Assembly: GCF_014647375.1 (NCBI RefSeq)
Contig: NZ_BMPB01000007.1
Location: 1 to 64,000, forward strand
Source of the DNA: Parabacteroides faecis
GTDB lineage: Bacteria > Bacteroidota > Bacteroidia > Bacteroidales > Tannerellaceae
Direction of reading: 5' to 3'
DNA length: 64,000 nt
The stretch's first letter is position 1. The number at the start of each line of letters is the position of its first letter. The notes under the pieces were generated by a model, which worked only from the letters and a program-made list of their open reading frames with translations, was not told the origin of the DNA and searched no databases. A program made the position numbers and the translations under genes. Of the stretch, positions 1 to 64,000 are shown one piece after another.

Positions 1-223
1 CTCTGTTAGCAAAGTTAATACTTTATTTGTTTGCTTTGCTGACACAGTTTAAATTACAGCCTCTAAGAACAAAAAAGTTCATCAAATTAAGCATTTACGA
101 TTTAGCGTTCCCTGAATACTACTTTTCTATTACTTATTTTTATTCTATCATAACTCATTATGATATTTCCATTATGCTTAATAAAAAATTCATTCATGAT
201 TATAGATTATATATAATTTGGAT
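1..223. other. AT-rich stretch without a supported gene
   Basis: The only open frame here (27-263, +) has a low-complexity Ile/Phe/Tyr-rich translation, no recognisable start signal, and runs into the 3' end of the gene on the other strand. I see no RNA gene or repeat. Confidence 0.5.
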
Positions 224-982
224 TTATTCATTGGATATTTTATTCTTTTTACTACTCTCATAGGCTTGTAATAATCTATAGTCATTTACTGAATAAGATT
301 TTAGCGGAGATACCCCTATTAAAAGTCTATATTCATTTATTAGATTATCTCTCAATTTGATTATTTCACTTTTGTTAAATTGATAAAAAAGCCGAAAAGA
401 ATCCAATGCCTTTTCCTTAGAAGTATTATCAAGGTTATGATTTATATCATAGGCTTCTTTTCTCAAATTATATACTAGTGCAATGATTTCCATGTGTTTT
501 ATCGTAACTTCCATAGGAAAAAACATCTGATTGCTTTCTAAGAAGTCATTAGTTTGTCGAGTATATTTGTCGAATGAGACAATTTTTTCCCAATAGTTTA
601 TAATACAATCATTGCTACATTCATTTCCATCAGAAGGACATTTTTTGCCATAATCTACATTTTCTTTACAGTCATATTCGTAATAAGAGGCTATAATATT
701 TATTTGATTTAATATTTCTGTTAGCCTACCACATGCTTCTTTAAGTATTTGTAGCCTTTCTGATTGGATCAGTCCGAACTCGATTCTCATAGTTTCTAAT
801 TGAGTATCAAGGCTTGATTGGATTTGTCTGCTTTTCCTATCTAGTTCTGCACGATGAGATTCTAAGTCTTTATTAAACCAATGAGAAATTTTCCCTTTTA
901 TAGAAAATAATATAATTGTAGGAATAGCAGATGTGCAAATAGTTAGAATTTTCCACCAGTGATTAATAAGGAAATCATTCAT
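224..982 (-). CDS. Membrane-anchored coiled-coil protein, unknown function
   Basis: I do not recognise the family. The 252-residue product has one hydrophobic segment at about residues 9-28, then a polar, charged region (about 35-80) rich in Glu, Arg and Gln that looks coiled-coil, then a mostly helical body. A cysteine cluster at about residues 105-125 (spaced Cys-Lys, Cys-Pro, Cys-Ser, Cys-Ile) could bind metal or form disulfides. The topology suggests a short N-terminal anchor with a cytoplasmic helical domain. The gene is AT-rich like the neighbouring mobile DNA and stands alone, with no co-directional partner nearby. It could be an accessory gene of the decayed element at 1.3-5.8 kb, but nothing in it proves that. 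Confidence 0.6.
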   Translation of the reverse strand: MNDFLINHWWKILTICTSAIPTIILFSIKGKISHWFNKDLESHRAELDRKSRQIQSSLDTQLETMRIEFGLIQSERLQILKEACGRLTEILNQINIIASYYEYDCKENVDYGKKCPSDGNECSNDCIINYWEKIVSFDKYTRQTNDFLESNQMFFPMEVTIKHMEIIALVYNLRKEAYDINHNLDNTSKEKALDSFRLFYQFNKSEIIKLRDNLINEYRLLIGVSPLKSYSVNDYRLLQAYESSKKNKISNE

Positions 983-1350
983 ATTAGTTGAATTTAAATT
1001 ATTTTTTTACAAGTTTACTGTGCATGTTATACGGAAATGAACATTATATAGAAAAATACTCAAAGCATGACTATATAAATATCAGCAACTAGCATTCTCA
1101 AAGATAGAAAATTTTCTGTAAACAATCGGTATTATAGCTAATATACTTTCTCTGATCTCGATTAAAGAGAAAAAGTTCTTTTTTTATCTTCACTTTTAAT
1201 CATCATCTTATTACTTTTTTTCTTGTGTTACTATACCTGTAAATGTTCTGTTGATATTGCATCGTAATTATTGCCATCTCCCAATGAGAAGATAGACAGT
1301 AAAGAATCTCCAGCCTTATTATTTACCTGATTAAAAGACTCTTAATTATT
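983..1350. other. Intergenic region, nothing recognised
   Basis: This is AT-rich DNA between two leftward genes. I found no convincing ORF, RNA gene or long inverted repeat. It should contain the promoter of the gene ending at 224, but no clear TAnnTTTG element stands out. Confidence 0.4.
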
Positions 1351-1926
1351 TTATTTACTATCAAGATTGCAAGAAATCATGTTTTCTTTTTCACCGGATT
1401 GGAATATCTCTTTTTTATTTTCGCCAGTAAAATATTGTTTTGGCTCTTTCAACTCCTGCTCCTGCATTTTCAGTTTATCGTCCATGTTACCGTTCTTCAT
1501 AGTATTGGCATACTCAAAGGATTCAGATAATTGGCGGTTATAGCTGAATAGCTTAAAGCCCTGTTCCACTTGTTGAAATAGGTTCACACGGTCAAAGCCA
1601 CCTATTATTACTCCGTTTTTGGTGTTTTTGTGATTAGTAAGCGGTGACAGCTTCTTTTTATTAGTTTGGTCTTTCCGGATCACTATCAAATGACAGTGCA
1701 TATTCAGTTCGTTATTAGAACAGATGCGGTCAAAATGAATCTTACCGTAAAACTCTATATCCGAAGCGGATGGTTCTTTGTTGAAATTCTTGGCGTATTC
1801 GGGGATGAATACTTCCCCAATATACCGCTTCATGGCTTTGGCTTTCTCCTGTTCGGTGTTCCCCATTATCCGAAGTTCACTTTCCGATGGGCTGACATGG
1901 ATAGCAAAAAAACTTAGTATCCGTTT
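1351..1926 (-). pseudogene. Truncated mobilization relaxase remnant (DUF5712/MobB-like)
   Basis: The frame encodes the C-terminal half of a Bacteroidetes mobilization relaxase-like protein. The pattern HCHLIVIRKD, then GGFDRVNLFQQVEQGF, then a charged tail resembles the DUF5712 family of mobilizable elements, which nick DNA at oriT. The first ATG (1866) is internal: the same frame continues upstream to a stop at 1927-1929, and residues just before the ATG (FAIHVSPSESELR) also fit the family. The N-terminal part is therefore missing and the junction lies near 1915-1926. No oriT or partner accessory gene is seen beside it. Family naming is from memory of motifs, so moderately sure; that it is a 5'-truncated remnant is clear from the reading frame. 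Confidence 0.6.
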
Positions 1927-1947
1927 TCAGTAATTGCCTTAATCTAT

Positions 1948-1955
1948 TAACTTTG
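1948..1955 (+). promoter_or_regulatory. Candidate -7 element TAACTTTG upstream of LuxR gene
   Basis: TAACTTTG matches the Bacteroidetes TAnnTTTG element and lies about 80 bases upstream of the ATG at 2036. A clear -33 TTTG is not visible. Confidence 0.35.
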
Positions 1956-2035
1956 TGCAAAGTTACAGGTAAGCCTTAACTGTTACAATAGTCATTTATA
2001 ATGAGACAAGATGTAACAATCTGAAAATTTGAGAT

Positions 2036-2837
2036 ATGAAAAGTCAATCAATAGATAAAGTAGAAAAAGTAGTAGATTCTGCCTACATCAGATGCTTTTA
2101 TTGACGAGTTGGATTACTCTGTTATAGAACGGAAAAAAGCTGATTGGCTTAAACTATCAGAATTCGCACATAGTATAGTGTTGGTCTTTGACTGTTATGC
2201 TAAGAAATTCATTTTTGTATCAGACAATATCCCTCAATCATATGGGATTGACTCTAAAAGGTTATTTATCTATGGCCATGAACCTGTCTTAAAGATTATT
2301 CATCCAGGTGATATACATTATGGCTTGCTTGTTAGAAAGAAAATCTACTCCTTATTAAGTAGTCTTTCCGCTGAAGAAAAAATGAAGCATAAGATGGTAC
2401 ATGAGATGCGAGTAAAAAATGTACGTGGTGAATATATCCGTATTATTGAACAGGAGCAAGTAATAGAATTAGATAAGTCAGGTGATATTTGGCTTATGTT
2501 ATCAGTTATCGATGTTGATGCAAGCCATGAATCAGAAATAACCAAAAGCCACCTCTATAATTTTGAAACAAGAGAGCAGATATTTATTGATTTATCAGAT
2601 ACCTTAGAAGAACCATTGACAAATAGAGAATTGAGCGTCTTGCAATTAATGAAACAAGGTTTATTAAGCAAAGAGATTGCAAACTCTTTAAATGTCAGCA
2701 TCAATACAATTAATACTCACAGGCAGAACATCTTACAAAAGTTAAAAGCGAACAATTCTATCGAAGCTGTTAATTTGGCACAAAGGTTGGGTTTATTCAA
2801 CTCAATTCAAAAACACATTTTTTCCGAAACGGATTAA
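2036..2837 (+). pseudogene. LuxR-type regulator with PAS-like sensor, N-terminal frameshift
   Basis: The C-terminal 60 residues form a GerE/LuxR helix-turn-helix (LTNRELSVLQLMKQGLLSKE, then INTINTHRQNIL). The preceding 150 residues resemble a PAS-type sensor. The open frame without a stop begins only at a TTG (2109), inside what reads as coding sequence. An ATG at 2036 opens a frame giving MKSQSIDKVEKVVDS and then stops at 2102-2104. The downstream frame starts LPTSDAFIDELDYS at 2079. Joining the two requires restoring two bases (TCTCTG shortened to TCTG at 2078-2081). I read this as a 2-bp deletion in one original gene of about 257 residues. A shortened protein from TTG or another start could still be made, because both domains are intact downstream. 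The target genes are unknown. Confidence 0.6.
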
Positions 2838-2880
2838 TAACATTAACTCTATCAATGCAGCAGCCAGTATGTGCAAGTCT

Positions 2881-2933
2881 TAAGCTAAAAATACGACCCG
2901 AAGCGTAGCGCAGGTGTGGAGATTTTTAGCTTA
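2881..2933. repeat. 12-bp perfect inverted repeat (stem-loop)
   Basis: TAAGCTAAAAAT at 2881-2892 is the exact reverse complement of ATTTTTAGCTTA at 2922-2933, with a GC-rich 29-base loop. There is no following T-run. The GC-rich patch (2893-3000) differs from the AT-rich surroundings and resembles backbone DNA of Bacteroides mobile elements. It may be a terminator or a remnant of a transfer region. Confidence 0.45.
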
Positions 2934-3047
2934 ACCCGTAGGGCTTGGACTTGAACGGACTGGATGCGGAGCTTTTCTTTGTTAATGTTTTTAGTCTGAT
3001 TTTGAAAAAACTAAATATATTTCAATACACCTATTTAGTAGTACGGT

Positions 3048-4376
3048 TTAGTTTTCGTCATGTGTAGTTATCAATCTTATCATCTTACTTAATAATGGTT
3101 TCACTTTTATCTCAACATCCTTTGACTTATTAACCATATTTGAGAAAGCTATGAAAACAAGAAAAGCTTTTAATATTGCACTATCGATATTAGTTGTTAT
3201 CAATGGCTCATTATATTGTATCTGCATAAATCCTGATAGAGAGAGGTATAAGAAGTAAGCTAAATAAATAAGAAAATTTACATTGTTCTTATTGATAACA
3301 TATAGAGCTAATTCAGTCTTAACGGCTTCATATTTATGGTTTTCCCAATTTTTCAATGGAGATTGTTCTTTTATCATCCAATGAATAAATTTTGACCCAT
3401 GAACACTTATAATAGAACCAACTGCAAGTGTAATAAAAAACATAGTTTCCCATGAGATATTCAAATTAAGCAAAAAGTACAAGGCTATCACAATTATTAT
3501 AGGTATTCCAAATGCATATGCTCCCAAACACATATAACTCATTAAAACTATCATTGTTGGAAACATTAAATTAAGCAATATTTTAGTGATTATTATTGGT
3601 AACGAAATTATAAAATCTAATATTTTTACTATCCTATTTTTACTCTTACTAATTAACGATTGCAAAATCATAAATATAACAATATATACAATAAAAAATA
3701 CTATAGCTTTCCATTCAAATTTTATCATTAGCCATAAGTATAAAGAAGTTAAAGCAATCCCTATGCTAACGAATGCGAATATTATTAATGAAAGTTTTGC
3801 TTTTTCGGGTATCGCAATCTGCATCCACCATTTGGTAAAACTCCTTATTTCAATAACCTTTTTATGTTCTGGATTAGTACATTTTGTAGGTCTTTTTATA
3901 AACTCATGATATGCATATTCAATTTTTGTAGGTTTATGATATTTTAATTCATACTCTAAAATTTCGCCATCTGATAATAACACTAACATATAAGTGCCGG
4001 TTATAATACCGTATGTACCTTTTGAATCTTGGTGAAATCTACGCCTCACTTCATAGGTGTTTTTATTAAACGTTTTCAATTCATTGTGCAGACGTAAATC
4101 TACATTTTTATCCATCATCATTTCTTCTACTGCTTCATTGTCTTTGCATGGATAAACACACCAATACATAAAAATAAACATAAATAGAAATAATAGAGGA
4201 AATAAACTATAGGCAGTATTAAAGTATAGATATTCGGCAAATATTACAGTTCCAATACATATACCAATAACTGCAATTATTAATGGCTTCTCCATTGGTT
4301 GTCTCGTATTATAGCTAAAACAAAGATTTCCTTCTTTATTTTTCCAAGTCCTTATATTCTTTGTTGTCATATTCAT
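3048..4376 (-). CDS. Polytopic membrane protein, unknown function
   Basis: The 442-residue product has two N-terminal membrane segments (about residues 28-48 and 55-75), a soluble region of roughly 100 residues, and five to seven further strongly hydrophobic segments between about 195 and 420. I recognise no conserved motif or transporter signature. The soluble part includes a short basic segment (YHKPTKIEYAYHEFIKRPTK) likely to be cytoplasmic. It is AT-rich and flanked by mobile-element debris on both sides, so it is probably cargo of the decayed element. It has no co-directional neighbour closer than the dead integrase. Confidence 0.65.
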   Translation of the reverse strand: MNMTTKNIRTWKNKEGNLCFSYNTRQPMEKPLIIAVIGICIGTVIFAEYLYFNTAYSLFPLLFLFMFIFMYWCVYPCKDNEAVEEMMMDKNVDLRLHNELKTFNKNTYEVRRRFHQDSKGTYGIITGTYMLVLLSDGEILEYELKYHKPTKIEYAYHEFIKRPTKCTNPEHKKVIEIRSFTKWWMQIAIPEKAKLSLIIFAFVSIGIALTSLYLWLMIKFEWKAIVFFIVYIVIFMILQSLISKSKNRIVKILDFIISLPIIITKILLNLMFPTMIVLMSYMCLGAYAFGIPIIIVIALYFLLNLNISWETMFFITLAVGSIISVHGSKFIHWMIKEQSPLKNWENHKYEAVKTELALYVINKNNVNFLIYLAYFLYLSLSGFMQIQYNEPLITTNIDSAILKAFLVFIAFSNMVNKSKDVEIKVKPLLSKMIRLITTHDEN

Positions 4377-4494
4377 AAAAATGGGTACTTACATAATATT
4401 ATCACAAATACGATTATTTGATACTTATCAAAGATATAGTTATTATATATATAATCAAACACTTGTTAGAGATTTATTGATAAAGAGTAAGCGT

Positions 4495-5716
4495 CACCGT
4501 TTTCTATTAAAGCTCTTTTCTACATTAACCATATCACGCATAATGGAGCTATCAAATACTTTAGCATAGTATTGCGTCATTCTTATATTGGAGTGTCCTA
4601 AACATTCTCCATTGATACCTCATTGCCTAAAAATACGATTGTAGCCGCCGTATGACGGGCGACATGTGTCGTCAGCCGTTTGGTTATACCGCACAAATCA
4701 GCAATTTCTTTCAGATAGGCGTTCATGCGCTGGTTACTTATAGCAGGCAGAAGTACACCTTTCTCTATACACTCTATATTATCTTCGTACTTTCTAAGTA
4801 TTCTTTGCGGAATAGACAATACAGGTATATTGCACATCTGATTAGTTTTTTGTCGTGCCTTGCGTATCCACAATGCACCGTTATTGTCTCTTACCAAGTG
4901 TTAGCGGCTCAACTGCTGAACATCTGCGAAAGCGAGCGCGGTAAAACAGCAGAAAATAAAAGTATCTCTTACCTGTTCCAATCGTTTGATAGAAAACTCT
5001 TTATTCAACAGAATATCCAATTCCTCACGGGATAGAAATTCTACATCTACTTCTTCCTGCTTGAAGTGAATACCATAAAAAGGGTCTTTCTTTATCCAGT
5101 CATTAGCCAAAGCAATACGAACGACTTTCTTTAAAGTTTTCAAATGCTTCAAGGCTGAATTGTTTTGGCAATGCTTATCTGTTTTTAGCCAAAAGTCAAA
5201 ATCACGAATAAACTGCCCGTCCATTTCCGACAGCATTACATCATCACGATGGTAGCAGCTACGAATATATTCTTTCAGACGATTAATTGAAGTATCAAAC
5301 TTGGCAACGGTAGACTCTGTATATTCCTTACCTATCAAAGCCCGGCATTTCTCGTTATGCTCTGCATAGACTTCCAATAAACTACGCTGTACTTTATCAC
5401 GTCCGTAGAAACAATCCTTTATTATATCCGCTGTTATCAGTTTATTGTCTATCTCCAATTCACGATGTATCTGTAATACTTTGGCTCGAACTGTACTGAT
5501 ATAGTGGTTTAGTTCTGTGGCTATACGGTCTTTTCCTTTGGAACATTCCTTTTTCTGATTCCATAAATCTACGGGAATACTCCGTTTAATCATAACTTCG
5601 GCTACTCGCTTGTTTACGGTGATGCGCATACAAACAGGAGCTTCACCGTTTTTGAGAAGTTTGGCTTTCTTGATAATGAATAGTACGCTTAACGTGCTTC
5701 TTTTCGCTGCTCCCAT
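4495..5716 (-). pseudogene. Tyrosine recombinase (integrase) pseudogene
   Basis: The reading frame encodes a Bacteroidetes tyrosine integrase: Arm-DNA-binding N-terminus, SAM-like core-binding domain (about residues 100-190), and catalytic domain. It is broken twice. First, an in-frame TAA at 4901-4903 interrupts QQLSR and HLVRDNNGALW without any frame change. Second, after the HVARHTAATI box (catalytic His/Arg) the frame ends at 4598 in a TAG. The missing tail LGHSNIRMTQYYAK, with the catalytic His and Tyr, continues in another frame to a TGA at 4495-4497. A loss of about 8 bases after GAATGT explains the shift. The 5' end faces tRNA-Asp, the usual arrangement for an integrase at an element boundary. 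It is almost certainly inactive. Confidence 0.85.
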
Positions 5717-5806
5717 AATCCTTTAATTTTTAAGTGTTGCAAAATTAGTTTATTAGGTTCAAAAACCAACTACGAAAAACACTGATAATCAAAGCCAAAT
5801 ACGTCA

Positions 5807-5847
5807 ATTCGTGGGAGCAAAAACGGCTTTCAAAAAGTCCCACGAAT
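5807..5847. repeat. 10-bp inverted repeat upstream of dead integrase
   Basis: ATTCGTGGGA (5807-5816) and TCCCACGAAT (5838-5847) are perfect inverse complements with a 21-base spacer. They lie between the integrase start and tRNA-Asp. This could be an element-end or recombinase-binding site, or a transcription stop. No second copy elsewhere in the window was noticed. Confidence 0.4.
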
Positions 5848-5903
5848 AAGCCACGTGAAGACTACCTTAAACTGCCATTTTTTGCCTAAGCGAGGAAAAA
5901 GAA

Positions 5904-5935
5904 AAAGCTCTGTAATCATTGAATTACAGAGCTTT
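5904..5935 (-). terminator. Intrinsic terminator downstream of tRNA-Asp
   Basis: AAAGCTCTGTAAT and ATTACAGAGCTTT form a near-perfect 13-bp stem with a short loop. On the minus strand it is followed by a T-rich run. It lies 25 bases beyond the tRNA 3' end. Confidence 0.8.
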
Positions 5936-5959
5936 ACTTTATTTCGCTTCTTTCGAAAG

Positions 5960-6033
5960 CGGTCCGGACGGGACTCGAACCCGCGACCCCATGCGTGACA
6001 GGCATGTATTCTAACCAACTGAACTACCGAACC
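5960..6033 (-). tRNA. tRNA-Asp (anticodon GTC)
   Basis: Read on the minus strand, the 74-base gene begins GGTTCGGTAGTTCAG and ends in a 7-bp acceptor strand CCGGACC plus G discriminator. The anticodon loop CTGTCAC gives GTC, for Asp. The T-arm GGTTCGAGTCCC is canonical. CCA is not encoded. A TACCTTTG promoter element lies upstream and a terminator downstream. The 3' end faces the decayed integrative element, but I found no duplicated tRNA 3' segment that would mark an att site. Confidence 0.95.
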
Positions 6034-6068
6034 AATGTTTTCATATCGCATCTCTCTCGATTGCGGTG

Positions 6069-6076
6069 CAAAGGTA
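6069..6076 (-). promoter_or_regulatory. -7 element of tRNA-Asp promoter
   Basis: The minus strand reads TACCTTTG, matching TAnnTTTG, 36 bases before the first tRNA base. Confidence 0.55.
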
Positions 6077-6139
6077 GATAATATTTTTAATTACACAACA
6101 GTTTCATACAAATATTTCACATCGGATCGATTATTTTTT

Positions 6140-6147
6140 TACTTTTG
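6140..6147 (+). promoter_or_regulatory. -7 element upstream of aminotransferase
   Basis: TACTTTTG matches TAnnTTTG and lies 25 bases before the ATG at 6172. A -33 element is not obvious. Confidence 0.5.
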
Positions 6148-6171
6148 TCCCCCATATAAACTATAACAGAC

Positions 6172-7485
6172 ATGAAGAATACTCCAGTAGATTATCAGAC
6201 TGCCAGACGAATAATAGATGGCTACAGATTACCGGATTTCGGGAAAGCTACAATCCGTGAAGTTGTTGCCATATCCACACAATTGGAACAGGAAACAAAA
6301 ACCGAGTTCATACATATGGAAATGGGAGTTCCCGGACTGAAAGCGGCGCAAGTCGGTGTTGATGCGGAAATAAATGCACTAAAGAGCGGCATCGCCTCCA
6401 TCTATCCGAATATCAACGGTACGCCGGAAGTAAAAGCAGAAGCATCCAGATTCATCAAGGCTTTTATCAATATAGATATAGCACCGGAATGCTGTGTTCC
6501 GGTAACCGGTTCCATGCAAGGGACATTTGCCTCTTTCCTTACCAGCGGACAATGCACGGAAGGAAAAGATACTATCCTCTTCATCGATCCCGGATTTCCG
6601 GTTCAAAAACAACAGATCGTCGTGATGGGATATAAATACGAATCATTCGACGTCTATGAATATCGCGGAGAGAAACTGCGTGCCATCCTGGAAGAACACC
6701 TTTCAAAAGGCAATATCGCAGCCATGATCTATTCGAATCCGAACAATCCTGCCTGGTTCTGCCTGACAGACGAAGAACTGAAGATCATCGGAGAGATGGC
6801 AAACAAATATGATACGATCGTGATCGAAGACCTCGCCTACTTCGCTATGGATTTTCGCAAAGAACTCGGCAAACCTTTCGAAGCTCCTTATCAGGCAAGC
6901 GTTGCACATTATACGGATAATTACATCTTACAGATCTCCGGTTCGAAAGCATTCAGCTATGCCGGACAACGTATCGGTGTAACTGCTATCTCCAACAAAC
7001 TTTACCACCGTGCTTATCCGGGACTGACGAAGCGTTATGGCGGCGGTACTTTCGGTACTGTTTACATCCACCGTGTACTGTACGCTCTGTCATCAGGAAC
7101 CAGCCATTCAGCGCAGGTAGCATTGGCTGCCATGTTCAAAGCAGCCTCCGACGGCCAGTTCGATTTTATCTCGGAAGTAAAGGAATACGGACGCCGCGCC
7201 GAAAGACTGAAAAAGATTTTTACAGACTACGGCTTCACGATCGTTTACGATCATGACCTGGACGAACCGATTGCCGACGGCTTCTATTTCACGATCGCTT
7301 ATCCCGGAATGACCGGCGGAGAGTTGATGGAAGAATTAATCTATTACGGAGTAAGCGCCATTTCTTTAAGCACAACCGGCAGTAACCAGGAAGGTCTGCG
7401 CGCCTGCACTTCGTTCATCAAACCGCACCAATATGACCTTCTGGAAGAGCGTTTAAAGCTATTCAAAGAAAATCATACCCTATAA
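6172..7485 (+). CDS. PLP-dependent aminotransferase, class I/II
   Basis: The 437-residue protein has the fold-type I aminotransferase layout. YSNPNNPAW (about residue 188) and IEDLAYFAMD (about 223) form the cofactor pocket, with the Asp that contacts the pyridoxal nitrogen. SGSKAFSYAGQRIG (about 260) carries the Schiff-base Lys. R-ACTSFIKPH near the C-terminus supplies the substrate-carboxylate Arg. Such enzymes move amino groups between amino acids and 2-oxo acids in the cytoplasm; the substrate cannot be read from the sequence. It is monocistronic, with its own promoter and a strong terminator. The start ATG is well placed after the TACTTTTG promoter. Nothing looks damaged. Confidence 0.9.
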   Translation: MKNTPVDYQTARRIIDGYRLPDFGKATIREVVAISTQLEQETKTEFIHMEMGVPGLKAAQVGVDAEINALKSGIASIYPNINGTPEVKAEASRFIKAFINIDIAPECCVPVTGSMQGTFASFLTSGQCTEGKDTILFIDPGFPVQKQQIVVMGYKYESFDVYEYRGEKLRAILEEHLSKGNIAAMIYSNPNNPAWFCLTDEELKIIGEMANKYDTIVIEDLAYFAMDFRKELGKPFEAPYQASVAHYTDNYILQISGSKAFSYAGQRIGVTAISNKLYHRAYPGLTKRYGGGTFGTVYIHRVLYALSSGTSHSAQVALAAMFKAASDGQFDFISEVKEYGRRAERLKKIFTDYGFTIVYDHDLDEPIADGFYFTIAYPGMTGGELMEELIYYGVSAISLSTTGSNQEGLRACTSFIKPHQYDLLEERLKLFKENHTL

Positions 7486-7492
7486 TTAACAC

Positions 7493-7539
7493 AAACCCGG
7501 CATTTATTTTACACTTATTAACCCAAATGCCGGGTTTTT
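7493..7539 (+). terminator. Intrinsic terminator of aminotransferase gene
   Basis: AAACCCGGCATTT (7493-7505) pairs perfectly with AAATGCCGGGTTT (7525-7537), followed by T residues. Confidence 0.9.
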
Positions 7540-7604
7540 CGTTTGCTTCTTAACATCAAAAGCCATATATTGTCGCTGTGTATTAACAGTTAAGCGATCT
7601 TATC

Positions 7605-8201
7605 ATGGCATCATACAAAAATATCTTCAAAATAACGCATAATAATCTCCTGCCTGCACAAGGTAGCATACTCATATCAGAACCTTTTCTGCAAGATGCC
7701 TATTTCCAACGCTCCGTCGTTCTGCTCGTAGAACACACAGATAACGGATCAATGGGATTAGTCTTAAACAAGAAAACGGATCTGGTAGTCAATACATTTT
7801 TTCCGGAACTGGAGAAGTTCCCGGAGATACCGATTTACCTGGGAGGCCCTGTAAGTGCCAATCGCCTGTTCTTCATTCACTCACTGGGTGATCTGATTAT
7901 CCCCGATTCCCTGAAGATAAAAGACCATCTCTATTTTGACGGTGATTTCGAAGCGTTAAAACGTTATATCCAGAATGGTCATTCTATTGACGGGAAAGTA
8001 AAATTTTTCCTCGGTTATTCAGGCTGGACAGAAGGTCAGTTGGGTAATGAGATCAACCATAACTCATGGGTAGTAAGCCACGCATCGAAAGAAAATGTGT
8101 TGCTGGCCGACGGAGAGGATTTTTGGAAAGATTCATTGGGAGAGCTTGGCAGCAATTATGAAGCATGGACAAAATATCCCAAGGATCCGTATCTTAACTA
8201 A
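7605..8201 (+). CDS. YqgE/AlgH family protein (UPF0301)
   Basis: The 198-residue product matches the YqgE/AlgH family in length and motifs: G-ILISEPFLQDAYFQRSVVLL at the N-terminus, NGSMGLVLNK, IYLGGPVSANRLFFIHS, and GYSGWTEGQLGNEI in the C-terminal half. The family is a small conserved cytoplasmic fold of poorly defined, possibly regulatory, role. It has no catalytic residues that I can assign. The gene ends one base before the convergent acetyltransferase gene, so the two share a 3' junction without an evident terminator. It reads as a normal core gene. Confidence 0.9.
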   Translation: MASYKNIFKITHNNLLPAQGSILISEPFLQDAYFQRSVVLLVEHTDNGSMGLVLNKKTDLVVNTFFPELEKFPEIPIYLGGPVSANRLFFIHSLGDLIIPDSLKIKDHLYFDGDFEALKRYIQNGHSIDGKVKFFLGYSGWTEGQLGNEINHNSWVVSHASKENVLLADGEDFWKDSLGELGSNYEAWTKYPKDPYLN

Positions 8202-8732
8202 TTATCTTTCAGTCCGTACCTTTTGCATTACCAAAACGTCGGAATATCTTTTTTCCGTCAGGACCCAATCTTTCATTATTCCGGAAAGAACAAACCCGCA
8301 ACGGGTAAATAAGGCCTTACTGGCTTCATTCTCTATCGGGATATGAACAAATAACTGGTGCAATTTCAGAAACATAAAAGCATATTCCATCAATACATGC
8401 ATCGCTTCCGTAGCAAATCCGTTCCCCTGATAAAGCGGATCGACCAGAATACCGATGCCTGCACGCCGGTGATGGGGCTCGAAGTCATACAAGTCGACCG
8501 TGCCGATAGCTGCTCCTGTCGAACGCAACTCGATCATCAGACGCAATTGCCTGGTATCGAAAATATCCCGGTGTGACTCCCGGATATACTCTTTCAATAT
8601 ATAACGGGAATATGGGGACATAGTGTTACCCAACTCCCACAGGTCTGAATTATTCTCCCAACGATATAAAAGTTCCAGATCCTCCGGCTCCAGTGCACGA
8701 AGCCGGATCATTTCATTTTCCAGTAGTGCCAT
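8202..8732 (-). CDS. GNAT family N-acetyltransferase (RimJ/RimL-like)
   Basis: The 176-residue protein has the GNAT layout: LRALEPEDLELLYRWENNSD at the N-terminus, IGTVDLYDFEPHHRRAGIGI in the middle, and the acetyl-CoA loop LVDPLYQGNGFATEAM (Q-G-x-G-x-A) at about residue 97. FTRCGFVLSG sits near the end. It probably acetylates a protein N-terminus or a small amine; the substrate is not deducible. It lies directly downstream (1-base gap) of the glycosyltransferase and recR genes on the same strand, so the three likely form one operon. Confidence 0.88.
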   Translation of the reverse strand: MALLENEMIRLRALEPEDLELLYRWENNSDLWELGNTMSPYSRYILKEYIRESHRDIFDTRQLRLMIELRSTGAAIGTVDLYDFEPHHRRAGIGILVDPLYQGNGFATEAMHVLMEYAFMFLKLHQLFVHIPIENEASKALFTRCGFVLSGIMKDWVLTEKRYSDVLVMQKVRTER

Positions 8733-8733
8733 A

Positions 8734-9909
8734 TTACTTCCCCGGTGATATTAATTGTCCGCTCTCTGTACTATAAATATGATAGGTTACTTTTTTATCT
8801 ACCAGCTTATCCATAAACAAAAGCATTTGTTCAAAGCGAGCATCCGGATAACAAAAGGCATAGTCTGTGAACTCTTTCATCTGATTACGACGGCAAATGG
8901 CATCCATCACACGCTCTTCACTCAAGTTCCATAGATTGATATGCTCCAGTTCAGGCATACGCTTGGCACAAGCCGCTTTCATTGCTTCGAAATGCTCTTC
9001 CCGGCAAATCACCAGCAGACGGCGGTGTTTGTTATTCGGCTTTGTCCGAACTCCCAACATCCGTGACAAAGCAGCCAGAGATGCACGCAACAGGATAGCC
9101 ATCTTGATAAAAAATCCCATCAGCCAGCCGGACTGCGGATAATACTTTTTGAAAAAGATCAGCATAGCCCCGTAAAATGCCTTCACATATTTCATGTCGC
9201 CATGCTTGGTACTTTCTCCCTTATAATGAAGGATACGTTCGGGAATATAGTAATTCTTATATCCACCCAATACCAGACGGTATGATAGGTCAATATCTTC
9301 ACCATACATAAAAAACGCTTCATCCAGCAAGCCGACCTTATCCAAGGCCTCATGACGGAGTAACATGAAAGCACCAGCCAATACATCGACTTTATGCTGT
9401 TTCTCCTTATCGAGATAAGCCAGGCTATACCTGGAGAATATACGCGATTTAGGAAACAATTTCGACAAACCGAATATCTTGCAGAACGAAACCCAGGGAG
9501 AAGGAAAACTTCGTTTACTTTCCGGAAGGAAAACGCCATGCCCATCCAACATCTTCACACCGATACCACCGGAGTTCGGATTCTCATCCATAAAGAAACA
9601 AAGGGTCCGCAAGCTCTCCTCTCCTATCACCGTATCAGGATTCAGCAACAAAACATATTCTCCTTTACACTGGCGGATAGCCTGGTTATTCGCTTTTGCA
9701 AATCCCGGATTATCTTTATTCTCTATAAACAGGACTTCCGGAAATTTAGGACGCAAATAATCGATGGAGCCGTCAGTCGAGTTATTGTCAACCACAAAAA
9801 CCTCCGCATCCAGTCCGGCTATTGCAGCACGAACCGAAAGCAGACACTGCTCCAGAAAATACTTTACATTGTAGTTTACAATAATAATGGATATCTTGGT
9901 TTCGTACAT
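8734..9909 (-). CDS. Family 2 glycosyltransferase with C-terminal extension
   Basis: Residues 1-230 form a GT-A fold glycosyltransferase. ISIIIVNYNVKYFLEQCL starts the domain, VVDNNSTDGS binds the nucleotide sugar, LLNPDTVI is the DxD-like element, and FFMYGEDIDLSYR is the ED acceptor motif. This resembles rhamnosyltransferase-type GT2 enzymes. A hydrophobic patch at about 262-285 may associate with the membrane. The last 95 residues form an extra soluble domain that I do not recognise. It sits between recR and a GNAT gene on the same strand. It likely transfers a sugar to a cell-surface glycan; donor and acceptor are unknown. Confidence 0.88.
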   Translation of the reverse strand: MYETKISIIIVNYNVKYFLEQCLLSVRAAIAGLDAEVFVVDNNSTDGSIDYLRPKFPEVLFIENKDNPGFAKANNQAIRQCKGEYVLLLNPDTVIGEESLRTLCFFMDENPNSGGIGVKMLDGHGVFLPESKRSFPSPWVSFCKIFGLSKLFPKSRIFSRYSLAYLDKEKQHKVDVLAGAFMLLRHEALDKVGLLDEAFFMYGEDIDLSYRLVLGGYKNYYIPERILHYKGESTKHGDMKYVKAFYGAMLIFFKKYYPQSGWLMGFFIKMAILLRASLAALSRMLGVRTKPNNKHRRLLVICREEHFEAMKAACAKRMPELEHINLWNLSEERVMDAICRRNQMKEFTDYAFCYPDARFEQMLLFMDKLVDKKVTYHIYSTESGQLISPGK

Positions 9910-9920
9910 AAAGAGTCTGA

Positions 9921-10544
9921 TTAAATTTTTATCGAATCATTAAAGCTAGTCCGGTTCACGATGGAACGACCGAGGGTTATTTCGTCGGCATATTCAATCT
10001 CGTCACCAATAGACACCCCACGGGCAATCACCGTAATTTTCACTTCATAAGGAGATAACTTGCGATATATGAAAAAGTTCGTCGTATCGCCCTCCATCGT
10101 TGTACTAAGTGCCAGCACGATCTCCCTCACTTCGTCATTCGCCACCCGCTGCACCAGACTATCTATCTGCAGGTCGCCAGGCCCTATGCCGTCCATCGGG
10201 GAAATAATTCCTCCGAGCACATGGTAAACGCCACGGAACTGCCCGGTATTCTCGATAGCCATCACCTCCTTAATATTCTCGACTACGCAAACGGTAGAAT
10301 GGTCGCGCTGCGGATCGGCACAAATCGAACACATGTCGTCATCACAAATATTGTGGCACACCTTACAATATTTCACTTCTTTCCGCAAAGCCAGCAAAGC
10401 CGAAGCAAAGTTTTCCGTATAACCTTCATCCCGGCGAAGCATATACAAAGCCAACCGGAGAGCCGTTTTTCTTCCTACTCCCGGTAGCGAAGCCAGCTCG
10501 TTCACAGCATTCTCCAATAAAACGGACGGATATTTCTGAGTCAT
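9921..10544 (-). CDS. recR: Recombination protein RecR
   Basis: The 207-residue length is typical. The helix-hairpin-helix [20 protein letters not shown] is at the N-terminus. A four-Cys zinc finger follows ([16 protein letters not shown], about residues 57-72), then the Toprim domain beginning [17 protein letters not shown]. With RecO and RecF it loads RecA at gapped DNA during repair. It is the first gene of a leftward cluster with the glycosyltransferase (11-base gap), preceded by a TATCTTTG promoter element. There is nothing unusual. Confidence 0.96.
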
Positions 10545-10564
10545 TGATTACCTTTCTTTGACCA

Positions 10565-10572
10565 CAAAGATA
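10565..10572 (-). promoter_or_regulatory. -7 element of recR promoter
   Basis: The minus strand reads TATCTTTG, 20 bases before the recR ATG, with a TTG about 16 bases further upstream. Confidence 0.5.
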
Positions 10573-10758
10573 ATTAATTCCGCACAAACAACTCTATCCG
10601 TAATAAATAACGAATCGTTTTTATTAAAAATACCAAACCAATCAAAAACTTCATATTTTTGACACATCCATACAGCCCTTATAAAATCATATCTGTGAAA
10701 CAATGTTAGCACTCAGAATATTTTCTACTAGAAAATTGTTTTATTAAAAAATAGAATA

Positions 10759-10766
10759 TAAGTTTG
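10759..10766 (+). promoter_or_regulatory. -7 element of the DoxD/thioredoxin operon
   Basis: TAAGTTTG matches TAnnTTTG, with a TTG about 20 bases upstream (AAATTGTTTT). This places transcription start near 10772 and makes ATG 10820 the natural first start. Confidence 0.55.
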
Positions 10767-10819
10767 CAGTATCATTGCAAGTAGAAATATTTATCAGTAG
10801 AAAACAAATAAGTAAACGC

Positions 10820-11041
10820 ATGGCAAAGTTATTTTTCAAGAGACATTGGCTTACACTGCTAGGGATAGCACTCGGCGCCGCAGGGGGATTTCTATACTGG
10901 AATTTTATTGGTTGCACAACAGGAACCTGCCCTATCACATCTTCTCCTATCAACAGTTCAGTTTGGGGAGCAATTATAGGAGGTTTATTGCTCAGCTCTT
11001 TTCAGAAAGAAAATAAAATATCAACCGATAAAGATCAATGA
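10820..11041 (+). CDS. Small inner-membrane protein (DUF6132-like)
   Basis: I start the gene at ATG 10820 (MAKLFFKRHWL) rather than at the TTG at 10775, which lies at the predicted transcription start. The 73-residue protein has two membrane segments separated by a conserved-looking CTTGTCPIT motif. Two cysteines sit four residues apart on the likely periplasmic side. This matches the small DUF6132 family, common beside sulfur and rhodanese-type genes. It precedes the DoxD gene by 1 base, so the two are co-transcribed. I infer a role in sulfur or thiol handling; the function is not established. Confidence 0.7.
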   Translation: MAKLFFKRHWLTLLGIALGAAGGFLYWNFIGCTTGTCPITSSPINSSVWGAIIGGLLLSSFQKENKISTDKDQ

Positions 11042-11042
11042 T

Positions 11043-12068
11043 ATGGAAGCACTATACAAGAAACAGGCATATTCACTGTTCGGTATGTTTACACTGGCAC
11101 TACGCCTTGTAGTCGGCTGGACTTATTTTTCTGCTTTTTGGAGAAGATTAGTACTTGAGAATAAACTTATCCCGGATACGGCAGGTTATATAGGAGAGAA
11201 ATTCAACCATTTCCTCCCTAACGCATTCGGAATAAAACCGGTGATAGAATATCTCGTTTCAAATCCGGATCAACTTTGGTGGGCGATGGTCGTTTTCACG
11301 ATCATTGAAGGAATTGTAGGTCTGTTTTTTATGCTCGGCTTCTTTACACGGTTGATGAGTATCGGAGTGTCGAGCCTTGCAACCGGTATATTATTAGGTT
11401 CGGGATGGCTGGGAACCACTTGCGTGGATGAATGGCAAATCGGGATATTAGGTGTCGCAGCAGGCTTTACCCTATTCCTGTCCGGCGGAGGCAAATATTC
11501 TCTGGACAACATAGTCATTCCCCGGATTCCACTACTAAATAAGTATGCCTGGACAACCTGGTTGACATCCGGCCCGCTTCCACTCGATGAGAAGTCATCG
11601 GGAAGACTTTCGGTAGCCGGTGCAACAGCCATATTGTTTCTCTCCCTCCTGACCAATCAGGTATTCCATAATGGAGTATGGGGAAAGCTACATAATAAGT
11701 CGGTCAAGCCGAAGATAGAAATAAACGATGCCAATCTGGGCAAAGAAAAGTTGTCATTCACCGTCTATCGTGTAGAAGGTGTGGATGTATACGGTTCCTT
11801 CCTGATCGGCGTTACTTTGAAAGATGCAAATGGCAATATCATCCTCGACAGAAACGGAGAGGAATTATCTGAATTTCCGGAAACAGATATCCGGAATATG
11901 TATATAGCGAAAGTGGCTCCTGGTAAGCATAGCCTTGTCATCCCTTTGGGAAGCAAAGCGGAGCTGACAATAAAAGATGAAACACTCGCCAATCTGCCCA
12001 AAGGTGACTACGAGTTGACATTGACAGATATCAGCGGCATTACCTGGAAACAGAAACTGAAAAATTAA
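11043..12068 (+). CDS. DoxD/DoxA-like thiosulfate:quinone oxidoreductase
   Basis: The 341-residue protein has an N-terminal DoxX/DoxD-type membrane region (four segments within about residues 12-205). It includes LALRLVVGWTYFSAFWRRL, IIEGIVGLFFMLGFFTRL and a Gly-rich loop ending in SGGGKYSLDN. A soluble C-terminal domain (about 225-341) matches the DoxA subunit. In archaea DoxD and DoxA are separate subunits that oxidise thiosulfate and reduce quinone; here they are fused, as in many Bacteroidetes. It is the second gene of a three-gene operon, between a small CTTGTC membrane protein and a thioredoxin lipoprotein, which supports a thiol/sulfur redox role at the inner membrane. Confidence 0.82.
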   Translation: MEALYKKQAYSLFGMFTLALRLVVGWTYFSAFWRRLVLENKLIPDTAGYIGEKFNHFLPNAFGIKPVIEYLVSNPDQLWWAMVVFTIIEGIVGLFFMLGFFTRLMSIGVSSLATGILLGSGWLGTTCVDEWQIGILGVAAGFTLFLSGGGKYSLDNIVIPRIPLLNKYAWTTWLTSGPLPLDEKSSGRLSVAGATAILFLSLLTNQVFHNGVWGKLHNKSVKPKIEINDANLGKEKLSFTVYRVEGVDVYGSFLIGVTLKDANGNIILDRNGEELSEFPETDIRNMYIAKVAPGKHSLVIPLGSKAELTIKDETLANLPKGDYELTLTDISGITWKQKLKN

Positions 12069-12092
12069 TTATTAACATCAATTCAAATCCAA

Positions 12093-12578
12093 ATGAACAG
12101 TAAAAAAATCTTCACATTATTAGTATTGGTCGTAGGTTTCATGACTTTATCCTCCTGCAAAGGACAAGCCAAAAACGCTGCCGGTGAAACAGAAAGCAGC
12201 CAGGAAACAACAGCCAATACACCTGTCCATATCACAAAGGCTGATTTTCTGAAAAAGATATACAATTACGAAGCCAGCCCCAACGAATGGAAATATCTAG
12301 GCGACAAACCCGCCATCATCGACTTTTATGCAGACTGGTGTGGCCCCTGTAAAATGATCGCTCCTTCTCTGGAACAACTAGCCAAAGAATATGCCGGAAA
12401 GATCGATATATACAAAGTAGATGTCGACAAGGAAACTGAACTGGCACAGGTTTTCGGAATACAAGGTATCCCGGCATTGCTGTACATCCCCATGACAGGG
12501 AAACCCCAGATGCTTCAAGGAGCATTGCCTAAAGATCAATTAAAAGAAAAGATTGAAACTATTTTACTGAAAAAGTAA
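12093..12578 (+). CDS. Thioredoxin-like lipoprotein
   Basis: Residues 1-22 are a lipoprotein signal (lipobox TLSSC, Cys 22), so the protein is anchored outside the inner membrane. A short linker leads to a thioredoxin domain with the classical active site DWCGPCK at about residue 85 and the cis-Pro loop GIQGIPALLY at about 128. It should reduce or exchange disulfides in the periplasm. It lies 24 bases downstream of the DoxD-type gene in the same operon. It may pass electrons between periplasmic thiols and the membrane quinone enzyme. Length and active site are intact. Confidence 0.9.
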   Translation: MNSKKIFTLLVLVVGFMTLSSCKGQAKNAAGETESSQETTANTPVHITKADFLKKIYNYEASPNEWKYLGDKPAIIDFYADWCGPCKMIAPSLEQLAKEYAGKIDIYKVDVDKETELAQVFGIQGIPALLYIPMTGKPQMLQGALPKDQLKEKIETILLKK

Positions 12579-12629
12579 AAGCATTCTATCCATAACTAAA
12601 AAAGAGGTATCCCAATAAAGGGACCAGAC

Positions 12630-12663
12630 GCAGACGACGCAGGATTACTCCGCGTTCGTCTGC
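12630..12663. terminator. Imperfect hairpin between convergent genes
   Basis: GCAGACGACGC (12630-12640) pairs with GCGTTCGTCTGC (12652-12663) with one bulge. It lies between the convergent thioredoxin and porin genes and may stop both, although the T-runs are weak. Confidence 0.4.
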
Positions 12664-12677
12664 ATCCGGTAAAGAAG

Positions 12678-13808
12678 CTAATAACTCACCACCACCCTCA
12701 ACATCGCAATATTACACCTCTCATTTCCAGTCCGTATAAAATGGAATGCAGGTTGCACAGTAAAATGATCCGACACTGTATAATTCCATGTTATTTCCAA
12801 AGCCCTCTCCCGGACATCGGAGAAAGAAGCCTGAGAAAAGATTACTCCCAAAGCATCCTCCCGTGAAGCAGAAAGTATCCCTCTGAAAACACCACCGGCA
12901 GCCACATACCGCCGGCAGTCATTACGGTCAGACGGAGCAAAAGAATACTGTCCCAACACCCCCGCCGAATAACGTCCCGAACGCCAACACTCTTGTTCCG
13001 CAGAAAGCCAGCAGGCATAATTCACCCGCCAATGTTTTGCCGACGACGTTTCCGTCTGCGCCTGTTCCGACGGCAGACGACAGTCAGACGCATCACCGAG
13101 ACGATTGCTGCCATGTACAACAACACCCAAATTATAAGTACCATGATAACTGTTGTTTGTAGTATAACTTATTTCTGCCAAATCAAGCAACCCATCCCGG
13201 CGTGGCGCAACGGTAAAAACCGAACTTCCCCGCTTAAAAGGAAGATAAGCCTTCCCGTTATACAGACTGTTTTTTATCCCGATTTTCTCATTTATCCGAT
13301 ATTCCAGATGCAGACAGACAGCAGACAAAGGATAGTTCGCCAACACATAATTAGCCGATAACGTCGGATAAATTCCAAAAGAACTATTCGTGAACAAGGA
13401 AGCATATGGAGTCGTAAAATAATCCTCGTTCACATTCCTTAATCCCCCGAACAGAAGCACCTTCCCTATCTGCTGGGAATACCCCAGAATAAAAGGGCTA
13501 AAAGGCAGATTATCCTCTTCTATATTCGAAAAGACCTGCCTGTCCCCGGCAATCCGTTCACGGGAAGTCTTGTAGACAGAAATCGCCTGAACCTCCAACT
13601 TCCCGTTACCCCATAGCCCCAGCCATTCCATCGGTACTGTAGCACGAAGAGAAAGAAGATTCACCCAATTCAACCGCCTGCCGAAATCCGACTGTAGTTC
13701 GGTTGTGTACTGAACGGATACTTCCGGCTTTTCCCGGGCAAAAACCACTCTCTCCTCGCCCATCTGCAACACTATTACAACCAGCGTGTAAACCGTTTTA
13801 CGTACCAT
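12678..13808 (-). CDS. OprB-like carbohydrate porin / outer-membrane protein
   Basis: I start at ATG 13808 (MVRKTVYTLVVIVLQ), because the longer frame simply runs antisense-free into mgtA. The first 24 residues form a signal peptide. The 376-residue mature region is rich in alternating aromatic/polar segments and ends in the aromatic terminus VVVSY, as expected of an outer-membrane beta-barrel. The sequence resembles OprB-type porins of Bacteroidetes. Its start overlaps the end of mgtA by 34 bases, so it is translationally linked to the Mg2+ transporter and may pass ions or small solutes across the outer membrane. The family call is moderately certain; the barrel call is firmer. Confidence 0.7.
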   Translation of the reverse strand: MVRKTVYTLVVIVLQMGEERVVFAREKPEVSVQYTTELQSDFGRRLNWVNLLSLRATVPMEWLGLWGNGKLEVQAISVYKTSRERIAGDRQVFSNIEEDNLPFSPFILGYSQQIGKVLLFGGLRNVNEDYFTTPYASLFTNSSFGIYPTLSANYVLANYPLSAVCLHLEYRINEKIGIKNSLYNGKAYLPFKRGSSVFTVAPRRDGLLDLAEISYTTNNSYHGTYNLGVVVHGSNRLGDASDCRLPSEQAQTETSSAKHWRVNYACWLSAEQECWRSGRYSAGVLGQYSFAPSDRNDCRRYVAAGGVFRGILSASREDALGVIFSQASFSDVRERALEITWNYTVSDHFTVQPAFHFIRTGNERCNIAMLRVVVSY

Positions 13809-16429
13809 TGTTTTACGATTTGAGTCAACATACAATATCCAAGTAAAGTCGCAAGCAGCCAGGGGAAATAACTCAGCGGCAGCGGTACAAGCCCGATAGA
13901 TGCACCTATCCCTGTAAACGGCAGGAGGATACCGATCGCCATGATCGCAAAAGTGGTGAGTAATACCGGCCATGAAGCCCGGCTCTGTATAAACGGAATC
14001 TTTCGTGTACGGATCATATGCACGATCAATGTCTGCGAAAGCAACCCTTCCACGAACCAACCGCTCTGGAACAAAGCCTGATGTTCCGGCGAAGTACACC
14101 CGAACACATACCACATCAACAGATAAGTCGTAATATCGAATATCGAACTGATCGGCCCGATACAAATCATGAAACGGCTCAGGTCAGAAGCATCCCATTT
14201 ACGCGGCTTCAATAGGTATTCACGGTCGACCTTGTCAAACGGTATTGTCGTCTGCGAAACATCATACAACAGGTTCTGTACCAGCAAATGAATCGGAAGC
14301 ATCGGCAGGAAAGGCAAGAAAGCACTTGCCGCCAACACACTGAACATATTACCGAAATTTGAACTCGCTGTCATCTTGATATACTTCATAATATTACCAA
14401 ATATCTTACGCCCTTCGAGAACACCCTGCTCCAGCACCATCAAATCCTTTTCCAGCAGAATGATATCGGCACTCTCTTTAGCAATATCGACCGCCGTATC
14501 CACCGAAATCCCGATATCCGACTGACGCAAGGCCGACGCATCGTTGATCCCATCCCCCAGGAAACCGACTGTATTCCCATCCTGTTGCAGTAACGTGATA
14601 ATACGCGTTTTCTGCATCGGAGTCAGTTTCGAATAAACCGTCGTATGTTGCAGCTCCTTTACCAGTTCCTCATCCGTCATCTTCTCGATCTCCGGTCCCT
14701 GCAACGTATGCGTAATATCTACACCGACCTGGCGGCAGACCGCTTTCACCACAGCTTCATTATCACCAGATAACACCTTCACCTCTACACCATGCTCATG
14801 CAACTGTCGGATCGCTCCGGCAGCCGACGATTTAGGAGGATCGAGGAAAGCCAGATAACCGATCAGCACCATATCCATTTCATCCTCCACCGAGAAATCC
14901 AGCTCCTTTTCTATCCAACTCTTCTGGGCAACTGCCAGCACACGCATACCGTCACGGTTCATCCGCCCGCTTATTGCCAAAGCAATCTGCTTCAGTTCGT
15001 CCGTCATCGGGCATACTTCACCGTTATATTCCACATACGAACAGATCTGCATCATCTCCTCGATTGCTCCTTTCGTGATAATCTGCCGTTTACCGTCGTT
15101 ATCTTCCACGATCACCGACATGCGGCGGCGGGTAAAGTCAAACGGAATCTCGTCCACTTTCCTGTATTTATCACCCAGATGCTCAAAATCCAGTTCCTTC
15201 GCATGCGAAAGGATCGCCTTGTCCATCAGGTTCTTCAGCCCGGTCTGGAAATAACTGTTGAAATAGGCATGTCGCAACACACGTAGATCGTCGTCCCCAT
15301 GTACATTGAGATATTTCTCCAACACGATCTTATCGCGCGTCAACGTCCCCGTCTTATCTGTACAAAGAATATTCATCGCCCCGAAACTCTGTATCGCATT
15401 CAGATTCTTCACGATCGTCTTGCGGCGCGACATGCTGACAGCCCCTTTTGCCAGATTGGAGGTAACGATCATCGGCAACATCTCCGGCGTAAGACCAACG
15501 GCAACCGACACAGCAAACAAAAAGGCATCAAACCAATCCCCTTTGCTCAACCCGTTGATCAGGAACACAAACGGAACCATCACCAGCATAAACCGTATCA
15601 GTAACAAACTCACCTTATTGATTCCCCGGTCAAAACTCGTCTGCGCCCGCACCCCCGTCAGGCTTTTGGCAATCGTCCCCAGATAGGTAGAACGCCCGGT
15701 AGCAAACACCACGCCTATTGCCGATCCGCTCACCACATTCGACCCCATGAAACAGATATCATCCAGCTCGACCACACTGCCTGTCCGGTGCGTCCTGTTC
15801 CCCAGTTCCGCCCTTTTCTCTATGGCATCCGACTCGCCCGTCAACGATGACTGACTGACAAACAAATCCTTAGATTCCACAATACGGATATCGGCAGGCA
15901 CCATATCACCGGCAGCCAGGTAAACGATATCCCCTGGCACAAGTTCAGCGATATTCACTTCCTGTCCGTCTTTTGCACCCAGGCGGTAGACGGTAGCCGT
16001 ATTCTTCACCATCCGTTTCAAGGCATCCGAAGCCCTGCCCGATTTCCATTCCTGCACGAAACGAAGCACCGCACTCAGCATCACCATCGCCGTAATAACA
16101 ATAACGGTCACCCATTCCCTGTCTTCCGGCGCAGCCATCAGAACATCTATCACCAGCGAGACAACTGCCAATGCCATCAATATACCGATAAAAGGATTGA
16201 TAAAAGTTTTAATAAACATGATCAGCCAACGGTCGCGTTTTTCGCGTACGATTTCGTTAGGCCCATGAAAACGTAAACGGTCTGTAACTTCTCCTTCCGT
16301 CAGTCCCAGACGTGAAGTGTCGAAATAACTGAACACAGATTTCAGTGGTTGGGTAGCAGCCAGGAACACCCGTTCGCTGTTGAAAGAGATTGCGTTGTTG
16401 TTCTTTCTTTTCTTTCTTCTGATCCACAT
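13775..16429 (-). CDS. mgtA: Magnesium-translocating P-type ATPase
   Basis: The 884-residue protein is a P3B-type ATPase. SLTGESDAIEKRAE (A-domain) is at about residue 200. The phosphorylation motif CTDKTGTLT is at about 355, and the hinge GDGINDASALRQSDIGI at about 625. It has ten predicted membrane segments, including four clustered at the C-terminus. It imports Mg2+ with ATP hydrolysis when the cation is scarce. A -7 element TACTTTTG lies about 90 bases upstream; the leader contains a CCTGCT/AGCAGG hairpin. I recognise no M-box or other Mg2+ riboswitch. The downstream porin overlaps its 3' end. Confidence 0.95.
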   Translation of the reverse strand: MWIRRKKRKNNNAISFNSERVFLAATQPLKSVFSYFDTSRLGLTEGEVTDRLRFHGPNEIVREKRDRWLIMFIKTFINPFIGILMALAVVSLVIDVLMAAPEDREWVTVIVITAMVMLSAVLRFVQEWKSGRASDALKRMVKNTATVYRLGAKDGQEVNIAELVPGDIVYLAAGDMVPADIRIVESKDLFVSQSSLTGESDAIEKRAELGNRTHRTGSVVELDDICFMGSNVVSGSAIGVVFATGRSTYLGTIAKSLTGVRAQTSFDRGINKVSLLLIRFMLVMVPFVFLINGLSKGDWFDAFLFAVSVAVGLTPEMLPMIVTSNLAKGAVSMSRRKTIVKNLNAIQSFGAMNILCTDKTGTLTRDKIVLEKYLNVHGDDDLRVLRHAYFNSYFQTGLKNLMDKAILSHAKELDFEHLGDKYRKVDEIPFDFTRRRMSVIVEDNDGKRQIITKGAIEEMMQICSYVEYNGEVCPMTDELKQIALAISGRMNRDGMRVLAVAQKSWIEKELDFSVEDEMDMVLIGYLAFLDPPKSSAAGAIRQLHEHGVEVKVLSGDNEAVVKAVCRQVGVDITHTLQGPEIEKMTDEELVKELQHTTVYSKLTPMQKTRIITLLQQDGNTVGFLGDGINDASALRQSDIGISVDTAVDIAKESADIILLEKDLMVLEQGVLEGRKIFGNIMKYIKMTASSNFGNMFSVLAASAFLPFLPMLPIHLLVQNLLYDVSQTTIPFDKVDREYLLKPRKWDASDLSRFMICIGPISSIFDITTYLLMWYVFGCTSPEHQALFQSGWFVEGLLSQTLIVHMIRTRKIPFIQSRASWPVLLTTFAIMAIGILLPFTGIGASIGLVPLPLSYFPWLLATLLGYCMLTQIVKQWYVKRFTRWL

Positions 16430-16515
16430 GATAACTCTCTTTTGTGAAGCCCCCTGCTCCCAAAGCAGGAGGTCTCCGGTTTGGTATTCGTTTTATGTCT
16501 CTCTTTTTGACAGCA

Positions 16516-16523
16516 CAAAAGTA
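16516..16523 (-). promoter_or_regulatory. -7 element of mgtA promoter
   Basis: The minus strand reads TACTTTTG with a TTG about 16 bases upstream. This gives a leader of about 80 bases containing a small hairpin (around 16450-16470). Confidence 0.5.
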
Positions 16524-16594
16524 GAGACACCCGCCCAGACAAGCCGTTAGAGAACTATTAGAAGGGTATTAGAGAACCATTAGAATTTTGCAGT

Positions 16595-17050
16595 TTACTT
16601 CTGCTTTCTAAATATTATACATATACATAATGAACAAACCAACAACATCACTCCTACCACCCAGTTTGAAAAAGAAAACTTCGCCACACTATTTCCCTGA
16701 AAAGATTCCGTATCAACCGAACGTCTCTCATCTGCCGAACCGGAACTAACAACCGATTCAGCCTCTACCTTCCCCTGCTCCTTAATAGCAACGCGGGTAA
16801 CAGACTGTACCCCATCCGACCGACAGCTATCGAACACGACATGCTCTATACCGATCACCTTATTACGGGAAGCCTGATACAGCTTTCGCAACAACATACT
16901 ATCATTATGAAGGCTATGCAATTCCCCCTTTATCTCTCGATGCTGCACTCTACGCCACCCGGCACTACAACCAGGCAGCAAAACAACCAACAAAACCACA
17001 GAAACAAACAAATTCCTCCCTCGCATATCCACACCTATCGCTTCCTTCAT
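16595..17050 (-). CDS. Lipoprotein with C-terminal membrane anchor (u-spanin-like topology)
   Basis: The 151-residue product has an N-terminal signal with lipobox LLPGC (Cys 28) and a polar periplasmic region. A strong membrane segment sits at about residues 128-146, followed by RKQK. An outer-membrane lipid anchor plus a C-terminal inner-membrane segment is the topology of phage unimolecular spanins, which fuse the two membranes during lysis. The ATG overlaps the stop of the M15 peptidase gene (ATGA), so they are translationally coupled. The topology is seen directly; the spanin role is inference from topology and gene order. It could instead be an unrelated envelope protein. Confidence 0.6.
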   Translation of the reverse strand: MKEAIGVDMRGRNLFVSVVLLVVLLPGCSAGWRRVQHREIKGELHSLHNDSMLLRKLYQASRNKVIGIEHVVFDSCRSDGVQSVTRVAIKEQGKVEAESVVSSGSADERRSVDTESFQGNSVAKFSFSNWVVGVMLLVCSLCICIIFRKQK

Positions 17051-17457
17051 TTATTAATGATCACCTGATAACGATTCTCTCCATTTACCCGAAGCGACAA
17101 ATGCAGGAATTTCTTCTGCTTATAAAGAATCGCCTGATCAAAAGGCAATTTGCTGAAAAGCAATACATCCAGTAACACCTTCGGATCAGGCACATAACAA
17201 TCCGCCGCCTCTCCCTTCACATGTTGGCTCGAAGGTACACCACCCACCAACCTGTTCACCTCCGGACTCCGATAACCGCTTGTAATCGCGATCGGTTTCC
17301 CATAAGCAACCCGCAACGGCTGTAACAACCGTTTCACCAACTCCATCATGATCAATCTCACCTCAAACGGTGGCTCATTCAACAACCCATTCTCCACCGC
17401 CACCCTACTATACGTCATTTCCTCCCAGGTAAAATCCCTACTTATCCTCTCTCCCAT
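17047..17457 (-). CDS. M15 family D-Ala-D-Ala-type peptidase
   Basis: The 136-residue protein contains the Peptidase_M15 core: ITSGYRSPEVNRLVGG, then SSQHVKGEAADCY (first zinc His and Asp, at about residue 80), and LHLSL near residue 123 for the second His. It cleaves peptidoglycan peptides; small M15 domains of this kind are frequent phage endolysins. No signal peptide is seen, so export would need a holin or lysis. Its start overlaps the preceding small membrane protein by 20 bases and its stop overlaps the following lipoprotein gene. The three form a tight cassette downstream of two HU genes. Confidence 0.8.
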   Translation of the reverse strand: MGERISRDFTWEEMTYSRVAVENGLLNEPPFEVRLIMMELVKRLLQPLRVAYGKPIAITSGYRSPEVNRLVGGVPSSQHVKGEAADCYVPDPKVLLDVLLFSKLPFDQAILYKQKKFLHLSLRVNGENRYQVIINK

Positions 17458-17656
17458 TTTGTACCGATTTTATTTTATACGAATAATCCACCCCAAACAA
17501 AGCCCCGGCAAATGTGCAAGTCTCCCCGAAAGCCACCAGCACACTATTATGAATCTCCCCTTTCGGAGCAATCCAGAAACCGGAGAAGAGAAGTACAATC
17601 CCGCTCATCACGAGCAGGATTGCCATCACCAATTGAACAGTCAGCCTCTTTCTCAT
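17438..17656 (-). CDS. Small two-TM membrane protein (holin-like)
   Basis: I start at ATG 17656 because AAGGGGG lies just before it; the longer frame has no comparable site. The 72-residue protein has a basic N-terminus (MRKRL), a membrane segment at about 8-28, a second weaker hydrophobic segment at about 36-53, and a charged tail. The size and two-segment layout fit a class II holin. It directly precedes and overlaps the M15 peptidase gene. No sequence-family match is claimed; the holin idea rests on size, topology and context. Confidence 0.6.
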   Translation of the reverse strand: MRKRLTVQLVMAILLVMSGIVLLFSGFWIAPKGEIHNSVLVAFGETCTFAGALFGVDYSYKIKSVQNGREDK

Positions 17657-17706
17657 ACATCCCCCTTTCTTCTTACATCCCAACTGCCACCAGCCGACCA
17701 CCGACT

Positions 17707-18153
17707 CTATTCAATCACCGGTCTGTCATCCTCACCCGAATCTCCCTTCTTTTTCTTAGGTTTCGTATCTTCGTCCTCCTCGAACTTCACGATCTCACTC
17801 ATCCAGCGCAGACTCGTTCCCGGCGAGAAGATCACACGTGCCTTCTTTATCATCGAAGCATTGAACGCCTCCTTCGTTTCAGCCCCTCCCGAACGGATCG
17901 AAAGACGGAAACTACCGAACTCGCCTACCTGCACAATACTCCCCGAACGAAGTTCCAGACTCATCGCCCAGTTCAGCGAATCCAATATCGCCTTCACATC
18001 CGCACTCGACATCGCCGAACGGCTGGAGATCAACTCACACAACTTCGCCATATCGCAGTAACTCGACGACCTCGCCATCGCATAAGTCTTCACCTTGTCC
18101 TTATCACCCCCACTAAGAACCTTACGCTGTACCTTTCTGAATTTTAATGTCAT
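17707..18153 (-). CDS. HU-related DNA-binding protein, copy 2
   Basis: The 148-residue protein is of the HU-related type common in Bacteroidales. An N-terminal extension VQRKVLSG precedes the HU fold (MAKLCELISSRSAMSSADVK, then LRSGSIVQVGEFGSFRLSIR), and the tail is acidic (DEDTKPKKKK). It likely binds and bends DNA. It is nearly identical over its whole length to the gene immediately upstream, differing mainly in the tail. The duplicated block includes the segment just before each ATG. It precedes the holin-like/M15/lipoprotein cassette by 50 bases on the same strand. Confidence 0.85.
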   Translation of the reverse strand: MTLKFRKVQRKVLSGGDKDKVKTYAMARSSSYCDMAKLCELISSRSAMSSADVKAILDSLNWAMSLELRSGSIVQVGEFGSFRLSIRSGGAETKEAFNASMIKKARVIFSPGTSLRWMSEIVKFEEDEDTKPKKKKGDSGEDDRPVIE

Positions 18154-18189
18154 AGCTTTATACGTTTAATGATTAATACTAGAACTGAA

Positions 18190-18636
18190 TTACTCGATTT
18201 CCGGTCTGTCTCCCGACCCCGAACCTTCCTCTTTTTTCTTAGGCTTCGTAGCTTCATCCTCCTCAAACTTCACGATCTCGCTCATCCAGCGCAGACTCGT
18301 TCCCGGCGAGAAGATCACACGCGCCTTCTTTATCATCGAAGCATTGAACGCCTCCTTCGTTTCAGCCCCTCCCGAACGGATCGAAAGACGAAAATTGCCG
18401 AACTCACCCACCTGAACGATACTTCCCGAACGAAGCTCCAGACTCATCGCCCAGTTCAGCGAATCCAGTATCGCCTTCACATCCGCACTCGACATCGCCG
18501 AACGACTGGAGATCAACTCACACAACTTCGCCATATCACAGTAACTCGACGACCTCGCCATCGCATAGGTCTTAACCTTGTCCTTATCATCCCCACTAAG
18601 AACCTTACGCTGCACCTTTCTGAATTTTAATGTCAT
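18190..18636 (-). CDS. HU-related DNA-binding protein, copy 1
   Basis: I start at ATG 18636 (MTLKFRKVQRKV) because it aligns exactly with the second copy, and because the longer frame begins inside the predicted TACCTTTG promoter. The 148-residue product has the same HU fold and acidic tail (DEATKPKKKEE). The two copies differ in roughly ten residues, mostly in the last twenty. It is the first gene of the leftward operon running to 16595. A nucleoid-type or phage-type DNA-binding role is likely. Confidence 0.85.
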   Translation of the reverse strand: MTLKFRKVQRKVLSGDDKDKVKTYAMARSSSYCDMAKLCELISSRSAMSSADVKAILDSLNWAMSLELRSGSIVQVGEFGNFRLSIRSGGAETKEAFNASMIKKARVIFSPGTSLRWMSEIVKFEEDEATKPKKKEEGSGSGDRPEIE

Positions 18637-18684
18637 AGCTTTTATACATTTAATGATTAATATGATTGTTTCCGGAGAACGAGA

Positions 18685-18692
18685 CAAAGGTA
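18685..18692 (-). promoter_or_regulatory. -7 element of the HU/M15 operon
   Basis: The minus strand reads TACCTTTG, 48 bases before the ATG at 18636. It excludes the longer start at 18687. Confidence 0.55.
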
Positions 18693-18867
18693 TAAGCAGG
18701 TAGATAGACGAAGATCAGCGCAAAACATTCGTGTAAAACAATGCATAATAAGACTTTAGAAGTAATCAAAATCTTAAAATACTATTTTCCACGAACCTTC
18801 ACACTGATAAATTCAGGTTCTTATTTAACGTATATCAGTAGAATAATCATTATTCTGTAAGATTATC

Positions 18868-18966
18868 GATACCCTTTAGGGTATTGTTTTATCAGAACCA
18901 CAAAATAAATACCCGAAAGGGTATCAAATAAAAAACATTCATTATATTTGTACCCGAAGAGGTATC
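18868..18966. promoter_or_regulatory. Three TACCC-N4-GGGTA operators before hipB
   Basis: Three related palindromes precede hipB: ATACCCTTTAGGGTAT at about 18870-18885, ATACCCGAAAGGGTAT at 18909-18924, and TACCCGAAGAGGTATC at 18951-18966 (degenerate right arm). A -7 element TATATTTG (18943-18950) sits between the second and third. Spacing is about 40 bases. This is the arrangement expected for autorepression by the HipB DNA-binding protein. Confidence 0.75.
18943..18950 (+). promoter_or_regulatory. -7 element of hipBST
   Basis: TATATTTG matches TAnnTTTG, and the start codon at 18971 follows 20 bases later. The third operator overlaps the expected transcription start. Confidence 0.55.
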
Positions 18967-18970
18967 AAAT

Positions 18971-19195
18971 ATGAATAACTTATCATTAAATGAATACGTA
19001 AAATCAAAGCGCAAGTCGCTTGGATTATCACGTGAAGAACTTGCATTGAAAGCTGGTGTCGGTCTCCGCTTTCTGCGTGAACTTGAACAAGGAAAAGAAA
19101 CCTTGAAGATGGATAAAGTAAATCAAGTACTAAAACTGTTCGGAATGCAACTCGGTGCCATGCCTATGGACAGGAATAATTTAATAGAACCATGA
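18971..19195 (+). CDS. hipB: HipB-like antitoxin, XRE-type DNA-binding protein
   Basis: The 74-residue protein is a single helix-turn-helix of the Cro/C1 type: VKSKRKSLGLSREELALKAG, then LRFLRELEQGKE, then MDKVNQVLKLFG. This is the usual HipB pattern. It should dimerise on the three TACCC-type palindromes just upstream and repress its own operon, and in HipBST systems it forms part of the antitoxin complex. Its last codons overlap the next gene (ATGA at 19192), so expression is coupled. Confidence 0.88.
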   Translation: MNNLSLNEYVKSKRKSLGLSREELALKAGVGLRFLRELEQGKETLKMDKVNQVLKLFGMQLGAMPMDRNNLIEP

Positions 19196-19506
19196 AACAG
19201 GCTAAAATTTATATGTATAGTAATTTTGCCGGGATTCTTACAGAAGATGAAAACGGTTATACATTTATCTATAACCCTGAATATCTTGCAAGTAAAGATG
19301 CAGAACCGATCAGTTTAACAATGCCTTTGACAGATAAGGCATATATCAGTAATATATTGCATCCGTTCTTTGATGGATTGATTCCTGAAGGTTGGTTATT
19401 AGATATTGTCGAAAAAAACTGGAAAATCGACAATAGAGATCGTATGTCTTTATTATTGGCCTGTTGCAAAGATTGCATCGGTGCAGTTAGTGTTCAATCC
19501 TTTTAA
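19192..19506 (+). CDS. hipS: HipS-like protein (HipA N-terminal subdomain)
   Basis: The 104-residue product corresponds to the N-subdomain 1 of HipA as a separate protein. YSNFAGILTEDENGYTFIYN, PISLTMPL, and HPFFDGLIPEGWLLD are the recognisable elements. In tripartite HipBST modules the HipS protein is the antitoxin that neutralises the HipT kinase. The overlap with hipB and the 9-base gap to hipT support a three-gene operon. The length is normal for HipS, so this is not a broken hipA: the stop is followed by a properly started kinase gene. Confidence 0.85.
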   Translation: MKQAKIYMYSNFAGILTEDENGYTFIYNPEYLASKDAEPISLTMPLTDKAYISNILHPFFDGLIPEGWLLDIVEKNWKIDNRDRMSLLLACCKDCIGAVSVQSF

Positions 19507-19515
19507 TACGCAATT

Positions 19516-20454
19516 ATGGAAAGATGTTTATATTGCTATCAGCCATTAGAACAACACGAAACAGACTTTCATTCGCGATGTTCAAAAAAAATATTCGGAA
19601 CAGCTACACCTCCCCTTCTTCCTTATAGTAAAGCTGATATTGAATCGCTAGCTTTAGAAGTGGTACGCTCGCAAGTCACTATCACAGGTGTACAACCCAA
19701 ACTATCTGTTGATTTAAAGAAAGAAAAAGGAGGAGAAAAACGTTTTACAATTGTAGGTTTATGGGGAGGTTACATCCTCAAACCACAAACTGAACAATAT
19801 GCTAACCTTCCTGAAAATGAAGACTTAACTATGCATTTAGCCAGATTAGCAAAGATAAATACCGTTCCTCATTCACTCATACGTTTTAAAGATGGTTCGC
19901 TAGCATATATTACCAAACGAATAGATCGAGACAAAAAAGGCAAAAAAATACCTATGGAAGATATGTGTCAGTTAACAGAGAAACTTACTGAACAAAAATA
20001 CAAAGGCTCCCATGAACAGATAGCCAGAAAGATTGTAGAGTTTTCTGCAAATCCCGTCCTGGACTTAATCAATTACGTTGAGATTTTATTATTCTGTTAT
20101 CTTACAGGTAATGCAGATATGCATCTAAAAAACTTTTCTCTCTACAAAAAGATAAAAGAATCCACACTAACGCCTGCTTATGACCTCTTATCAACTAAAC
20201 TGGTTATACCTGAAGACACAGAGGAACTAGCTCTCACTCTAAACGGGAAAAAAAGAAAACTAAAAAAATCAGACTTTGACAATCTACTAAAAACGATGAA
20301 AGTAGAGGACAAAGTTATTGATAACATATATAAAAAGTTTAGAAAAGTGTTACCACTATGGAATGATTTTATTGAGATTTCATTCTTACCAGATCAAATG
20401 AAAACAGACTATAAGTCATTAATAGAAAATAGATCTTCTATACTAAACAAGTGA
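19516..20454 (+). CDS. hipT: HipT-like serine/threonine kinase toxin
   Basis: The 312-residue protein is the HipA kinase core. A small Cys motif (CLYCYQPL, then HSRC) opens it. The ATP-binding Gly-rich loop is TITGVQPKLSVDL (about residue 57). The catalytic loop is TGNADMHLKNFSL (about 197) and the metal site PAYDLLST (about 218). HipA/HipT kinases phosphorylate aminoacyl-tRNA synthetases and halt growth; this target is known for family members, not shown here. It is the last gene of hipBST. All catalytic residues are present, so the toxin is probably functional. Confidence 0.88.
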   Translation: MERCLYCYQPLEQHETDFHSRCSKKIFGTATPPLLPYSKADIESLALEVVRSQVTITGVQPKLSVDLKKEKGGEKRFTIVGLWGGYILKPQTEQYANLPENEDLTMHLARLAKINTVPHSLIRFKDGSLAYITKRIDRDKKGKKIPMEDMCQLTEKLTEQKYKGSHEQIARKIVEFSANPVLDLINYVEILLFCYLTGNADMHLKNFSLYKKIKESTLTPAYDLLSTKLVIPEDTEELALTLNGKKRKLKKSDFDNLLKTMKVEDKVIDNIYKKFRKVLPLWNDFIEISFLPDQMKTDYKSLIENRSSILNK

Positions 20455-20649
20455 TGACAATATATTTACAAAAATTAACCCACATATTTTCCGCACATTA
20501 TACGCTAAATATGGATACCAATCAGTTAATTTATGACTATTTCCTTCAAGATAGATTTACAATAACGATGTATGTTAGAAATTGAATAACCCTCTTTCGA
20601 GTGATCGCTGTTTCATATCCTGCTCTAAGGAATAAAATTACTACATGTG
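20455..20649. other. Convergent intergenic region
   Basis: AT-rich DNA between the convergent hipT and 488-residue genes. No clear terminator hairpin or ORF is recognised. Confidence 0.35.
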
Positions 20650-22116
20650 TTAATCATTGTTATTTTCATCTTTAAAGCCCAAATAAGAAACAAGTTTATC
20701 CGAAGTATCAATAATACTTTGGTTCTCATATTTCATCCCTAAATCTCTAATTTTTGAAATTATATCTAGTATATTTTTTGACTTTTTATTTTGAAGCTCT
20801 TGGAGTGATGCTAACAATGATATTAAATACTTATCAATTCTATTACACAATAAAATAAGTTTGAGAAGTTGCTTCAATTCCTTAACATGATTCATCTTCT
20901 CAAATGCTTGCCATCTTTCACTTATATTCAATTGCCTCTCTTCTCGGTAATGGGTATATAAATTACGCCTAGTACAATCTATATGTGTTGTAAGTTCTTC
21001 TAATTGTTTCTCTACTTCATTCGACATTGGATTTGCAACAAATTCAGGAATACCCTTTAATTTATGCCATATACTTTCCGATTTTTTATCGTCATTATAA
21101 CCATATAGTTGAGTCAAAGCTGCTGTTTCAAATCTATATATCCTATGCAAGCAAATTGAGCGTTCAATTATACTTGACGCCTTTAGATAACTATCCATTG
21201 AACAGATCAAATCTGATCGCATAAAAGTAATAATCCAACGTATTTCAACAAGAGATTGCAAATATTGGATACTTGCTGTATCTAAACCTTGCTGTTGCAA
21301 AAATGATATACCCACATCACATTGACTAAAAAGTTTATTCATGGATTCAACTTCGGTCCATGCCTTCAATATTTGGTCTGAAATTATTGTTTTAAAGTCA
21401 GTCTTTTTATCGAATGCTTCTGCAATTTGGCTATTTATAAAAGTTTGTATTTCTATATCCATTTGTTTTCTAGTTTTGTGTTCAGTTGTATTCGCTGAAG
21501 AAATATTAGAAAAAATGGTGGTAAAAATTGAGTTTGTCAATTTTAAAACTTTATCGTGTATTTCCATCTGTATTCCCAATCTTATAGCATATTCATCTTC
21601 ACTATTAAGTGTTAATAATTTTTGATACATTTGTGATGGCTTATCATAATGAGCTGTCATATTTCTTAGATCCTTATCACAATTACCACCTAAAGTTTTT
21701 ATAAGTAGCCTTAAGTCTTGTAGATATGTATTAGTCACATCGTCATTACAATCTTTAAAAAAATTTATCAACCGGACTAAAACACCATTACCATCTCTTC
21801 CCAAGAAATATTTACACCATTCATACTGACACAAGTTTATCATTTGCATATGATAACGCTTTGCGTAAATACTATCAGTTTGTAACATATTTTGAAGTCC
21901 GTTAAATCCCTCATACATCCCTGAAAGACTTCCACTAAGCAACTCAAAGACTATCTGTAAAAACTCTAAAGAGGTGTCCCCTATTGTAGATATAGATTCG
22001 AAAATCGTTTTCGCATCCTCAATCTTTTCTAATAATTCTTCGCTATCATAAATACCTCGTTTTGAGTTCTCAATCAAAATAGCAACACTTTCTGGACTAG
22101 CTGGTTGTTTTCCCAT
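20650..22116 (-). CDS. Large helical protein with two HEPN-like RX4H motifs
   Basis: The 488-residue protein is predominantly helical, with no signal peptide or membrane segment, and I do not recognise a named family. It contains two short motifs of the HEPN ribonuclease type, each Arg-Asn followed four residues on by His: RNMTAHYDKP at about residue 148 and RRNLYTHYREE at about residue 387. HEPN domains with RX4-6H are metal-independent RNases found in toxins and abortive-infection proteins. The position between hipBST and a defence-type island fits such a role. A 45-codon ORF ends 6 bases before the start. Function is inference from two motifs; the motifs are directly visible. Confidence 0.6.
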   Translation of the reverse strand: MGKQPASPESVAILIENSKRGIYDSEELLEKIEDAKTIFESISTIGDTSLEFLQIVFELLSGSLSGMYEGFNGLQNMLQTDSIYAKRYHMQMINLCQYEWCKYFLGRDGNGVLVRLINFFKDCNDDVTNTYLQDLRLLIKTLGGNCDKDLRNMTAHYDKPSQMYQKLLTLNSEDEYAIRLGIQMEIHDKVLKLTNSIFTTIFSNISSANTTEHKTRKQMDIEIQTFINSQIAEAFDKKTDFKTIISDQILKAWTEVESMNKLFSQCDVGISFLQQQGLDTASIQYLQSLVEIRWIITFMRSDLICSMDSYLKASSIIERSICLHRIYRFETAALTQLYGYNDDKKSESIWHKLKGIPEFVANPMSNEVEKQLEELTTHIDCTRRNLYTHYREERQLNISERWQAFEKMNHVKELKQLLKLILLCNRIDKYLISLLASLQELQNKKSKNILDIISKIRDLGMKYENQSIIDTSDKLVSYLGFKDENNND

Positions 22117-22122
22117 ATCACT

Positions 22123-22260
22123 TTAATTTAATAGAGTTCTTTTCATTTGATTAAAGATTCCCCTGGCCTCTTTTCCATTAAAACCATCTTCCTTTACAAC
22201 AATAAGTAAGTCTGATATTTTTTCTGTTACAAAAATAGCAAAACTCTTTGTAATCATCAT
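22123..22260 (-). CDS. Small 45-residue protein upstream of the HEPN-like gene
   Basis: This frame starts with two ATGs at 22260 and ends at a TAA 6 bases before the next ATG, which is typical operon spacing. The product begins MMITKSFAIFVTEKISDLL and ends FNQMKRTLLN. It is amphipathic, without cysteines or a clear membrane segment. If the neighbour is an RNase-type toxin, a small upstream partner could be its antitoxin or sensor, but there is no motif to support that. It could also be chance; the short spacing and the absence of other frames argue mildly for a real gene. Confidence 0.45.
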   Translation of the reverse strand: MMITKSFAIFVTEKISDLLIVVKEDGFNGKEARGIFNQMKRTLLN

Positions 22261-22516
22261 AAATTTTCTATCATTGAACAATTAAAATAATTCGCGTATG
22301 GCAATCATATTGTAAAACGCACACATAGATCAAGCTGACAATCTATAAACTTGCCTGTACAGTGCTCCCGATAACTTCAATCAGGAATGGGAAATGGGGA
22401 TAATATTCGATATAGATAGTAGCTCATCGGAGCAATAACAGTCAATACAACTGTATATCAATGGCGGCAGGGAGTATTTCCTGTTATCTTTTCTCTATTA
22501 AGTGATTAAATTGTCT

Positions 22517-22524
22517 TACCTTTG
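22517..22524 (+). promoter_or_regulatory. -7 element upstream of M48 protease gene
   Basis: TACCTTTG matches TAnnTTTG, 33 bases before the ATG at 22557. The rest of the 22261-22556 interval shows nothing else I can name. Confidence 0.5.
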
Positions 22525-22556
22525 TTCCGTCAAATAAATCTAAACTCCATTCTTGC

Positions 22557-23471
22557 ATGAAAATAACACTCAGGATACTACGCATTATCTGCAAATTGCT
22601 ACTGCTGACCTACGTGACGGTAGTCAATCTAATCTTTATCATCATGTTTTATGCCCTGATACTGGGAATTATTCATCTGATATTTCCCACATTTAGCGCT
22701 AAGCTATCAAGTGGGGCGTTAGGGTCGCATCTCATCAATACATTACCGTTCTATCTTCTCCTGCTACATATTCTGTATTGTCTTTCCCCGATAAGGGTCT
22801 GGTTCCTGCGAAAAAAAGAAGGTTTCAAGCCATTGACCGGAAATGAACAAGCAAGAATAAACCGACTGCTCTTGGAGATAGGAATTGAAAGGAAACTGAA
22901 CCTGTACTGTAACAGGGATACCCGCCCCAATGCCATCACCTTTGGTTTCAATACGATAGGCTTCACTGAAGGAATAATGAAACAGGCCTCGGATGAAGAA
23001 CTGAAAGGGGTTATCTGCCATGAGATAGGACACATCACACATTACGACTATGTGTATCAGGTGTTCATTTACTCAATGGAAGCGTTCGGTTATCGTTGTC
23101 TCTATGGGCTCTATTTCATCCCCGCTTACCTGTTCGGGATTATCGGTGCTTTCGTATTCGCCTTGGTTCCAGCCCTTAGTTTTGTTGGAAGGCTGATAGA
23201 AGAATTATGGAATATCGCATATAAACTGATACATAAAGTGATTTATGGAATCAGCCACTTGCTTAGTGTGAATATAAACAAGTACACGGAGTATCGTTGT
23301 GATGCCCATTCCTTAAAATATGGCTGTGGCGAAGGACTGCTTTATTTTCTGCGTCGTCTGAAGTGGATGGAAGAAACATACGGTGAACGGATGTCATTCA
23401 CCGAATATATCATGAGTACCCATCCCGCAACAGAGAAACGGGTGAAGAGATTGGAAAAATTATTGGATTAA
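22557..23471 (+). CDS. M48 family membrane metallopeptidase
   Basis: The 304-residue protein starts with two membrane segments (about 10-40 and 55-78). The zinc motif VICHEIGHITHYD follows at about residue 150, a further hydrophobic pair at about 180-215, the third ligand region YTEYRCDAHS at about 242, and the family-typical STHPATEKRVKRL near the C-terminus. This is the HtpX/Ste24-type layout, a membrane-embedded zinc endopeptidase acting on membrane or periplasmic proteins. It has its own promoter and no operon partner. It ends 16 bases before an integrase stub, so it may be cargo of a mobile element. Confidence 0.85.
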   Translation: MKITLRILRIICKLLLLTYVTVVNLIFIIMFYALILGIIHLIFPTFSAKLSSGALGSHLINTLPFYLLLLHILYCLSPIRVWFLRKKEGFKPLTGNEQARINRLLLEIGIERKLNLYCNRDTRPNAITFGFNTIGFTEGIMKQASDEELKGVICHEIGHITHYDYVYQVFIYSMEAFGYRCLYGLYFIPAYLFGIIGAFVFALVPALSFVGRLIEELWNIAYKLIHKVIYGISHLLSVNINKYTEYRCDAHSLKYGCGEGLLYFLRRLKWMEETYGERMSFTEYIMSTHPATEKRVKRLEKLLD

Positions 23472-23533
23472 CAACATTAAAACAAGTTAGGCAACCATCC
23501 AAAATAGCTTGACTTGTTTGTAAATTATTTGTC

Positions 23534-23559
23534 GGTGTAGGGTGTGGCAGGTCAATCCA
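23534..23559. repeat. 26-base sequence shared with 31810-31835
   Basis: GGTGTAGGGTGTGGCAGGTC (and six more bases) matches 31810-31835 at 24 of 26 positions. At 31.8 kb it spans the stop codon and 3' flank of a conjugative-transposon gene. Here it abuts the integrase stub, marking debris of a related element. Confidence 0.6.
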
Positions 23560-23675
23560 ACATCTTTCTCACAGCTAAAATCTGCTTGAGTTCCAGTAAT
23601 AGTTATGCACTCCATTACCAGAACTTTACCGTTTTTCACTGATTGATTTTTTGTGTAAAACAAGACCTTAAACAT
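23553..23675 (-). pseudogene. 5' stub of a tyrosine integrase
   Basis: The first 40 or so residues (FKVLFYTKNQSVKNGKVLVM, then ITITGTQADFSCEK) match the N-terminus of the intact integrase at 55065-56294 nearly residue for residue. The match ends near 23553, where unrelated element DNA begins. Only the arm-binding part remains, without any catalytic domain. The upstream 120 bases also resemble the flank of the intact integrase, so this marks the edge of an older copy of a related element. Confidence 0.8.
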
Positions 23676-24123
23676 CTATTTAAAGCAAATTGGACGTGGT
23701 AACAATTTGATATTAATTATTTTGCATTACATTCACACATCTAAAAAACATTGTTTCTTTTTGAGAAACTTGGCATTTTATTATAACTTATTGTAAATCA
23801 GAAGATGATTACAGTACTTAAAAAATGCAGGTAACGATTTAGTAGCAAAAGTTTTGCTTTCGGTTACACAGCTTTGCATAGTTTCAAATAACTCATATAC
23901 AAATATAGGCACTGTTTGGGATATAACCAAATTTATAAGGATTATTTTTTACAAGTATTTGCATATTAATATTTTACCCAATAATAGGCTTTATAATCAG
24001 ATGCCTGTTCTTTTAAGAATGACTGAAAATTGTTTCTAATTATTTTTTGTCCTATTTAGAGCTTTCTGTTTTTTGGCGAGATTGTGTCAGACTATAATTG
24101 ACAACCTCTTATATTTCCTAGAA
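23676..24123. other. Element-end-like region resembling 56.5 kb flank
   Basis: No supported gene. The part TTTTGCATTACATTCACACATC (around 23722-23743), followed by GTTTCTTTTTGAGAAAC (23752-23768), parallels TTGCATTATCCTTACACATC and TTTCTTTTTTTGAAAC at about 56516-56567 beside the intact integrase. This is probably an integrase-side element terminus. The remaining 300 bases (to 24123) are AT-rich, and I see nothing in them. Confidence 0.45.
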
Positions 24124-24921
24124 TCAATCCTCCCAAAATAGACTTAAAGCAGAATTTTTATGAGTGATGCAATGTTCATAGAACTTTCTTTGTCGATCCT
24201 CATCTTTAACGTATTTGAAACAATCTATAGCCCAAACTTGCTCCGTTCGAAAAACCTCTGCAATATGATTATTATTAAAATAATCTCCCATTACAGTGTT
24301 TCGTGGTACGATTTTGTCATTAATCATCCATTTGAAGGGAAAATCCTCGCTTGAATAGGACCATCTTATAATATTATTTTCTGCATATACTATTAAAAGA
24401 GGATAATTTCCAATATCTGCAAATCGCAAAGCACAAGCCGTTCTACTTATTTTATATTCAGACCTCAAGTAGTCTATCACCTTGATGCCAAATTTCTTAT
24501 TCCCAATGTCTTTGCGAAAACGTTCTTCAGGCATTAATAAGCAGGCGGCAAAATAATCAGCTTCACGTTCAATAGAAAAATATTGAGCTTTATTGGTAAG
24601 AGAAGGATGTGGTTCTAACAATCCATTTTTCAAACCGATTCTATGTGTGTCAATAAAATAATGACCAAGTTCGTGTGCTAAAGTAAATCTTCCTCTATCT
24701 GTATCGACTCGGTTACCATTGTATGTATTAATATGAATATAAAACTTCCCATTATCATAAATAGTCATTCCATCAAAAGTATTACTTTCGTAGTTATCAT
24801 AAAATACATCTAAGTTCTCATCAGCGACAATCCTTTCAAGCGGCGTTATTTTTTCATCGAACTGTAAAGCAATATATTCCGCTAATTTCTTAATTTTTAA
24901 TCTATTCTTCTTCGCTATCAT
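24124..24921 (-). CDS. ImmA/IrrE family metallopeptidase
   Basis: The 265-residue protein has the zinc-peptidase motif FTLAHELGHYFIDTH at about residue 79, with the third ligand in SIEREADYFAACLLMP about 35 residues later. This is the classical ImmA/IrrE pattern. Family members cut repressors (ImmA cleaves ImmR) or regulate DNA-damage responses. It is the last gene of a leftward trio; its start overlaps the preceding 115-residue ORF by 20 bases. The probable target is therefore a partner encoded in the same operon, but no XRE repressor is present, only a sigma-like protein and an unknown protein. Confidence 0.88.
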   Translation of the reverse strand: MIAKKNRLKIKKLAEYIALQFDEKITPLERIVADENLDVFYDNYESNTFDGMTIYDNGKFYIHINTYNGNRVDTDRGRFTLAHELGHYFIDTHRIGLKNGLLEPHPSLTNKAQYFSIEREADYFAACLLMPEERFRKDIGNKKFGIKVIDYLRSEYKISRTACALRFADIGNYPLLIVYAENNIIRWSYSSEDFPFKWMINDKIVPRNTVMGDYFNNNHIAEVFRTEQVWAIDCFKYVKDEDRQRKFYEHCITHKNSALSLFWED

Positions 24922-25249
24922 TGTTCTTGCGATGCTTTTTAGTCATTTTATCAAGAATATGTTTAGGAACTTCCTGTCCTTTTCTTGCAACCATTCTCAA
25001 TCCTTCTATTTCACTTTTCAGTTCATCTGATTTTTTGATATGAAGCACTTTTGTACCGCAAGAACAAATTTTCCCTTCAACTATAGACTTCGCATCAATT
25101 GAAACGTCTTTTAATTTGAAGTCATAATCAGCATACAATTTATCAAACCTTGCAAGTTCCAATTCATTTGTCGGAAATAAAAATCCAGTAGAACGGAACC
25201 ACTCTTCCAAATTCTGATTGTTGATTTTATGTTTATTATTTGTTCCCAT
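24902..25249 (-). CDS. Unknown 115-residue protein of the sigma/ImmA trio
   Basis: I do not recognise this protein. It is soluble, highly charged, with a central CSCG (about residues 62-65) that could bind metal with another ligand, and a very basic then acidic C-terminus (KKHRKNNDSEEE). It overlaps both neighbours: 14 bases with the upstream sigma-like gene and 20 with the ImmA/IrrE gene. Tight overlap implies coupled translation and a shared complex or pathway. It is a candidate substrate of the protease or an anti-sigma-like partner, by position only. Confidence 0.6.
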   Translation of the reverse strand: MGTNNKHKINNQNLEEWFRSTGFLFPTNELELARFDKLYADYDFKLKDVSIDAKSIVEGKICSCGTKVLHIKKSDELKSEIEGLRMVARKGQEVPKHILDKMTKKHRKNNDSEEE

Positions 25250-25928
25250 TGACTTTGTTTATATAATTATTGACAAGATCGGTTGCCTCTTTTCTATATA
25301 CTCTGATGGAAGCTTGTGTCAACTCCAATTGTTCTTGTAACTTATTGCTTACAGAACGTGGAATGTTCTTATCTTTATCTGGTTTGTATGCTAAATAAGT
25401 GAAATAGATTATTCTATGTTTTAGTGAAAGCCCTTGTAGTACTCTTTCCAGAAAACTTAAATTTTCTTTTAATTCCTTTTGTTTCTCAAGTTCCTCTGGA
25501 GCATACACCTTAATGAGTCCGTCCACATTATCAATTAATGACAAATCTTCCTCTTTTGTAGGCTGAGCGCAAGTGTCCCTATTTTTAAAAAGCAATATTT
25601 GGGTGAATAGTATTTTATACATCCATAAAAGAATGGCCTTATCAACATTTTTAGTATTTGCTTTTTCCATACTAAAAGTATGAGCGTTTTTCCATACTTT
25701 ATCAAAAGTACATGTTGCTGCTAAAAAAGCAATAACTTCATTATATTCAAATTTTGAACATAAAACCTCTGATTTTTGTAATATATCTCGTTGATATCGA
25801 GCTTGGAATACATAGAAAGCCATTTCTGCCTCATTGGGGAATTCATCTTTGAATGATATATATTCCAACAATTCAGAACCAGCCATATTCTCAAAATCTA
25901 TCTTTTTTGTCATTACGTCACTTTTCAT
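25236..25928 (-). CDS. Sigma-70-like protein, divergent
   Basis: I start at ATG 25928 (MKSDVMTKKIDF) because the longer frame begins at a TTG inside the divergent promoter region. The 230-residue product has a region resembling sigma region 2 (ARYQRDILQ ... FDKVWKNAHTF ... KAILLWMYKI, about residues 45-115). Its C-terminal part resembles region 4: LSLKHRIIYFTYLAY, then LELTQASIRVYRKEA. This looks like an ECF-type sigma factor that has diverged strongly. It heads the operon with the 115-residue protein and ImmA/IrrE. Assignment to sigma-70 is moderate; a structural comparison would settle it. Confidence 0.55.
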   Translation of the reverse strand: MKSDVMTKKIDFENMAGSELLEYISFKDEFPNEAEMAFYVFQARYQRDILQKSEVLCSKFEYNEVIAFLAATCTFDKVWKNAHTFSMEKANTKNVDKAILLWMYKILFTQILLFKNRDTCAQPTKEEDLSLIDNVDGLIKVYAPEELEKQKELKENLSFLERVLQGLSLKHRIIYFTYLAYKPDKDKNIPRSVSNKLQEQLELTQASIRVYRKEATDLVNNYINKVNGNK

Positions 25929-25947
25929 ATATATACTAAAAGCGTTA

Positions 25948-26050
25948 CTAACGGAATTGGTATATTGTTGAAGGGGATACCAATTATTCTGCAAATATAG
26001 GGATATATCATAGAATAACGGGATTTTATCCTAACGGAATTTGTATATAA
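25948..26050. repeat. Direct repeat CTAACGGAATT-GTATAT between divergent genes
   Basis: CTAACGGAATTGGTATATTG (25948-25967) recurs as CTAACGGAATTTGTATATAA (26031-26050), 83 bases apart, in the gap between the sigma-like gene (left) and the CBASS operon (right). The second copy lies 30 bases upstream of the Cap5 ATG. A conserved AACGGAAT plus TATA spacing resembles a promoter for a non-standard sigma factor. Confidence 0.5.
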
Positions 26051-26080
26051 TAAAATGGTGGCGAATAAAATAGATACAGA

Positions 26081-27208
26081 ATGAGCGTAACAAGCATTAC
26101 TACTAAAAAACAGAATCTCCTATGGGCAGTCTCTGGTGGGAGATGTGAATATGAAGGATGTAATAGGATATTGTACACAGATATATTGACAAAAAAGAAA
26201 TACAATAGTGCCTATATTGCCCACATAGTAGCGGATAAACCAGATGGCCCAAGAGGTGATACTGTACGTTCCAAACTACTTTGTGATGACATAAGCAATT
26301 TGATGTTATTATGTAATGAGCATCATAATTTAATAGATAAGGTGGACATAGAAGGACACCCTGAATCCCGGTTATTAGTTATGAAACATCAACATGAAGA
26401 ACGTATTAGACGAATAACGGACATAGTCCCCAATATGTCCAGTGAAATAATCTTATATGGAGCGAATATAGGGAGCAACAATTCTCCCTTATCTTACCAA
26501 TCTGCATGTGAAGCATTGTTATATGATTATTACCCGGCAAGCGATAATGCCATAGAATTAAGAATGAAGAATGTGCCGTTTACGGATGACACTGATACTT
26601 ATTGGGTGATAGAAGAAGCTAATCTTTGTGAACAGTTTAAGCTACAAATAAAGCCACGATTGATGCAAGGAAATACCGATCATTATTCTGTATTTGCACT
26701 CGCACCGCAGCCGCTACTTATAAAATTGGGAGTTTTATTGAACGATTTGAATGATGTAAAAGTATATCAAAAACACAGGGAACCTTCTACGTGGAAGTGG
26801 CAGTCGATGATATCCAATGATATAGAATATGTTCTAAATGAACCTGCTAATAAAACGAAGATTCCCGTACTCGTATTTAGTTTGAGTGCAACAGTGACAC
26901 ATGATAGAATACAAAAGGCTCTTGGAAAAAATACAAGTATATGGGAAATCACAATATGTGGTACACCTAACAATGATTTCTTAAAAACAGAAGCATTATT
27001 ATCTGATTTTCGTCGTACGGTTAGAAATGCTTTTAACAAAATCAAATTCCATCATGGTTGTACGGAATTACATGTTTTTCCAGCTATGCCAGTATCGGCA
27101 TCTATTGAATTGGGTAGAGTGTGGATGCCCAAAGTTGATATGCCTATGATAATCTATGATGCGAATAAGTTAAAAAACGATTTTTACAAGACAATAACAA
27201 TAGAATAA
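26081..27208 (+). CDS. cap5: CBASS effector Cap5: HNH nuclease fused to SAVED domain
   Basis: Residues 1-110 are an HNH nuclease: GGRCEYEGCNRIL (zinc Cys pair), YIAHIVADKPDGPRGD (catalytic His) and NLMLLCNEHHNLIDK. The rest (about 150-375) matches a SAVED cyclic-oligonucleotide sensor, with PVLVFSLSATV and LHVFPAMPVSASIELGRVWM as the most typical stretches. In CBASS, Cap5 is activated by the cyclic nucleotide made by the neighbouring cyclase and degrades DNA, killing infected cells. The cyclase gene starts 6 bases downstream. Motifs are complete, so the effector is probably active. Confidence 0.88.
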   Translation: MSVTSITTKKQNLLWAVSGGRCEYEGCNRILYTDILTKKKYNSAYIAHIVADKPDGPRGDTVRSKLLCDDISNLMLLCNEHHNLIDKVDIEGHPESRLLVMKHQHEERIRRITDIVPNMSSEIILYGANIGSNNSPLSYQSACEALLYDYYPASDNAIELRMKNVPFTDDTDTYWVIEEANLCEQFKLQIKPRLMQGNTDHYSVFALAPQPLLIKLGVLLNDLNDVKVYQKHREPSTWKWQSMISNDIEYVLNEPANKTKIPVLVFSLSATVTHDRIQKALGKNTSIWEITICGTPNNDFLKTEALLSDFRRTVRNAFNKIKFHHGCTELHVFPAMPVSASIELGRVWMPKVDMPMIIYDANKLKNDFYKTITIE

Positions 27209-27214
27209 ACAGAT

Positions 27215-28441
27215 ATGCTGACACAAGAAGAAAAAAAACAATTCAGTGAAATTTTAGAAACACTCGGCGAAACATTGGACATCACAGAAACCCAATATAA
27301 CACCGCAGTTAGTAGTTATGGTGCAGTAGGAGAATGGCTGGCAAAGCCCGAATCATCGCTTGCTCCATATAAACCGGTCATTCGCCCGCAAGGCTCATTC
27401 TTGCTTGGAACAATGATCAAACCTATTTGTGAAGATGATGATTTGGATATTGACTTAGTATGTGAACTGACGGGAAAAAATCCACAGTGGACACAATATC
27501 ATCTCAAACAAGTGATCGGAAATAGACTTAAAGCAAATGAGACTTACAAGAATATGCTTGACAGAGAAGGGCGAAGATGTTGGACGTTGATGTATTCTGA
27601 TAGTGCCAATTATCATATGGATATACTTCCAAGCCTTGTTTGCAGTGGATATAATATTGTATTTGAAAAAGCCTTTTCAGATACGGAATTGGAGAAAGAT
27701 TACGAATCATTGGCAATACGTATAACAGACAATAAACAAAACAACTATTACACCGATACAATTGCTGAAAACTGGATGAAAAGCAACCCATTCGGTTATG
27801 GTCGATGGTTTTTCAATGCAGCTAATGTTGTCTCATTACATAAATCTATAATGTTGGCAGAAGCTGTAAGTCCTGTTCCGAAATATAATAAAGAGAAGTT
27901 ACCGCTTCAGCGGGTTATTCAAATTCTGAAAAGACATCGTGATATAATGTTTAACGGAGATGAAGATAAACCTATATCCATTATTATTACAACTTTAGCT
28001 TCAAGGGCATACAATAAAGAAACGTCTATCATAGATGCATTGACGAATGTGATTATCAATATGCCGAATTATATTGAGAGTCGCTATGACTCAAGCATAG
28101 GCAGAACTGTTAAATGGATTCCAAATCCGGTGAATCCTGAAGAGAACTTTGCAGACAAATGGGTAGAACATCCACAGCGAGAAAAGAACTTTTATAAGTG
28201 GCTCAATCAGGTTGAACAAGACATTCAAACTATAATTCAACAACGGGGATTGTATAATATTTCTGAATCTATGGGAAAGCCATTTGGCGAAAAAATTGTA
28301 ACAAAAATTTTTTCAGAATTAGGCAGGAAAAATTTTAATCTTCGGGAAAATGGAGTATTAAAAATGGCAACAGGTACAGGGATTCTTAGTACAGCTGGTA
28401 GCGTTACCGCTGCTGCACATAATTTTCATGGTAATGATTAA
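27215..28441 (+). CDS. CBASS CD-NTase (cGAS/DncV-like nucleotidyltransferase)
   Basis: The 408-residue protein has the CD-NTase catalytic signature: RPQGSFLLGTMIKP (GS motif, about residue 57), DDLDIDLVCEL (two catalytic Asp, about 75) and YHMDILPSL (third Asp, about 132). On phage infection such enzymes make a cyclic di- or trinucleotide; which one cannot be told here. It lies between the Cap5 effector and an E2-like gene that overlaps its 3' end. The C-terminus is a small-residue-rich tail (STAGSVTAAAHNFHGND), the part that E2-type partners act on in short type II systems. Confidence 0.9.
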   Translation: MLTQEEKKQFSEILETLGETLDITETQYNTAVSSYGAVGEWLAKPESSLAPYKPVIRPQGSFLLGTMIKPICEDDDLDIDLVCELTGKNPQWTQYHLKQVIGNRLKANETYKNMLDREGRRCWTLMYSDSANYHMDILPSLVCSGYNIVFEKAFSDTELEKDYESLAIRITDNKQNNYYTDTIAENWMKSNPFGYGRWFFNAANVVSLHKSIMLAEAVSPVPKYNKEKLPLQRVIQILKRHRDIMFNGDEDKPISIIITTLASRAYNKETSIIDALTNVIINMPNYIESRYDSSIGRTVKWIPNPVNPEENFADKWVEHPQREKNFYKWLNQVEQDIQTIIQQRGLYNISESMGKPFGEKIVTKIFSELGRKNFNLRENGVLKMATGTGILSTAGSVTAAAHNFHGND

Positions 28442-28841
28442 AAGACAAGAAATTTCACTAATGATACAAGCTCTTAAACTTCAGTCTTACTTCCCTGATT
28501 CTAAGTATTCAATCAGGTCAAATACTCTTGTTTGGAAAGGCTACATACAACCCACCTACTTGAGTCCCAGATATCTTATTAAAGTTGTTTACCACCGGGA
28601 AAGCCATCCTAATGTCTATGTTTTAGCTCCAAAACCTTTGACATTAGCCAAAGGGGAAACGAGACTTAAGCATGTGTATAACACAGAAAAACAACACCTG
28701 TGTATATATTATAAAAGGGCAAAAGAATGGGATGAGTCTCAATTTATTGCAGATACAATTATTCCTTGGACAAGTGAATGGTTACTTCATTATGAAATCT
28801 GGGTTGCCACAGGTATTTGGCATGGTGGTGGAATACATTAA
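28428..28841 (+). CDS. E2-like CBASS accessory protein (short type II)
   Basis: The 137-residue protein resembles the stand-alone bacterial E2-like enzymes of short type II CBASS. It has a beta-rich core (LVWKGYIQPTYLSPRYLIKV), LAPKPLTLA, then HVYNTEKQHLCIYY with its only cysteine (Cys 92) in the position of the E2 catalytic Cys, and IIPWTSEWLLHYEIW at the end. In such systems the E2 protein modifies or primes the cyclase C-terminus without an E1 or JAB protease, and neither is encoded here. It overlaps the cyclase gene by 14 bases (or 8 if ATG 28434 is used), implying coupled translation. Confidence 0.8.
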   Translation: MVMIKRQEISLMIQALKLQSYFPDSKYSIRSNTLVWKGYIQPTYLSPRYLIKVVYHRESHPNVYVLAPKPLTLAKGETRLKHVYNTEKQHLCIYYKRAKEWDESQFIADTIIPWTSEWLLHYEIWVATGIWHGGGIH

Positions 28842-28853
28842 AACTATAAAAAT

Positions 28854-29567
28854 ATGAATAATAAAATTTTAGCTGTTATTTTTTCTTTGTTATTGCTGGT
28901 GTCGTGTGCCTCAATACCCAAAGAAACCGTAACCCTGTCGAAAACGATAGGCTCGGATTTGCAAATTTTGCATAATTCTCAGCGTAATATGGTACAACTG
29001 TATTATAACGGAATAAAGCATAACATAAATGCTTTCATCGACGATGTGTATGCTCCGTTTATCATCCATCATGTTTTAGAAATAGAGCTGAATAAGTATA
29101 AAAGAAGTGAATCGTCGATATACGGAATTATAGAAAATGCCGGGAAAAAAGGTGGTAAAGATGAGACGGAAGAAGCCTTGAATGTTATGTTGGAATTTCA
29201 AGAGGCAGCGAATCAACAAATAAATGCGAAAAAAGATGAATTGCTTTCTCCGATACTACAGCAAGAAAGAGAAGTATTGAGTGCAATAGACCAATCCTAT
29301 CAAAATACGATATATGCCAATACAACTCTAACTGCTTATCTTGTATCAGTTCGTAAAGTCAAAGAAAGCCAAAACGAAGCACTTTCCATTGCTGGTCTTA
29401 ATGGTTTAGATACTACAGTTACCAATCAATTGGTCGAGTTGTCAAGTTTTGTAGATATGATTCTTGATAAAGGGGAAAAGATTAACATTAAAAGTGACAA
29501 AGCCCAACAGCAAATCGAAGATATAACAAATAAAATCAAAGAATTAACCAATAAAATAACAAAATGA
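28854..29567 (+). CDS. Coiled-coil lipoprotein downstream of CBASS
   Basis: Residues 1-18 form a lipoprotein signal with lipobox LLVSC. The remaining about 220 residues are almost wholly polar and helical, with several likely coiled-coil stretches (about 95-140 and 205-237). I recognise no family. It starts 12 bases after the E2-like gene and overlaps the next ORF by 4 bases (ATGA), so it belongs to the CBASS transcript. Envelope lipoproteins are not standard CBASS components. It may be a passenger, or an envelope partner of the 94-residue protein that follows. Confidence 0.6.
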   Translation: MNNKILAVIFSLLLLVSCASIPKETVTLSKTIGSDLQILHNSQRNMVQLYYNGIKHNINAFIDDVYAPFIIHHVLEIELNKYKRSESSIYGIIENAGKKGGKDETEEALNVMLEFQEAANQQINAKKDELLSPILQQEREVLSAIDQSYQNTIYANTTLTAYLVSVRKVKESQNEALSIAGLNGLDTTVTNQLVELSSFVDMILDKGEKINIKSDKAQQQIEDITNKIKELTNKITK

Positions 29568-29848
29568 AAACAAACAGATTTTCTGAATCATTTGCCAATG
29601 CAGATGCAGTGTTTAACGGCATGTATAGTGCTGAACTAAGACAGTTAAAAGGATTATCAAAGGAGGAAATTAATGCAATCGTACCTGCATCAAACAGTAT
29701 GCAAACCTATCAAGCATTAGTGGAAGTTGTAGAGAAAGCCTCCAAAGATAATTTGGCACAAGCCCAACTTATATCGAAAATAAAAAGTTTAGGTACTTCA
29801 GCGATTAAATTAGCCAAGAAAATTCCTAGCTGGGCTGCATTGTTTTAA
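29564..29848 (+). CDS. Small helical protein coupled to the lipoprotein
   Basis: The 94-residue product is helical, with LRQLKGLSKEEINAIVPA in the middle and a hydrophobic, basic C-terminus (LAKKIPSWAALF). I see no signal peptide or known motif. Its ATG overlaps the stop of the lipoprotein gene, so the two are translated together. The pair looks like a two-gene unit attached to the end of the CBASS operon. Function is unknown. Confidence 0.55.
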   Translation: MKTNRFSESFANADAVFNGMYSAELRQLKGLSKEEINAIVPASNSMQTYQALVEVVEKASKDNLAQAQLISKIKSLGTSAIKLAKKIPSWAALF

Positions 29849-29941
29849 TATTAAACAGGTATAAGGAAATTCGCTATTTAAGAACAATTTTCGACAGAAA
29901 TCAACCTGCATTATTTGGATTGGAAATAAAACTTTAAGGTA

Positions 29942-30079
29942 ATGGCTAAAAAAGTTACTGGTAAAGCAGCTGCTAGTGCCACTTCAAAAGCATTAAGAGA
30001 CGGACGGGTAAGTGCCACAAGCAAAACCGCCGCAGAAAGTGCACTTTCTCAAAGAGAAAAAGATGGAAAGAGAAAATAA
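29942..30079 (+). CDS. Small basic Ala/Ser/Lys-rich protein
   Basis: ATG 29942 opens a 45-codon frame giving MAKKVTGKAAASATSKALRD, then SATSKTAAESALSQREKDG, ending KRK. Short conserved proteins of this composition occur in Bacteroidetes. The internal repetition (SATSKAL and SATSKTA) is visible. It is followed 10 bases later by a strong terminator, which supports a real, expressed gene. A nucleic-acid-binding role would fit the charge but is not shown. Confidence 0.6.
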   Translation: MAKKVTGKAAASATSKALRDGRVSATSKTAAESALSQREKDGKRK

Positions 30080-30089
30080 GCAGAAAAGC

Positions 30090-30124
30090 AAAGAGCGTAG
30101 AGAGTTTTTGAACCTACGCTCTTT
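30090..30124 (+). terminator. Intrinsic terminator after the CBASS-linked genes
   Basis: AAAGAGCGTAG (30090-30100) pairs perfectly with CTACGCTCTTT (30114-30124), followed by a T/A-rich run. Confidence 0.85.
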
Positions 30125-30126
30125 TA

Positions 30127-30393
30127 ATATTTACCATCTTTCCATAGACATTAAATTGAACTATCTCATAAAACTTGTGTACATCTGTGGACCTGCTTCA
30201 TATCAATATGAATATAATGGAAAGTATATCTGACCATAGATATTGATATATCACTATTTATCACTGATTAGTAACTTAGACTTTACATAATTTATTAGTT
30301 TCCACAACCAGTGCCATTTGTATATAGGCATCCGCTTTTTTGTAAGAATATCCTTCTGGGAAAGATTCAATGAGATATGAATGACCGGCTTAC
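30127..30393. other. Spacer between defence genes and transposon backbone
   Basis: AT-rich DNA without a supported ORF. It separates the CBASS-linked cluster from the conjugative-transposon debris that starts at the inverted repeat at 30394. Confidence 0.35.
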
Positions 30394-30451
30394 TAATGTG
30401 CGAATTGAGTGCAACGTAAGGTTTGAAAGTCTGCACTCAATTCGCACATTA
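30394..30451. repeat. 20-bp perfect inverted repeat at the mobB break
   Basis: TAATGTGCGAATTGAGTGCA (30394-30413) and its exact reverse complement (30432-30451) flank an 18-base loop. The right arm coincides with the point where mobB similarity ends. No T-run follows, so a transcription terminator is unlikely; an element end, a recombination hairpin or an inversion scar is more plausible. Confidence 0.7.
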
Positions 30452-30577
30452 CTGGAAGTGTCCACCGCTATTTTCGGATATCATAAGACCTTTACCGTAC
30501 CGTCATCCTCCTTTTTTATTATAGGCAGCCACCCCGTAGGAGAAACTGCCCGATATGATATTCAGCACCATGAACAT
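30452..30577 (-). pseudogene. mobB N-terminal stub (relaxase remnant)
   Basis: The ATG at 30577 overlaps the mobA stop (TAATG), as in Bacteroides mob operons. The frame starts MFMVLNIISGSFSYGVAAYN, which resembles relaxase N-termini. It then meets a stop (TGA) after KKGG; a neighbouring frame continues with DDGTVKVL before stopping. Sequence similarity ends at the 20-bp inverted repeat. The gene is thus frameshifted and cut to about 40 codons; the catalytic part is absent. Confidence 0.5.
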
Positions 30578-31011
30578 TATTCCTTTTTAGTAAGATACTC
30601 CTTTTCGTACCGTTTTGTAAGTTCAATAACCTGCCTGCATATTTCTTCCAGCTTACGGGTTTCTTCGGCGAGTTTATAGAGAAATGCAAGCGATTTCTTC
30701 TCCCCGTAAATGGTATGGATGATCTTTACACATTGGTTATAGTTATTTCCTATCCTGCGGAATTGCTGATAGAAAGCGGTAAGCTGGGCGTAATACTCCT
30801 GAGCTTCCTTGTCAATCTTCACCACCTTGAACTCTCAGCCGAAGATGCGGGCGAAGATAAATTCGGCCTTGTTCTTCATACCCGATTGTTCAAACATCGT
30901 GAGGAATTTTTCATTTTCCTCACTGCTCAACCGCACAGAGTGGCGATGCACCCGTGGGTCAGCGAGCACTTTGTGTCCCGCTTTGTTTCTTACAAGCATT
31001 CTTTTCTTCAT
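30577..31011 (-). pseudogene. mobA: mobA mobilization accessory protein, nonsense mutation
   Basis: The reading frame from ATG 31011 (MKKRMLVRNKAGHKVLADPR) to 30577 encodes a complete 144-codon BacMob/MobC-type relaxosome protein, with a ribbon-helix-helix-like N-terminus and a helical C-terminus (YNQCVKIIHTIYGEKKS). A TGA at 30835-30837 (codon 59) interrupts it between IFG and EFKVVK, where family members usually have Trp (TGG to TGA). The downstream part could restart at a GTG but would lack the DNA-binding half. A TACCTTTG promoter lies 200 bases upstream. The mobilization function is presumably lost. Confidence 0.75.
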
Positions 31012-31223
31012 GACATGAATATTTTTAAAAGGTTCGACTTGGGAGAACCGCCGTCCCCGAAAGGTCTTTCGGGCGAGACTTTGAGGGCCTGAACTTCAAG
31101 TGAGGGCCTCAAAGTACACCTCGCTATATGCTGACGCATATTAAAATCCGGTCGGGCCGGATTAAGGGTCTGAAGCATTTGTCTTACGTTCTCTTTCGAG
31201 AACGGGCTGCGCTCTCCCGGCGA
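31012..31223. other. Candidate oriT region upstream of mobA
   Basis: In Bacteroides conjugative transposons oriT lies just upstream of mobA. Here the leader holds small inverted repeats (AATCCGGTCGGGCCGGATT around 31144-31163; ATATGCTGACGCATAT just before it), as transfer origins usually do. No nic site can be assigned. Confidence 0.35.
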
Positions 31224-31231
31224 CAAAGGTA
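31224..31231 (-). promoter_or_regulatory. -7 element of mobA promoter
   Basis: The minus strand reads TACCTTTG, followed by a leader of about 210 bases to the mobA ATG. Confidence 0.45.
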
Positions 31232-31308
31232 GATAGTTTTTTCTGTCCGAGCATTATGGCGGTTCCCGCCAACAACCGCCAATAAATGACTTTGGAATTA
31301 TGAATAGC

Positions 31309-31670
31309 TCTCTTGAGGTTTATTTGCAGCCGGATAGTCATTCGGCTACTTATTCGGATAGATGAAAAAACGGTTATCCGAATAAATGTTCGGGTAGTTT
31401 TCTTTTTGAAGAGCTATTCGATTAAGTATGTTTTCAGGCAAGCGTTCATAAGGCTGCCTATCCGCTTATACAGCCATACATATATAATGATATATAGACA
31501 AACAGATACTCGGATAGATGAATAGGAGCACAGATTATTAAACGGATGCTTACATAGACAACCGGATAGCTAAATAGCTATATAGCTGAATAGACAGATA
31601 GCTTTGTAGCTAAATAGCTATAAAACAAAACAGATAAGTGGACAGAGACCTGTCTGCCTGACTAAACAGA
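31309..31670. repeat. Iterated CGGATAG and TAGCT short repeats
   Basis: The segment has no gene. Its left half carries repeated CGGATAG-type words in both orientations (CGGATAGTC, CGGATAGATG, TTATCCG). Its right half (31566-31622) carries at least six TAGCT words, including TAGCTAAATAGCTATA twice. This iteron-like array sits where parA usually lies in CTnDOT-type elements, next to parB; it could be a centromere-like or replication/transfer control site. Confidence 0.5.
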
Positions 31671-31752
31671 TAAAGGTTGCTCTTATATGTTATCATTCAA
31701 CCATTTCTAATCTTATAACTTTCTTGATATTCTATTCAACTGCGTAAGAATA

Positions 31753-31794
31753 TTAAAAGTCGGGCAATCCCATAAGGACGGCCCGACTTTTTAA
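31753..31794. terminator. Strong bidirectional terminator
   Basis: AAAAGTCGGGC and GCCCGACTTTTT form an 11-bp stem with A- and T-runs on opposite sides (31755-31792). It can stop the leftward gene at 31828 and anything coming from the left. Confidence 0.8.
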
Positions 31795-31809
31795 TACGGT
31801 CACTTATCA

Positions 31810-31835
31810 GGTGTGGGGTGTGGCAGGTCAGTCCA
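31810..31835. repeat. 26-base sequence shared with 23534-23559
   Basis: See 23534-23559: 24 of 26 bases match. Here it spans the stop codon and 3' flank of the 79-residue gene. Confidence 0.6.
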
Positions 31836-32067
31836 CCGGTTCTCCGCCATAGCACAGACGGCAGATGTCACTATGGATTTCACGCATGATGTACTCCTGC
31901 ATCCGTTTGCTGATGCGGCGGTTCTTGGAACGCATGAACAGTCTGTTTTCTATCAGACTGCAAAACTTCGTGCCTTCCTCGTCCACGATACAGAGTATCT
32001 GGTTCTCAAGGAAAAAATCCATGTCTGTGGAGTATTCCACATTCGGGGAGATTCTTATATATTTCAT
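31828..32067 (-). CDS. Small hypothetical protein of the transposon backbone
   Basis: The 79-residue protein begins MKYIRISPNVEYSTDMDFFL and has a basic centre (RSKNRRISKRMQEYI) and a C-terminal CRLCYGG that might bind metal. I do not know its function. It lies downstream of the parB gene on the same strand, separated by a terminator, in the position where CTn elements carry small conserved ORFs. A copy of its 3' end survives beside the integrase stub at 23.5 kb. Confidence 0.6.
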   Translation of the reverse strand: MKYIRISPNVEYSTDMDFFLENQILCIVDEEGTKFCSLIENRLFMRSKNRRISKRMQEYIMREIHSDICRLCYGGEPVD

Positions 32068-32140
32068 ACGGTTACAATTATTTGGTGATTACGGTGGCGG
32101 TGTGGGTGGGGTCATACGCCCTTGTCCGTCTTGTCATTTT

Positions 32141-32182
32141 TGAAAAGAAAAACCATACCGGATTTTATTTCCGGCATGGCTT
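32141..32182 (-). terminator. Intrinsic terminator of parB
   Basis: On the minus strand AAGCCATGCCGGAAA pairs with TCCGGTATGGTT, followed by TTTCTTTTC. It begins 11 bases after the parB stop. Confidence 0.8.
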
Positions 32183-32192
32183 TATTTGCATT

Positions 32193-34130
32193 TTAGGCCG
32201 CCTTATCACTTCCTGCGTTCCCTTTTTTCGTTCCGGTGAGTTTCCTCTCCTGCTTTTCTTCAGTCGGCTGCGCTTCGGCTTTTTGTGCTGCCGCCTTTTC
32301 CGCTTTCTTCATCTCCTTTATCCTCTCTCCCAAACGTTCGTGCCTTTTCTGATATTCTTCCTCGTGGGTGGCTTTGGCAAGTCCGTACTGGTCGGGGAAG
32401 TGCATGTTTGCGAAGTCCCTCAAGAGCTTGGATGCGTTATTGTCTCCGTAACCGCCCTCGCAGAGGGAGTGGATGATGAAATCGCGTTTGATGACCGTCC
32501 TTTGTGCGTCCGTCAGTTTGGCTACAATCTTCATCCGCTGTTTCTCGTCCAACGGCATCGGCTGGTCCTTGATGCCGCAAAGCGGATAATGCTTCCTTTG
32601 CAGTTTGGTCAGCATGATGAAATAAAGCATTCCGTCCTCATACTGCGTAAACGGACTTTCGGGATAGTCATTCTCACGGACTATCTTTTTCGTATCGGCA
32701 ACAATCTTCTCGGTGGAGAGTTGTTTGAAACGCTTGTCCCGCTCCTGCAATGTCTCAATGGTGACGGGGGCGGTTTCCTTCCTGTTTATCTCCACATAGC
32801 AAAGTTCGGGTTCTGTCTGTCCCACTTTGACGTAGGTCTTTATCCTGCCCTCCTCCCTTTTACGGTTGAGTTCTTCCACCTTTCGGGCGTATTCCTCGTT
32901 TTTCTGTTCAAAGGTCTGTACCGCTTGTTCATACTCTGTCGGTTCGGAGAACTGCTCCTTTTGCGGTGCTTCGGGTGCTTTGGGAAATTCCCTTGCCGAT
33001 ACGTTATAGTCGAGTTCTTTGATTTCATGCCCTTTCTTGTCCAATTTTTGGAGTGCCGTGTCGTTACGGCTTCCGTAATAAGGTCGGGCGATTACCAGCT
33101 TCGGGTCGGATTTCAACAGTTTCTCCGTTTCCTTTGCCACATGCGCTGCGTTCTTGGCTTCCAGACATTTGCGGTTGGTACAATGTCCGCACCCGTTATG
33201 TTCGGCAAAAAGGTTGTAGTTGGCTGCGTTGTGTGCACACGCCTTGCATTCCGTCTTGTCGAACTTGTATTGTTCAAGGTCGGTTGTGTAGTATTTCTCA
33301 AAATGTTTCTTGAACAGATTGAGCGTATAACCGCTCCAATCGTCCCTATTGCCCTGCTTCAGATGGCTCTCGTACACGTCCTTTTGGATGTTGGCTTCAT
33401 AGGTGCTTATTTCCTCGGCCACGCTGACGGTGATTGTCCCGTTATCCAGCAGTTCACCGACAGGCGCATACAATTCGTTCAGTTTCAAACGTGTATAGAT
33501 ATATTTCTCGCTCCGTCCGAAGCGGCTGACGAGTGAGTACATGTCGTACCTGCCCTTTTCAAGCAGGCGTTTGAAGGCTCTCGCTTCCTCGGTGGGGCGT
33601 ACCTGCTCACGCTGTAAGTTCTCGCTTAGTGACATGTCCTCCACTTCATCGTCCGTTATATGGTCGTATATGGTTGCCTTTATCGTCTTTGCTCCTGCAA
33701 GCAGTGAGGCACGGTAGCGGCGTTCGCCGTAGATGATTTCGTAACCGCCTGCCGTGCGTGGACGTACGGCAATGGCCTGCAAGACTCCCACTTCCCGAAT
33801 GCTGTCCGCAAGTTCCTGCAAGGATGTGTCATTGAACGTCTTGCGGTGGTTGTCCGCACTTGGGTGTACGGCTGTGATGTCAAGGTCTATTTCAGCCGTT
33901 GCCGTTGCAAGCGGTGTCTTAGGCGTGGCTTGCTGCGGTATTTCTTCCACAACGGTGGGAACGGTTGCCGTTTCGGGTGCTTCCGTCACTCCGGCAGTTG
34001 TGGGTATGTCCTGCCCACAGATTAACGTCATTGGCTTGGGGATGATTGCCAAAGCGGTTACCTTTACTGCCGTTTCTTTCTCTGATTTCTGAACTTTGTT
34101 GTTCTTCCGTGCATTCTTGTTCGTTTTCAT
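32193..34130 (-). CDS. ParB/Spo0J-family partition protein
   Basis: I start at ATG 34130 (MKTNKNARKNNKVQKSEK); the longer frame covers the intergenic gap. The 645-residue protein has the ParB N-terminal nuclease-like domain: HPSADNHRKTFNDTSLQELA, then GYEIIYGERRYRASLLAG, then LSENLQREQVRPTEEARAF (about residues 90-190). A helix-turn-helix region follows (SRFGRSEKYIYTRLKLNEL, about 205-225). The long C-terminal half is charged and specific to Bacteroides conjugative transposons. It should bind a parS-like site on the element; no complete parA is encoded in the window. Four Cys (CKACAH, then CGHCTNRKC) form a likely zinc site in the middle. Confidence 0.85.
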   Translation of the reverse strand: MKTNKNARKNNKVQKSEKETAVKVTALAIIPKPMTLICGQDIPTTAGVTEAPETATVPTVVEEIPQQATPKTPLATATAEIDLDITAVHPSADNHRKTFNDTSLQELADSIREVGVLQAIAVRPRTAGGYEIIYGERRYRASLLAGAKTIKATIYDHITDDEVEDMSLSENLQREQVRPTEEARAFKRLLEKGRYDMYSLVSRFGRSEKYIYTRLKLNELYAPVGELLDNGTITVSVAEEISTYEANIQKDVYESHLKQGNRDDWSGYTLNLFKKHFEKYYTTDLEQYKFDKTECKACAHNAANYNLFAEHNGCGHCTNRKCLEAKNAAHVAKETEKLLKSDPKLVIARPYYGSRNDTALQKLDKKGHEIKELDYNVSAREFPKAPEAPQKEQFSEPTEYEQAVQTFEQKNEEYARKVEELNRKREEGRIKTYVKVGQTEPELCYVEINRKETAPVTIETLQERDKRFKQLSTEKIVADTKKIVRENDYPESPFTQYEDGMLYFIMLTKLQRKHYPLCGIKDQPMPLDEKQRMKIVAKLTDAQRTVIKRDFIIHSLCEGGYGDNNASKLLRDFANMHFPDQYGLAKATHEEEYQKRHERLGERIKEMKKAEKAAAQKAEAQPTEEKQERKLTGTKKGNAGSDKAA

Positions 34131-34212
34131 AACTATAAATTTTAATGGGTTGATATTGATTGAATTACTTTCGATAGGCAGGGCGGTTTGTTCCGCCCTG
34201 CCTTTTACGTCT

Positions 34213-35223
34213 CTATACGTTGGCATACGTTGCGAGTGTCTCACGTACTTTCTGTTCCTGCTTCCTGCTGTATATCCATCCTGCACGCCTTTCACCGTTA
34301 TAGGTAAGGTTCGCACGGAACAGACCGTTCAAGCCTTTCAAAACGTCCTTTATCGGCTTGGTGTCCCCGAATACGGCTATCGCCTTTTCGCTGTATTCCA
34401 CAATTTCAAGATTGAGCGTTGAGAGGTCTGTGGATGTTGTCGGCTGTGCTTCGGTTTCCCCTTGCGGTGCTTTCAGACAAATGTTAGCTTTATCCCCTGC
34501 GGTGTGGGCATATCGTTCGATAAACTTTTCAAGGTCGTAAATCCGCTCTTTTGAAATCGTCCAACCGCTGTACTTGTTACGTCCCAAATACATGCCGTCC
34601 CCCATGCTGTAATTTTCACGGTGTTCGTACTCCTTGTCGTTCCCTGCCAGATAAGCCGTTCCCTCAAAATTGGCGGCATATTTGCGCATTTCGGAAAAGA
34701 GGTTTCGTGTATGCGTGGAAAAGCCCAAAATCACGGTTCTTTCTATACGGTAGTCGTAGTAGTCCGTATAGCTGTCACACTCGCTCACCCGTAGTTCACC
34801 GATAATGGCGGCTTTCGCGTCCGAAGGGATAAGGGGGCGCAAGCGTTCCGCTCCGATTTTTGCGGTGTGTTCGTTCCTCTGCCGTTCTTCCTCCGCTTTT
34901 CTGTCATCCTCCGTTTTCTTCTCCCTCGCTTTGGTAAGCAGGGCGGCTGTTTCCAACGGATCCAAAAATTTGGGGTTCGCATCGTCATAATACATGCCTA
35001 TCCCGAATTTTTCCGACAAGGGCCGGATAAGGTCGGAAGTATGAAACTCGTGTGTCCGCAAATTGATAAGATGATAGGTTATTCCCCACTGGCTGCGGCT
35101 TATTTCATACACTACATAGCTGTCGTAGCTGTAACCTTCCAGCATTACCACTTGATTGACTGAAACGGTCTGTTCGTCTCTGTCATAGCTTCTGTTCGCT
35201 CCCAATAAATGTACTTTGTTCAT
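34213..35223 (-). CDS. Conserved transposon hypothetical protein
   Basis: The 336-residue protein has an N-terminal beta-rich stretch (VHLLGANRSYDRDEQTVSVN), a charged helical segment (KTEDDRKAEEERQRNE, about residues 103-118), and a C-terminal part with YSGWTISKERIYDLEKFIE. I recognise it only as a type of protein carried upstream of parB in Bacteroides conjugative transposons, without a known activity. It is 82 bases upstream of parB on the same strand and is presumably co-transcribed. No signal peptide or membrane segment is present. Confidence 0.65.
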   Translation of the reverse strand: MNKVHLLGANRSYDRDEQTVSVNQVVMLEGYSYDSYVVYEISRSQWGITYHLINLRTHEFHTSDLIRPLSEKFGIGMYYDDANPKFLDPLETAALLTKAREKKTEDDRKAEEERQRNEHTAKIGAERLRPLIPSDAKAAIIGELRVSECDSYTDYYDYRIERTVILGFSTHTRNLFSEMRKYAANFEGTAYLAGNDKEYEHRENYSMGDGMYLGRNKYSGWTISKERIYDLEKFIERYAHTAGDKANICLKAPQGETEAQPTTSTDLSTLNLEIVEYSEKAIAVFGDTKPIKDVLKGLNGLFRANLTYNGERRAGWIYSRKQEQKVRETLATYANV

Positions 35224-35254
35224 AATGAGTTGTTTTAATGATTAATATTTCGTT

Positions 35255-35533
35255 TCAGAGTATCACGCAAAAAAGGATGATGAAAAGGAGAAGGATAGCG
35301 GAAAGAATGCGCCACACGGCACGGATGAGGAAAACCACCACCGCCAAAACTACCAACGTGGGCAGAATACCGCCTAAAACCGTCGCCACACCACCGACAA
35401 AGGCACACACGAAACGCACCGCCACATACGCACCGAAGCCGACCAGCAACCACTTCACCAAAATTTTTATGCCAGTTGGAGCGGAGCCGAAGCCTCGTTT
35501 CAAATCTTGCTGTATTTCTGTTCTCTTTTTCAT
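35255..35533 (-). CDS. Small two-TM membrane protein of the transposon
   Basis: I start at ATG 35533 (MKKRTEIQQDLKRGFG); the frame upstream is GC-rich intergenic sequence. The 92-residue product has a basic N-terminus, a membrane segment at about 25-60 broken by a glycine-rich stretch (GGVATVLGGILP), and a second at about 62-90 that ends at the stop. It lies 31 bases upstream of the 336-residue gene on the same strand. Similar small membrane proteins accompany CTn ParB loci. Function is unknown. Confidence 0.6.
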   Translation of the reverse strand: MKKRTEIQQDLKRGFGSAPTGIKILVKWLLVGFGAYVAVRFVCAFVGGVATVLGGILPTLVVLAVVVFLIRAVWRILSAILLLFIILFCVIL

Positions 35534-35621
35534 AACATTGACTTTTTTTTTATGCCTTGTCGGTGGCTTCACCTTGCTCGTTTCAGGGGGCAGATACGGA
35601 CGGGGAGAAAATATGCAAGGC

Positions 35622-35678
35622 TTTTGGTGAAAAATTTTCAACCGCCCCGCTGGACGGATTGAAAAATTTTCGCCAAAA
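35622..35678. repeat. 20-bp imperfect inverted repeat with palindromic arms
   Basis: TTTTGGTGAAAAATTTTCAA (35622-35641) and TTGAAAAATTTTCGCCAAAA (35659-35678) are inverted copies. Each arm contains the palindromic word GAAAATTTTC or a close variant. It lies in a 220-base GC-rich leader just upstream of the leftward membrane-protein/parB genes and may control them. Confidence 0.55.
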
Positions 35679-35904
35679 CCCGTAGGGCGCAAAGCGGCCT
35701 TGCAGATTTTTAGGGGCCCCGGCCGTAGCTTCGCACCCTGAACCATGCAAGGGGAAGTCATGACGGGATAATAAAAATGAGGAAATTGTTATATGAGGAA
35801 AAAGAGATAAGGAAATACTGCAAGATTCGAGAGGATTGCTATCGTCTCAATCAGTATATGACCATTCGCAACATGGTGTTAAACCCAACCGATTGAAACC
35901 ATTT

Positions 35905-35990
35905 GGATGAGAGTTATTGTATAAGGGAAGACTTTCACGTATGGTTATGTGAGAGGTTTGGGCTGAAATACCCAGACCTACTTGATTTAA
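35905..35990 (+). ncRNA. Group II intron 3' end fragment (domains V-VI)
   Basis: The stretch GACTTTCACGTATGGTTATG, then GTGAGAGG, GGGCTGAAATACCC and a final CTACTTGAT, resembles the 3' terminus of bacterial group II introns (domain V hairpin, domain VI, end CTACTYGAY). The pairing in domain V is imperfect, and no reverse transcriptase or 5' part is present. A 39-codon frame just upstream (35777-35896) has no recognisable domain. It appears to be a deletion scar of an intron between the transposon backbone and rteC. Confidence 0.45.
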
Positions 35991-36002
35991 AGTCTTAGGT
36001 TA

Positions 36003-36842
36003 TTATTTCTTTTTATGCCCTTGTGTCCAGCTTTGCATCCGTTTGGTTAATGCTTCTTTCAATGAATCCAAGAAAGGTGTCTTATTATTACGGATACGCA
36101 TATCGCTGAATGTGCGTGAATGGTTAGAGTCCAATTCAATATTAAAAACGGTCTGGATATAGTTAAAAAGTTTTGCCAAAGGAATATCACCAAAGACTTT
36201 ACGGCTATCCCAAGCGTAAATCTGTTCATAAAGTTCTGTTTTTGTCGCAACCCACGTGATACGGACGCGAGGTAAAGATTGTTCTAACCGGCGATTTTCC
36301 AATGCTTCAAGTTCCTTATTCAGATATACCATCAACATCTCGTTAGCTTTCAGCCTGGCGACCTTGAAATCACAATTAGTAGAAAACATCGGATCACGTT
36401 CGTAATGGAACGATTCCAGATAAAGAGCCGTGTCGATACGTCCTCGCAAATAGTAGATTGAATCCAAATGCGTCAAGCCTGAACGGTAATAACGCACGAA
36501 ATCCGAGCGTTTTGTGTTGTAACGATTGATAGCCTTGATTTCATCAATCAGATAAGCCCGCTGTGAATCTACTCCTACCGGACGATTCATTTCGATATTA
36601 TAGACCTTACGATAGTAAAGCAATCGGTAAAACAAACGAGGTTTTATTTCTTTGAAGAATTCTATTTCTTCCGCTTCATCTTTGAATGTATAGGAACCTA
36701 TAAACTCTTTTACCTGTTGAAAAGCATTAGCCAATACTTGTGAGGCTTCAAGAGATTTCTTCATGATATTCAAGTCTGCGGACTCGATTTTCTTCAATTT
36801 CTTTTCAATCTCTTTTTCGAGATTATTGATAAACTCATTCAT
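36003..36842 (-). CDS. rteC: RteC family regulator of element excision
   Basis: The 279-residue protein matches RteC of CTnDOT-type elements in length and motifs. It has EIEFFKEIKPRLFYRLLYYR (about residue 60), then YYRSGLTHLDSIYYLRGRID, and a C-terminal winged-helix-like portion (TKTELYEQIYAW ... FNIELDSNHSRTFSDMRIR). RteC activates excision genes under tetracycline control in CTnDOT; the RteA/RteB two-component pair is not in the window. It starts 2 bases after the end of tatC on the same strand. The cargo operon may therefore read through into it, tying element behaviour to cargo induction; that is inference. Confidence 0.88.
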   Translation of the reverse strand: MNEFINNLEKEIEKKLKKIESADLNIMKKSLEASQVLANAFQQVKEFIGSYTFKDEAEEIEFFKEIKPRLFYRLLYYRKVYNIEMNRPVGVDSQRAYLIDEIKAINRYNTKRSDFVRYYRSGLTHLDSIYYLRGRIDTALYLESFHYERDPMFSTNCDFKVARLKANEMLMVYLNKELEALENRRLEQSLPRVRITWVATKTELYEQIYAWDSRKVFGDIPLAKLFNYIQTVFNIELDSNHSRTFSDMRIRNNKTPFLDSLKEALTKRMQSWTQGHKKK

Positions 36843-36844
36843 TT

Positions 36845-37594
36845 CTAATTTAGAACTTTATGATGTTTAGACTGTTTTACAATCAAAATGCTAATCTCAT
36901 ACAATACCCACATCGGCAATGCAACCAGCGAGAGCGTGAACACGTCCGATGTCGGGGTAATAACCGCAGCGATTACGAGAACAATCACGACGGCGTGTTT
37001 CCGATAGTGGCGCATGAAATCCGCTGAAAGAAACCCCAACTTGGTGAACAGCCACGATAGTATCGGAATATCGAAAACAATGCCCATTGCAAGACACATC
37101 ATTACAAGTGTCGAGATATACGAATCGAGTGCGATCAGATTATCCACCTCGCCGCTCACCTGATAAGTTCCTAAAAAGCGGAATGTCAGCGGAAAGATCA
37201 AAAAGTCGCTGACGAGTACCCCCAGAGAGAACATCGCATAACCGCCTCCGACCATCCGCACTACATATCGTCGTTCATTATCATAGAGTGCCGGGGAAAC
37301 GAACCGGAACAACTGGTAGAGAATATAAGGCGAAGCGCACAGTACTCCGGCACATAGGGCTGTCTTCATGTGGATGATGAACTGCTGCGCCAGCCCCGTA
37401 TTGATAAGCCGTACGGAAAACGGTTCCACCGCACCTCCCGCCCATACCGCCATGCGGTCGAGCAGCCGGTAGGTAACGAATCCGTCGTCTTTCGGTGCAA
37501 GTACGATGGCGAACAATTCTTCCTTGAAACAGAACGCCGCGATGCCGAACACGACGGCTACGGCGACAATCTTCACGATTGCCACCCGCAGCAC
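36845..37594 (-). CDS. tatC: Sec-independent translocase TatC (N-terminal frameshift suspected)
   Basis: The protein has the six-helix TatC layout: an N-terminal segment at about 1-25, TALCAGVLCASPYILYQLFRF with the conserved loop (about 80-100), and VIVLVIAAVITPTSDVFTL near 205-225. It forms the receptor of the twin-arginine pathway. The listed start is a GTG. Upstream in the same frame the codons read CWEHLDV, the typical TatC N-terminus, but reach a stop without a start codon. An ATG at 37640, 4 bases after the tatA stop, opens the other frame through MVTGTHT. A 2-base loss in a CA repeat at about 37619-37626 would explain this. A protein from the GTG would lack only about ten residues. 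Two Tat substrates are encoded in the same operon. Confidence 0.8.
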   Translation of the reverse strand: MLRVAIVKIVAVAVVFGIAAFCFKEELFAIVLAPKDDGFVTYRLLDRMAVWAGGAVEPFSVRLINTGLAQQFIIHMKTALCAGVLCASPYILYQLFRFVSPALYDNERRYVVRMVGGGYAMFSLGVLVSDFLIFPLTFRFLGTYQVSGEVDNLIALDSYISTLVMMCLAMGIVFDIPILSWLFTKLGFLSADFMRHYRKHAVVIVLVIAAVITPTSDVFTLSLVALPMWVLYEISILIVKQSKHHKVLN

Positions 37595-37643
37595 ATCTAA
37601 ATGTTCCCAGCAAAGATTGTGTGTGCGTCCCCGTTACCATCGG

Positions 37644-37838
37644 TTATTTCTTTTGCTCGGTATCCTCAATCTCTTTTTCCACGCTGTTCATCCCCTCTTT
37701 GAAGGAACGCACGCCCTTACCGATTCCCTTCATTAGTTCGGGGATTTTTTTGCCGCCGAAAAACAGCAATACTACCAATACGATCAGTAGCACTTCCTGC
37801 ATACCGATACCGCCGATAAATAGTGGTGTCATCATCAT
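37644..37838 (-). CDS. tatA: Twin-arginine translocase subunit TatA/E
   Basis: The 64-residue protein has a short periplasmic N-terminus and a membrane helix (EVLLIVLVVLLFFG). The conserved FGGKKIPEL hinge follows, then an amphipathic helix (GIGKGVRSFKEGM) and an acidic tail. This is the complete TatA architecture; oligomers form the passage for folded proteins. Its ATG overlaps the stop of the upstream alcohol dehydrogenase-like gene, and tatC follows 4 bases later. It sits in an operon with two proteins that carry Tat signals, so it probably serves them specifically. Confidence 0.93.
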   Translation of the reverse strand: MMMTPLFIGGIGMQEVLLIVLVVLLFFGGKKIPELMKGIGKGVRSFKEGMNSVEKEIEDTEQKK

Positions 37839-38938
37839 TATTTGCGAATTAACCCGTTTATCATTTCAAAGATTTCATTTTCATCAAGTTCCGTATCGCA
37901 AGGAATACAGCCGACTTGTTCGTGGTTGATTATGCCATCGTAATACATATCCATCCCGAAATCGGAAAACAACGCTACCAGCTTCCTCGAAGATTCCTCT
38001 ATGGAAGAATCGAAACCGAATACGTCGAGATAGTATTTTCCGACATCCTCCGCATGGCGTTTTCCCATCGCTTCGAGGAATCTCGGAAAAATAGACGTCA
38101 GGCTTCTACGGTAAGAACTGCCGAATAACTTTTCCGGAAGAAATTCCAACTCGTAAATGTCGTATGCGTAAGCCTCCTCTTTTCCTATGCCCATTCTGGA
38201 CGAAGTGGAAAGAGATGCGCCCATCATAATAATACCTCTTGCATCAAGGTCATTCGGATTTTTCAGTAAAGTCTTCGTCGCTTCGAGTACGTTTTTGATA
38301 TAAGAAATTCCTGCATCGTAGGACATCCGGTTTTTGTCGCCCAAAATACACGCCGATAGTTGAACCAGTGTAACAAGTCCCGTATATGCGGTCATCTCTT
38401 TGTCTAAAGTCAGGGAATATTTGGGACAAAGAATAGCATAGTCGGCCGGTATGCCGTATGCCGTTCCGAAATCGTCCGTCTTCGAATCGACGGATACAGC
38501 CCCAAGTCCATTCTCCGAACCGCTGGACGGATAGGTCGGTATCAATACGAGCGGCAGTCGTTGCAGCCCGTAAGAAGGTTTCCCTTTCAGGTAATCCCAC
38601 AAATCGGATTCATGATAAAAGCCGAAAGCCATCAATTTGGCACTATCCATCACACTTGCGCCTCCGGCTCCGACAATCAGGGTTACGCCGTTGGACTTGG
38701 CAAACCGAATACCCTCTTGTATTTTGGAAAATTCCCTTGAAGAAGCTCCATATTCCACAAAATGAATGTCGGCATCGGTCAATGTTCGGATTATATCATC
38801 GTAGCACCCATTTCGTTTTACGGAACCGCTACCGTAAACAAACATCACTTTATGCCCTTTAGTCACTTCTGCGATAGTCTCCCGTATATCATTACGAAAG
38901 AGCAGTTTCGTATCGTTTCTGAAAATAAAATCTTTCAT
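37838..38938 (-). CDS. Iron-containing alcohol dehydrogenase family protein lacking metal ligands
   Basis: The 366-residue protein has the family's NAD(P) fold: VMFVYGSGSVKRNGCYDDI, LIVGAGGASVMDSAKLMA and LIPTYPSSGSENGLGAV. Helix pairs that normally carry one Asp and three His for Fe or Zn are replaced: GLVTLVQLSACILG stands where D-x3-H is expected, and YAYDIYELEFLP and YRRSLTSIFP lack the two later His. The cofactor site is present but the usual metal site is not, so it may be an inactive or repurposed dehydrogenase. It has no export signal, the only enzyme of this operon without one. It overlaps tatA and the reductase gene by 1 base each. Confidence 0.75.
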   Translation of the reverse strand: MKDFIFRNDTKLLFRNDIRETIAEVTKGHKVMFVYGSGSVKRNGCYDDIIRTLTDADIHFVEYGASSREFSKIQEGIRFAKSNGVTLIVGAGGASVMDSAKLMAFGFYHESDLWDYLKGKPSYGLQRLPLVLIPTYPSSGSENGLGAVSVDSKTDDFGTAYGIPADYAILCPKYSLTLDKEMTAYTGLVTLVQLSACILGDKNRMSYDAGISYIKNVLEATKTLLKNPNDLDARGIIMMGASLSTSSRMGIGKEEAYAYDIYELEFLPEKLFGSSYRRSLTSIFPRFLEAMGKRHAEDVGKYYLDVFGFDSSIEESSRKLVALFSDFGMDMYYDGIINHEQVGCIPCDTELDENEIFEMINGLIRK

Positions 38939-40350
38939 TATAATGTCTCTTGTTTAAGTTGTTCCACAAAGAAGTTTATTCGCTGCATTTGTGCCGGGAT
39001 ATTGATGCTTTGCGGGCAATGGTGTACGCATTGGTCGCAGCCGATGCAATGGTCGGCCTGCCGCAATTTCGGCACGGAACGGTCGTATCCGACGAGAAAT
39101 GTCCGTCGAGCTTTCCGATAATTCTCGTCCTGCGAAGAGACGGGAATATTCCCTTCGTTGATGCACTTATTGTAATGTGCGAATATGGCAGGAATATTCA
39201 ATCCGTATGGACAAGGCATACAATACTGGCAGGCGGTACAGGGAACCGACGGGTATTTCAGCATAGTCTGCGCCGTATCTTCCAAGACTGCCAACTCCTC
39301 TTCTGTACAAGGATCGAGCGGCGAGAAGGTACGGATATTGTCCTGCAAATGTTCCATATAGGTCATGCCGCTCAATACGGTCAATACCTTTGGAAACGAA
39401 CCCGCAAAACGAAATGCCCACGAAGCGATACTATCTTCCGGGCAACGCTGTTTGAGCCTGCCGTTCAGGTAGTTGGTCAGCGTGGTAAGTCTGCCGCCCA
39501 ACAGCGGCTCCATTACAATAGCCGGTATATCACGTTTCTCCAACTCGGCATAGAGGTATTCCGCGTTGAAATTCATACCTGAAGCGTGCCGGTAGTCCAT
39601 ATAGTTCAGTTGGATTTGTACAAAATCCCATTTGAACTCATCGTGTCGGGAGAGCAGGTAATCGAACACTTTCACATCCCCGTGATAGGAGAAACCCAAA
39701 TGCCGGATACGCCCCGCTTCCCGTTCTTTAAGCAGAAAGTCGAGCAGTCCGTTATCAAAAAAACGCTCCATCAAAAAAGGCATACCGCTCCCGATACCTA
39801 CTATATGGAGCAGGTAATAATCGAAGTAATCGGCCTGCAACTCCTCGAACGACCGGCGGTACATCTTTACCGAAGCATCGAACAGCTCTTCGGGAGACAA
39901 CCCTTGCCCGGCCAAACGGTGGTTCGACATCTTCGTTGCCAGATAGTACGAATTGCGCGGATGGCGCTTCAATGCTGTTCCGGTGGCTTTCTCTGAAAGC
40001 CCGCGACAATAGGGAGGAGCCGTATCGAAATAATTCACTCCATGCGCTAGGGCATAATCTACCAATCCGTTGACTGCTTCTTGGTCGATAACTTCTCCAG
40101 TTCCATCCGGCGACGGCATCATAGGCCAGCGCATACAGCCATAGCCGAGTAGCGAAATCTGCTCTCCCGTTTTCGGATCGATACGATAGGTCATCTTATC
40201 GGTCGGGACTTCGCCTTGTGCGCTACCTCCGGTTCCGGCATCCCGAAAGGAACATCCCGCAACCGTCGTTGCAGACACCGCAGTAACTCCGGCTCCCAAC
40301 CGCTTCAGGAACTCACGCCGGTCTATCCTATGTTTATCTGTTTTTTCCAT
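38938..40350 (-). CDS. Tat-exported aldo/keto reductase with C-terminal ferredoxin domain
   Basis: Residues 1-32 are a twin-arginine signal (DRREFLKRLGAGV) ending in a lipobox VAGC. An aldo/keto reductase barrel follows (GYGCMRWP, VDYALAHGVNYFDTAPPYC, then KMSNHRL and HLGFSYHG, about residues 65-340). A C-terminal 4Fe-4S module has CTACQYCMPCPYGLNIP and CIGCDQCVHHCPQSINIP (about 380-450). AKRs are normally cytosolic NADPH enzymes. The [4Fe-4S] fusion suggests electrons from the membrane polyferredoxin instead of, or besides, NADPH. The tatA and tatC genes lie two and three genes downstream. It follows the polyferredoxin gene by 14 bases. Confidence 0.88.
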   Translation of the reverse strand: MEKTDKHRIDRREFLKRLGAGVTAVSATTVAGCSFRDAGTGGSAQGEVPTDKMTYRIDPKTGEQISLLGYGCMRWPMMPSPDGTGEVIDQEAVNGLVDYALAHGVNYFDTAPPYCRGLSEKATGTALKRHPRNSYYLATKMSNHRLAGQGLSPEELFDASVKMYRRSFEELQADYFDYYLLHIVGIGSGMPFLMERFFDNGLLDFLLKEREAGRIRHLGFSYHGDVKVFDYLLSRHDEFKWDFVQIQLNYMDYRHASGMNFNAEYLYAELEKRDIPAIVMEPLLGGRLTTLTNYLNGRLKQRCPEDSIASWAFRFAGSFPKVLTVLSGMTYMEHLQDNIRTFSPLDPCTEEELAVLEDTAQTMLKYPSVPCTACQYCMPCPYGLNIPAIFAHYNKCINEGNIPVSSQDENYRKARRTFLVGYDRSVPKLRQADHCIGCDQCVHHCPQSINIPAQMQRINFFVEQLKQETL

Positions 40351-40364
40351 ACTGTTATCTGATT

Positions 40365-41864
40365 TTATATGATTCTATGGGCTTCGTGTCCCTCGACATA
40401 AATGGCACTGAACGGACGTGCCGGACACAGATTTTCACACGCACCGCACCCGATACACCGTTCGGTATCCACCATCGGTATCAAGGGCGAGAAATCATCG
40501 TCGGGGATGGAGGGTATCATCGAGATTGCTCCCGCCGGACAATGTCTGGCGCAATTACCGCATTGCACGCCGTCTGTCAGGACAACGCAATTCTCCTTTA
40601 CCCATACGGCATGGCCGATCTGTATAGCGGACTTTTCTTCAGCAGAAACCTTTCGGATTGCTCCAGCCGGGCAAACCTCCGAACATTTCGTACATTCGGG
40701 ACGACAATAACCGCGTTCATAAGAAAATTCCGGTTGCATAAGCGTTTCCAACCGGGAGGAAGGGCGCAGTACCCCGTTCGGGCAGACCGACACGCATAAC
40801 TGGCAGCCCGTGCAACGACGATTCATATTACACAGGCTACCTGCTCCGGGAGGGACAAGAGGTGTGGTGCGCTTCGGAATTTTCTTGTCGAGAATAACAG
40901 CCAGCCCGCCGTCCACATTCTTTTCCTGCGCTTTGGCCGCAGCAGTACCGAGAAGAAGAGCAACCCCGGTGAGGAAATGGCGTCGGGAAGGATTCTGTTC
41001 CTCTGTTTTAGATGATAGCACGGCTGCCCGTTCCCGTCGTCGGGTATAAGAGATGGCCCCGTGTTTGCAGGCATCGAGACAATCCATGCAAGCCACACAA
41101 CGCGAATGGTCTATCTCGTGATTCTTGTAGTCGATACAAGACGCCTTGCATTTTCGGGCGCACAAACTGCACGAGGTGCATTTCTTGGGATCAATGACCG
41201 GACGTAAAAGTGCATATTTCGAGAGCAAACCAAGTACAGTACCTACCGGACAAACCGTATTGCAGTAGGTACGTCCGTTACGCCATGTCAAGACAAATAA
41301 CAGGATACAAGTAACAATGGCTATAATGAATGTCGGCAGGCTTCTCATCCAGACCTCCGTTTCATAAAAGGTGTAACTTTCGGCTCTCTCGGCAAGGTAG
41401 GCCAAGAGGTTGTTTCCCCATCCATAAAACGGAGCCAGTAAATTTTGGGCAATCCGACCGTAAGCACTGTACGGAGCTATCAAGGCGACCAGCGAACCTG
41501 CGCCTGCTGCTATCGCCACGAGGAAAAGAGCCAATACGCCGTACCTGATTCCAGATTTTGCCGGAGAATAGGAAAAACGGTTTTTTCCTTTTTTACGCCG
41601 ACTGCCTACCCACGAAACAATATCCTGCATGACACCCAGCGGGCAGATGACGGAGCAATAAATGCGACCGAAAAGCAGTGTCAGCACAACGAGCAGAGCC
41701 ACGACACCTACATTCAAGGCCAGCAGAGCAGGTAAGAATTGTATTTTTGCCATCCATCCCATCCATGTATGCCACCCTCCCGTGAAGTCGAGAAACAGCA
41801 ACGTGACAGACACAAAAAAGATGATTGCCAGTATAGCCCTTATTTTCCGTAACATAGCTATCAT
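40365..41864 (-). CDS. Membrane polyferredoxin (NapH-like plus NapG-like fusion)
   Basis: The 499-residue protein starts with four membrane segments and the two Cys-motifs typical of NapH/YccM proteins: GRIYCSVICPLGVMQD (about 67) and GRTYCNTVCPVGTVLG (about 195). Two 4Fe-4S clusters follow (CTSCSLCARKCKASC, then CVACMDCLDACKHG). At about residue 293 an internal SRRHFLTGVALLLGTAA looks like a Tat-type signal, and four more clusters resemble NapG (CTGCQLCVSVCPNG, CTKCSEVCPAG, CGNCARHCPAG, CIGCGACENLCPA). It should carry electrons from quinol or a cytosolic donor across the membrane to periplasmic partners. Its ATG overlaps the stop of the upstream gene. Confidence 0.88.
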   Translation of the reverse strand: MIAMLRKIRAILAIIFFVSVTLLFLDFTGGWHTWMGWMAKIQFLPALLALNVGVVALLVVLTLLFGRIYCSVICPLGVMQDIVSWVGSRRKKGKNRFSYSPAKSGIRYGVLALFLVAIAAGAGSLVALIAPYSAYGRIAQNLLAPFYGWGNNLLAYLAERAESYTFYETEVWMRSLPTFIIAIVTCILLFVLTWRNGRTYCNTVCPVGTVLGLLSKYALLRPVIDPKKCTSCSLCARKCKASCIDYKNHEIDHSRCVACMDCLDACKHGAISYTRRRERAAVLSSKTEEQNPSRRHFLTGVALLLGTAAAKAQEKNVDGGLAVILDKKIPKRTTPLVPPGAGSLCNMNRRCTGCQLCVSVCPNGVLRPSSRLETLMQPEFSYERGYCRPECTKCSEVCPAGAIRKVSAEEKSAIQIGHAVWVKENCVVLTDGVQCGNCARHCPAGAISMIPSIPDDDFSPLIPMVDTERCIGCGACENLCPARPFSAIYVEGHEAHRII

Positions 41865-42997
41865 TTAAGGGTTTTCATATCTATCACATACCTGAATTTT
41901 ACATCTCCATCCACGACCTTCTGATAGGCTTCAGTAATCGTTTTTCCGTCAGCCGGAATAATTTCGACTTCGGGATAGATACCGTTGGCGACCGAATAGT
42001 CTAACATCTCCTGCGTCTCCTTGATTCCCCCAATCTGGGAACCGAAAATCTTGCGATTGGAGTTCATTACGATGGCATTTACCGGAATACTCGGCATATT
42101 GGCTGCCGAGGGGATTCCGACGATAGCGAGCTGACCGTCCAGCTTCAACATTTTCACATACATTACCGGATCATACTTGGCGGGAATGGTGGAGAGAATG
42201 AAATCGTATTGCTTGTTCAACCCTTGCAATTCATCGCTGTTGTTCACATTGACATAACGGGTAGCCCCCATGCGTGCGGCATCCGCACGTTTTGCTTCCG
42301 TTACATCGAATACGGTCACATCAGCTCCCAATTTCACAAGATACTGCACAGCCAAGTGTCCCAACCCGCCGAATCCGGCGACACCGACCTTATCACCTTT
42401 CTTGATACCTACATTACGGATAGGCGAATAGGTCGTGATTCCGGCGCAGAGTAGTGGCGCGACTTTTTCGATTTCGGCATTTGCCGGAATCTTGATGGCG
42501 AAGTCTTCCGCTACAACGTAGTTGTCGGAATAACCGCCCTGCGTCGGCTCGTTACCGTTATAGCGGTCTATGTCATGGTAGGTCATGATAGCCCCTTCCT
42601 CGCAATACTGCTCCAGATCATGTTCGCAAGCCTCGCAATGACGGCATGAACCGATCATGCACCCGATACCGGCATAGTCGCCTACCTTGAATTTCGTGAC
42701 GTTGCGGCCTACTTTCACCACACGTCCGGCAATCTCGTGTCCGGGAACCATCGGGTATTTTTCAGGCCCCCAATCCTCGCGGACATGGTGGATGTCGCTA
42801 TGACAGATACCCGCGTAGAGAATTTCAATCTGGATTTCATTATCGCCGACAGCGTGGCGGGTAAATGCGTATGGTTTGAACTGACCGTCGTTCTTGAAAA
42901 CGGCGAATCCTTTGGTCAGCACGCCTCCGACACATTGTGCCGAGGCTGTCATTGTGCATACTGTACACATAATTGCTAAAATGATATTTCGTTTCAT
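41861..42997 (-). CDS. Exported zinc-dependent alcohol dehydrogenase
   Basis: I start at ATG 42997 (MKRNIILAIMCTVCTMTASA), which gives a Sec signal peptide; an in-frame ATG at 43021 adds only 8 residues. The enzyme domain is of the cinnamyl-alcohol dehydrogenase/YahK type. GICHSDIHHV and VPGHEIAGRVVKVG bind the catalytic zinc, the four-Cys structural zinc lies in CRHCEACEHDLEQYC, and the NADP fold is at GVAGFGGLGHLAVQ. Members of this family are normally cytosolic NADP(H) enzymes, so a signal peptide is odd and implies a periplasmic form. It overlaps the polyferredoxin gene (ATGA) and follows a flavodoxin lipoprotein. Confidence 0.88.
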   Translation of the reverse strand: MKRNIILAIMCTVCTMTASAQCVGGVLTKGFAVFKNDGQFKPYAFTRHAVGDNEIQIEILYAGICHSDIHHVREDWGPEKYPMVPGHEIAGRVVKVGRNVTKFKVGDYAGIGCMIGSCRHCEACEHDLEQYCEEGAIMTYHDIDRYNGNEPTQGGYSDNYVVAEDFAIKIPANAEIEKVAPLLCAGITTYSPIRNVGIKKGDKVGVAGFGGLGHLAVQYLVKLGADVTVFDVTEAKRADAARMGATRYVNVNNSDELQGLNKQYDFILSTIPAKYDPVMYVKMLKLDGQLAIVGIPSAANMPSIPVNAIVMNSNRKIFGSQIGGIKETQEMLDYSVANGIYPEVEIIPADGKTITEAYQKVVDGDVKFRYVIDMKTLK

Positions 42998-43026
42998 ATT
43001 GATATTATTGCTTATTCTCATTGGTA

Positions 43027-43611
43027 TTATTGGATGATATGGATGTCGCGCAACCAACTTTCTACGCCACCGCCCGTATAGGTACGCAGATGAACCGAAG
43101 CGGGCGTCACCTCATGAATCTTGTCGATGGATTGCTGGAGATATTCTGTCGAGCCGTAAGTGAAGAACGGGATAACGATCTTACCTTCGAGGTCGTAGTT
43201 TTCGAGGAACGTACAGACGACCATTGCCGGATTGTGCCACCATATCGGCGAACCGACAAAAATCACATCGTATTCGTCGATATTTTCAGGCAGGTTGCCG
43301 ACACCGGGACGCAGGTTGTTGTACGATTCGTTCTGGATACGGTCGCTGTCGTCATAGGGATTCGAGGCATAAGGTTCGGACGCCTCGATACGATAAACGT
43401 CCGCACCGGTCGCCGCCACGATCTCCTCGGCTCTCCGCTGGGTATTGCCCGTAGCGGAAAAGTAAGCCACTAAAATTTTGCGGCTACCATCGTATTCGAT
43501 CTCATCGGAAGGATAATCCGTATCGAAATCATCCTTGTCACACGCGCTTGCCAGCGTCATTATAGCCAGTACCATAAATACATAATAAAAAAATGTTCGT
43601 TTCATAATCAT
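43027..43611 (-). CDS. Flavodoxin-like lipoprotein
   Basis: The N-terminus is a lipoprotein signal with lipobox LASAC (Cys 24). The rest is a flavodoxin fold: ILVAYFSATGNTQRRAEEI (FMN-phosphate loop), YDVIFVGSPIWWHNPAMVV and IVIPFFTYGSTEYLQQSI. It is similar to the flavodoxin at 45457-46182 over the whole domain. Flavodoxins move single electrons, here probably at the periplasmic face. It lies between the EFR1-like gene (13-base gap) and the exported alcohol dehydrogenase. Confidence 0.88.
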   Translation of the reverse strand: MIMKRTFFYYVFMVLAIMTLASACDKDDFDTDYPSDEIEYDGSRKILVAYFSATGNTQRRAEEIVAATGADVYRIEASEPYASNPYDDSDRIQNESYNNLRPGVGNLPENIDEYDVIFVGSPIWWHNPAMVVCTFLENYDLEGKIVIPFFTYGSTEYLQQSIDKIHEVTPASVHLRTYTGGGVESWLRDIHIIQ

Positions 43612-43624
43612 ATTGTTTTTGAAG

Positions 43625-44509
43625 TTATTGTCTGTTGGCTCTTATAATGTCATTCAGTGAAATATCCGGATGGCGGTATCGCGCATCGGGATTTTTCTCT
43701 CCCGCACGGAGTGTGATGGCTTTTTGCGGACAATTCTGAACGCAGGAGAGGCAATATTCACAGGCTCCTTTGCATTGAACACCTTCGCCCGTCAAGGTAT
43801 AGTTCCGGCGCGGGCATACCTTTACACAGATTCCACAGCCGATACAGTTTTCCTTGATGACAAGCAACTTTTCGGCGGAAGGGGAAAGAGTGTGTCCCGC
43901 ACGTTGCATGAACTCGGCGTGCTGCTGTCGTTCCTCCTCGGTAACGGGTTGTATCCAGTGCTTGCGTGCCTGTATGTCCTGCATGATTTCGGCTATTTGC
44001 TTGTCTTCCTGCTTGTCGATTTTTACTTGTTCATTCATATCGAATGACGGGAGAAAGTTATCCACCATTTTCAGGGTGGTGATATAGTCGAAGCGCGTCC
44101 CGTTTTCTGTTGCCAGATTGTTCCATAGTTCGGTCGCACTGCACTTGCGGTTGCCGTAGGTAAGGATGGAAAACAGATAAGGGGCTTTTAGTTTGGCCTT
44201 TCGGATAAACTCCTGCACCATTTGCGGGGCAAGATGTCCGTAAATGGGGTAAACGATACCTATTTCATCCGCCTCGAACTCCAGCTTGTCCTGCCTGATA
44301 ATCTGCGGAATACTCAACGGATTTTCCGCGAATTTCCGAGCCACGTAGAGGCAGTTCCCGGTTCCCGTGAAATAGAATACCAGACGTCTCTTTTTCTCTT
44401 CCGTGCAGGACGTGATAGAGGAGAGCCCGGATGCGGTCAATGCCAACCCTGCCAATGTAGTTCCCATACATTTGAGAGCTTCTCTTCTGGTTATTTTTTC
44501 ATTGTTCAT
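43625..44509 (-). CDS. Tat-exported EFR1-type flavodoxin/ferredoxin protein
   Basis: The first gene of the left operon encodes 294 residues. ITRREALKCMGTTLAGLALT is a twin-arginine signal with a following lipobox ITSC. The flavodoxin-like part has RRLVFYFTGTGNCLYVARKF and IGIVYPIYGHLAPQMVQEF. A two-cluster ferredoxin is at the C-terminus (CIGCGICVKVCPRRNY and CEYCLSCVQNCPQKA). This matches the EFR1 family layout, usually cytosolic; here the signal implies export in a folded, cofactor-loaded state by Tat. An operator-promoter unit lies 43-110 bases upstream. Confidence 0.85.
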   Translation of the reverse strand: MNNEKITRREALKCMGTTLAGLALTASGLSSITSCTEEKKRRLVFYFTGTGNCLYVARKFAENPLSIPQIIRQDKLEFEADEIGIVYPIYGHLAPQMVQEFIRKAKLKAPYLFSILTYGNRKCSATELWNNLATENGTRFDYITTLKMVDNFLPSFDMNEQVKIDKQEDKQIAEIMQDIQARKHWIQPVTEEERQQHAEFMQRAGHTLSPSAEKLLVIKENCIGCGICVKVCPRRNYTLTGEGVQCKGACEYCLSCVQNCPQKAITLRAGEKNPDARYRHPDISLNDIIRANRQ

Positions 44510-44551
44510 ATTCGTATTAAAACTACTTGTTATTCATTTCTTTATCTGATG

Positions 44552-44620
44552 CAAAATTACGTCAGACCAGCAAGGGAGACCTTATATGAATTACGGATTG
44601 GCGTATAATTATTACAGATT
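44552..44620 (-). promoter_or_regulatory. Promoter and operator of the left redox operon
   Basis: The minus-strand -7 element TAATTTTG (44552-44559) lies 43 bases before the ATG. A 33-bp site at 44588-44620 starts GAATTACGGATT and ends ATTATTACAGATT (+ strand). The same site, at the same 28-base distance from an identical -7 element, occurs at 48463-48495 and 49083-49115. An activator at this position would touch or replace the -33 region. Confidence 0.8.
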
Positions 44621-44674
44621 GAAATTATACTTGAAAAAGTATCCTCATTTAACTTTATATATCCCTTATTAAGC

Positions 44675-44708
44675 AAGTTACCCGGCCGGAAATCCGGTCG
44701 GGTAACTT
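44675..44708 (-). terminator. Intrinsic terminator of the right redox operon
   Basis: AAGTTACCCG (44675-44684) and CGGGTAACTT (44699-44708), with an inner CCGG/CCGG, form a long stem 27 bases past the flavodoxin stop at 44735. Confidence 0.8.
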
Positions 44709-44734
44709 ATTGGATAGGTTTGAACCGTTATCAT

Positions 44735-45436
44735 TTATTCGGCCATTCCGATTCTTTTCAGCCAGTTCAAGACATTGGGTTTCGCTTCGCTGACACGGTC
44801 ACGGGGAATTGCATAACCATCCAACACGGAGGCTTTAGGCTCCAACTCCCGTATGGTCTTGATGGCATCCGAGAAACGGCTGCCGCCATGCGTACAGAAA
44901 GGGATAACGGTTTTACCACCGAAGTCGTATTCGTCGAAGAACGAGTATAGCGGCATCGGCATATCGTACCACCAGTTGGGGAATCCAATGAAGACCACAT
45001 CGTAGTCATTGAGATTTTTGATGTGTGTAGCCAGCTTTGGACGGGCATTGTTGTCTATCTCGACCTTTGCCGCATCGATCAATGCCTTATGCGAGCCGGG
45101 ATAGGTGTGTACGGTCTTTATCTCGAAAAGGTCGCTACCCGTAGCTTCCCCGATGACGGATGCGATGTATTGCGTATTCCCCATTACTTTACCATTGGAA
45201 ATAAGGCGGCTGGCTCCGGAAGAAGCATCCACTCCATCCGTTTCGGGAACGGAGAAATAAACCACCAAAGCTTTTCCTTTAGTATTTTGAGAAGTCGATT
45301 TTACTTGTTGCCCGGATAGGGATTGCGCTACATTTGTACTCTCCGATACGGTCTCGTTCCCGGCAGCCCAACAATAGGCCGTTATCGTACAAGCAATGAT
45401 TGCCAGTACACTCATTGTTATAATTCCTTTTTTCAT
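44735..45436 (-). CDS. Exported flavodoxin-family protein
   Basis: The 233-residue protein has a signal peptide (MKKGIITMSVLAIIACTITA) and a low-complexity linker. The flavodoxin domain follows: KALVVYFSVPETDGVDASSG, YDVVFIGFPNWWYDMPMPLY and TVIPFCTHGGSRFSDAIKTI. It is more like the WrbA/FldA-type flavodoxins of anaerobes than the two lipoprotein flavodoxins nearby. It is the last gene of the right redox operon, before a terminator. It probably serves as a periplasmic FMN electron carrier. Confidence 0.85.
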   Translation of the reverse strand: MKKGIITMSVLAIIACTITAYCWAAGNETVSESTNVAQSLSGQQVKSTSQNTKGKALVVYFSVPETDGVDASSGASRLISNGKVMGNTQYIASVIGEATGSDLFEIKTVHTYPGSHKALIDAAKVEIDNNARPKLATHIKNLNDYDVVFIGFPNWWYDMPMPLYSFFDEYDFGGKTVIPFCTHGGSRFSDAIKTIRELEPKASVLDGYAIPRDRVSEAKPNVLNWLKRIGMAE

Positions 45437-45456
45437 TCTTTACTTGTTTTATAAGT

Positions 45457-46182
45457 CTATTCAATAATTCCAATTCGACGCAACCAGCCTTCCGTACCGT
45501 TTGCACTGCCCGGCATATCAATACCCGCATCGTCGGGACGCCCCGGCGTCGTAATGTCGTCCGCATCGAGGTCTTCGGGAAGTGTTTCCGGAATATGCTT
45601 TGAGCCAGGTGTTACCTTATAAATTTTCTGCATGGATTCGTTCAGATAGGTAGTAGCTCCATAGGTAAAGAACGGAATGACAACCTTATCTTTCAAGTCG
45701 TATGCTTCGAGGAACGTGCAGACTACCATCGCAGGTTGATGCCACCAACAAGGCGAACCGACGAAAATCGTATCATATTTCGCAATCGTTTCCTCATCAA
45801 GCAGGTTCGCCACTCCGGGACGCAGGTCGTTGTAGGCTTCACGCTGGATGCGGTCGCTGTCATCGTAAGGATTTGCGGCATACGGTTCGGCAGCCTCAAT
45901 CCGATGGATGTCAGCACCCGTAAGCTCCACGATTCGTTCCGCTACGGCCCCGGTGTGTCCTTCAGCGGAGAAGTAAACCACAAGCATATTGCCGTTCCCG
46001 GACGGAGTATTGGGTTCATCTGGGTTAGTCGGATTTTCAAAATCATCGGGATTTTCTTCATCGCCCGGTTCTTCGGGAGTGGAGGGTTGCTCCGTTGGCG
46101 ACATAGGATCATCATCGGGAGAACAAGCGGCCATAGTCGTCAGAGAAAGAAGCAAGAGTGGAATAAAAAGTAACTTTTTCAT
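45457..46182 (-). CDS. Flavodoxin-like lipoprotein with Pro/Glu-rich linker
   Basis: MKKLLFIPLLLLSLTTMAAC is a lipoprotein signal (lipobox TMAAC). A Pro/Glu/Asp-rich spacer follows (about residues 22-65), then a flavodoxin domain with MLVVYFSAEGHTGAVAERIV, YDTIFVGSPCWWHQPAMVV and VVIPFFTYGATTYLNESM. The last 40 residues end in EGWLRRIGIIE, as in the other two flavodoxins. The spacer would hold the domain away from the membrane. It lies 22 bases after the cupin gene and 20 before the third flavodoxin. Confidence 0.87.
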   Translation of the reverse strand: MKKLLFIPLLLLSLTTMAACSPDDDPMSPTEQPSTPEEPGDEENPDDFENPTNPDEPNTPSGNGNMLVVYFSAEGHTGAVAERIVELTGADIHRIEAAEPYAANPYDDSDRIQREAYNDLRPGVANLLDEETIAKYDTIFVGSPCWWHQPAMVVCTFLEAYDLKDKVVIPFFTYGATTYLNESMQKIYKVTPGSKHIPETLPEDLDADDITTPGRPDDAGIDMPGSANGTEGWLRRIGIIE

Positions 46183-46203
46183 ATTCAGTCTGTTCTTTGA
46201 TGT

Positions 46204-46689
46204 TTATTTATTGTTATACTCTTTTTCGGTTACGGGAGCATACCACTGGGTAGTACCCAAATGAACCTTTGTATTGATTGCTATATGCGTGAATCCGCTG
46301 TCGGAAGCCGCCCCGTGCCAATGCACCACGTCTGCCGGAATAGCGACCACGTCACCGGGATTCAAAACTTGTATGGGTTTCCCCTTTTCCTGATAGTAAC
46401 CTTTTCCGGCAGTGGCGATCAGAATCTGGCCGCCCGGATGCGAGTGCCAACTGTTTCGGGCTTTCGGCTCGAATATCACGTCGGACACTACTACATCGAA
46501 TGTTTCACTGTCGGTCATCAACCGTTGGAGGTAGGCCGTACCGTTGAAATTAGCACCTTCAATGACATTTCCTTTGGGAAAGATGGAAGAGGATGTGGCA
46601 GGCTGGATTGTTTCAACCTTGTTTTCCGGTTTCGGGGTACAGGCACCGAGTGCTGCAACCAGTAAAAATAAGCAAGTTATCTTTTTCAT
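46204..46689 (-). CDS. Cupin-domain lipoprotein
   Basis: The signal MKKITCLFLLVAALGAC carries a lipobox. The 120-residue core is a single cupin: FEPKARNSWHSHPGGQILIA (metal His-x-His and Glu/Gln) and PGDVVAIPADVVHWHGA. This resembles cupins fused to or found beside carboxymuconolactone decarboxylases in Bacteroides. It is downstream (9-base gap) of a CMD-hydrolase fusion gene in the same operon. It may bind a metal and a small substrate; the reaction is unknown. Confidence 0.85.
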   Translation of the reverse strand: MKKITCLFLLVAALGACTPKPENKVETIQPATSSSIFPKGNVIEGANFNGTAYLQRLMTDSETFDVVVSDVIFEPKARNSWHSHPGGQILIATAGKGYYQEKGKPIQVLNPGDVVAIPADVVHWHGAASDSGFTHIAINTKVHLGTTQWYAPVTEKEYNNK

Positions 46690-46698
46690 ATCGAATCG

Positions 46699-48390
46699 TT
46701 ATTTTAGATATTGTTTGAAGAAAGCGTCCAGTTTCGGAATCGTGATTTTCAGATATTTCGGCTGGTCGTACAAATCCACGTGCGTTGCTTCGGGAACGAC
46801 GAACAATTCTTTCGGTTCGGCAGCTTTCTCGTATGCGTCTTCCGAGAAATATTTCGACACCGCATTTTCTCCCACGATGAAAAGCACAGGACGTGGAGAT
46901 ATGGTCTCAATTTGCGCGAACGGGAAGAAGTTCATCATCGGCGCAAGGCTCGTGTAAGAGTAATAACCCGTAGAGTTGGGGTGCTGCCCGCGCTGCGGAT
47001 TGTCGTAATAATCGAGGAAATCGATGGCAAACTTCGGCGTGTTCTCATCTACCTTTTCGGGCAGGGCGCGAATATCCCGACGTGTGGCTCCACCGTATTC
47101 CGCCGTGCGCTGACGACCGATCTCATCGAGAATCGCCATACGCTGCTCGTAGGTCTGCGTGTCGCCCACACCCTGACGGCGGGCACGTCCCATGTCGTAC
47201 ATACTGATGGTGGCAAGAGCCTTGATACGATGGTCTATCTGCGTAGCACTGACAGAGTAACATCCCCCGCCACAGATACCGATTACACCTATCTTATCTG
47301 CATCGACCGCCTGATGATTCGAGAGGAAATCGACTGCCGCGCTGAAATCTTCCACCCTTACTTCAGGTGATTCCATGCGACGCGGGTAACCGCCGCTCTC
47401 ACCGTAATAGGACGCATCGAACGCCAATGTCACATAACCCATTTCCGCCAGAAGGCGGGCATGAAGTCCTGAAGTCTGCTCCTTGACACCACCGAAAGGA
47501 TGCCCGACGATGATGGCGGCATATTTCTTTGCAGGGTCATAACCAGCAGGCAGATAAAGGTCGCCTGCAATGTCAATCAGAAAGCGGTTATGGAACGTAA
47601 CTTTCTGTTTCTTCACGCCATTCTCGACTGTCTCGACCGGTGTTTCCGGGTTGGCGATCAATCCTTTGCTTTGCAACAATTCGTTCAAAACCAGTCTGCC
47701 GCCATCGGCTTCGCTGCGTCCGACGTGCTTTTCGACTATAGCCAGCACACCGCGCAGTTCATCCGGTGTCACGCCGACATTCAGCGCGATACCCATGTGT
47801 CCTTTCAGCATTGGTTCTACGCCTTTGCCCAAAGAGGCGATGACGGCGACGGTCGTCAACTCCCGTTCGGCATAGGTCAATACATCCCGTTCGAAAAGGT
47901 CAGCAAAGAGGTGTTCTTTGAGGAATACCTCGATTTCCGGAGCCAGTACTGCATAGTCGGCTTTCGGTGCATCTGCCGGAACGCCCGAAATTTCTGCGAG
48001 AATGTCGCGTCCGCGCTCGTACTTACGGCGGGTATCGGTTATCGGCGACGCTTCGCGTCCCCAATCGTCTTCGATACCTTCTGCCTTACGCTCGTCGAGT
48101 ACCGCAACTAATGTTTGCAGTCCGCGCAGGGCACGGGGAAAACCGCAATAGGCGTAGGCATGTACCATCACTTCTTTCAGCTCACCGACGGTCATGCCGT
48201 CATTCAACCCGTCCGTGAGGACGGGTTTCAGTTTGTCGAGGTCTCCCGTACTCGTAAGGGCTGCGACCTCTGCAATGTGTTGTCGTTTACTGTCCATAGC
48301 TTGTTCTGCTTTCGGTGTTTGAGAGTCTGCGATTCCGCATCCGAAAAAAACACCGAATAGGGTTGTCATAATTTTTAATTTTATTTTCAT
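46699..48390 (-). CDS. Exported carboxymuconolactone decarboxylase / dienelactone hydrolase-type fusion
   Basis: I start at ATG 48390 (MKIKLKIMTTLFGVFFGC), which gives a lipoprotein-type signal; earlier in-frame ATGs precede it without benefit. Two CMD-type repeats occupy about residues 30-250: LNDGMTVGELKEVMVHAYAY, and TTVAVIASLGKGVEPMLKGH lacking the usual CxxC. An alpha/beta hydrolase follows (about 275-563): YAAIIVGHPFGGVKEQTSGL, and the nucleophile elbow IGICGGGCYS with Cys instead of Ser, as in dienelactone hydrolases. It heads the right operon under the shared operator. A degradation or detoxification role at the cell envelope is inferred. Confidence 0.82.
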   Translation of the reverse strand: MKIKLKIMTTLFGVFFGCGIADSQTPKAEQAMDSKRQHIAEVAALTSTGDLDKLKPVLTDGLNDGMTVGELKEVMVHAYAYCGFPRALRGLQTLVAVLDERKAEGIEDDWGREASPITDTRRKYERGRDILAEISGVPADAPKADYAVLAPEIEVFLKEHLFADLFERDVLTYAERELTTVAVIASLGKGVEPMLKGHMGIALNVGVTPDELRGVLAIVEKHVGRSEADGGRLVLNELLQSKGLIANPETPVETVENGVKKQKVTFHNRFLIDIAGDLYLPAGYDPAKKYAAIIVGHPFGGVKEQTSGLHARLLAEMGYVTLAFDASYYGESGGYPRRMESPEVRVEDFSAAVDFLSNHQAVDADKIGVIGICGGGCYSVSATQIDHRIKALATISMYDMGRARRQGVGDTQTYEQRMAILDEIGRQRTAEYGGATRRDIRALPEKVDENTPKFAIDFLDYYDNPQRGQHPNSTGYYSYTSLAPMMNFFPFAQIETISPRPVLFIVGENAVSKYFSEDAYEKAAEPKELFVVPEATHVDLYDQPKYLKITIPKLDAFFKQYLK

Positions 48391-48426
48391 AATCTCTATC
48401 ATTTTATTTATCTGTTTTACCTGATG

Positions 48427-48495
48427 CAAAATTAGGCTGGAATTTTCGCCCCGACCTATCACGAATTACGGTTTGAAGGATAATTATTACGGTTT
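48427..48495 (-). promoter_or_regulatory. Promoter and operator of the right redox operon
   Basis: The minus-strand -7 element TAATTTTG is at 48427-48434 and the 33-bp operator (GAATTACGGTTT ... ATTATTACGGTTT) at 48463-48495. The spacing of 28 bases equals that at 44.6 and 49.1 kb. Confidence 0.8.
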
Positions 48496-48502
48496 TTATA
48501 GT

Positions 48503-49015
48503 TCACTGACTGCAAAAACGTACACAGTAATTGAGTAGCAATTCGATATGCGAAGCGATGATCGTTGCGCTATGCCGGTCGATGGCATGGTGCAACTCTT
48601 CTCCGATTTCCCGCAGATTATCGGTTATGATTCTCCTTTCGTGCTCCGACAATGCGCCCTTACAGCAGCAGCGTTTCGGATAGGTCTCGATACGGTTTTC
48701 AAGCGATGTGTCGCATAACAGATCGGGATGAAACAACACACCCGAATAGTATCCGGTATGTCGATGCCGGTTCGAGGGTATTTCAACCGTTTCGCCGGGA
48801 TAAACCAGTCGTAGCCACTCTTTTTCAGATGCTTTTTCTTGCTCTGAATCGTTGTAATACAACAGCCCGTAAAAATTGCACATCATCCGAATATCCTCGG
48901 TCAGATTTGCTTTTGACAAATCGACCATGCAGATCAACGGATGCAGTGTTTCATGTCCCGTCAATTTATTGAACTTATCAATGGTCATAAGTCCCGAATT
49001 ATTCATTTGTATCAT
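48503..49015 (-). CDS. Stand-alone AraC-type sensor domain (no HTH)
   Basis: The 170-residue protein aligns with residues 1-185 of the full AraC regulator encoded divergently at 49160: GETVEIPSNRHRHTGYYSGV, LFHPDLLCDTSLENRI, and SATIIASHIELLLNYCVRF. It stops where the other protein continues with RQFITRKK and its DNA-binding domain. No remnant of the HTH follows. It may be a decayed regulator, or a natural trans-acting sensor that pairs with the full-length protein. It has its own copy of the operator and promoter, which argues for use rather than decay. Confidence 0.7.
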   Translation of the reverse strand: MIQMNNSGLMTIDKFNKLTGHETLHPLICMVDLSKANLTEDIRMMCNFYGLLYYNDSEQEKASEKEWLRLVYPGETVEIPSNRHRHTGYYSGVLFHPDLLCDTSLENRIETYPKRCCCKGALSEHERRIITDNLREIGEELHHAIDRHSATIIASHIELLLNYCVRFCSQ

Positions 49016-49046
49016 TGTTCTTTCTTTTATTCAGTTTTCCACGATG

Positions 49047-49115
49047 CAAAATTACAGGTTGTCCGAGTGCTTCATAGGGTATGAATTACGGTTTCATGTA
49101 TAATTATTACAGATT
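49047..49115 (-). promoter_or_regulatory. Divergent operator between the sensor and AraC genes
   Basis: The -7 element TAATTTTG is at 49047-49054 (minus strand) and the 33-bp operator (GAATTACGGTTT ... ATTATTACAGATT) at 49083-49115. The spacing is 28 bases as at the other two sites. The operator also lies 27 bases before the rightward TACATTTG element, so it can control both genes. Confidence 0.8.
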
Positions 49116-49141
49116 GGAACCGATAAGCCAAAGATATTTTC

Positions 49142-49149
49142 TACATTTG
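49142..49149 (+). promoter_or_regulatory. -7 element of the AraC gene
   Basis: TACATTTG matches TAnnTTTG. Transcription would start near 49155, so ATG 49175 (MEKIMQLK) is a realistic alternative to ATG 49160. Confidence 0.5.
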
Positions 49150-49159
49150 CATAGAAACA

Positions 49160-50077
49160 ATGAAAGAGACTGTTATGGAGAAGATTATGCAACTGAAAAC
49201 GATAAAGGAGTACAATGATTACATGGGTGTGGAAACGAGGCATCCGTTGGTCAGCGTCATCGAAGGAAGCCGTATGCCGCACCCTGTACCCCATGCACGC
49301 AAGCACGTGGGAATGTATGTGGTCTTCCTGAAAGAATTACGGTGTACGGACGATTTGACCTATGGCCGACGCTCCTACGATTTTCAAGAAAATACGTTGG
49401 TGTTTATCGCTCCGGGGCAAGTGTTCGGACATGAAGCCGACGGAACAACTTTTACTGGTTCGGGCTGGTGTCTGCTGTTCCATCCCGACTTGCTGCGGGG
49501 CACGCCGCTCGGCCGCCATATGCAGGATTATACTTTTTTCTCCTATGCCGCCAATGAAGCGTTGCACCTCTCCAAGCAGGAGCAGCAGACCGTCATCGAC
49601 TGTCTGACAAAAATCGACGAGGAGACATATGACAAGGCAGATCGCCACAGCAACCTGATTATCGCTTCTGCCATCGAATTGTTGCTCAACTATTGCATCC
49701 GTTTCTATGACCGACAATTCATTACCCGCAAAAAAGAGAACAAGGATACGCTCGGTTCTTTCGAAGCCTTGCTGAATGACTATTTCATTTCGGATAAACC
49801 CTCTAAATTCGGTACACCAACCGTTGCTTATTGTGCTGACCAGTTGCATCTGTCTGCGAATTATTTCGGAGATTTGATTAAAAAAGAGACCGGTTTATCT
49901 GCACAAGAATATATATTGGCAAAAACAATGGATACAGCAAAAGAGCTGCTTGCCGATCCTACAAAATCTGTCAGTGATGTGGCTTATGCTTTGGGGTATC
50001 AATATCCGCAGTATTTCAGCAAGGCTTTCAAGCGTGTCGTGGGATGTTCGCCGAATGAATACAGAAAATTAAATTAA
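49160..50077 (+). CDS. AraC-family regulator, likely controller of the redox regulon
   Basis: The 305-residue protein has an N-terminal cupin-like sensor (LVFIAPGQVFGHEADG, then LFHPDLLRGTPLGRHM) and a C-terminal double helix-turn-helix: VAYCADQLHLSANYFGDLIK, then SVSDVAYALGYQYPQYFSKA and FKRVVGCSPNEYRKLN. It is transcribed away from a lone sensor homologue, with the shared 33-bp operator between. The same operator lies before both redox operons, so this protein is the best candidate activator. The inducer is unknown. A partial copy of its HTH end is found at 52988-53144. Confidence 0.88.
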   Translation: MKETVMEKIMQLKTIKEYNDYMGVETRHPLVSVIEGSRMPHPVPHARKHVGMYVVFLKELRCTDDLTYGRRSYDFQENTLVFIAPGQVFGHEADGTTFTGSGWCLLFHPDLLRGTPLGRHMQDYTFFSYAANEALHLSKQEQQTVIDCLTKIDEETYDKADRHSNLIIASAIELLLNYCIRFYDRQFITRKKENKDTLGSFEALLNDYFISDKPSKFGTPTVAYCADQLHLSANYFGDLIKKETGLSAQEYILAKTMDTAKELLADPTKSVSDVAYALGYQYPQYFSKAFKRVVGCSPNEYRKLN

Positions 50078-50161
50078 CTTATAAATAGCTATGTAATAAT
50101 TGATTAAGAAAAAATACTTATGATTCTTCCTTTAGCATTCATCTTGTTACCGACATAATAA

Positions 50162-51019
50162 TCATTTTTCTTCGCTAATAGGTAAATGTGTATCGCAATA
50201 CTTCTTTCTATATTGCAAAGGAGTCATATTATGATATTGCTGAAACAACTTGTTCAAGTAGCACGGGTCGGTATAGCCCATTCTGTTTGAAATCTCTTTA
50301 ATGCTCATTTGAGTGCCGACAAGCATGTCTTCCACCGTTTTCAATCTGCTTTTTTGGATGTACTGTTTGAAATCCTCTCCAAAATTCCGTTTAAAGAAAC
50401 GTCCTGCATAAGTGGGGGAAAGGTGAAATTTTTCAGCCACAATATTCAATTTCAGGAGTTCGGGCTGGTGGATATGCTGCCTGATGTATTTTAGCATATA
50501 CTGTGCCTTGCTACTGTCCGCATTATCATGCTCCGGGGCCAATGTGGAAAGATTTCTTACAGCAAGCACAATGACACTGTTCACGTAGTAGTTCAGCAGA
50601 TAGCCCGACATCATTTTCTTTTCAGATACCTCCCTGACAATTAGTTCAATCAAACTGTGAAGCATTTCCGCATCACTCTGTTGAAATCGGATACAGTATC
50701 CGGCTTGTATGTCGAGAGCCCCTTCAGCATATCTGTTTATATAATCGGTCACATAATTCTCCGTGAACCGGATAAACAAATAACGACTATGTGAACAAGT
50801 CCGAAACAGGTGAACTCTATTGGGCGGTATCAGGCATAAGTCGGCGGCACAATAGTTATGATGTTCTTCCCCGCCATTTACGGAATTGACAACAAAACTT
50901 CCGGTACCTTCCAGAATATAAGCCATTTCGAAAAAAGAATGCTGGTGCTCTCCAATCGGAAATGTATCGTGCTCCCTTAAAAGTATTTCAACCGGCTGAT
51001 ATAGATTTTCTTTCCACAT
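50162..51019 (-). CDS. AraC-family transcriptional regulator (cupin type)
   Basis: The 285-residue protein starts with an AraC cupin domain (DTFPIGEHQHSFFEMAYILE, then CLIPPNRVHLFRT) and ends with the double HTH (KLNIVAEKFHLSPTYAGRFF, then MSIKEISNRMGYTDPCYLNK and YHNMTPLQYRKKY). It is divergent from the exported SDR and EamA genes, with a 50-base promoter gap. It probably regulates those two genes rather than the operators further left, which are of a different sequence. Confidence 0.9.
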   Translation of the reverse strand: MWKENLYQPVEILLREHDTFPIGEHQHSFFEMAYILEGTGSFVVNSVNGGEEHHNYCAADLCLIPPNRVHLFRTCSHSRYLFIRFTENYVTDYINRYAEGALDIQAGYCIRFQQSDAEMLHSLIELIVREVSEKKMMSGYLLNYYVNSVIVLAVRNLSTLAPEHDNADSSKAQYMLKYIRQHIHQPELLKLNIVAEKFHLSPTYAGRFFKRNFGEDFKQYIQKSRLKTVEDMLVGTQMSIKEISNRMGYTDPCYLNKLFQQYHNMTPLQYRKKYCDTHLPISEEK

Positions 51020-51044
51020 AGCTTATTTTTCCATGTTTATGGTA

Positions 51045-51085
51045 CAAAAATACAATAATCTTCATTTCCATGACATTTAACTTTG
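51045..51085. promoter_or_regulatory. Divergent promoters of AraC and SDR genes
   Basis: Leftward -7 element TATTTTTG (minus strand, 51045-51052) and rightward TAACTTTG (51078-51085). The rightward element places transcription start after the ATG at 51070, so the SDR must start at 51103. Confidence 0.55.
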
Positions 51086-51102
51086 CACAAAAAAACAGAA
51101 AC

Positions 51103-51981
51103 ATGAGAATATTAAAATTTATAGTAACATTTATTTTACTTATGGGAAGTGTATCTAATAGTTTAGCACAAGTATCTTCAGGAAGGCTGAAAGATAAAGT
51201 TGCAATTGTAACGGGAGCTGCATCCGGCAATGGAAAGGCAATAGCTGTCTTATTCGCCAATGAGGGAGCAAAAGTTATTCTGGCAGACATCAACGGTATA
51301 GAAGTAAGGAAGATTGCAGACACGTTGCAACAAAACCAATCGGACGTTATACCGGTTGAAGTGGATGTAACCAGAGAAGATGATGTACAGCGGATGATAA
51401 ACTCGGCTTTAGAGCGATTTGGACGGATTGATATTCTGGTAAACAATGCCGGAGTTTTTGATGAACTTCTTCCGGCAGGCGAGGTCAGCGATGAGATTTG
51501 GGACAGAGTGATTTCTACAAATCTTACAGCGCCGATGCGTGGAATCCGTGCTGTTATTCCTGTATTTGAAAAACAAGGAGGAGGAGTCATTGTGAATACA
51601 GCTTCCATTGCCGGCTTTACGGGAGCAAGGGGTGGAGGGGCAGCCTACGTCGCCTCCAAGCATGGCCTGATAGGACTGACAAAAAATGTGGCATTTAATT
51701 ATAAGGACAAGAATATCCGTTGTAATGCGGTGGCACCGGGCAGAGTCGAGACAAACCTGCGGGTAAACAGTGAGAACTTAATCGGATCAAAAACGGCTCA
51801 TGACAAATCCATTGATAATTGGAGAGACATCGAGACCAAAGTTTCGGAAGGTTATATCACTAATATGCGGAAATGCACTCCTGATGAGATAGCCAAAGTT
51901 GTACTTTTTCTGGCATCTGACGAGGCCTCTTTTGTCAACGGTTCCATATTTGTAGCAGACGGAGGTTGGACTTCTTATTAA
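51103..51981 (+). CDS. Exported short-chain dehydrogenase/reductase
   Basis: I start at ATG 51103 (MRILKFIVTFILLMGSVSNS), downstream of the TAACTTTG promoter; this gives a Sec signal peptide ending near SLAQ. The 265-residue SDR domain is classical: VAIVTGAASGNGKAIA (NAD-binding TGxxxGxG), ILVNNAGVF, the catalytic Ser in TASIAGFTG, AAYVASKHGLIG (YxxxK), and the C-terminal FVNGSIFVADGGWTSY. SDRs are normally cytosolic NAD(P) enzymes, so this is a further export-tagged dehydrogenase of the block. The EamA gene follows 17 bases later. The substrate is unknown. Confidence 0.88.
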   Translation: MRILKFIVTFILLMGSVSNSLAQVSSGRLKDKVAIVTGAASGNGKAIAVLFANEGAKVILADINGIEVRKIADTLQQNQSDVIPVEVDVTREDDVQRMINSALERFGRIDILVNNAGVFDELLPAGEVSDEIWDRVISTNLTAPMRGIRAVIPVFEKQGGGVIVNTASIAGFTGARGGGAAYVASKHGLIGLTKNVAFNYKDKNIRCNAVAPGRVETNLRVNSENLIGSKTAHDKSIDNWRDIETKVSEGYITNMRKCTPDEIAKVVLFLASDEASFVNGSIFVADGGWTSY

Positions 51982-51998
51982 AGACATAACAATAGCAT

Positions 51999-52958
51999 AT
52001 GGAAAAGATTTGTTGGAAAGGACATGCCGCCATGTTCGGGGCAAATGCCATGTGGGGGTTGATGTCTCCCATATCCAAATTTATCATGTTGGGAGGAGCT
52101 GTTACGCCTCTTGTCGTAACTGATTTACGTATCGGGGGTGCGATGGTTCTCTTCTGGATAGCTTCTTTTTTTCAAAAACCGGAACATGTCAGCCATAAGG
52201 ACTTGGCAAGCCTGTTTGTTGCCGCCCTTTTAGGTATTGTATTCAATCAAGGTTGTTTCATATTCGGTGTCAGTCTAAGCTCACCCGGTGATGCCTCCAT
52301 TATTACTACCAGTATGCCTCTATGGGCTATGGTACTGGCTGCATTGATACTGAAAGAGCCCATTACGGGCAAGAAGGTGCTGGGCATTGCGGCCGGAGCG
52401 AGCGGTGCATTGCTGCTGATACTCGGAAACGGGCAGCATGAGCAAGGAGCATCGGCAGCAACCGCGGGTGGCACAATGATATGGGGCGATTTGCTGGTGT
52501 TGCTGGCACAGTTCTGCTATGCCCTTTACATCGTATTGTATAAGGATTTCGTGAATAAATATTCGCTGGTGACCATTATGAAGTGGATGTTCACCTATTC
52601 GTTCATATGTGTCCTTCCGTTTTCAGCCGGCAGCCTGATGCGTACAGATTGGAGCAGCCTGCATCTTCCCGAACTGGGTGGCTTGTCCTTTATTGTCGTG
52701 GGAGCTACCTTCATCAGCTACATGCTGATTGTGGTCGGACAGAAGAATCTCCGTCCCACCGTGGCGGGTATGTACAACTATATCCAACCACTTGTTGCCT
52801 GCATTGTTGCCGTTTGTTGGGGTATGGACTCTTTCAATTTCATCAAGGGCATGGCTGTTATCTTCATTTTCGGTGGTGTCTATCTGGTTACTTCGAGCCG
52901 GAGCAGGAAGGAACTGGAGTCCTATAAAGCTATACGTACAAAGGAAAAAGTCGGATGA
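51999..52958 (+). CDS. EamA/DMT-family transporter
   Basis: The 319-residue protein has ten membrane segments in two EamA repeats: GANAMWGLMSPISKFIMLGG and TTSMPLWAMVLAALILKEPI in the first, SLVTIMKWMFTYSFICVLPF and PTVAGMYNYIQPLVACIVAV in the second. The loop around residues 150-160 (HEQGASAATAGG) separates them. Such proteins export metabolites or amino acids, or exchange drugs, at the inner membrane. It follows the exported SDR gene, so a substrate or product of that enzyme is a plausible cargo. It is intact. Confidence 0.9.
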   Translation: MEKICWKGHAAMFGANAMWGLMSPISKFIMLGGAVTPLVVTDLRIGGAMVLFWIASFFQKPEHVSHKDLASLFVAALLGIVFNQGCFIFGVSLSSPGDASIITTSMPLWAMVLAALILKEPITGKKVLGIAAGASGALLLILGNGQHEQGASAATAGGTMIWGDLLVLLAQFCYALYIVLYKDFVNKYSLVTIMKWMFTYSFICVLPFSAGSLMRTDWSSLHLPELGGLSFIVVGATFISYMLIVVGQKNLRPTVAGMYNYIQPLVACIVAVCWGMDSFNFIKGMAVIFIFGGVYLVTSSRSRKELESYKAIRTKEKVG

Positions 52959-52987
52959 ATATGATGAGAAAATACATCTTAGGATTA

Positions 52988-53144
52988 GTAAAAACAATGG
53001 ATGCAGCAAAAGAATTGCTTGCTGAGCCTACAAAATCTGTCAGTAATGTTCCTTACGCTTTGAGGTATCAATATCCAGTACTTCAGCAAGGCTTTCAAGC
53101 GTATCGCGGGATGTTCTCCGAATGAATACAGAACATTTAATTAG
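52988..53144 (+). pseudogene. Partial duplicate of the AraC HTH end
   Basis: About 155 bases (AAAACAATGGATGCAGCAAA, then ACAAAATCTGTCAGTAATGT, then CCGAATGAATACAGAACATT) repeat 49921-50077, the last 50 codons of the regulator at 49160-50077, with roughly 85-90% identity and small indels that break the frame. Together with the full gene it flanks the AraC/SDR/EamA module as direct repeats. This suggests the module was inserted or duplicated by recombination. Confidence 0.8.
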
Positions 53145-53655
53145 GATATTATTTGATTTTTGAAAAAGCCTAAAAAATAGAGAAATGGAATACCGATATT
53201 TGTTTTCTTTATTAGTTAAATAGATTGTTATGTAATAGATTATTATATGATAAACATACCGTAGTCGGTATTTATTGAGACAATATTAAAAATCATGTAA
53301 TTTTATCCCGTTTTTTTCTGAAAAGAGAAAAACGGGTATTTTATTATGGCTCAATAGGTCAATAATTACGCTTTATCTGCTATTAATACCCTATATCCAT
53401 CTGAATGAAAACAAATACCGAGTGTACAATTATTTGGGGGAGAAATACTATTTAATTCTAATTCAATATAACTTGCTATTTATCAGTATGTAATATAAAT
53501 TAAAATATAATCGTACCGACCTCGTTTTTAGCTATCTATATAATCCCGAACTTTGCAAAAGATAAAAATGAGGATATATGGAAGTTTGTACTTACTCTTG
53601 ACGTTTTTATGATAATTTAGTCGGAGGCGATGATTTATAAAACCTAAAATGTGAT
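53145..53655. other. Gene-free region with one terminator
   Basis: AT-rich DNA without a supported ORF. An intrinsic terminator at 53305-53339 (ATCCCGTTTTT ... AAAAACGGGTAT) is the only element I can name. It separates the cargo block from the element-end genes. Confidence 0.5.
53305..53339 (+). terminator. Intrinsic terminator after the cargo block
   Basis: ATCCCGTTTTT and AAAAACGGGTAT form a 10-bp stem with an A/T-rich loop, followed by T residues. Confidence 0.7.
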
Positions 53656-54291
53656 ATGATGAAAATATTAACAAATGCACTCCTTTTCAACCTATTTGCC
53701 TCCTACTTGGAGGGCATGGTACAAGTAGCGGAAGAATTGCCTGCTGCTTATGATAATTTTGTAACTCTGCTTGGAGGACTTCCACAAAGTGAGAACCTAA
53801 TATTGAAGTTACGTCGCTTGAATTATACCAAAATAGAGCTGGTTTCTATGCAAATAGCATCGGAGCAAATGTTGGAGAAAAGGCATATTTTGTACGATGT
53901 GTTTATCGGTAAGGCATTATCTCTTCTCGATACAGAGATAGAAATGGTTAAAGAGTTATTTAAATTGAGGAATATTATCCCCGAATTGAAATCGGAAATA
54001 ATGAAAGATACAAAAGATAAATCTGTTATCATGTTGACCTGGAACGGTACAGACAGTGATTTGATTGAACTGGTGGCTGCGTTGATGGCAGCCGGTGCAA
54101 TAAGCTCGAAAAATGGTGGCAAACTGACTGTGATAAGTGTAATTCGGGCTTTTGAGGATATGTTTCATCTGAAAATAAATGCATTATATACCAAACGGGG
54201 AAAAGTGTTTGATCGTTGTACAGACACTACTCCTTTTATTGATTCCTTGCGTGTAAGCTATAACCGGATGCTGGAGAAACGGTTAATTTAA
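53656..54291 (+). CDS. RteC-like small regulator
   Basis: The 211-residue protein is shorter than RteC but its C-terminal half resembles it: SDLIELVAALMAAGAISSKN, then LTVISVIRAFEDMFHLKINA, then TDTTPFIDSLRVSYNRMLEK. The N-terminal 100 residues are helical and of unknown type. Proteins with this RteC-like domain occur next to xis/int modules of Bacteroides elements. It is the first of three rightward genes leading to the integrase. A control role in excision is likely; confidence in the family is moderate. Confidence 0.65.
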   Translation: MMKILTNALLFNLFASYLEGMVQVAEELPAAYDNFVTLLGGLPQSENLILKLRRLNYTKIELVSMQIASEQMLEKRHILYDVFIGKALSLLDTEIEMVKELFKLRNIIPELKSEIMKDTKDKSVIMLTWNGTDSDLIELVAALMAAGAISSKNGGKLTVISVIRAFEDMFHLKINALYTKRGKVFDRCTDTTPFIDSLRVSYNRMLEKRLI

Positions 54292-54410
54292 AAGTCATAC
54301 GCCAACGGATGTCAAAATCCGACTTTGATTCCGCACATTTGTTTTTACCGGAGAGTATGACTTATTTTGCCGGAGAAAACATCAAAATGTATAAACTAAA
54401 AACATCATGT

Positions 54411-54695
54411 ATGGAACTGACTATTATTGAAACAAGCGCGTATCTGGAAATGAGGAAACAGTTCAGTCTGCTGGCGGTACAGTTGGAAAACTTCCGTAAA
54501 AAGGTTGCCTCACCCGCACCGGATAAATGATTGGACGCACAAGAGGTATGTCTGGCTCTGAAAATATCGAAGAGATGCCTGCAAAATTACAGGGACAACG
54601 GCCTTATCCCTTATTCAAACATAGGCGGGAAATTCTTCTATCGGGAAACGGATATTCAGGAGATATTGAGTGAAGGACTTGTAAAAAGGAAATAG
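54411..54695 (+). pseudogene. Excisionase-like HTH protein, Trp-to-TGA nonsense
   Basis: The frame from ATG 54411 (MELTIIETSAYLEMRKQFSL) encodes a small coiled segment and then, beyond an in-frame TGA at 54528-54530, the helix-turn-helix LDAQEVCLALKISKRCLQNY with IGGKFFYRETDIQEIL, ending at TAG 54693. The TGA sits where homologues have Trp before the HTH, so it is a TGG-to-TGA change. An ATG at 54387 is an alternative start. The following gene has the same HTH type, as in the paired xis genes of CTnDOT-like elements. Only a truncated coil would be made. Confidence 0.7.
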
Positions 54696-54698
54696 GCT

Positions 54699-55001
54699 AT
54701 GGCAGACATTATCACAAAGGATTCAGAAGAGTTCAAGGAACTGACCGGATGGATAAGGAGAGCGGGTAAGGCGGCTGAGGAAGCCACGGCAAGAATACGT
54801 CCCACGATTGCGGATGAGCATTACCTGACTGGAGATGATGTGTGCGAGAGGCTGCACATCTCACGGCGGACGCTACAAACCTTGCGTGACGAGAACATGG
54901 TGTCCTATACTACCATCGGCGGAAAGATTCTTTATCCCGAAAGCGGACTGTATGAGGTGTTAAAAAAGAACTATCGGGATTTCCGAAGGTTCAGGAAATA
55001 A
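54699..55001 (+). CDS. Excisionase-family helix-turn-helix protein
   Basis: The 100-residue protein has a MerR/Xis-type helix-turn-helix: HYLTGDDVCERLHISRRTLQ, then LRDENMVSYTTIGGKILYPE. A helical N-terminal part and a basic end (KNYRDFRRFRK) complete it. Pairs of such proteins adjoin the integrase in CTnDOT-type elements and direct excision. It starts 3 bases after the broken paralogue and is convergent with the integrase. It looks intact. Confidence 0.8.
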   Translation: MADIITKDSEEFKELTGWIRRAGKAAEEATARIRPTIADEHYLTGDDVCERLHISRRTLQTLRDENMVSYTTIGGKILYPESGLYEVLKKNYRDFRRFRK

Positions 55002-55013
55002 AGAAAAGACAAA

Positions 55014-55055
55014 AAGAATGTCCCTCCGGCCTACCGGCTGAAGGGGCATTCCTTT
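55014..55055. terminator. Bidirectional terminator between xis-like and integrase genes
   Basis: AGAATGTCCCTCCGGC and CCGGCTGAAGGGGCATTCCT form a long stem with one mismatch and a CTA loop, A-rich on the left and T-rich on the right. It can stop both convergent transcripts. Confidence 0.8.
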
Positions 55056-55064
55056 TGGTCGGTC

Positions 55065-56294
55065 TTAAACGGCCAGTTTGTAAACATGGCCTATCTTCTC
55101 GCAAAGTTTGTCGGTATCTTCGCCCACTTTCGGATTGATAAGCTCAGCATATACCTGCGTGGAAAGGATGGAGTTATGCCCTAATACCTTTTGCAGAGTT
55201 TCCAACGGCATCCCTTTGAGAATGGCCAGAACTGCAAATGTATGACGTCCGATATGCGGGGTGATTTCGGTATGGCAATCGCACTTCTTGCCGATGATTC
55301 TGAGGCTGAGGAACATCGTGTTGTATTCGCCTACGGGGAAAACACAATCGGGGGAATCCTTCTTCTCGTCCACACCCCTGTATTTCTCAATAAGCTCAAC
55401 GGCTATGGGCAATAACTTCACGACATAGGCCACTCCGGTTTTTATACGGTTGCCCATCAGCCATGTGCCTCCGTCGGAATCGGTATGGATGTTGTCATAA
55501 GTAATGGCTTTAAGGTCGGCATATGCAAGACCGGTGAAGCACATGAAGAGAAACATGTCCCGCATGGCACGCTGGCGTTTGTATTTCAGATCCACATGGA
55601 TGATTCTCTGTAATTCCTCTTCAGTAAGAAAAGACCTTTTCTTGTATTCCGGTTTGCACTCGAAGGATGTGAAAGGATGAACTCTCAACCACCCCTTTTC
55701 CTGCGCGATGTACATCAGCCATTTCAGGGTGTTAATACGGTTGAAAGCGGTGGCATTCGCATTGCCTGCCGTGCCGAGCATCCATGTGTAATAATCCTCA
55801 ATGAACGATTTCTCAAGCTCGTCAATAGCTATATCCTCGATGTTCTTTTTGGTTTTCATGAAAAGCAAAAGACTTTTGTAGTCGGCAACCAGTCCACGGT
55901 AAGTGTTTTTCGCCTTTCCTTTACCTATCTTTTCTTTATACGATTCAAGCTGTTCTCTGAAGAGCACCATAAGAGTATGGCATTCCTCTGAGAAACCTGC
56001 ATAGCGGTTATATACTTTCTTGGCCGTAACAAAACTGTCATGGTCGCAGATGTACTGATAGTGCTTCGTTATCTGCGCCTTGATGTTGTCAAGTTCTTGA
56101 TTCAGCGTGCGTGCTTCCTCGGACTTGCCTTTCGCACGGTTGGCTTTTACGTCCCATAAGGAAAGGGACACTGTTCTTTTGCTGCTGAAACCCGCTTGGG
56201 TTCCATTGACTGTGATGCGTCCCATTATCGGGGCCTTACCATTTTTTACTGACTGGTTCTTGGTGTAGAACAATACTTTGAATGTGCTTCGCAT
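55065..56294 (-). CDS. Tyrosine-type site-specific integrase
   Basis: The 409-residue protein is complete: an N-terminal Arm-binding domain (VLFYTKNQSVKNGKAPIMGR), a SAM-like core-binding domain (about 105-195), and a catalytic domain. FTGLAYADLKAI lies near the first active-site position, HIGRHTFAVLAILKGM carries His and Arg, and LGHNSILSTQVYAEL carries the final His and Tyr. It would integrate and excise the element. Its 5' flank (56295-56600) resembles that of the integrase stub at 23.5 kb. It is convergent with excisionase-like genes, the usual arrangement at an element end. Confidence 0.92.
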   Translation of the reverse strand: MRSTFKVLFYTKNQSVKNGKAPIMGRITVNGTQAGFSSKRTVSLSLWDVKANRAKGKSEEARTLNQELDNIKAQITKHYQYICDHDSFVTAKKVYNRYAGFSEECHTLMVLFREQLESYKEKIGKGKAKNTYRGLVADYKSLLLFMKTKKNIEDIAIDELEKSFIEDYYTWMLGTAGNANATAFNRINTLKWLMYIAQEKGWLRVHPFTSFECKPEYKKRSFLTEEELQRIIHVDLKYKRQRAMRDMFLFMCFTGLAYADLKAITYDNIHTDSDGGTWLMGNRIKTGVAYVVKLLPIAVELIEKYRGVDEKKDSPDCVFPVGEYNTMFLSLRIIGKKCDCHTEITPHIGRHTFAVLAILKGMPLETLQKVLGHNSILSTQVYAELINPKVGEDTDKLCEKIGHVYKLAV

Positions 56295-56657
56295 AACTCA
56301 ACTTTTTTTAGTTACAAATTTACTTTCTGTTGAGTTATCTGATACTATGCAAAAACAAGCAATAGGCTGAAATATAATATATTACACTTCTTTTTATAGC
56401 ATATTTGGCGGAGTTACGATTTGGTAACCTAACTCCTTTCCAAATCTGCTTTTTTTTGCTTTCCTTTTGCCTCACTGCTAAAAATATGTTTTATAACCAT
56501 TTGATTTTTAGCGTAGTTGCATTATCCTTACACATCGTTTAAAAATATTTGGTTTCTTTTTTTGAAACATATATTTATGGCAAGTTGACAAATTAGAATT
56601 TAGATATTACAAACCAAGTTCATACAGATAATGGAGTTAGTCTCCCACTCCTTTACA
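56295..56657. other. Probable element terminus beside the integrase
   Basis: No gene. The part TTGCATTATCCTTACACATC (about 56516-56535) and TTTCTTTTTTTGAAAC (about 56552-56567) parallel sequences at 23722-23768 next to the integrase stub. Element DNA probably ends between here and 56657. I could not identify a matching direct repeat at the other end. Confidence 0.45.
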
Positions 56658-57689
56658 TTATAAATTTAAAGCCATCGTAATAAAATCCCCAATGCTTTTA
56701 CCTAGAATAGCCATTCCTGCTTCATGTGGATCTTCAAGTTTATATTTTCCTTTAGCTGCACCATTTAAAGCGTAATCATAACCGTCAATAGTGACGATGC
56801 ACCAATGTTTTTGTCTACATTCAATTATTACTTCATCGGCATAAAAAGGCCAATCTCCATTATAATCGCATTTTCTTATTTTCTTTGATTTGAAATCAGG
56901 ATTAAATTTTCTATTTAATTCATCAGCGGTTGTTCGTTTGTGTATTGATTTGGGAGTTTCTGTATACTTGATTGTATTTTTTCGATAATCTGTTTTTCCG
57001 AAATCTTTTTCATACCATGTACCATAATCAAAAAAAGAGCTTGTTGTTAATTGTTTTCCTAGCTGCCCTAATGTACCCCAAACGATTTGTCTTGAAAGAC
57101 TTGCTATAAACCTTTCAAAAATATTAATTATATAATTTGTTATTTCTTGATACACTTCACGTTCTAAATCATGATTCATTAATTTTGCCATTGTCCGCAT
57201 ATCAATAGGCTTAATCCTATTTTCAAATTTTCTCCAAGATTCTTTTGGGTTTATACCGATTTTAGCATTTCCAGTAATAAAGTCAAAATTGTAATAACGT
57301 GCAAATTTTCCAAATTCTGATAATATGAATAATAGTTCTTTTAAATCCACATCATCATTTATTAATAACCAATCTACCTCAAACTGAACTGGTTTATAAT
57401 GATTATAATAGTTCGTTTTTATCTCTATCAAAAGTCGTTCCAAATCATGTCCAATTGATTTAAGATACTTAGTATCAGGTAAAGTTTCATGTTTCTCAAT
57501 ATAGCCAACACAAATATAAGCCTTCATAAACCTCTCAAATCCTTGTGATAAGAGTTGAAGGGGAAGAAAGTAAAAATCATTATCAAGATTTATGTTTTGT
57601 AGTTCTCCAAATCCTAATCTTATTAATTTATTTGCTATCTCAAATTCTTCAATTAATAATGCAATTTTTTGTATCTCAATTTTTGCCAT
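56658..57689 (-). CDS. Unknown protein with HEPN-like N-terminus
   Basis: The 343-residue protein is soluble. Its first half is helical and contains LLSQGFERFMKAYICVGYIE, a pattern seen in HEPN-type domains. The second half has beta-type segments (VIIECRQKHWCIVTIDGYDY) and a C-terminal helix. No complete RX4-6H motif is apparent, so nuclease function is not supported. It is AT-rich and lies just outside the integrase end, possibly an older accessory gene. I cannot name the family. Confidence 0.5.
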   Translation of the reverse strand: MAKIEIQKIALLIEEFEIANKLIRLGFGELQNINLDNDFYFLPLQLLSQGFERFMKAYICVGYIEKHETLPDTKYLKSIGHDLERLLIEIKTNYYNHYKPVQFEVDWLLINDDVDLKELLFILSEFGKFARYYNFDFITGNAKIGINPKESWRKFENRIKPIDMRTMAKLMNHDLEREVYQEITNYIINIFERFIASLSRQIVWGTLGQLGKQLTTSSFFDYGTWYEKDFGKTDYRKNTIKYTETPKSIHKRTTADELNRKFNPDFKSKKIRKCDYNGDWPFYADEVIIECRQKHWCIVTIDGYDYALNGAAKGKYKLEDPHEAGMAILGKSIGDFITMALNL

Positions 57690-57992
57690 ATCCCAATACT
57701 TTCACATCTAAACATGTTATCTATCCTTGTAATTCAAAAGATTTTACAAAATTAAATATTCTCCCAAATATTCCTATCTATTCAGATAAATAATAAATAA
57801 GTCCATTACCTACTATTAGTACAGACACATCTTCCCTACATCTTCCTTCCAATGTAGCACCCCAATAAACCAAACAGGAAACCCAAGCAACTCCACTCAG
57901 CTGCCCACTCCAAAGCTTTCCCCTATCCTCATCCCTACATCTCAAATATTTACTACCTTTGCCGCCAATTGTAAATCATAAAACGAAACGTC
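57690..57992 (+). promoter_or_regulatory. Intergenic region with -7 element of the transglutaminase gene
   Basis: The region contains no gene. TACCTTTG at 57954-57961 lies 32 bases before the ATG at 57993 and fits TAnnTTTG. Nothing else is recognised. Confidence 0.5.
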
Positions 57993-58808
57993 ATGAGTAA
58001 ATATCCATTTATGCTGATTATGTGCCTGTTTATTGCACAATCTGCTTTTGCGCAATCATATTCCAAATACTTTCGCCTGGAAAATCAGGATACCGTCAAC
58101 TTTACTTTTACTGTAAGGAAACCTGATATTAAGGCAATAGACTGTTATCCTCAACAAATTACTCAAATATCGAAAAACGGAGATAACTACGAAATATCAC
58201 TCACCACTATCAACCCCTACCTGGATGGAAGCAAACTGGCTAAAATGAAAGAAGCCAAGTATGATAAATCACGGGAATACGACAGAGAGATCGCTAGATT
58301 TTTGCAATCTACTCCGTTGATAGATGCAGAAAATGAACACGTTAGACAAATTGCCGATACACTGTTCAAAGACGATACACAAACCTTTGTTATAATAGAG
58401 AAAGCCCTTAAATTTGTCTATACCTATCTGTCACCTTCTGACTCCATTGCCAAACAGATCGATGCAGGGATTTGCAGAACCGTAGATGTCAATACAGTTA
58501 TCCAGACAAGAAAAGGTACTTGTAGCGAATATACCAATTTATTTACCGCATTGATGCGCTATATGAATATACCGACCCGTTTTGCTGTAGGATATTTTTA
58601 TATTCCCGAATATAAAGCCGAAAGCACCCATGCCTGGCCCGAATGCTATATAGAAGGTGCCGGTTGGTGTTCTGTCGATCCGACTTTTCCTTCATATATC
58701 TCCCCTCATTTTGGTATGGTCAGGATGCGTTACGGAATAGATTACGAAGATTGCGACATCAGAACCCTAAATTATGACATCGAGCCGATCGAGTTTACAA
58801 AGAAATAA
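57993..58808 (+). CDS. Exported transglutaminase-like protein
   Basis: The 271-residue protein has a signal peptide (MSKYPFMLIMCLFIAQSAFA). Its core has the transglutaminase/protease triad order: RKGTCSEYTNLFTALMRYMN with the Cys, STHAWPECYIEGAGW with the His, and VDPTFP with the Asp (about residues 175-235). Exported bacterial members usually act as peptidases on peptidoglycan or proteins; the substrate here is unknown. It ends 4 bases before the YdeI-type gene, so the two may be co-transcribed. Confidence 0.85.
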   Translation: MSKYPFMLIMCLFIAQSAFAQSYSKYFRLENQDTVNFTFTVRKPDIKAIDCYPQQITQISKNGDNYEISLTTINPYLDGSKLAKMKEAKYDKSREYDREIARFLQSTPLIDAENEHVRQIADTLFKDDTQTFVIIEKALKFVYTYLSPSDSIAKQIDAGICRTVDVNTVIQTRKGTCSEYTNLFTALMRYMNIPTRFAVGYFYIPEYKAESTHAWPECYIEGAGWCSVDPTFPSYISPHFGMVRMRYGIDYEDCDIRTLNYDIEPIEFTKK

Positions 58809-58812
58809 CCCC

Positions 58813-59388
58813 ATGACGACAGAAGATAAAATAAAGTATTTTGAAAATAGGGAAGATTGGAGAAAGTGGTTGACAGACAACTTTGAAACCAAAGACGAAA
58901 TTTGGTTTGTCTTCCCTTGTAAGTCGTCAGGCAAAAAAAGTATTACATACAACGACGCTGTTGAAGAAGCCCTTTGTTTCGAATGGATTGACAGTACGAT
59001 AAAAGCGCTTGATAAAGAACATAAAATTCAACGTTTCACGCCTAGAAATCCTAAAAGTACATACTCGCAAGCCAACAAAGAAAGACTTAAATGGCTATTG
59101 GAAAATAAAATGATACACCCAAAATTTGAAGACAAAATACGAAATGTTCTGTCTGACCCTTTTATTTTCCCAAACGATATAATTGACAGACTAAAAGAAG
59201 ATAAAATAGTATGGAATAACTATCAACATTTTTCCGATCCATATAAACGTATCCGAATCGCATACGTTGAAGCAGCAAGAAAACGACCAGAAGAATTTGA
59301 AAAGCGATTAAACAACTTTATCAATAAAACGAGAGAGAATAAAATAATAACCGGATTCGGTGGCATCGGAAAATACTATAACACTTAA
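58813..59388 (+). CDS. YdeI/OmpD-associated family protein
   Basis: I start at ATG 58813 (MTTEDKIKYFENREDWRKWL), after the upstream stop. The 191-residue protein matches the YdeI/OmpD-associated pattern: WRKWLTDNFETKDEIWFVFP, ITYNDAVEEALCFEWIDSTI and FTPRNPKSTYSQANKERLKW. The family is conserved, cytoplasmic, and of unclear role. It is followed by the convergent 162-residue ORF. Confidence 0.85.
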   Translation: MTTEDKIKYFENREDWRKWLTDNFETKDEIWFVFPCKSSGKKSITYNDAVEEALCFEWIDSTIKALDKEHKIQRFTPRNPKSTYSQANKERLKWLLENKMIHPKFEDKIRNVLSDPFIFPNDIIDRLKEDKIVWNNYQHFSDPYKRIRIAYVEAARKRPEEFEKRLNNFINKTRENKIITGFGGIGKYYNT

Positions 59389-59416
59389 CAAACATCCGAG
59401 TTTTACAGAACTTTAT

Positions 59417-59905
59417 TCAATACACCCCACAAAATTCTACCAGCGTCATCTTACCGATCAACACTAACGCCTCTTCATAGGCAATCTCATCCTTGCCGAT
59501 ATGTCCAGCAAGTGTACCGACCTTGCCGCAAATCTGAAAACAGATCAGGACAGACATTGCAATATGATTTATAGAGGTTTGTGCAGTCCGTTCAACGACT
59601 TCTGTTAAGTGAAGCATCCGGATAAACAAGACAGGATACCGGAGCGGACAGCGGAGACAGGACATGACGGTTCTTTGTTGTATGAAATCGATGTATGACT
59701 GACGGTCATGGATGATTACTTCCCGGATGAATTTTTGGTGCTTTTTAGGTAAGGTAGACCATATCGTGAAGGCTAACTTATAAATCTTTTCACGTAAATG
59801 GTTGCGACCTTCTTTCGACATTTTGTCGAGGCTTCGGTTAAAAACTCTCACATCGGGCACCTTACCACTAGGGAATAATGCTTCTAATTTGTTCAGCTTC
59901 TTCAT
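59417..59905 (-). CDS. Hypothetical protein
   Basis: I do not recognise the 162-residue product. It begins MKKLNKLEALFPSGKVPDVR, has an amphipathic helical centre (HLREKIYKLAFTIWSTLPKK), and its C-terminal half holds hydrophobic stretches (about 105-130) that could be buried helices rather than a membrane anchor. Cys residues are scattered without a clear motif. It lies between convergent and co-directional neighbours without operon spacing. It is a plausible gene but of unknown function. Confidence 0.5.
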   Translation of the reverse strand: MKKLNKLEALFPSGKVPDVRVFNRSLDKMSKEGRNHLREKIYKLAFTIWSTLPKKHQKFIREVIIHDRQSYIDFIQQRTVMSCLRCPLRYPVLFIRMLHLTEVVERTAQTSINHIAMSVLICFQICGKVGTLAGHIGKDEIAYEEALVLIGKMTLVEFCGVY

Positions 59906-60020
59906 GGTATATTCTGATAGGCATTGAATAATTAATAGGGAAAATCACATAACAGATGTATTGGGAAACAGATTTAAAATCCATCAGATTAAAAATCTGC
60001 ACCCCAAATACAATCTATTT

Positions 60021-60296
60021 TCAGGGATTCAACTCTTCGAGTAAATACTTTCCGGGTTTAAACTTAACACTTGTACGTGCCGGGATCATATAAGAAACAC
60101 CCGTTCGGGGATTTCGCCCCTCCCGCTCATTTTGCTTCCAGGGCATGAAACTGCCAAACCCCTGCAACACAACAGAAGTATTCTGTTTGATCGCTTCCGT
60201 CAATACTACCTGAAAGGTATTTACAAATTTACGCGACTGTTCTTGCGTGACATGCATCTGTACAGCCAATTCGTTTACTAAATCTGCTTTGTTCAT
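60021..60296 (-). CDS. HU-family DNA-binding protein
   Basis: The 91-residue protein is a standard HU/IHF: MNKADLVNELAVQMHVTQEQ, then VVLQGFGSFMPWKQNEREGR, then NPRTGVSYMIPARTSVKFKP. The DNA-intercalating RNPRTG is present. It binds and bends DNA as a dimer. It is distinct from the longer HU-related duplicates at 17.7-18.6 kb. Its ATG is 41 bases downstream of the BACON lipoprotein stop, on the same strand, so co-transcription is possible. Confidence 0.93.
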   Translation of the reverse strand: MNKADLVNELAVQMHVTQEQSRKFVNTFQVVLTEAIKQNTSVVLQGFGSFMPWKQNEREGRNPRTGVSYMIPARTSVKFKPGKYLLEELNP

Positions 60297-60337
60297 AATC
60301 TGTTATATATATATTATTTTTTAATTTTAAAGACCGA

Positions 60338-63300
60338 TCACTTGACTTCACGGACACAGCGAACATACCGTGAATAAGCAGCGTTACCGTTATCAAACGT
60401 ACCTCTGACAATGTTTATCATGCATCGGGCATAAGATTTAGTTGAATATACCGAGCTACTCCAATACATATAATCCTCAAATGCACCATCAAAAGCATTA
60501 GAGTCGTTTTTATACTTATTTCTAATTGCATACAATTCTATTAAAGTAGGTATCCGCCAACCATCCTTTTTTTTCGTACAGTATACTGTTGCATTAGTAT
60601 TGTAACCATAATAAGCCTGAGTCGTATCCACCTCAATAATATAGGTTTCTTCCAGAGTGTAATTTTGGGAGTTCCCTTTATAATCAACATATTCCGCCGA
60701 TGACACATTTCCTTGATCATAAGCAAAGGGAAGATAACCAACATCTGGTACTTCAGTCTTCTCATAAAAAGGTCGATCTGCAACAAAAGCATCTACCAGA
60801 TTTTGATCAATCACAGCAGTATTTTTTATACCTTTTTCTTGTTTTACTGTAACCGTTTTTGAATGGTTTCCCCCTGTCACAGCGATAATAAACCTTGCAG
60901 AACGAGCTTCACCCCCAATATTAGCCTCTGCATTAAACGTCAAAGTTTGATCACTCCCTATCGCTACAGAATTTTCAATATCTGATGATATTGCAATACT
61001 ACTACCATCCTCACGAGTCACAGTCCACGGTAAACCTTCTGTTCCATCCACAGTTACAAAATCGGCACTCTCCGTATTCGGCAAATCTATCTCACCTTTA
61101 GATACAGTAAAAGTTGAACCAGACTGCTTAATAGCCACATCCTTTGTTATATTTCCGGCTTTTACCGATATATTACCGGTATTCTCTGTGCTATTCAAAT
61201 TGAGTTCGCTCGTTTTATATCCAAAATCCTGTTCGTTACCATCGGTAGTACCGGAAGTTGTACCCGTCAATACCAACCAATCAGGTGAGGTTACAGAATA
61301 TAATAATCCGGGAGTCCCCTTAAATGTTAATGTGCCGCTGGCATCTGCTGTAGCTGCCAATGTGATCGGATCACCGGAAGCAGTCAACTCTGAAGCTTTT
61401 TGAGTTACTTTGATATCCTTCGTCAAGCCGGCATCTGTTCCGCTGACCGCATTACCGACCTTTACAGTGATTGCCCCCTCACGAGTAGAGGCATTCGGAT
61501 TTACAGCAGCATCAAAAGTAATCTTCTGGGCTGTACCGGTTGTTGGAGTTCCTGAAGTCCCACCCGTTAATGAAATCCAGTCGTCGGTTGTTACACTGGC
61601 CGCCCAGTCTAAACCGGCGGTTGCCGTAAACGAGGACTCGCCACTTCCTCCTTTGGCTGCTATATCGCTCAGCGTAGAACCCGTTACAGTAGCTCCCGAC
61701 TGTTCTACGGTTATTTCCTGTTTCAGATTAGTATAAGCAGGATCACCCACGGATGCCCCAGCTTTCACTATTATCTTTCCGCTGCGCACCTGGGACGATG
61801 GATTGACAGCCGTTGCTTTTACTTTCAGCATTTGTTCACCGCCCGGAGCCTCACTACCCGATATAGCCGAATTAGAGACAGCCCAATCCAGCCAGCCGTC
61901 ACCGTTTAAAGCAGCCAGCCATTGCAAGCCTTCAGTTGCAGTAAAAGTCGATTCCCCCTCCGAATCCGTCACTGCCGCCAACAAAATATCCTTTCCTTTT
62001 GTCAGGGTCGAACCGCTTTGAATGATTGTTATTTCCTGATCCTCTCCATTTACATCTATCTTAAAAGAGACTGATCTCTCTTCCGCTTTCGGATTGGCCT
62101 CCACAGCCTTAAAGACGACATTGGCAGGCCCCTGATGTGTTATGGTTGCCCCCGGCTTGATCTCACTGCTGTCCAGCAAGGCTGACAACCAGAAAGGCAT
62201 ATCGAATACCCACTGCTGTCCCGGACGGGCCGTGATCTGTATCTCTTTTTCACCGCCTTTCTTAGCGGGCATTCTGGTCGGATCTACCTCGATAGGAGGT
62301 ATCTCACCGACAGTAATACGTTCGTCGGAAACGTCTATACCTATCAAAGTCACATTCATGGTATAGTGGGAATTGCGTACGATATCATAATTGTTCTTGT
62401 CGCTACCGGGATAAAACCGGAACGTAACATCTTTATACGATACTCCACCCTGCACAGCCTCTCCGGTCAGTTCGATACAGGTTGCATTCGTCACCCCCGT
62501 TCCAATCTTCTTTTTTTCAGCATCGACAGCATCAGCCCCGCTGACAGTACCCGCCATATTCTCAGGCAAATACCAGTAAACAGTCGCACCGGAACCACTC
62601 GCCGTACCCGTATGTGTGGTATAACCGATACCATCCGTTGTCAACTGCGCTTTAGGAACTTCAATCTGCGACAGGGTCGGTGCGTTCTTTAAAACGACGG
62701 AAGCCGGTTCAAATGTAAAATCACTACCTACCGAATAGGTAAACGTGATCTTGGCAATGAGACGGGTCAGTTCCACCGTAATATCTTTTATACCTTCAGC
62801 CTGAACCACGCCCTCCCATTTCCCCATCATCTTACATAAGTTATTATCCGGCAATCCCTCAGCGGTTGAAGCATAAGCCAATGTATGCTTTTTTAAAGTC
62901 GTTTCATCGGCTATCGCACCCAGATCACCGGCATTCGACACGAAATAAACACGGCTCTTACTGCCATCCTGGCTCTGTTTCAGTTTCAGGTTGAGAGTAG
63001 TACCGGTCATAGAAGGAAGATACTCATTCAGTAAACGCTTACCCGTCACCGCATCGTACTGTCCGACCCACAGGCTGGCTATCTGATTTTCCTGCACTTC
63101 CGATAACGGAGCAACAGCTTTGGTTTGTACCGAGTCCCTTGCTCCTACAGCCAGCGTATCCGAGTCGATCGTGCCGTCAGGTGTAAAAGTAATGCTACGG
63201 GTAACGGGAGTCCGGGTAGCCAACACATTCAGGTTAAAGCTGGCATCTACTTCTGCCAATGTATGCGGAGTAATTCCCCCTTCTTCTACTTCCGTCCGTG

Positions 63301-63364
63301 TACAACCGCCTGCAACCAACAGAAACAACAATACAAACAACCTTATTTTACTTACTCGTTTCAT
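60338..63364 (-). CDS. Surface lipoprotein with fimbrillin-like start, BACON repeats and FISUMP-type end
   Basis: The 1008-residue protein starts with a lipoprotein signal (lipobox VAGGC) and a fimbrillin-like domain (about 30-380: EVDASFNLNVLATRTPVTRS). About five BACON-type repeats follow (about 380-850), each 85-95 residues and ending in a motif like ITIIQSG, ITVEQSG, IKVTQKA, VAIKQSG or VTVKQEKG. The last 150 residues (DGWRIPTLIELYAI ... YMYWSSSVYSTKSYARCMIN ... YVRCVREVK) match the Fib_succ_major/DUF1566-type domain. BACON repeats often act as spacers or glycan/mucin-associated modules. The gene follows a fimbrillin-type gene by 27 bases and is probably part of a surface-filament or adhesin operon. 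Confidence 0.88.
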   Translation of the reverse strand: MKRVSKIRLFVLLFLLVAGGCTRTEVEEGGITPHTLAEVDASFNLNVLATRTPVTRSITFTPDGTIDSDTLAVGARDSVQTKAVAPLSEVQENQIASLWVGQYDAVTGKRLLNEYLPSMTGTTLNLKLKQSQDGSKSRVYFVSNAGDLGAIADETTLKKHTLAYASTAEGLPDNNLCKMMGKWEGVVQAEGIKDITVELTRLIAKITFTYSVGSDFTFEPASVVLKNAPTLSQIEVPKAQLTTDGIGYTTHTGTASGSGATVYWYLPENMAGTVSGADAVDAEKKKIGTGVTNATCIELTGEAVQGGVSYKDVTFRFYPGSDKNNYDIVRNSHYTMNVTLIGIDVSDERITVGEIPPIEVDPTRMPAKKGGEKEIQITARPGQQWVFDMPFWLSALLDSSEIKPGATITHQGPANVVFKAVEANPKAEERSVSFKIDVNGEDQEITIIQSGSTLTKGKDILLAAVTDSEGESTFTATEGLQWLAALNGDGWLDWAVSNSAISGSEAPGGEQMLKVKATAVNPSSQVRSGKIIVKAGASVGDPAYTNLKQEITVEQSGATVTGSTLSDIAAKGGSGESSFTATAGLDWAASVTTDDWISLTGGTSGTPTTGTAQKITFDAAVNPNASTREGAITVKVGNAVSGTDAGLTKDIKVTQKASELTASGDPITLAATADASGTLTFKGTPGLLYSVTSPDWLVLTGTTSGTTDGNEQDFGYKTSELNLNSTENTGNISVKAGNITKDVAIKQSGSTFTVSKGEIDLPNTESADFVTVDGTEGLPWTVTREDGSSIAISSDIENSVAIGSDQTLTFNAEANIGGEARSARFIIAVTGGNHSKTVTVKQEKGIKNTAVIDQNLVDAFVADRPFYEKTEVPDVGYLPFAYDQGNVSSAEYVDYKGNSQNYTLEETYIIEVDTTQAYYGYNTNATVYCTKKKDGWRIPTLIELYAIRNKYKNDSNAFDGAFEDYMYWSSSVYSTKSYARCMINIVRGTFDNGNAAYSRYVRCVREVK

Positions 63365-63391
63365 TGTATTTCGATTATATATATTCGTCTA

Positions 63392-64000
63392 CTATCTCCC
63401 TCCGACATTACCATTTCCAGTCCACATTATTTCCTTCCACGTCACAACCGTTACAGTCGTACCGATCCCTTCATTGATATCGGGATCAGGATAAGGGGTG
63501 TCGGGACTTCCCACATTATCGTCTGTGAAAACGACTGCATTCCAGTCCAGCACCTTCATCAGCAAGCTACTTTCGTTATTCTTCACCTCAAGGGTAAAAA
63601 TATAGCGTTTGCCTTCATCAAAAGTGATATTCTTGTCGATAGTCGCTTTCAGGGTTGCCGTTTCATCGTTCCTCACCACTTCAATCTCTACCTCGAAAGG
63701 CTGGCTGTCTTTGGGAAGGATAACTCCTTTCGTCTTGTTCAGCCCCGAATTGTCCGGATCGGATTCCGGTTCCACCGGTTCGAACTCCCCTTCAACGAAT
63801 GCGACCTGTGCATCCGTCCCGCTACCGCCTCCCGTAGGAAGGATACCTGTATCGCTGCCCGCTATCAGATCGGCTCCCGAAGAGGATATCTTTTTTATCA
63901 CCAGCCCCGTTCCGTACAGTTTCTCAAAAGAGGAGGCATTGTCGGGGGAAGGGGCAACATTGAATACCAACATCGCACATTTCCGCCGGAAAGTTCCGAG
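63392..64000 (-). CDS. Fimbrillin-like lipoprotein, 5' end outside window
   Basis: The frame is open to the window edge (codons continue upstream of ATG 63973 as FRRKCA), so the start lies beyond 64000. The visible about 200 residues have the fimbrillin C-terminal pattern: PFEVEIEVVRNDETATLKAT, then KRYIFTLEVKNNESSLLMKV, then DWNAVVFTDDN. Asp/Pro-rich segments flank it. Fimbrillin proteins form or anchor surface pili. It precedes the BACON protein in the same direction. Confidence 0.75.
   Translation of the reverse strand, partial: LGTFRRKCAMLVFNVAPSPDNASSFEKLYGTGLVIKKISSSGADLIAGSDTGILPTGGGSGTDAQVAFVEGEFEPVEPESDPDNSGLNKTKGVILPKDSQPFEVEIEVVRNDETATLKATIDKNITFDEGKRYIFTLEVKNNESSLLMKVLDWNAVVFTDDNVGSPDTPYPDPDINEGIGTTVTVVTWKEIMWTGNGNVGGR

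Follow-up and report, generated by a model that had tools for sequence, protein, structure and literature searches.

A genomic island of Parabacteroides faecis may encode an inducible extracytoplasmic redox system under a shared operator

Why would a genomic island gather dehydrogenases, flavodoxins and ferredoxin-like proteins that appear to be addressed beyond the inner membrane, and how would NAD(P)-type enzymes work there? These questions arise from a 64,000-nt stretch of Parabacteroides faecis DNA (NZ_BMPB01000007.1), hereafter the window, in whose positions all coordinates are given. A first-pass annotation had seen in it a mobile island of export-tagged versions of normally cytosolic redox enzymes, and profile scans recovered all of the genes that it named. 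The island was also borne out by comparison with two relatives: matches to G337 stop at 16620 and resume at 57920, both at one contig base, an empty site from which the insert is missing, and G362 is collinear with the window to 19227 and again from 57901. We found the integrase and RteC of a CTnDOT-type conjugative element, and no transfer or mobilisation genes among the subset of island ORFs scanned. Three of its promoters have one operator in common, each with a -7 box at a constant distance, and it is about an even call, in our judgment, that the island carries an inducible extracytoplasmic redox system. The probable role of this system would be to transform or detoxify foreign or reactive compounds in the extracytoplasmic space, most likely through inducible reduction.

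Table 1. Features of the island, in window positions
Feature	Position	Strand	Remarks
Genomic island (widest extent, from G337)	16621..57919		Two-relative comparison; 19228-57900 relative to G362
TatC	36845..37594	-	PF00902, 198.8 bits; start region interrupted relative to homologues
TatA	37644..37838	-	PF02416
Fe-ADH-like protein	37838..38938	-	No signal; usual metal ligands missing
Aldo/keto reductase (AKR-ferredoxin)	38938..40350	-	Predicted Tat lipoprotein; C-terminal [4Fe-4S] motifs
NapH-NapG-type polyferredoxin	40365..41864	-	4 TM; internal Tat motif SRRHFL
Zn alcohol dehydrogenase (Zn-ADH)	41861..43057	-	Sec signal; start inside ORF; NAD-type Asp (VTVFD)
Flavodoxin lipoprotein	43027..43611	-	C-DKDDF, surface-export-like
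EFR1 family flavodoxin-ferredoxin	43625..44509	-	Predicted Tat lipoprotein; NF038196
Operator and -7 box	44552..44617	-	Upstream of EFR1
Flavodoxin, PRK06934 family	44735..45436	-	Sec signal; NF005389, 221.8 bits (cut-off 172)
Flavodoxin lipoprotein	45457..46182	-	C-SPDDD, surface-export-like
Cupin lipoprotein	46204..46689	-	PF07883
CMD and alpha/beta hydrolase fusion	46699..48402	-	Sec signal; start probably at 48402, within an ORF open from 48462
Operator and -7 box	48427..48492	-	Upstream of CMD-hydrolase
Stand-alone AraC-type sensor domain	48503..49015	-	No HTH
Operator and -7 box	49047..49112	-	Between AraC-type regulator and stand-alone sensor gene
AraC-type regulator, putatively of the regulon	49160..50077	+	PF12833; binding predicted; relatives adjoin sites elsewhere
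Second AraC-type regulator	50162..51019	-	Separate module
SDR	51070..51981	+	Sec signal; separate module
EamA transporter	51999..52958	+	PF00892; separate module

We assigned export signals by reading N-termini by eye and applying one crude rule rather than a trained predictor, so the calls are rough. By this rule, nine of the ten soluble redox enzymes are exported, compared with 35 of 99 background ORFs (binomial P 6e-4); the background consists of non-polytopic ORFs of at least 150 aa from the same genome and includes genes of other redox loci, and one of its three Tat calls (L163, 15926-16810) is likely false. The N-termini point to Sec signals on Zn-ADH, the SDR and the PRK06934-family flavodoxin; they are lipoprotein-like on the other two flavodoxins and the cupin, and Tat lipoprotein-like on AKR-ferredoxin (RREFL and VAGC) and EFR1 (RREAL and ITSC). 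The proposal that the enzymes are tagged for export stands for all of these proteins. A tenth enzyme, the Fe-ADH-like protein, which the first-pass annotation did not list, has no signal, and the CMD-hydrolase is not the lipoprotein that it had been called. The crude rule made the same lipoprotein call for the CMD-hydrolase, and we set it aside because three homologues (L013, L075 and L076) have plain Sec signals, ending in AQ, by which the protein is best read as a Sec substrate. The CMD-hydrolase of G339 has the same Cys as the window copy. Directly after the lipid Cys, two flavodoxins carry acidic motifs (LES), C-SPDDD and C-DKDDF, for which the references are SDDDD in B. fragilis and C-X-K-(D/E)2-X in C. 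canimorsus; EFR1 reads the ambiguous C-TEEKK at this place. Ten of 12 lipoprotein flavodoxin rows passed a loose LES rule, and the two island flavodoxins with these surface-export-like motifs may reside at the cell surface.

The operator, CYGTAAT-N14-CYGTAAT, precedes three promoters on the island and redox genes elsewhere, and it probably marks an AraC regulon. Across 39 genomes of the genus we counted 77 operator sites against 8 control sites, and the -7 box lay exactly 30 nt downstream of the operator in 44 of 64 distinct sites. The composite motif of operator and -7 box occurred at 20 sites in 12 of 295 genomes of the order (control, 0). Since the polyferredoxin was matched at E<=1e-80 in 131 of these 295 genomes, regulon membership, as evidenced, covers a minority of its copies. 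The first genes after 53 composite sites encode CMD or the hydrolase part (15), polyferredoxin (5), cupin, flavodoxin, AKR or Fe-ADH (2 each), EFR1 or the sensor domain (1 each), and other proteins (23). Ten of these others were scanned, and they comprise two FMN reductases, a DUF362 protein, a metallo-beta-lactamase fold, an alpha/beta hydrolase, a cyclophilin-like protein, DUF3737, DUF418, a hexapeptide protein and one without a match. By the crude rule, 20 of the 53 first genes look unexported, and four of the 33 scored as exported are polyferredoxins. An AraC-type relative was absent within 6 kb of 9 of the 24 composite sites in long loci. The stand-alone sensor has no Pfam match (dN 0.057 and dS 0.549 relative to G339). 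Co-regulation, which had been assumed for most of the set, is now supported by the three matching operator-promoter units; the SDR and EamA genes adjoin their own AraC gene and have no copy of the common operator next to them.

The exported Zn-ADHs form a group of four rows with signals, all carrying the NAD-type Asp, whereas nine rows at 41-46% identity show neither signals nor the Asp (0/9). The best NCBIfam match of Zn-ADH is Ahr, an NADPH-dependent aldehyde reductase (NF047908), yet it reaches only 262.7 of 470 bits, and the island protein differs from Ahr in its Sec signal and in having Asp, not Ser/Thr, at its cofactor site. Both Zn-ADH and the SDR keep intact nucleotide motifs, so for these two enzymes the idea of flavin or Fe-S reduction in place of NAD(P) finds no support. 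We sought exported relatives of the SDR among the 295 genomes; the sole match at E<=1e-50, in one other genome, begins at residue 39, which indicates a protein without the signal, and less similar SDRs without signals also exist. Iron-containing ADHs of the YqhD type bind their metal through D/H/H/H ligands, which are missing from the Fe-ADH-like proteins of the window and G327; six of seven paralogues have all four and L163 has three. Against NF011717 the island protein scored 80.4 of 645, and the cupin, at 122.7 bits, missed the curated cut-off of 140 for the mandelonitrile-lyase cupin NF049940.

These enzymes could instead serve oxidative catabolism, with NAD-type Zn-ADH, SDR and CMD-hydrolase oxidising or cleaving an alcohol, lactone or aromatic compound in the periplasm and electrons passing inward via the polyferredoxin to menaquinone. 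The Asp of the four exported Zn-ADHs suggests use of NAD+, and the CMD-hydrolase has weak matches, all under the cut-offs, to lactonase and PcaCD families. However, the regulon's first genes elsewhere (flavodoxins, FMN reductases, Fe-ADHs and AKRs) suit reduction or stress, and no catabolic pathway was recognised among the scanned genes nearby; we regard this explanation as unlikely.

In a reductive system, electrons would come by way of the polyferredoxin. This protein has four hydrophobic segments, Fe-S motifs on the cytosolic side, C229/C256, and later Cys motifs beyond its Tat motif; four TM segments are thus followed by RR directly before a fifth of low hydrophobicity (mean KD 1.29 over 17 aa, compared with 2.43-2.80 over 19 aa for TM1-4). 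Among 38 rows, one of them the window's own copy and two of them the same gene, RR precedes TM5 in 37 and KR in the remaining one, the strict RRxFL occurs in 26, and a crude count places four or five hydrophobic segments ahead of the Tat motif. In Tooke et al. (2017, PMC5449189), the MLMS-1 PFD is likewise a NapH-NapG fusion with four TM segments and a low-hydrophobicity fifth after RR, and its translocation is Tat dependent. The island polyferredoxin, whose own Tat dependence is predicted, differs in its Tat AKR-ferredoxin partner and in standing, at some loci, under the common operator. It shares domain order (NapH then NapG) and cluster motifs with the NapGH quinol dehydrogenase but is a single polypeptide, the scanned genes include no nap reductase, and it missed the NapH and NapG equivalog cut-offs of NCBIfam (75.8 of 234 and 70.3 of 269). 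No viral contig was found to encode the polyferredoxin. We read the protein as a predicted dual Sec/Tat type and conduit to the periplasm.

Of the 38 loci that match best, 36 have a Tat AKR next to the polyferredoxin. All 37 AKR rows, of 52-79% identity, keep the arginine pair, 34 of them in its strict form, and nine Cys and D-Y-K-H (D109 Y114 K140 H182), which we take to be the AKR catalytic tetrad, are invariant in 36 of 36 rows, one gene occurring twice. S221, Q247 and N338 are invariant too; the usual pair at the AKR NADP(H) pocket is S-N, and in the sequence here it is S-Y. EFR1 scores above its family cut-off (183 bits, cut-off 75) and shares the family's flavodoxin-like part and 2[4Fe-4S], with two four-Cys clusters. 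It differs in its Tat lipoprotein signal: the arginine pair is kept in six of six close rows, whereas plasmid and Lachnospiraceae relatives match the mature part only, and those in G096, G120 and G185 match only from residue 40-44, with no signal seen. EFR1 is scarce, with matches at E<=1e-30 in 8 of 295 genomes of the order, five of which reach about 50% identity or more. Spread by plasmids was considered and rejected; six plasmid records (Paraclostridium and Ilyobacter) stand at 36-38% identity.

In the reductive system that we favor, an AraC-type activator would sense chemical stress and switch the operons on, and the polyferredoxin would draw electrons from a cytosolic donor or from menaquinol. 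Its NapG-like clusters would hand these on to EFR1 and AKR-ferredoxin, the two Tat-exported partners, for the reduction of an electrophile such as a carbonyl or quinone; related compounds would be the substrates of Zn-ADH, CMD-hydrolase and cupin, and two of the flavodoxins may act at the surface of the cell. Of the periplasmic electron chain first imagined, a membrane polyferredoxin feeding exported Fe-S or flavin proteins fits better than was first apparent, given the NapH-NapG fusion with its internal Tat motif, and a single periplasmic chain is doubtful, given the two surface-type flavodoxins. Sec substrates cannot carry a bound cofactor across the membrane, and Zn-ADH and the SDR, which need NAD(H) on the outside, count against our reading, as do the interrupted tatC, the surface-type flavodoxins, the scarcity of EFR1, the limited spread of the composite motif, the composite sites that lack a nearby AraC-type relative and the first genes that look unexported.

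The same conduit could serve envelope repair, mending oxidised or electrophile-damaged proteins or cofactors. A membrane donor with a Tat-exported redox partner follows the logic of MsrPQ, which is named by Tooke et al., and the stand-alone sensor is Cys-rich; against this, none of the 20 proteins scanned matched the MsrPQ, methionine sulfoxide reductase or thioredoxin-like families, and we hold repair to be somewhat less probable than oxidative catabolism. Whether homologues lack signals, which the first-pass annotation took as a possible refutation, has a mixed answer: signals are kept in AKR, polyferredoxin and close EFR1 rows and were not seen in the 41-46% Zn-ADHs, the other SDR or distant EFR1s. 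It is very improbable that most of these signals are spurious and that the genes form an ordinary cytosolic aldehyde-detoxification set like YqhD/DkgA, for although signal-less Zn-ADH and SDR homologues exist and NAD(P) motifs are intact, the AKR signals persist across diverged rows, the exported Zn-ADHs group together and Tat motifs combine with lipoboxes.

No description of the gene set or the operator was found in the open-access literature that we searched. We tentatively suggest, at less than even confidence, that inducible extracytoplasmic reduction is an undescribed system of Bacteroidales, with the NapH-NapG conduit and Tat-exported AKR-ferredoxin as its core, an AraC operator with rigid 30-nt promoter spacing defining the regulon in several families, and islands recruiting cytosolic-type NAD(P) enzymes through signal peptides and a cofactor site retuned to NAD. 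If so, a periplasm-bound electron conduit with an exported reductase partner would be widespread in the order, the exact operator would list target genes, and the way in which gut Bacteroides deal extracytoplasmically with drugs, bile products, aldehydes and oxidants would become directly testable. An exported NAD-type Zn-ADH also raises the question of NAD(H) outside the inner membrane.

The island was further thought to bring its own Tat machinery. Both genes are present, but tatC is interrupted near its start (the frame opens only at GTG 37594, and an upstream ATG sits in another frame), which weakens the case for a dedicated system. Core TatAC is present elsewhere in the same genome. In G327 tatC is split into two ORFs and in G105 it is a fragment; TatC lies at most 10 kb away in 11 of the 48 genomes with a polyferredoxin copy at least 52% identical.

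Domain calls concur with the first-pass annotation, which had described normally cytosolic redox enzymes carrying export signals: a zinc alcohol dehydrogenase (Zn-ADH), an SDR, an aldo/keto reductase-ferredoxin (AKR), an EFR1-like protein, three flavodoxins, a CMD-hydrolase and a cupin, together with a polyferredoxin, TatA and TatC. We conclude that this exported redox set is real and has more order than that annotation described; its component proteins are known families, and its conduit is of a known type. Absent from the earlier list was an Fe-ADH-type protein without a signal. The D/H/H/H metal ligands are missing from this protein and from its relative in genome G327 (79% identical), all four are present in 6 of 7 Fe-ADH paralogues compared, and the seventh (L163) has three; this homologue is possibly a pseudoenzyme.

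Features of the window, with signal classes assigned by reading N-termini
Feature	Position (strand)	Signal class
Direct repeats, island edge	17708-18490	
CBASS-type system	24124-28841	
tatC	36845-37640	
Fe-ADH-type protein	37838-38938	none
AKR	38938..40350 (-)	Tat lipoprotein
Polyferredoxin	40365..41864 (-)	
Zn-ADH	41861..43057 (-)	Sec secreted
Three flavodoxins	43027..43611, 44735..45436, 45457..46182 (-)	two Sec lipoproteins, one Sec secreted
EFR1	43625..44509 (-)	Tat lipoprotein
Operator repeats	44590, 48465, 49085	
Cupin	46204..46689 (-)	Sec lipoprotein
CMD-hydrolase	46699..48402 (-)	Sec secreted
Stand-alone sensor	48503-49015	
AraC-type regulator	49160..50077 (+)	
SDR	51070..51981 (+)	Sec secreted
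EamA	51999..52958 (+)	
Decayed HTH copy	52984-53166	

A single crude rule called 9 of 10 soluble enzymes exported, versus 35 of 99 background ORFs. Signal conservation is stronger evidence for export than this count. The AKR arginine pair occurs in all 37 N-termini (34 by strict pattern); the lipobox is strict in 20 of the 37, and a Cys at the lipobox is seen by eye in all except L118 and L119. EFR1 keeps its arginine pair in 6/6 Bacteroidales rows, and of 29 rows of flavodoxin relatives, with the window's own three among them, 23 receive a Sec or lipoprotein call; the remaining six have no call, and some are fragments. Counting against the export reading, the signal is absent in nine Zn-ADH relatives (41-46% identity) and in the sole other SDR at E<=1e-50, and EFR1 relatives in genomes G096, G120 and G185 align only from residue 40-44.

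The polyferredoxin matches the NapH and then the NapG profile, both below the equivalog cut-off, and shows four strongly hydrophobic segments and a pair of cluster motifs, followed by SRRHFL, a weak hydrophobic stretch and more Cys motifs. Tooke et al. (2017, PMC5449189) describe an MLMS-1 protein of the same architecture whose fused reporters were translocated by Tat. Residues before TM5 are RR in 37 of 38 rows (the window counted in, one gene present twice) and KR in one, with strict RRxFL in 26. A relative at E<=1e-80 occurs in 131 of the 295 order genomes, a Tat-signal AKR adjoins the polyferredoxin in 36 of the 38 best-matching loci (the other two have no AKR row within the short stretch), and of the 48 genomes whose copy is at least 52% identical, 11 have TatC no more than 10 kb away, by our estimate far more often than chance would give. 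EFR1 was found at E<=1e-30 in 8/295 order genomes, and the EFR1-polyferredoxin-AKR arrangement in loci L014, L073 and L074. Given these counts, the polyferredoxin-AKR core is a module common in the order, and EFR1 is a third, rarer member. The window's genome also holds a more distant polyferredoxin (L169, 7720-10316), adjoining a protein of 327 aa whose N-terminus looks Tat-like.

Across 36 AKR rows, in which one gene is present twice, R11, R12, F14, D109, Y114, K140, H182 and nine cysteines are invariant; the AKR is probably a working enzyme that exits the cytoplasm folded, and its reductant could be either NADP(H) taken along or the electrons of its own clusters. The Zn-ADH search covered 295 genomes and gave 13 rows in 11 of them; a Sec signal is common to four (the window's, two from G105 and one from G133). 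The nucleotide-binding folds of these four contain VTVFD[VI][TS]E, at whose Asp position the nine signal-less relatives have Ser/Thr; Asp there favours NAD over NADP. All 13 rows retain the motifs that hold a catalytic Cys, His and Glu, and also those of the structural Cys. Signal, Asp motif and retained motifs together suggest selection for an exported NAD enzyme rather than decay of a cytosolic one. The function that we infer and favor is that the set reductively processes compounds, reactive or foreign ones, outside the cytoplasm. Our search of open-access literature found no description of the gene combination, its regulon or an NAD-type exported ADH.

Two flavodoxin lipoproteins start C-SPDDD and C-DKDDF. 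Surface-export motifs given in PMC5080379 are SDDDD (B. fragilis) and C-X-K-(D/E)2-X (C. canimorsus). A loose acidic rule is satisfied by 10 of 12 lipoprotein flavodoxin rows; the AKR (C-SFRDA) and cupin (C-TPKPE) do not match the surface-export motif, and EFR1 (C-TEEKK), with two acidic and then basic residues after its lipid Cys, is an ambiguous case. Should the motifs work, both flavodoxins would sit on the outside of the cell, and a simple partnership with a donor in the inner membrane would be impossible.

The window's three operator repeats read ATTACRG-N14-ATTACRG. Operator sites number 77, in 27 of 39 genus genomes, and a reversed control pattern gave 8. TAnnTTTG, which we take to be the Bacteroides -7 box, lies exactly 30 nt from the operator in 44 of 64 distinct sites (chosen by operator alone, several in loci first selected for their redox genes), including all three window promoters; other offsets gave at most 2 on the same side and 4 on the opposite side. 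The composite motif has 20 exact sites in 12/295 order genomes (control matches, 0), so most polyferredoxin genomes are without one. Six of the 20 belong to the window's genome, each within 5 kb of a full-length AraC-type relative; that genome has seven, the window's included. In the long loci, such a relative lies within 6 kb of 15 of 24 sites. By a loose rule, all 53 distinct composite sites precede an ORF of at least 80 aa starting within 320 nt. An RND-type efflux set, judged by ORF appearance, lies near sites in L160. We infer that the AraC-type protein binds the operator. Next to the regulator gene is a 170-aa AraC-type sensor domain with eight Cys and without the DNA-binding domain (HTH). 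Because its length is kept (170 aa in G339, 169 aa in G333) and its evolution is constrained (dN 0.057, dS 0.549 versus G339), it is a gene rather than a remnant, and it could tune the activator.

Comparison with relatives G337 and G362 places the redox genes inside a genomic island of the 6.66-Mb genome, whose gene content and relatives point to a Bacteroides-like gut bacterium. Matches to G337 stop at window 16620 and resume at 57920, and in the G337 contig these two points coincide at a single base; collinearity with G362 runs up to 19227 and from 57901 on, with about 4.7 kb of different DNA between. The island also has an integrase, two RteC-type genes and a ParB-type gene, and no transfer genes were found among the island ORFs scanned. 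Its CBASS-type defence system comprises CapP, CapH, a SAVED/HNH effector, a cyclase and an E2-like protein, and the direct repeats at its edge are 300 nt long and 90% identical. At 93-97% identity, L070 (from G336) holds flavodoxin-region pieces, the AraC end, AraC2 and EamA, with SDR absent; it is likely a deletion derivative of the redox island.

Two observations sit poorly with this picture. The window's tatC opens at an internal GTG only, the upstream ATG being in a different frame. Longer copies of this island type occur in G339, G362 and G173, and broken ones in G327 (two ORFs) and G105 (a fragment). Since core TatAC exists in the genome, the exported proteins may use it. SDR and EamA, in turn, form a pair with an AraC gene of their own and without the shared operator. 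Beyond EamA lies a decayed second copy of the HTH segment from the AraC-type regulator at 49160-50077, which hints at an insertion or rearrangement.
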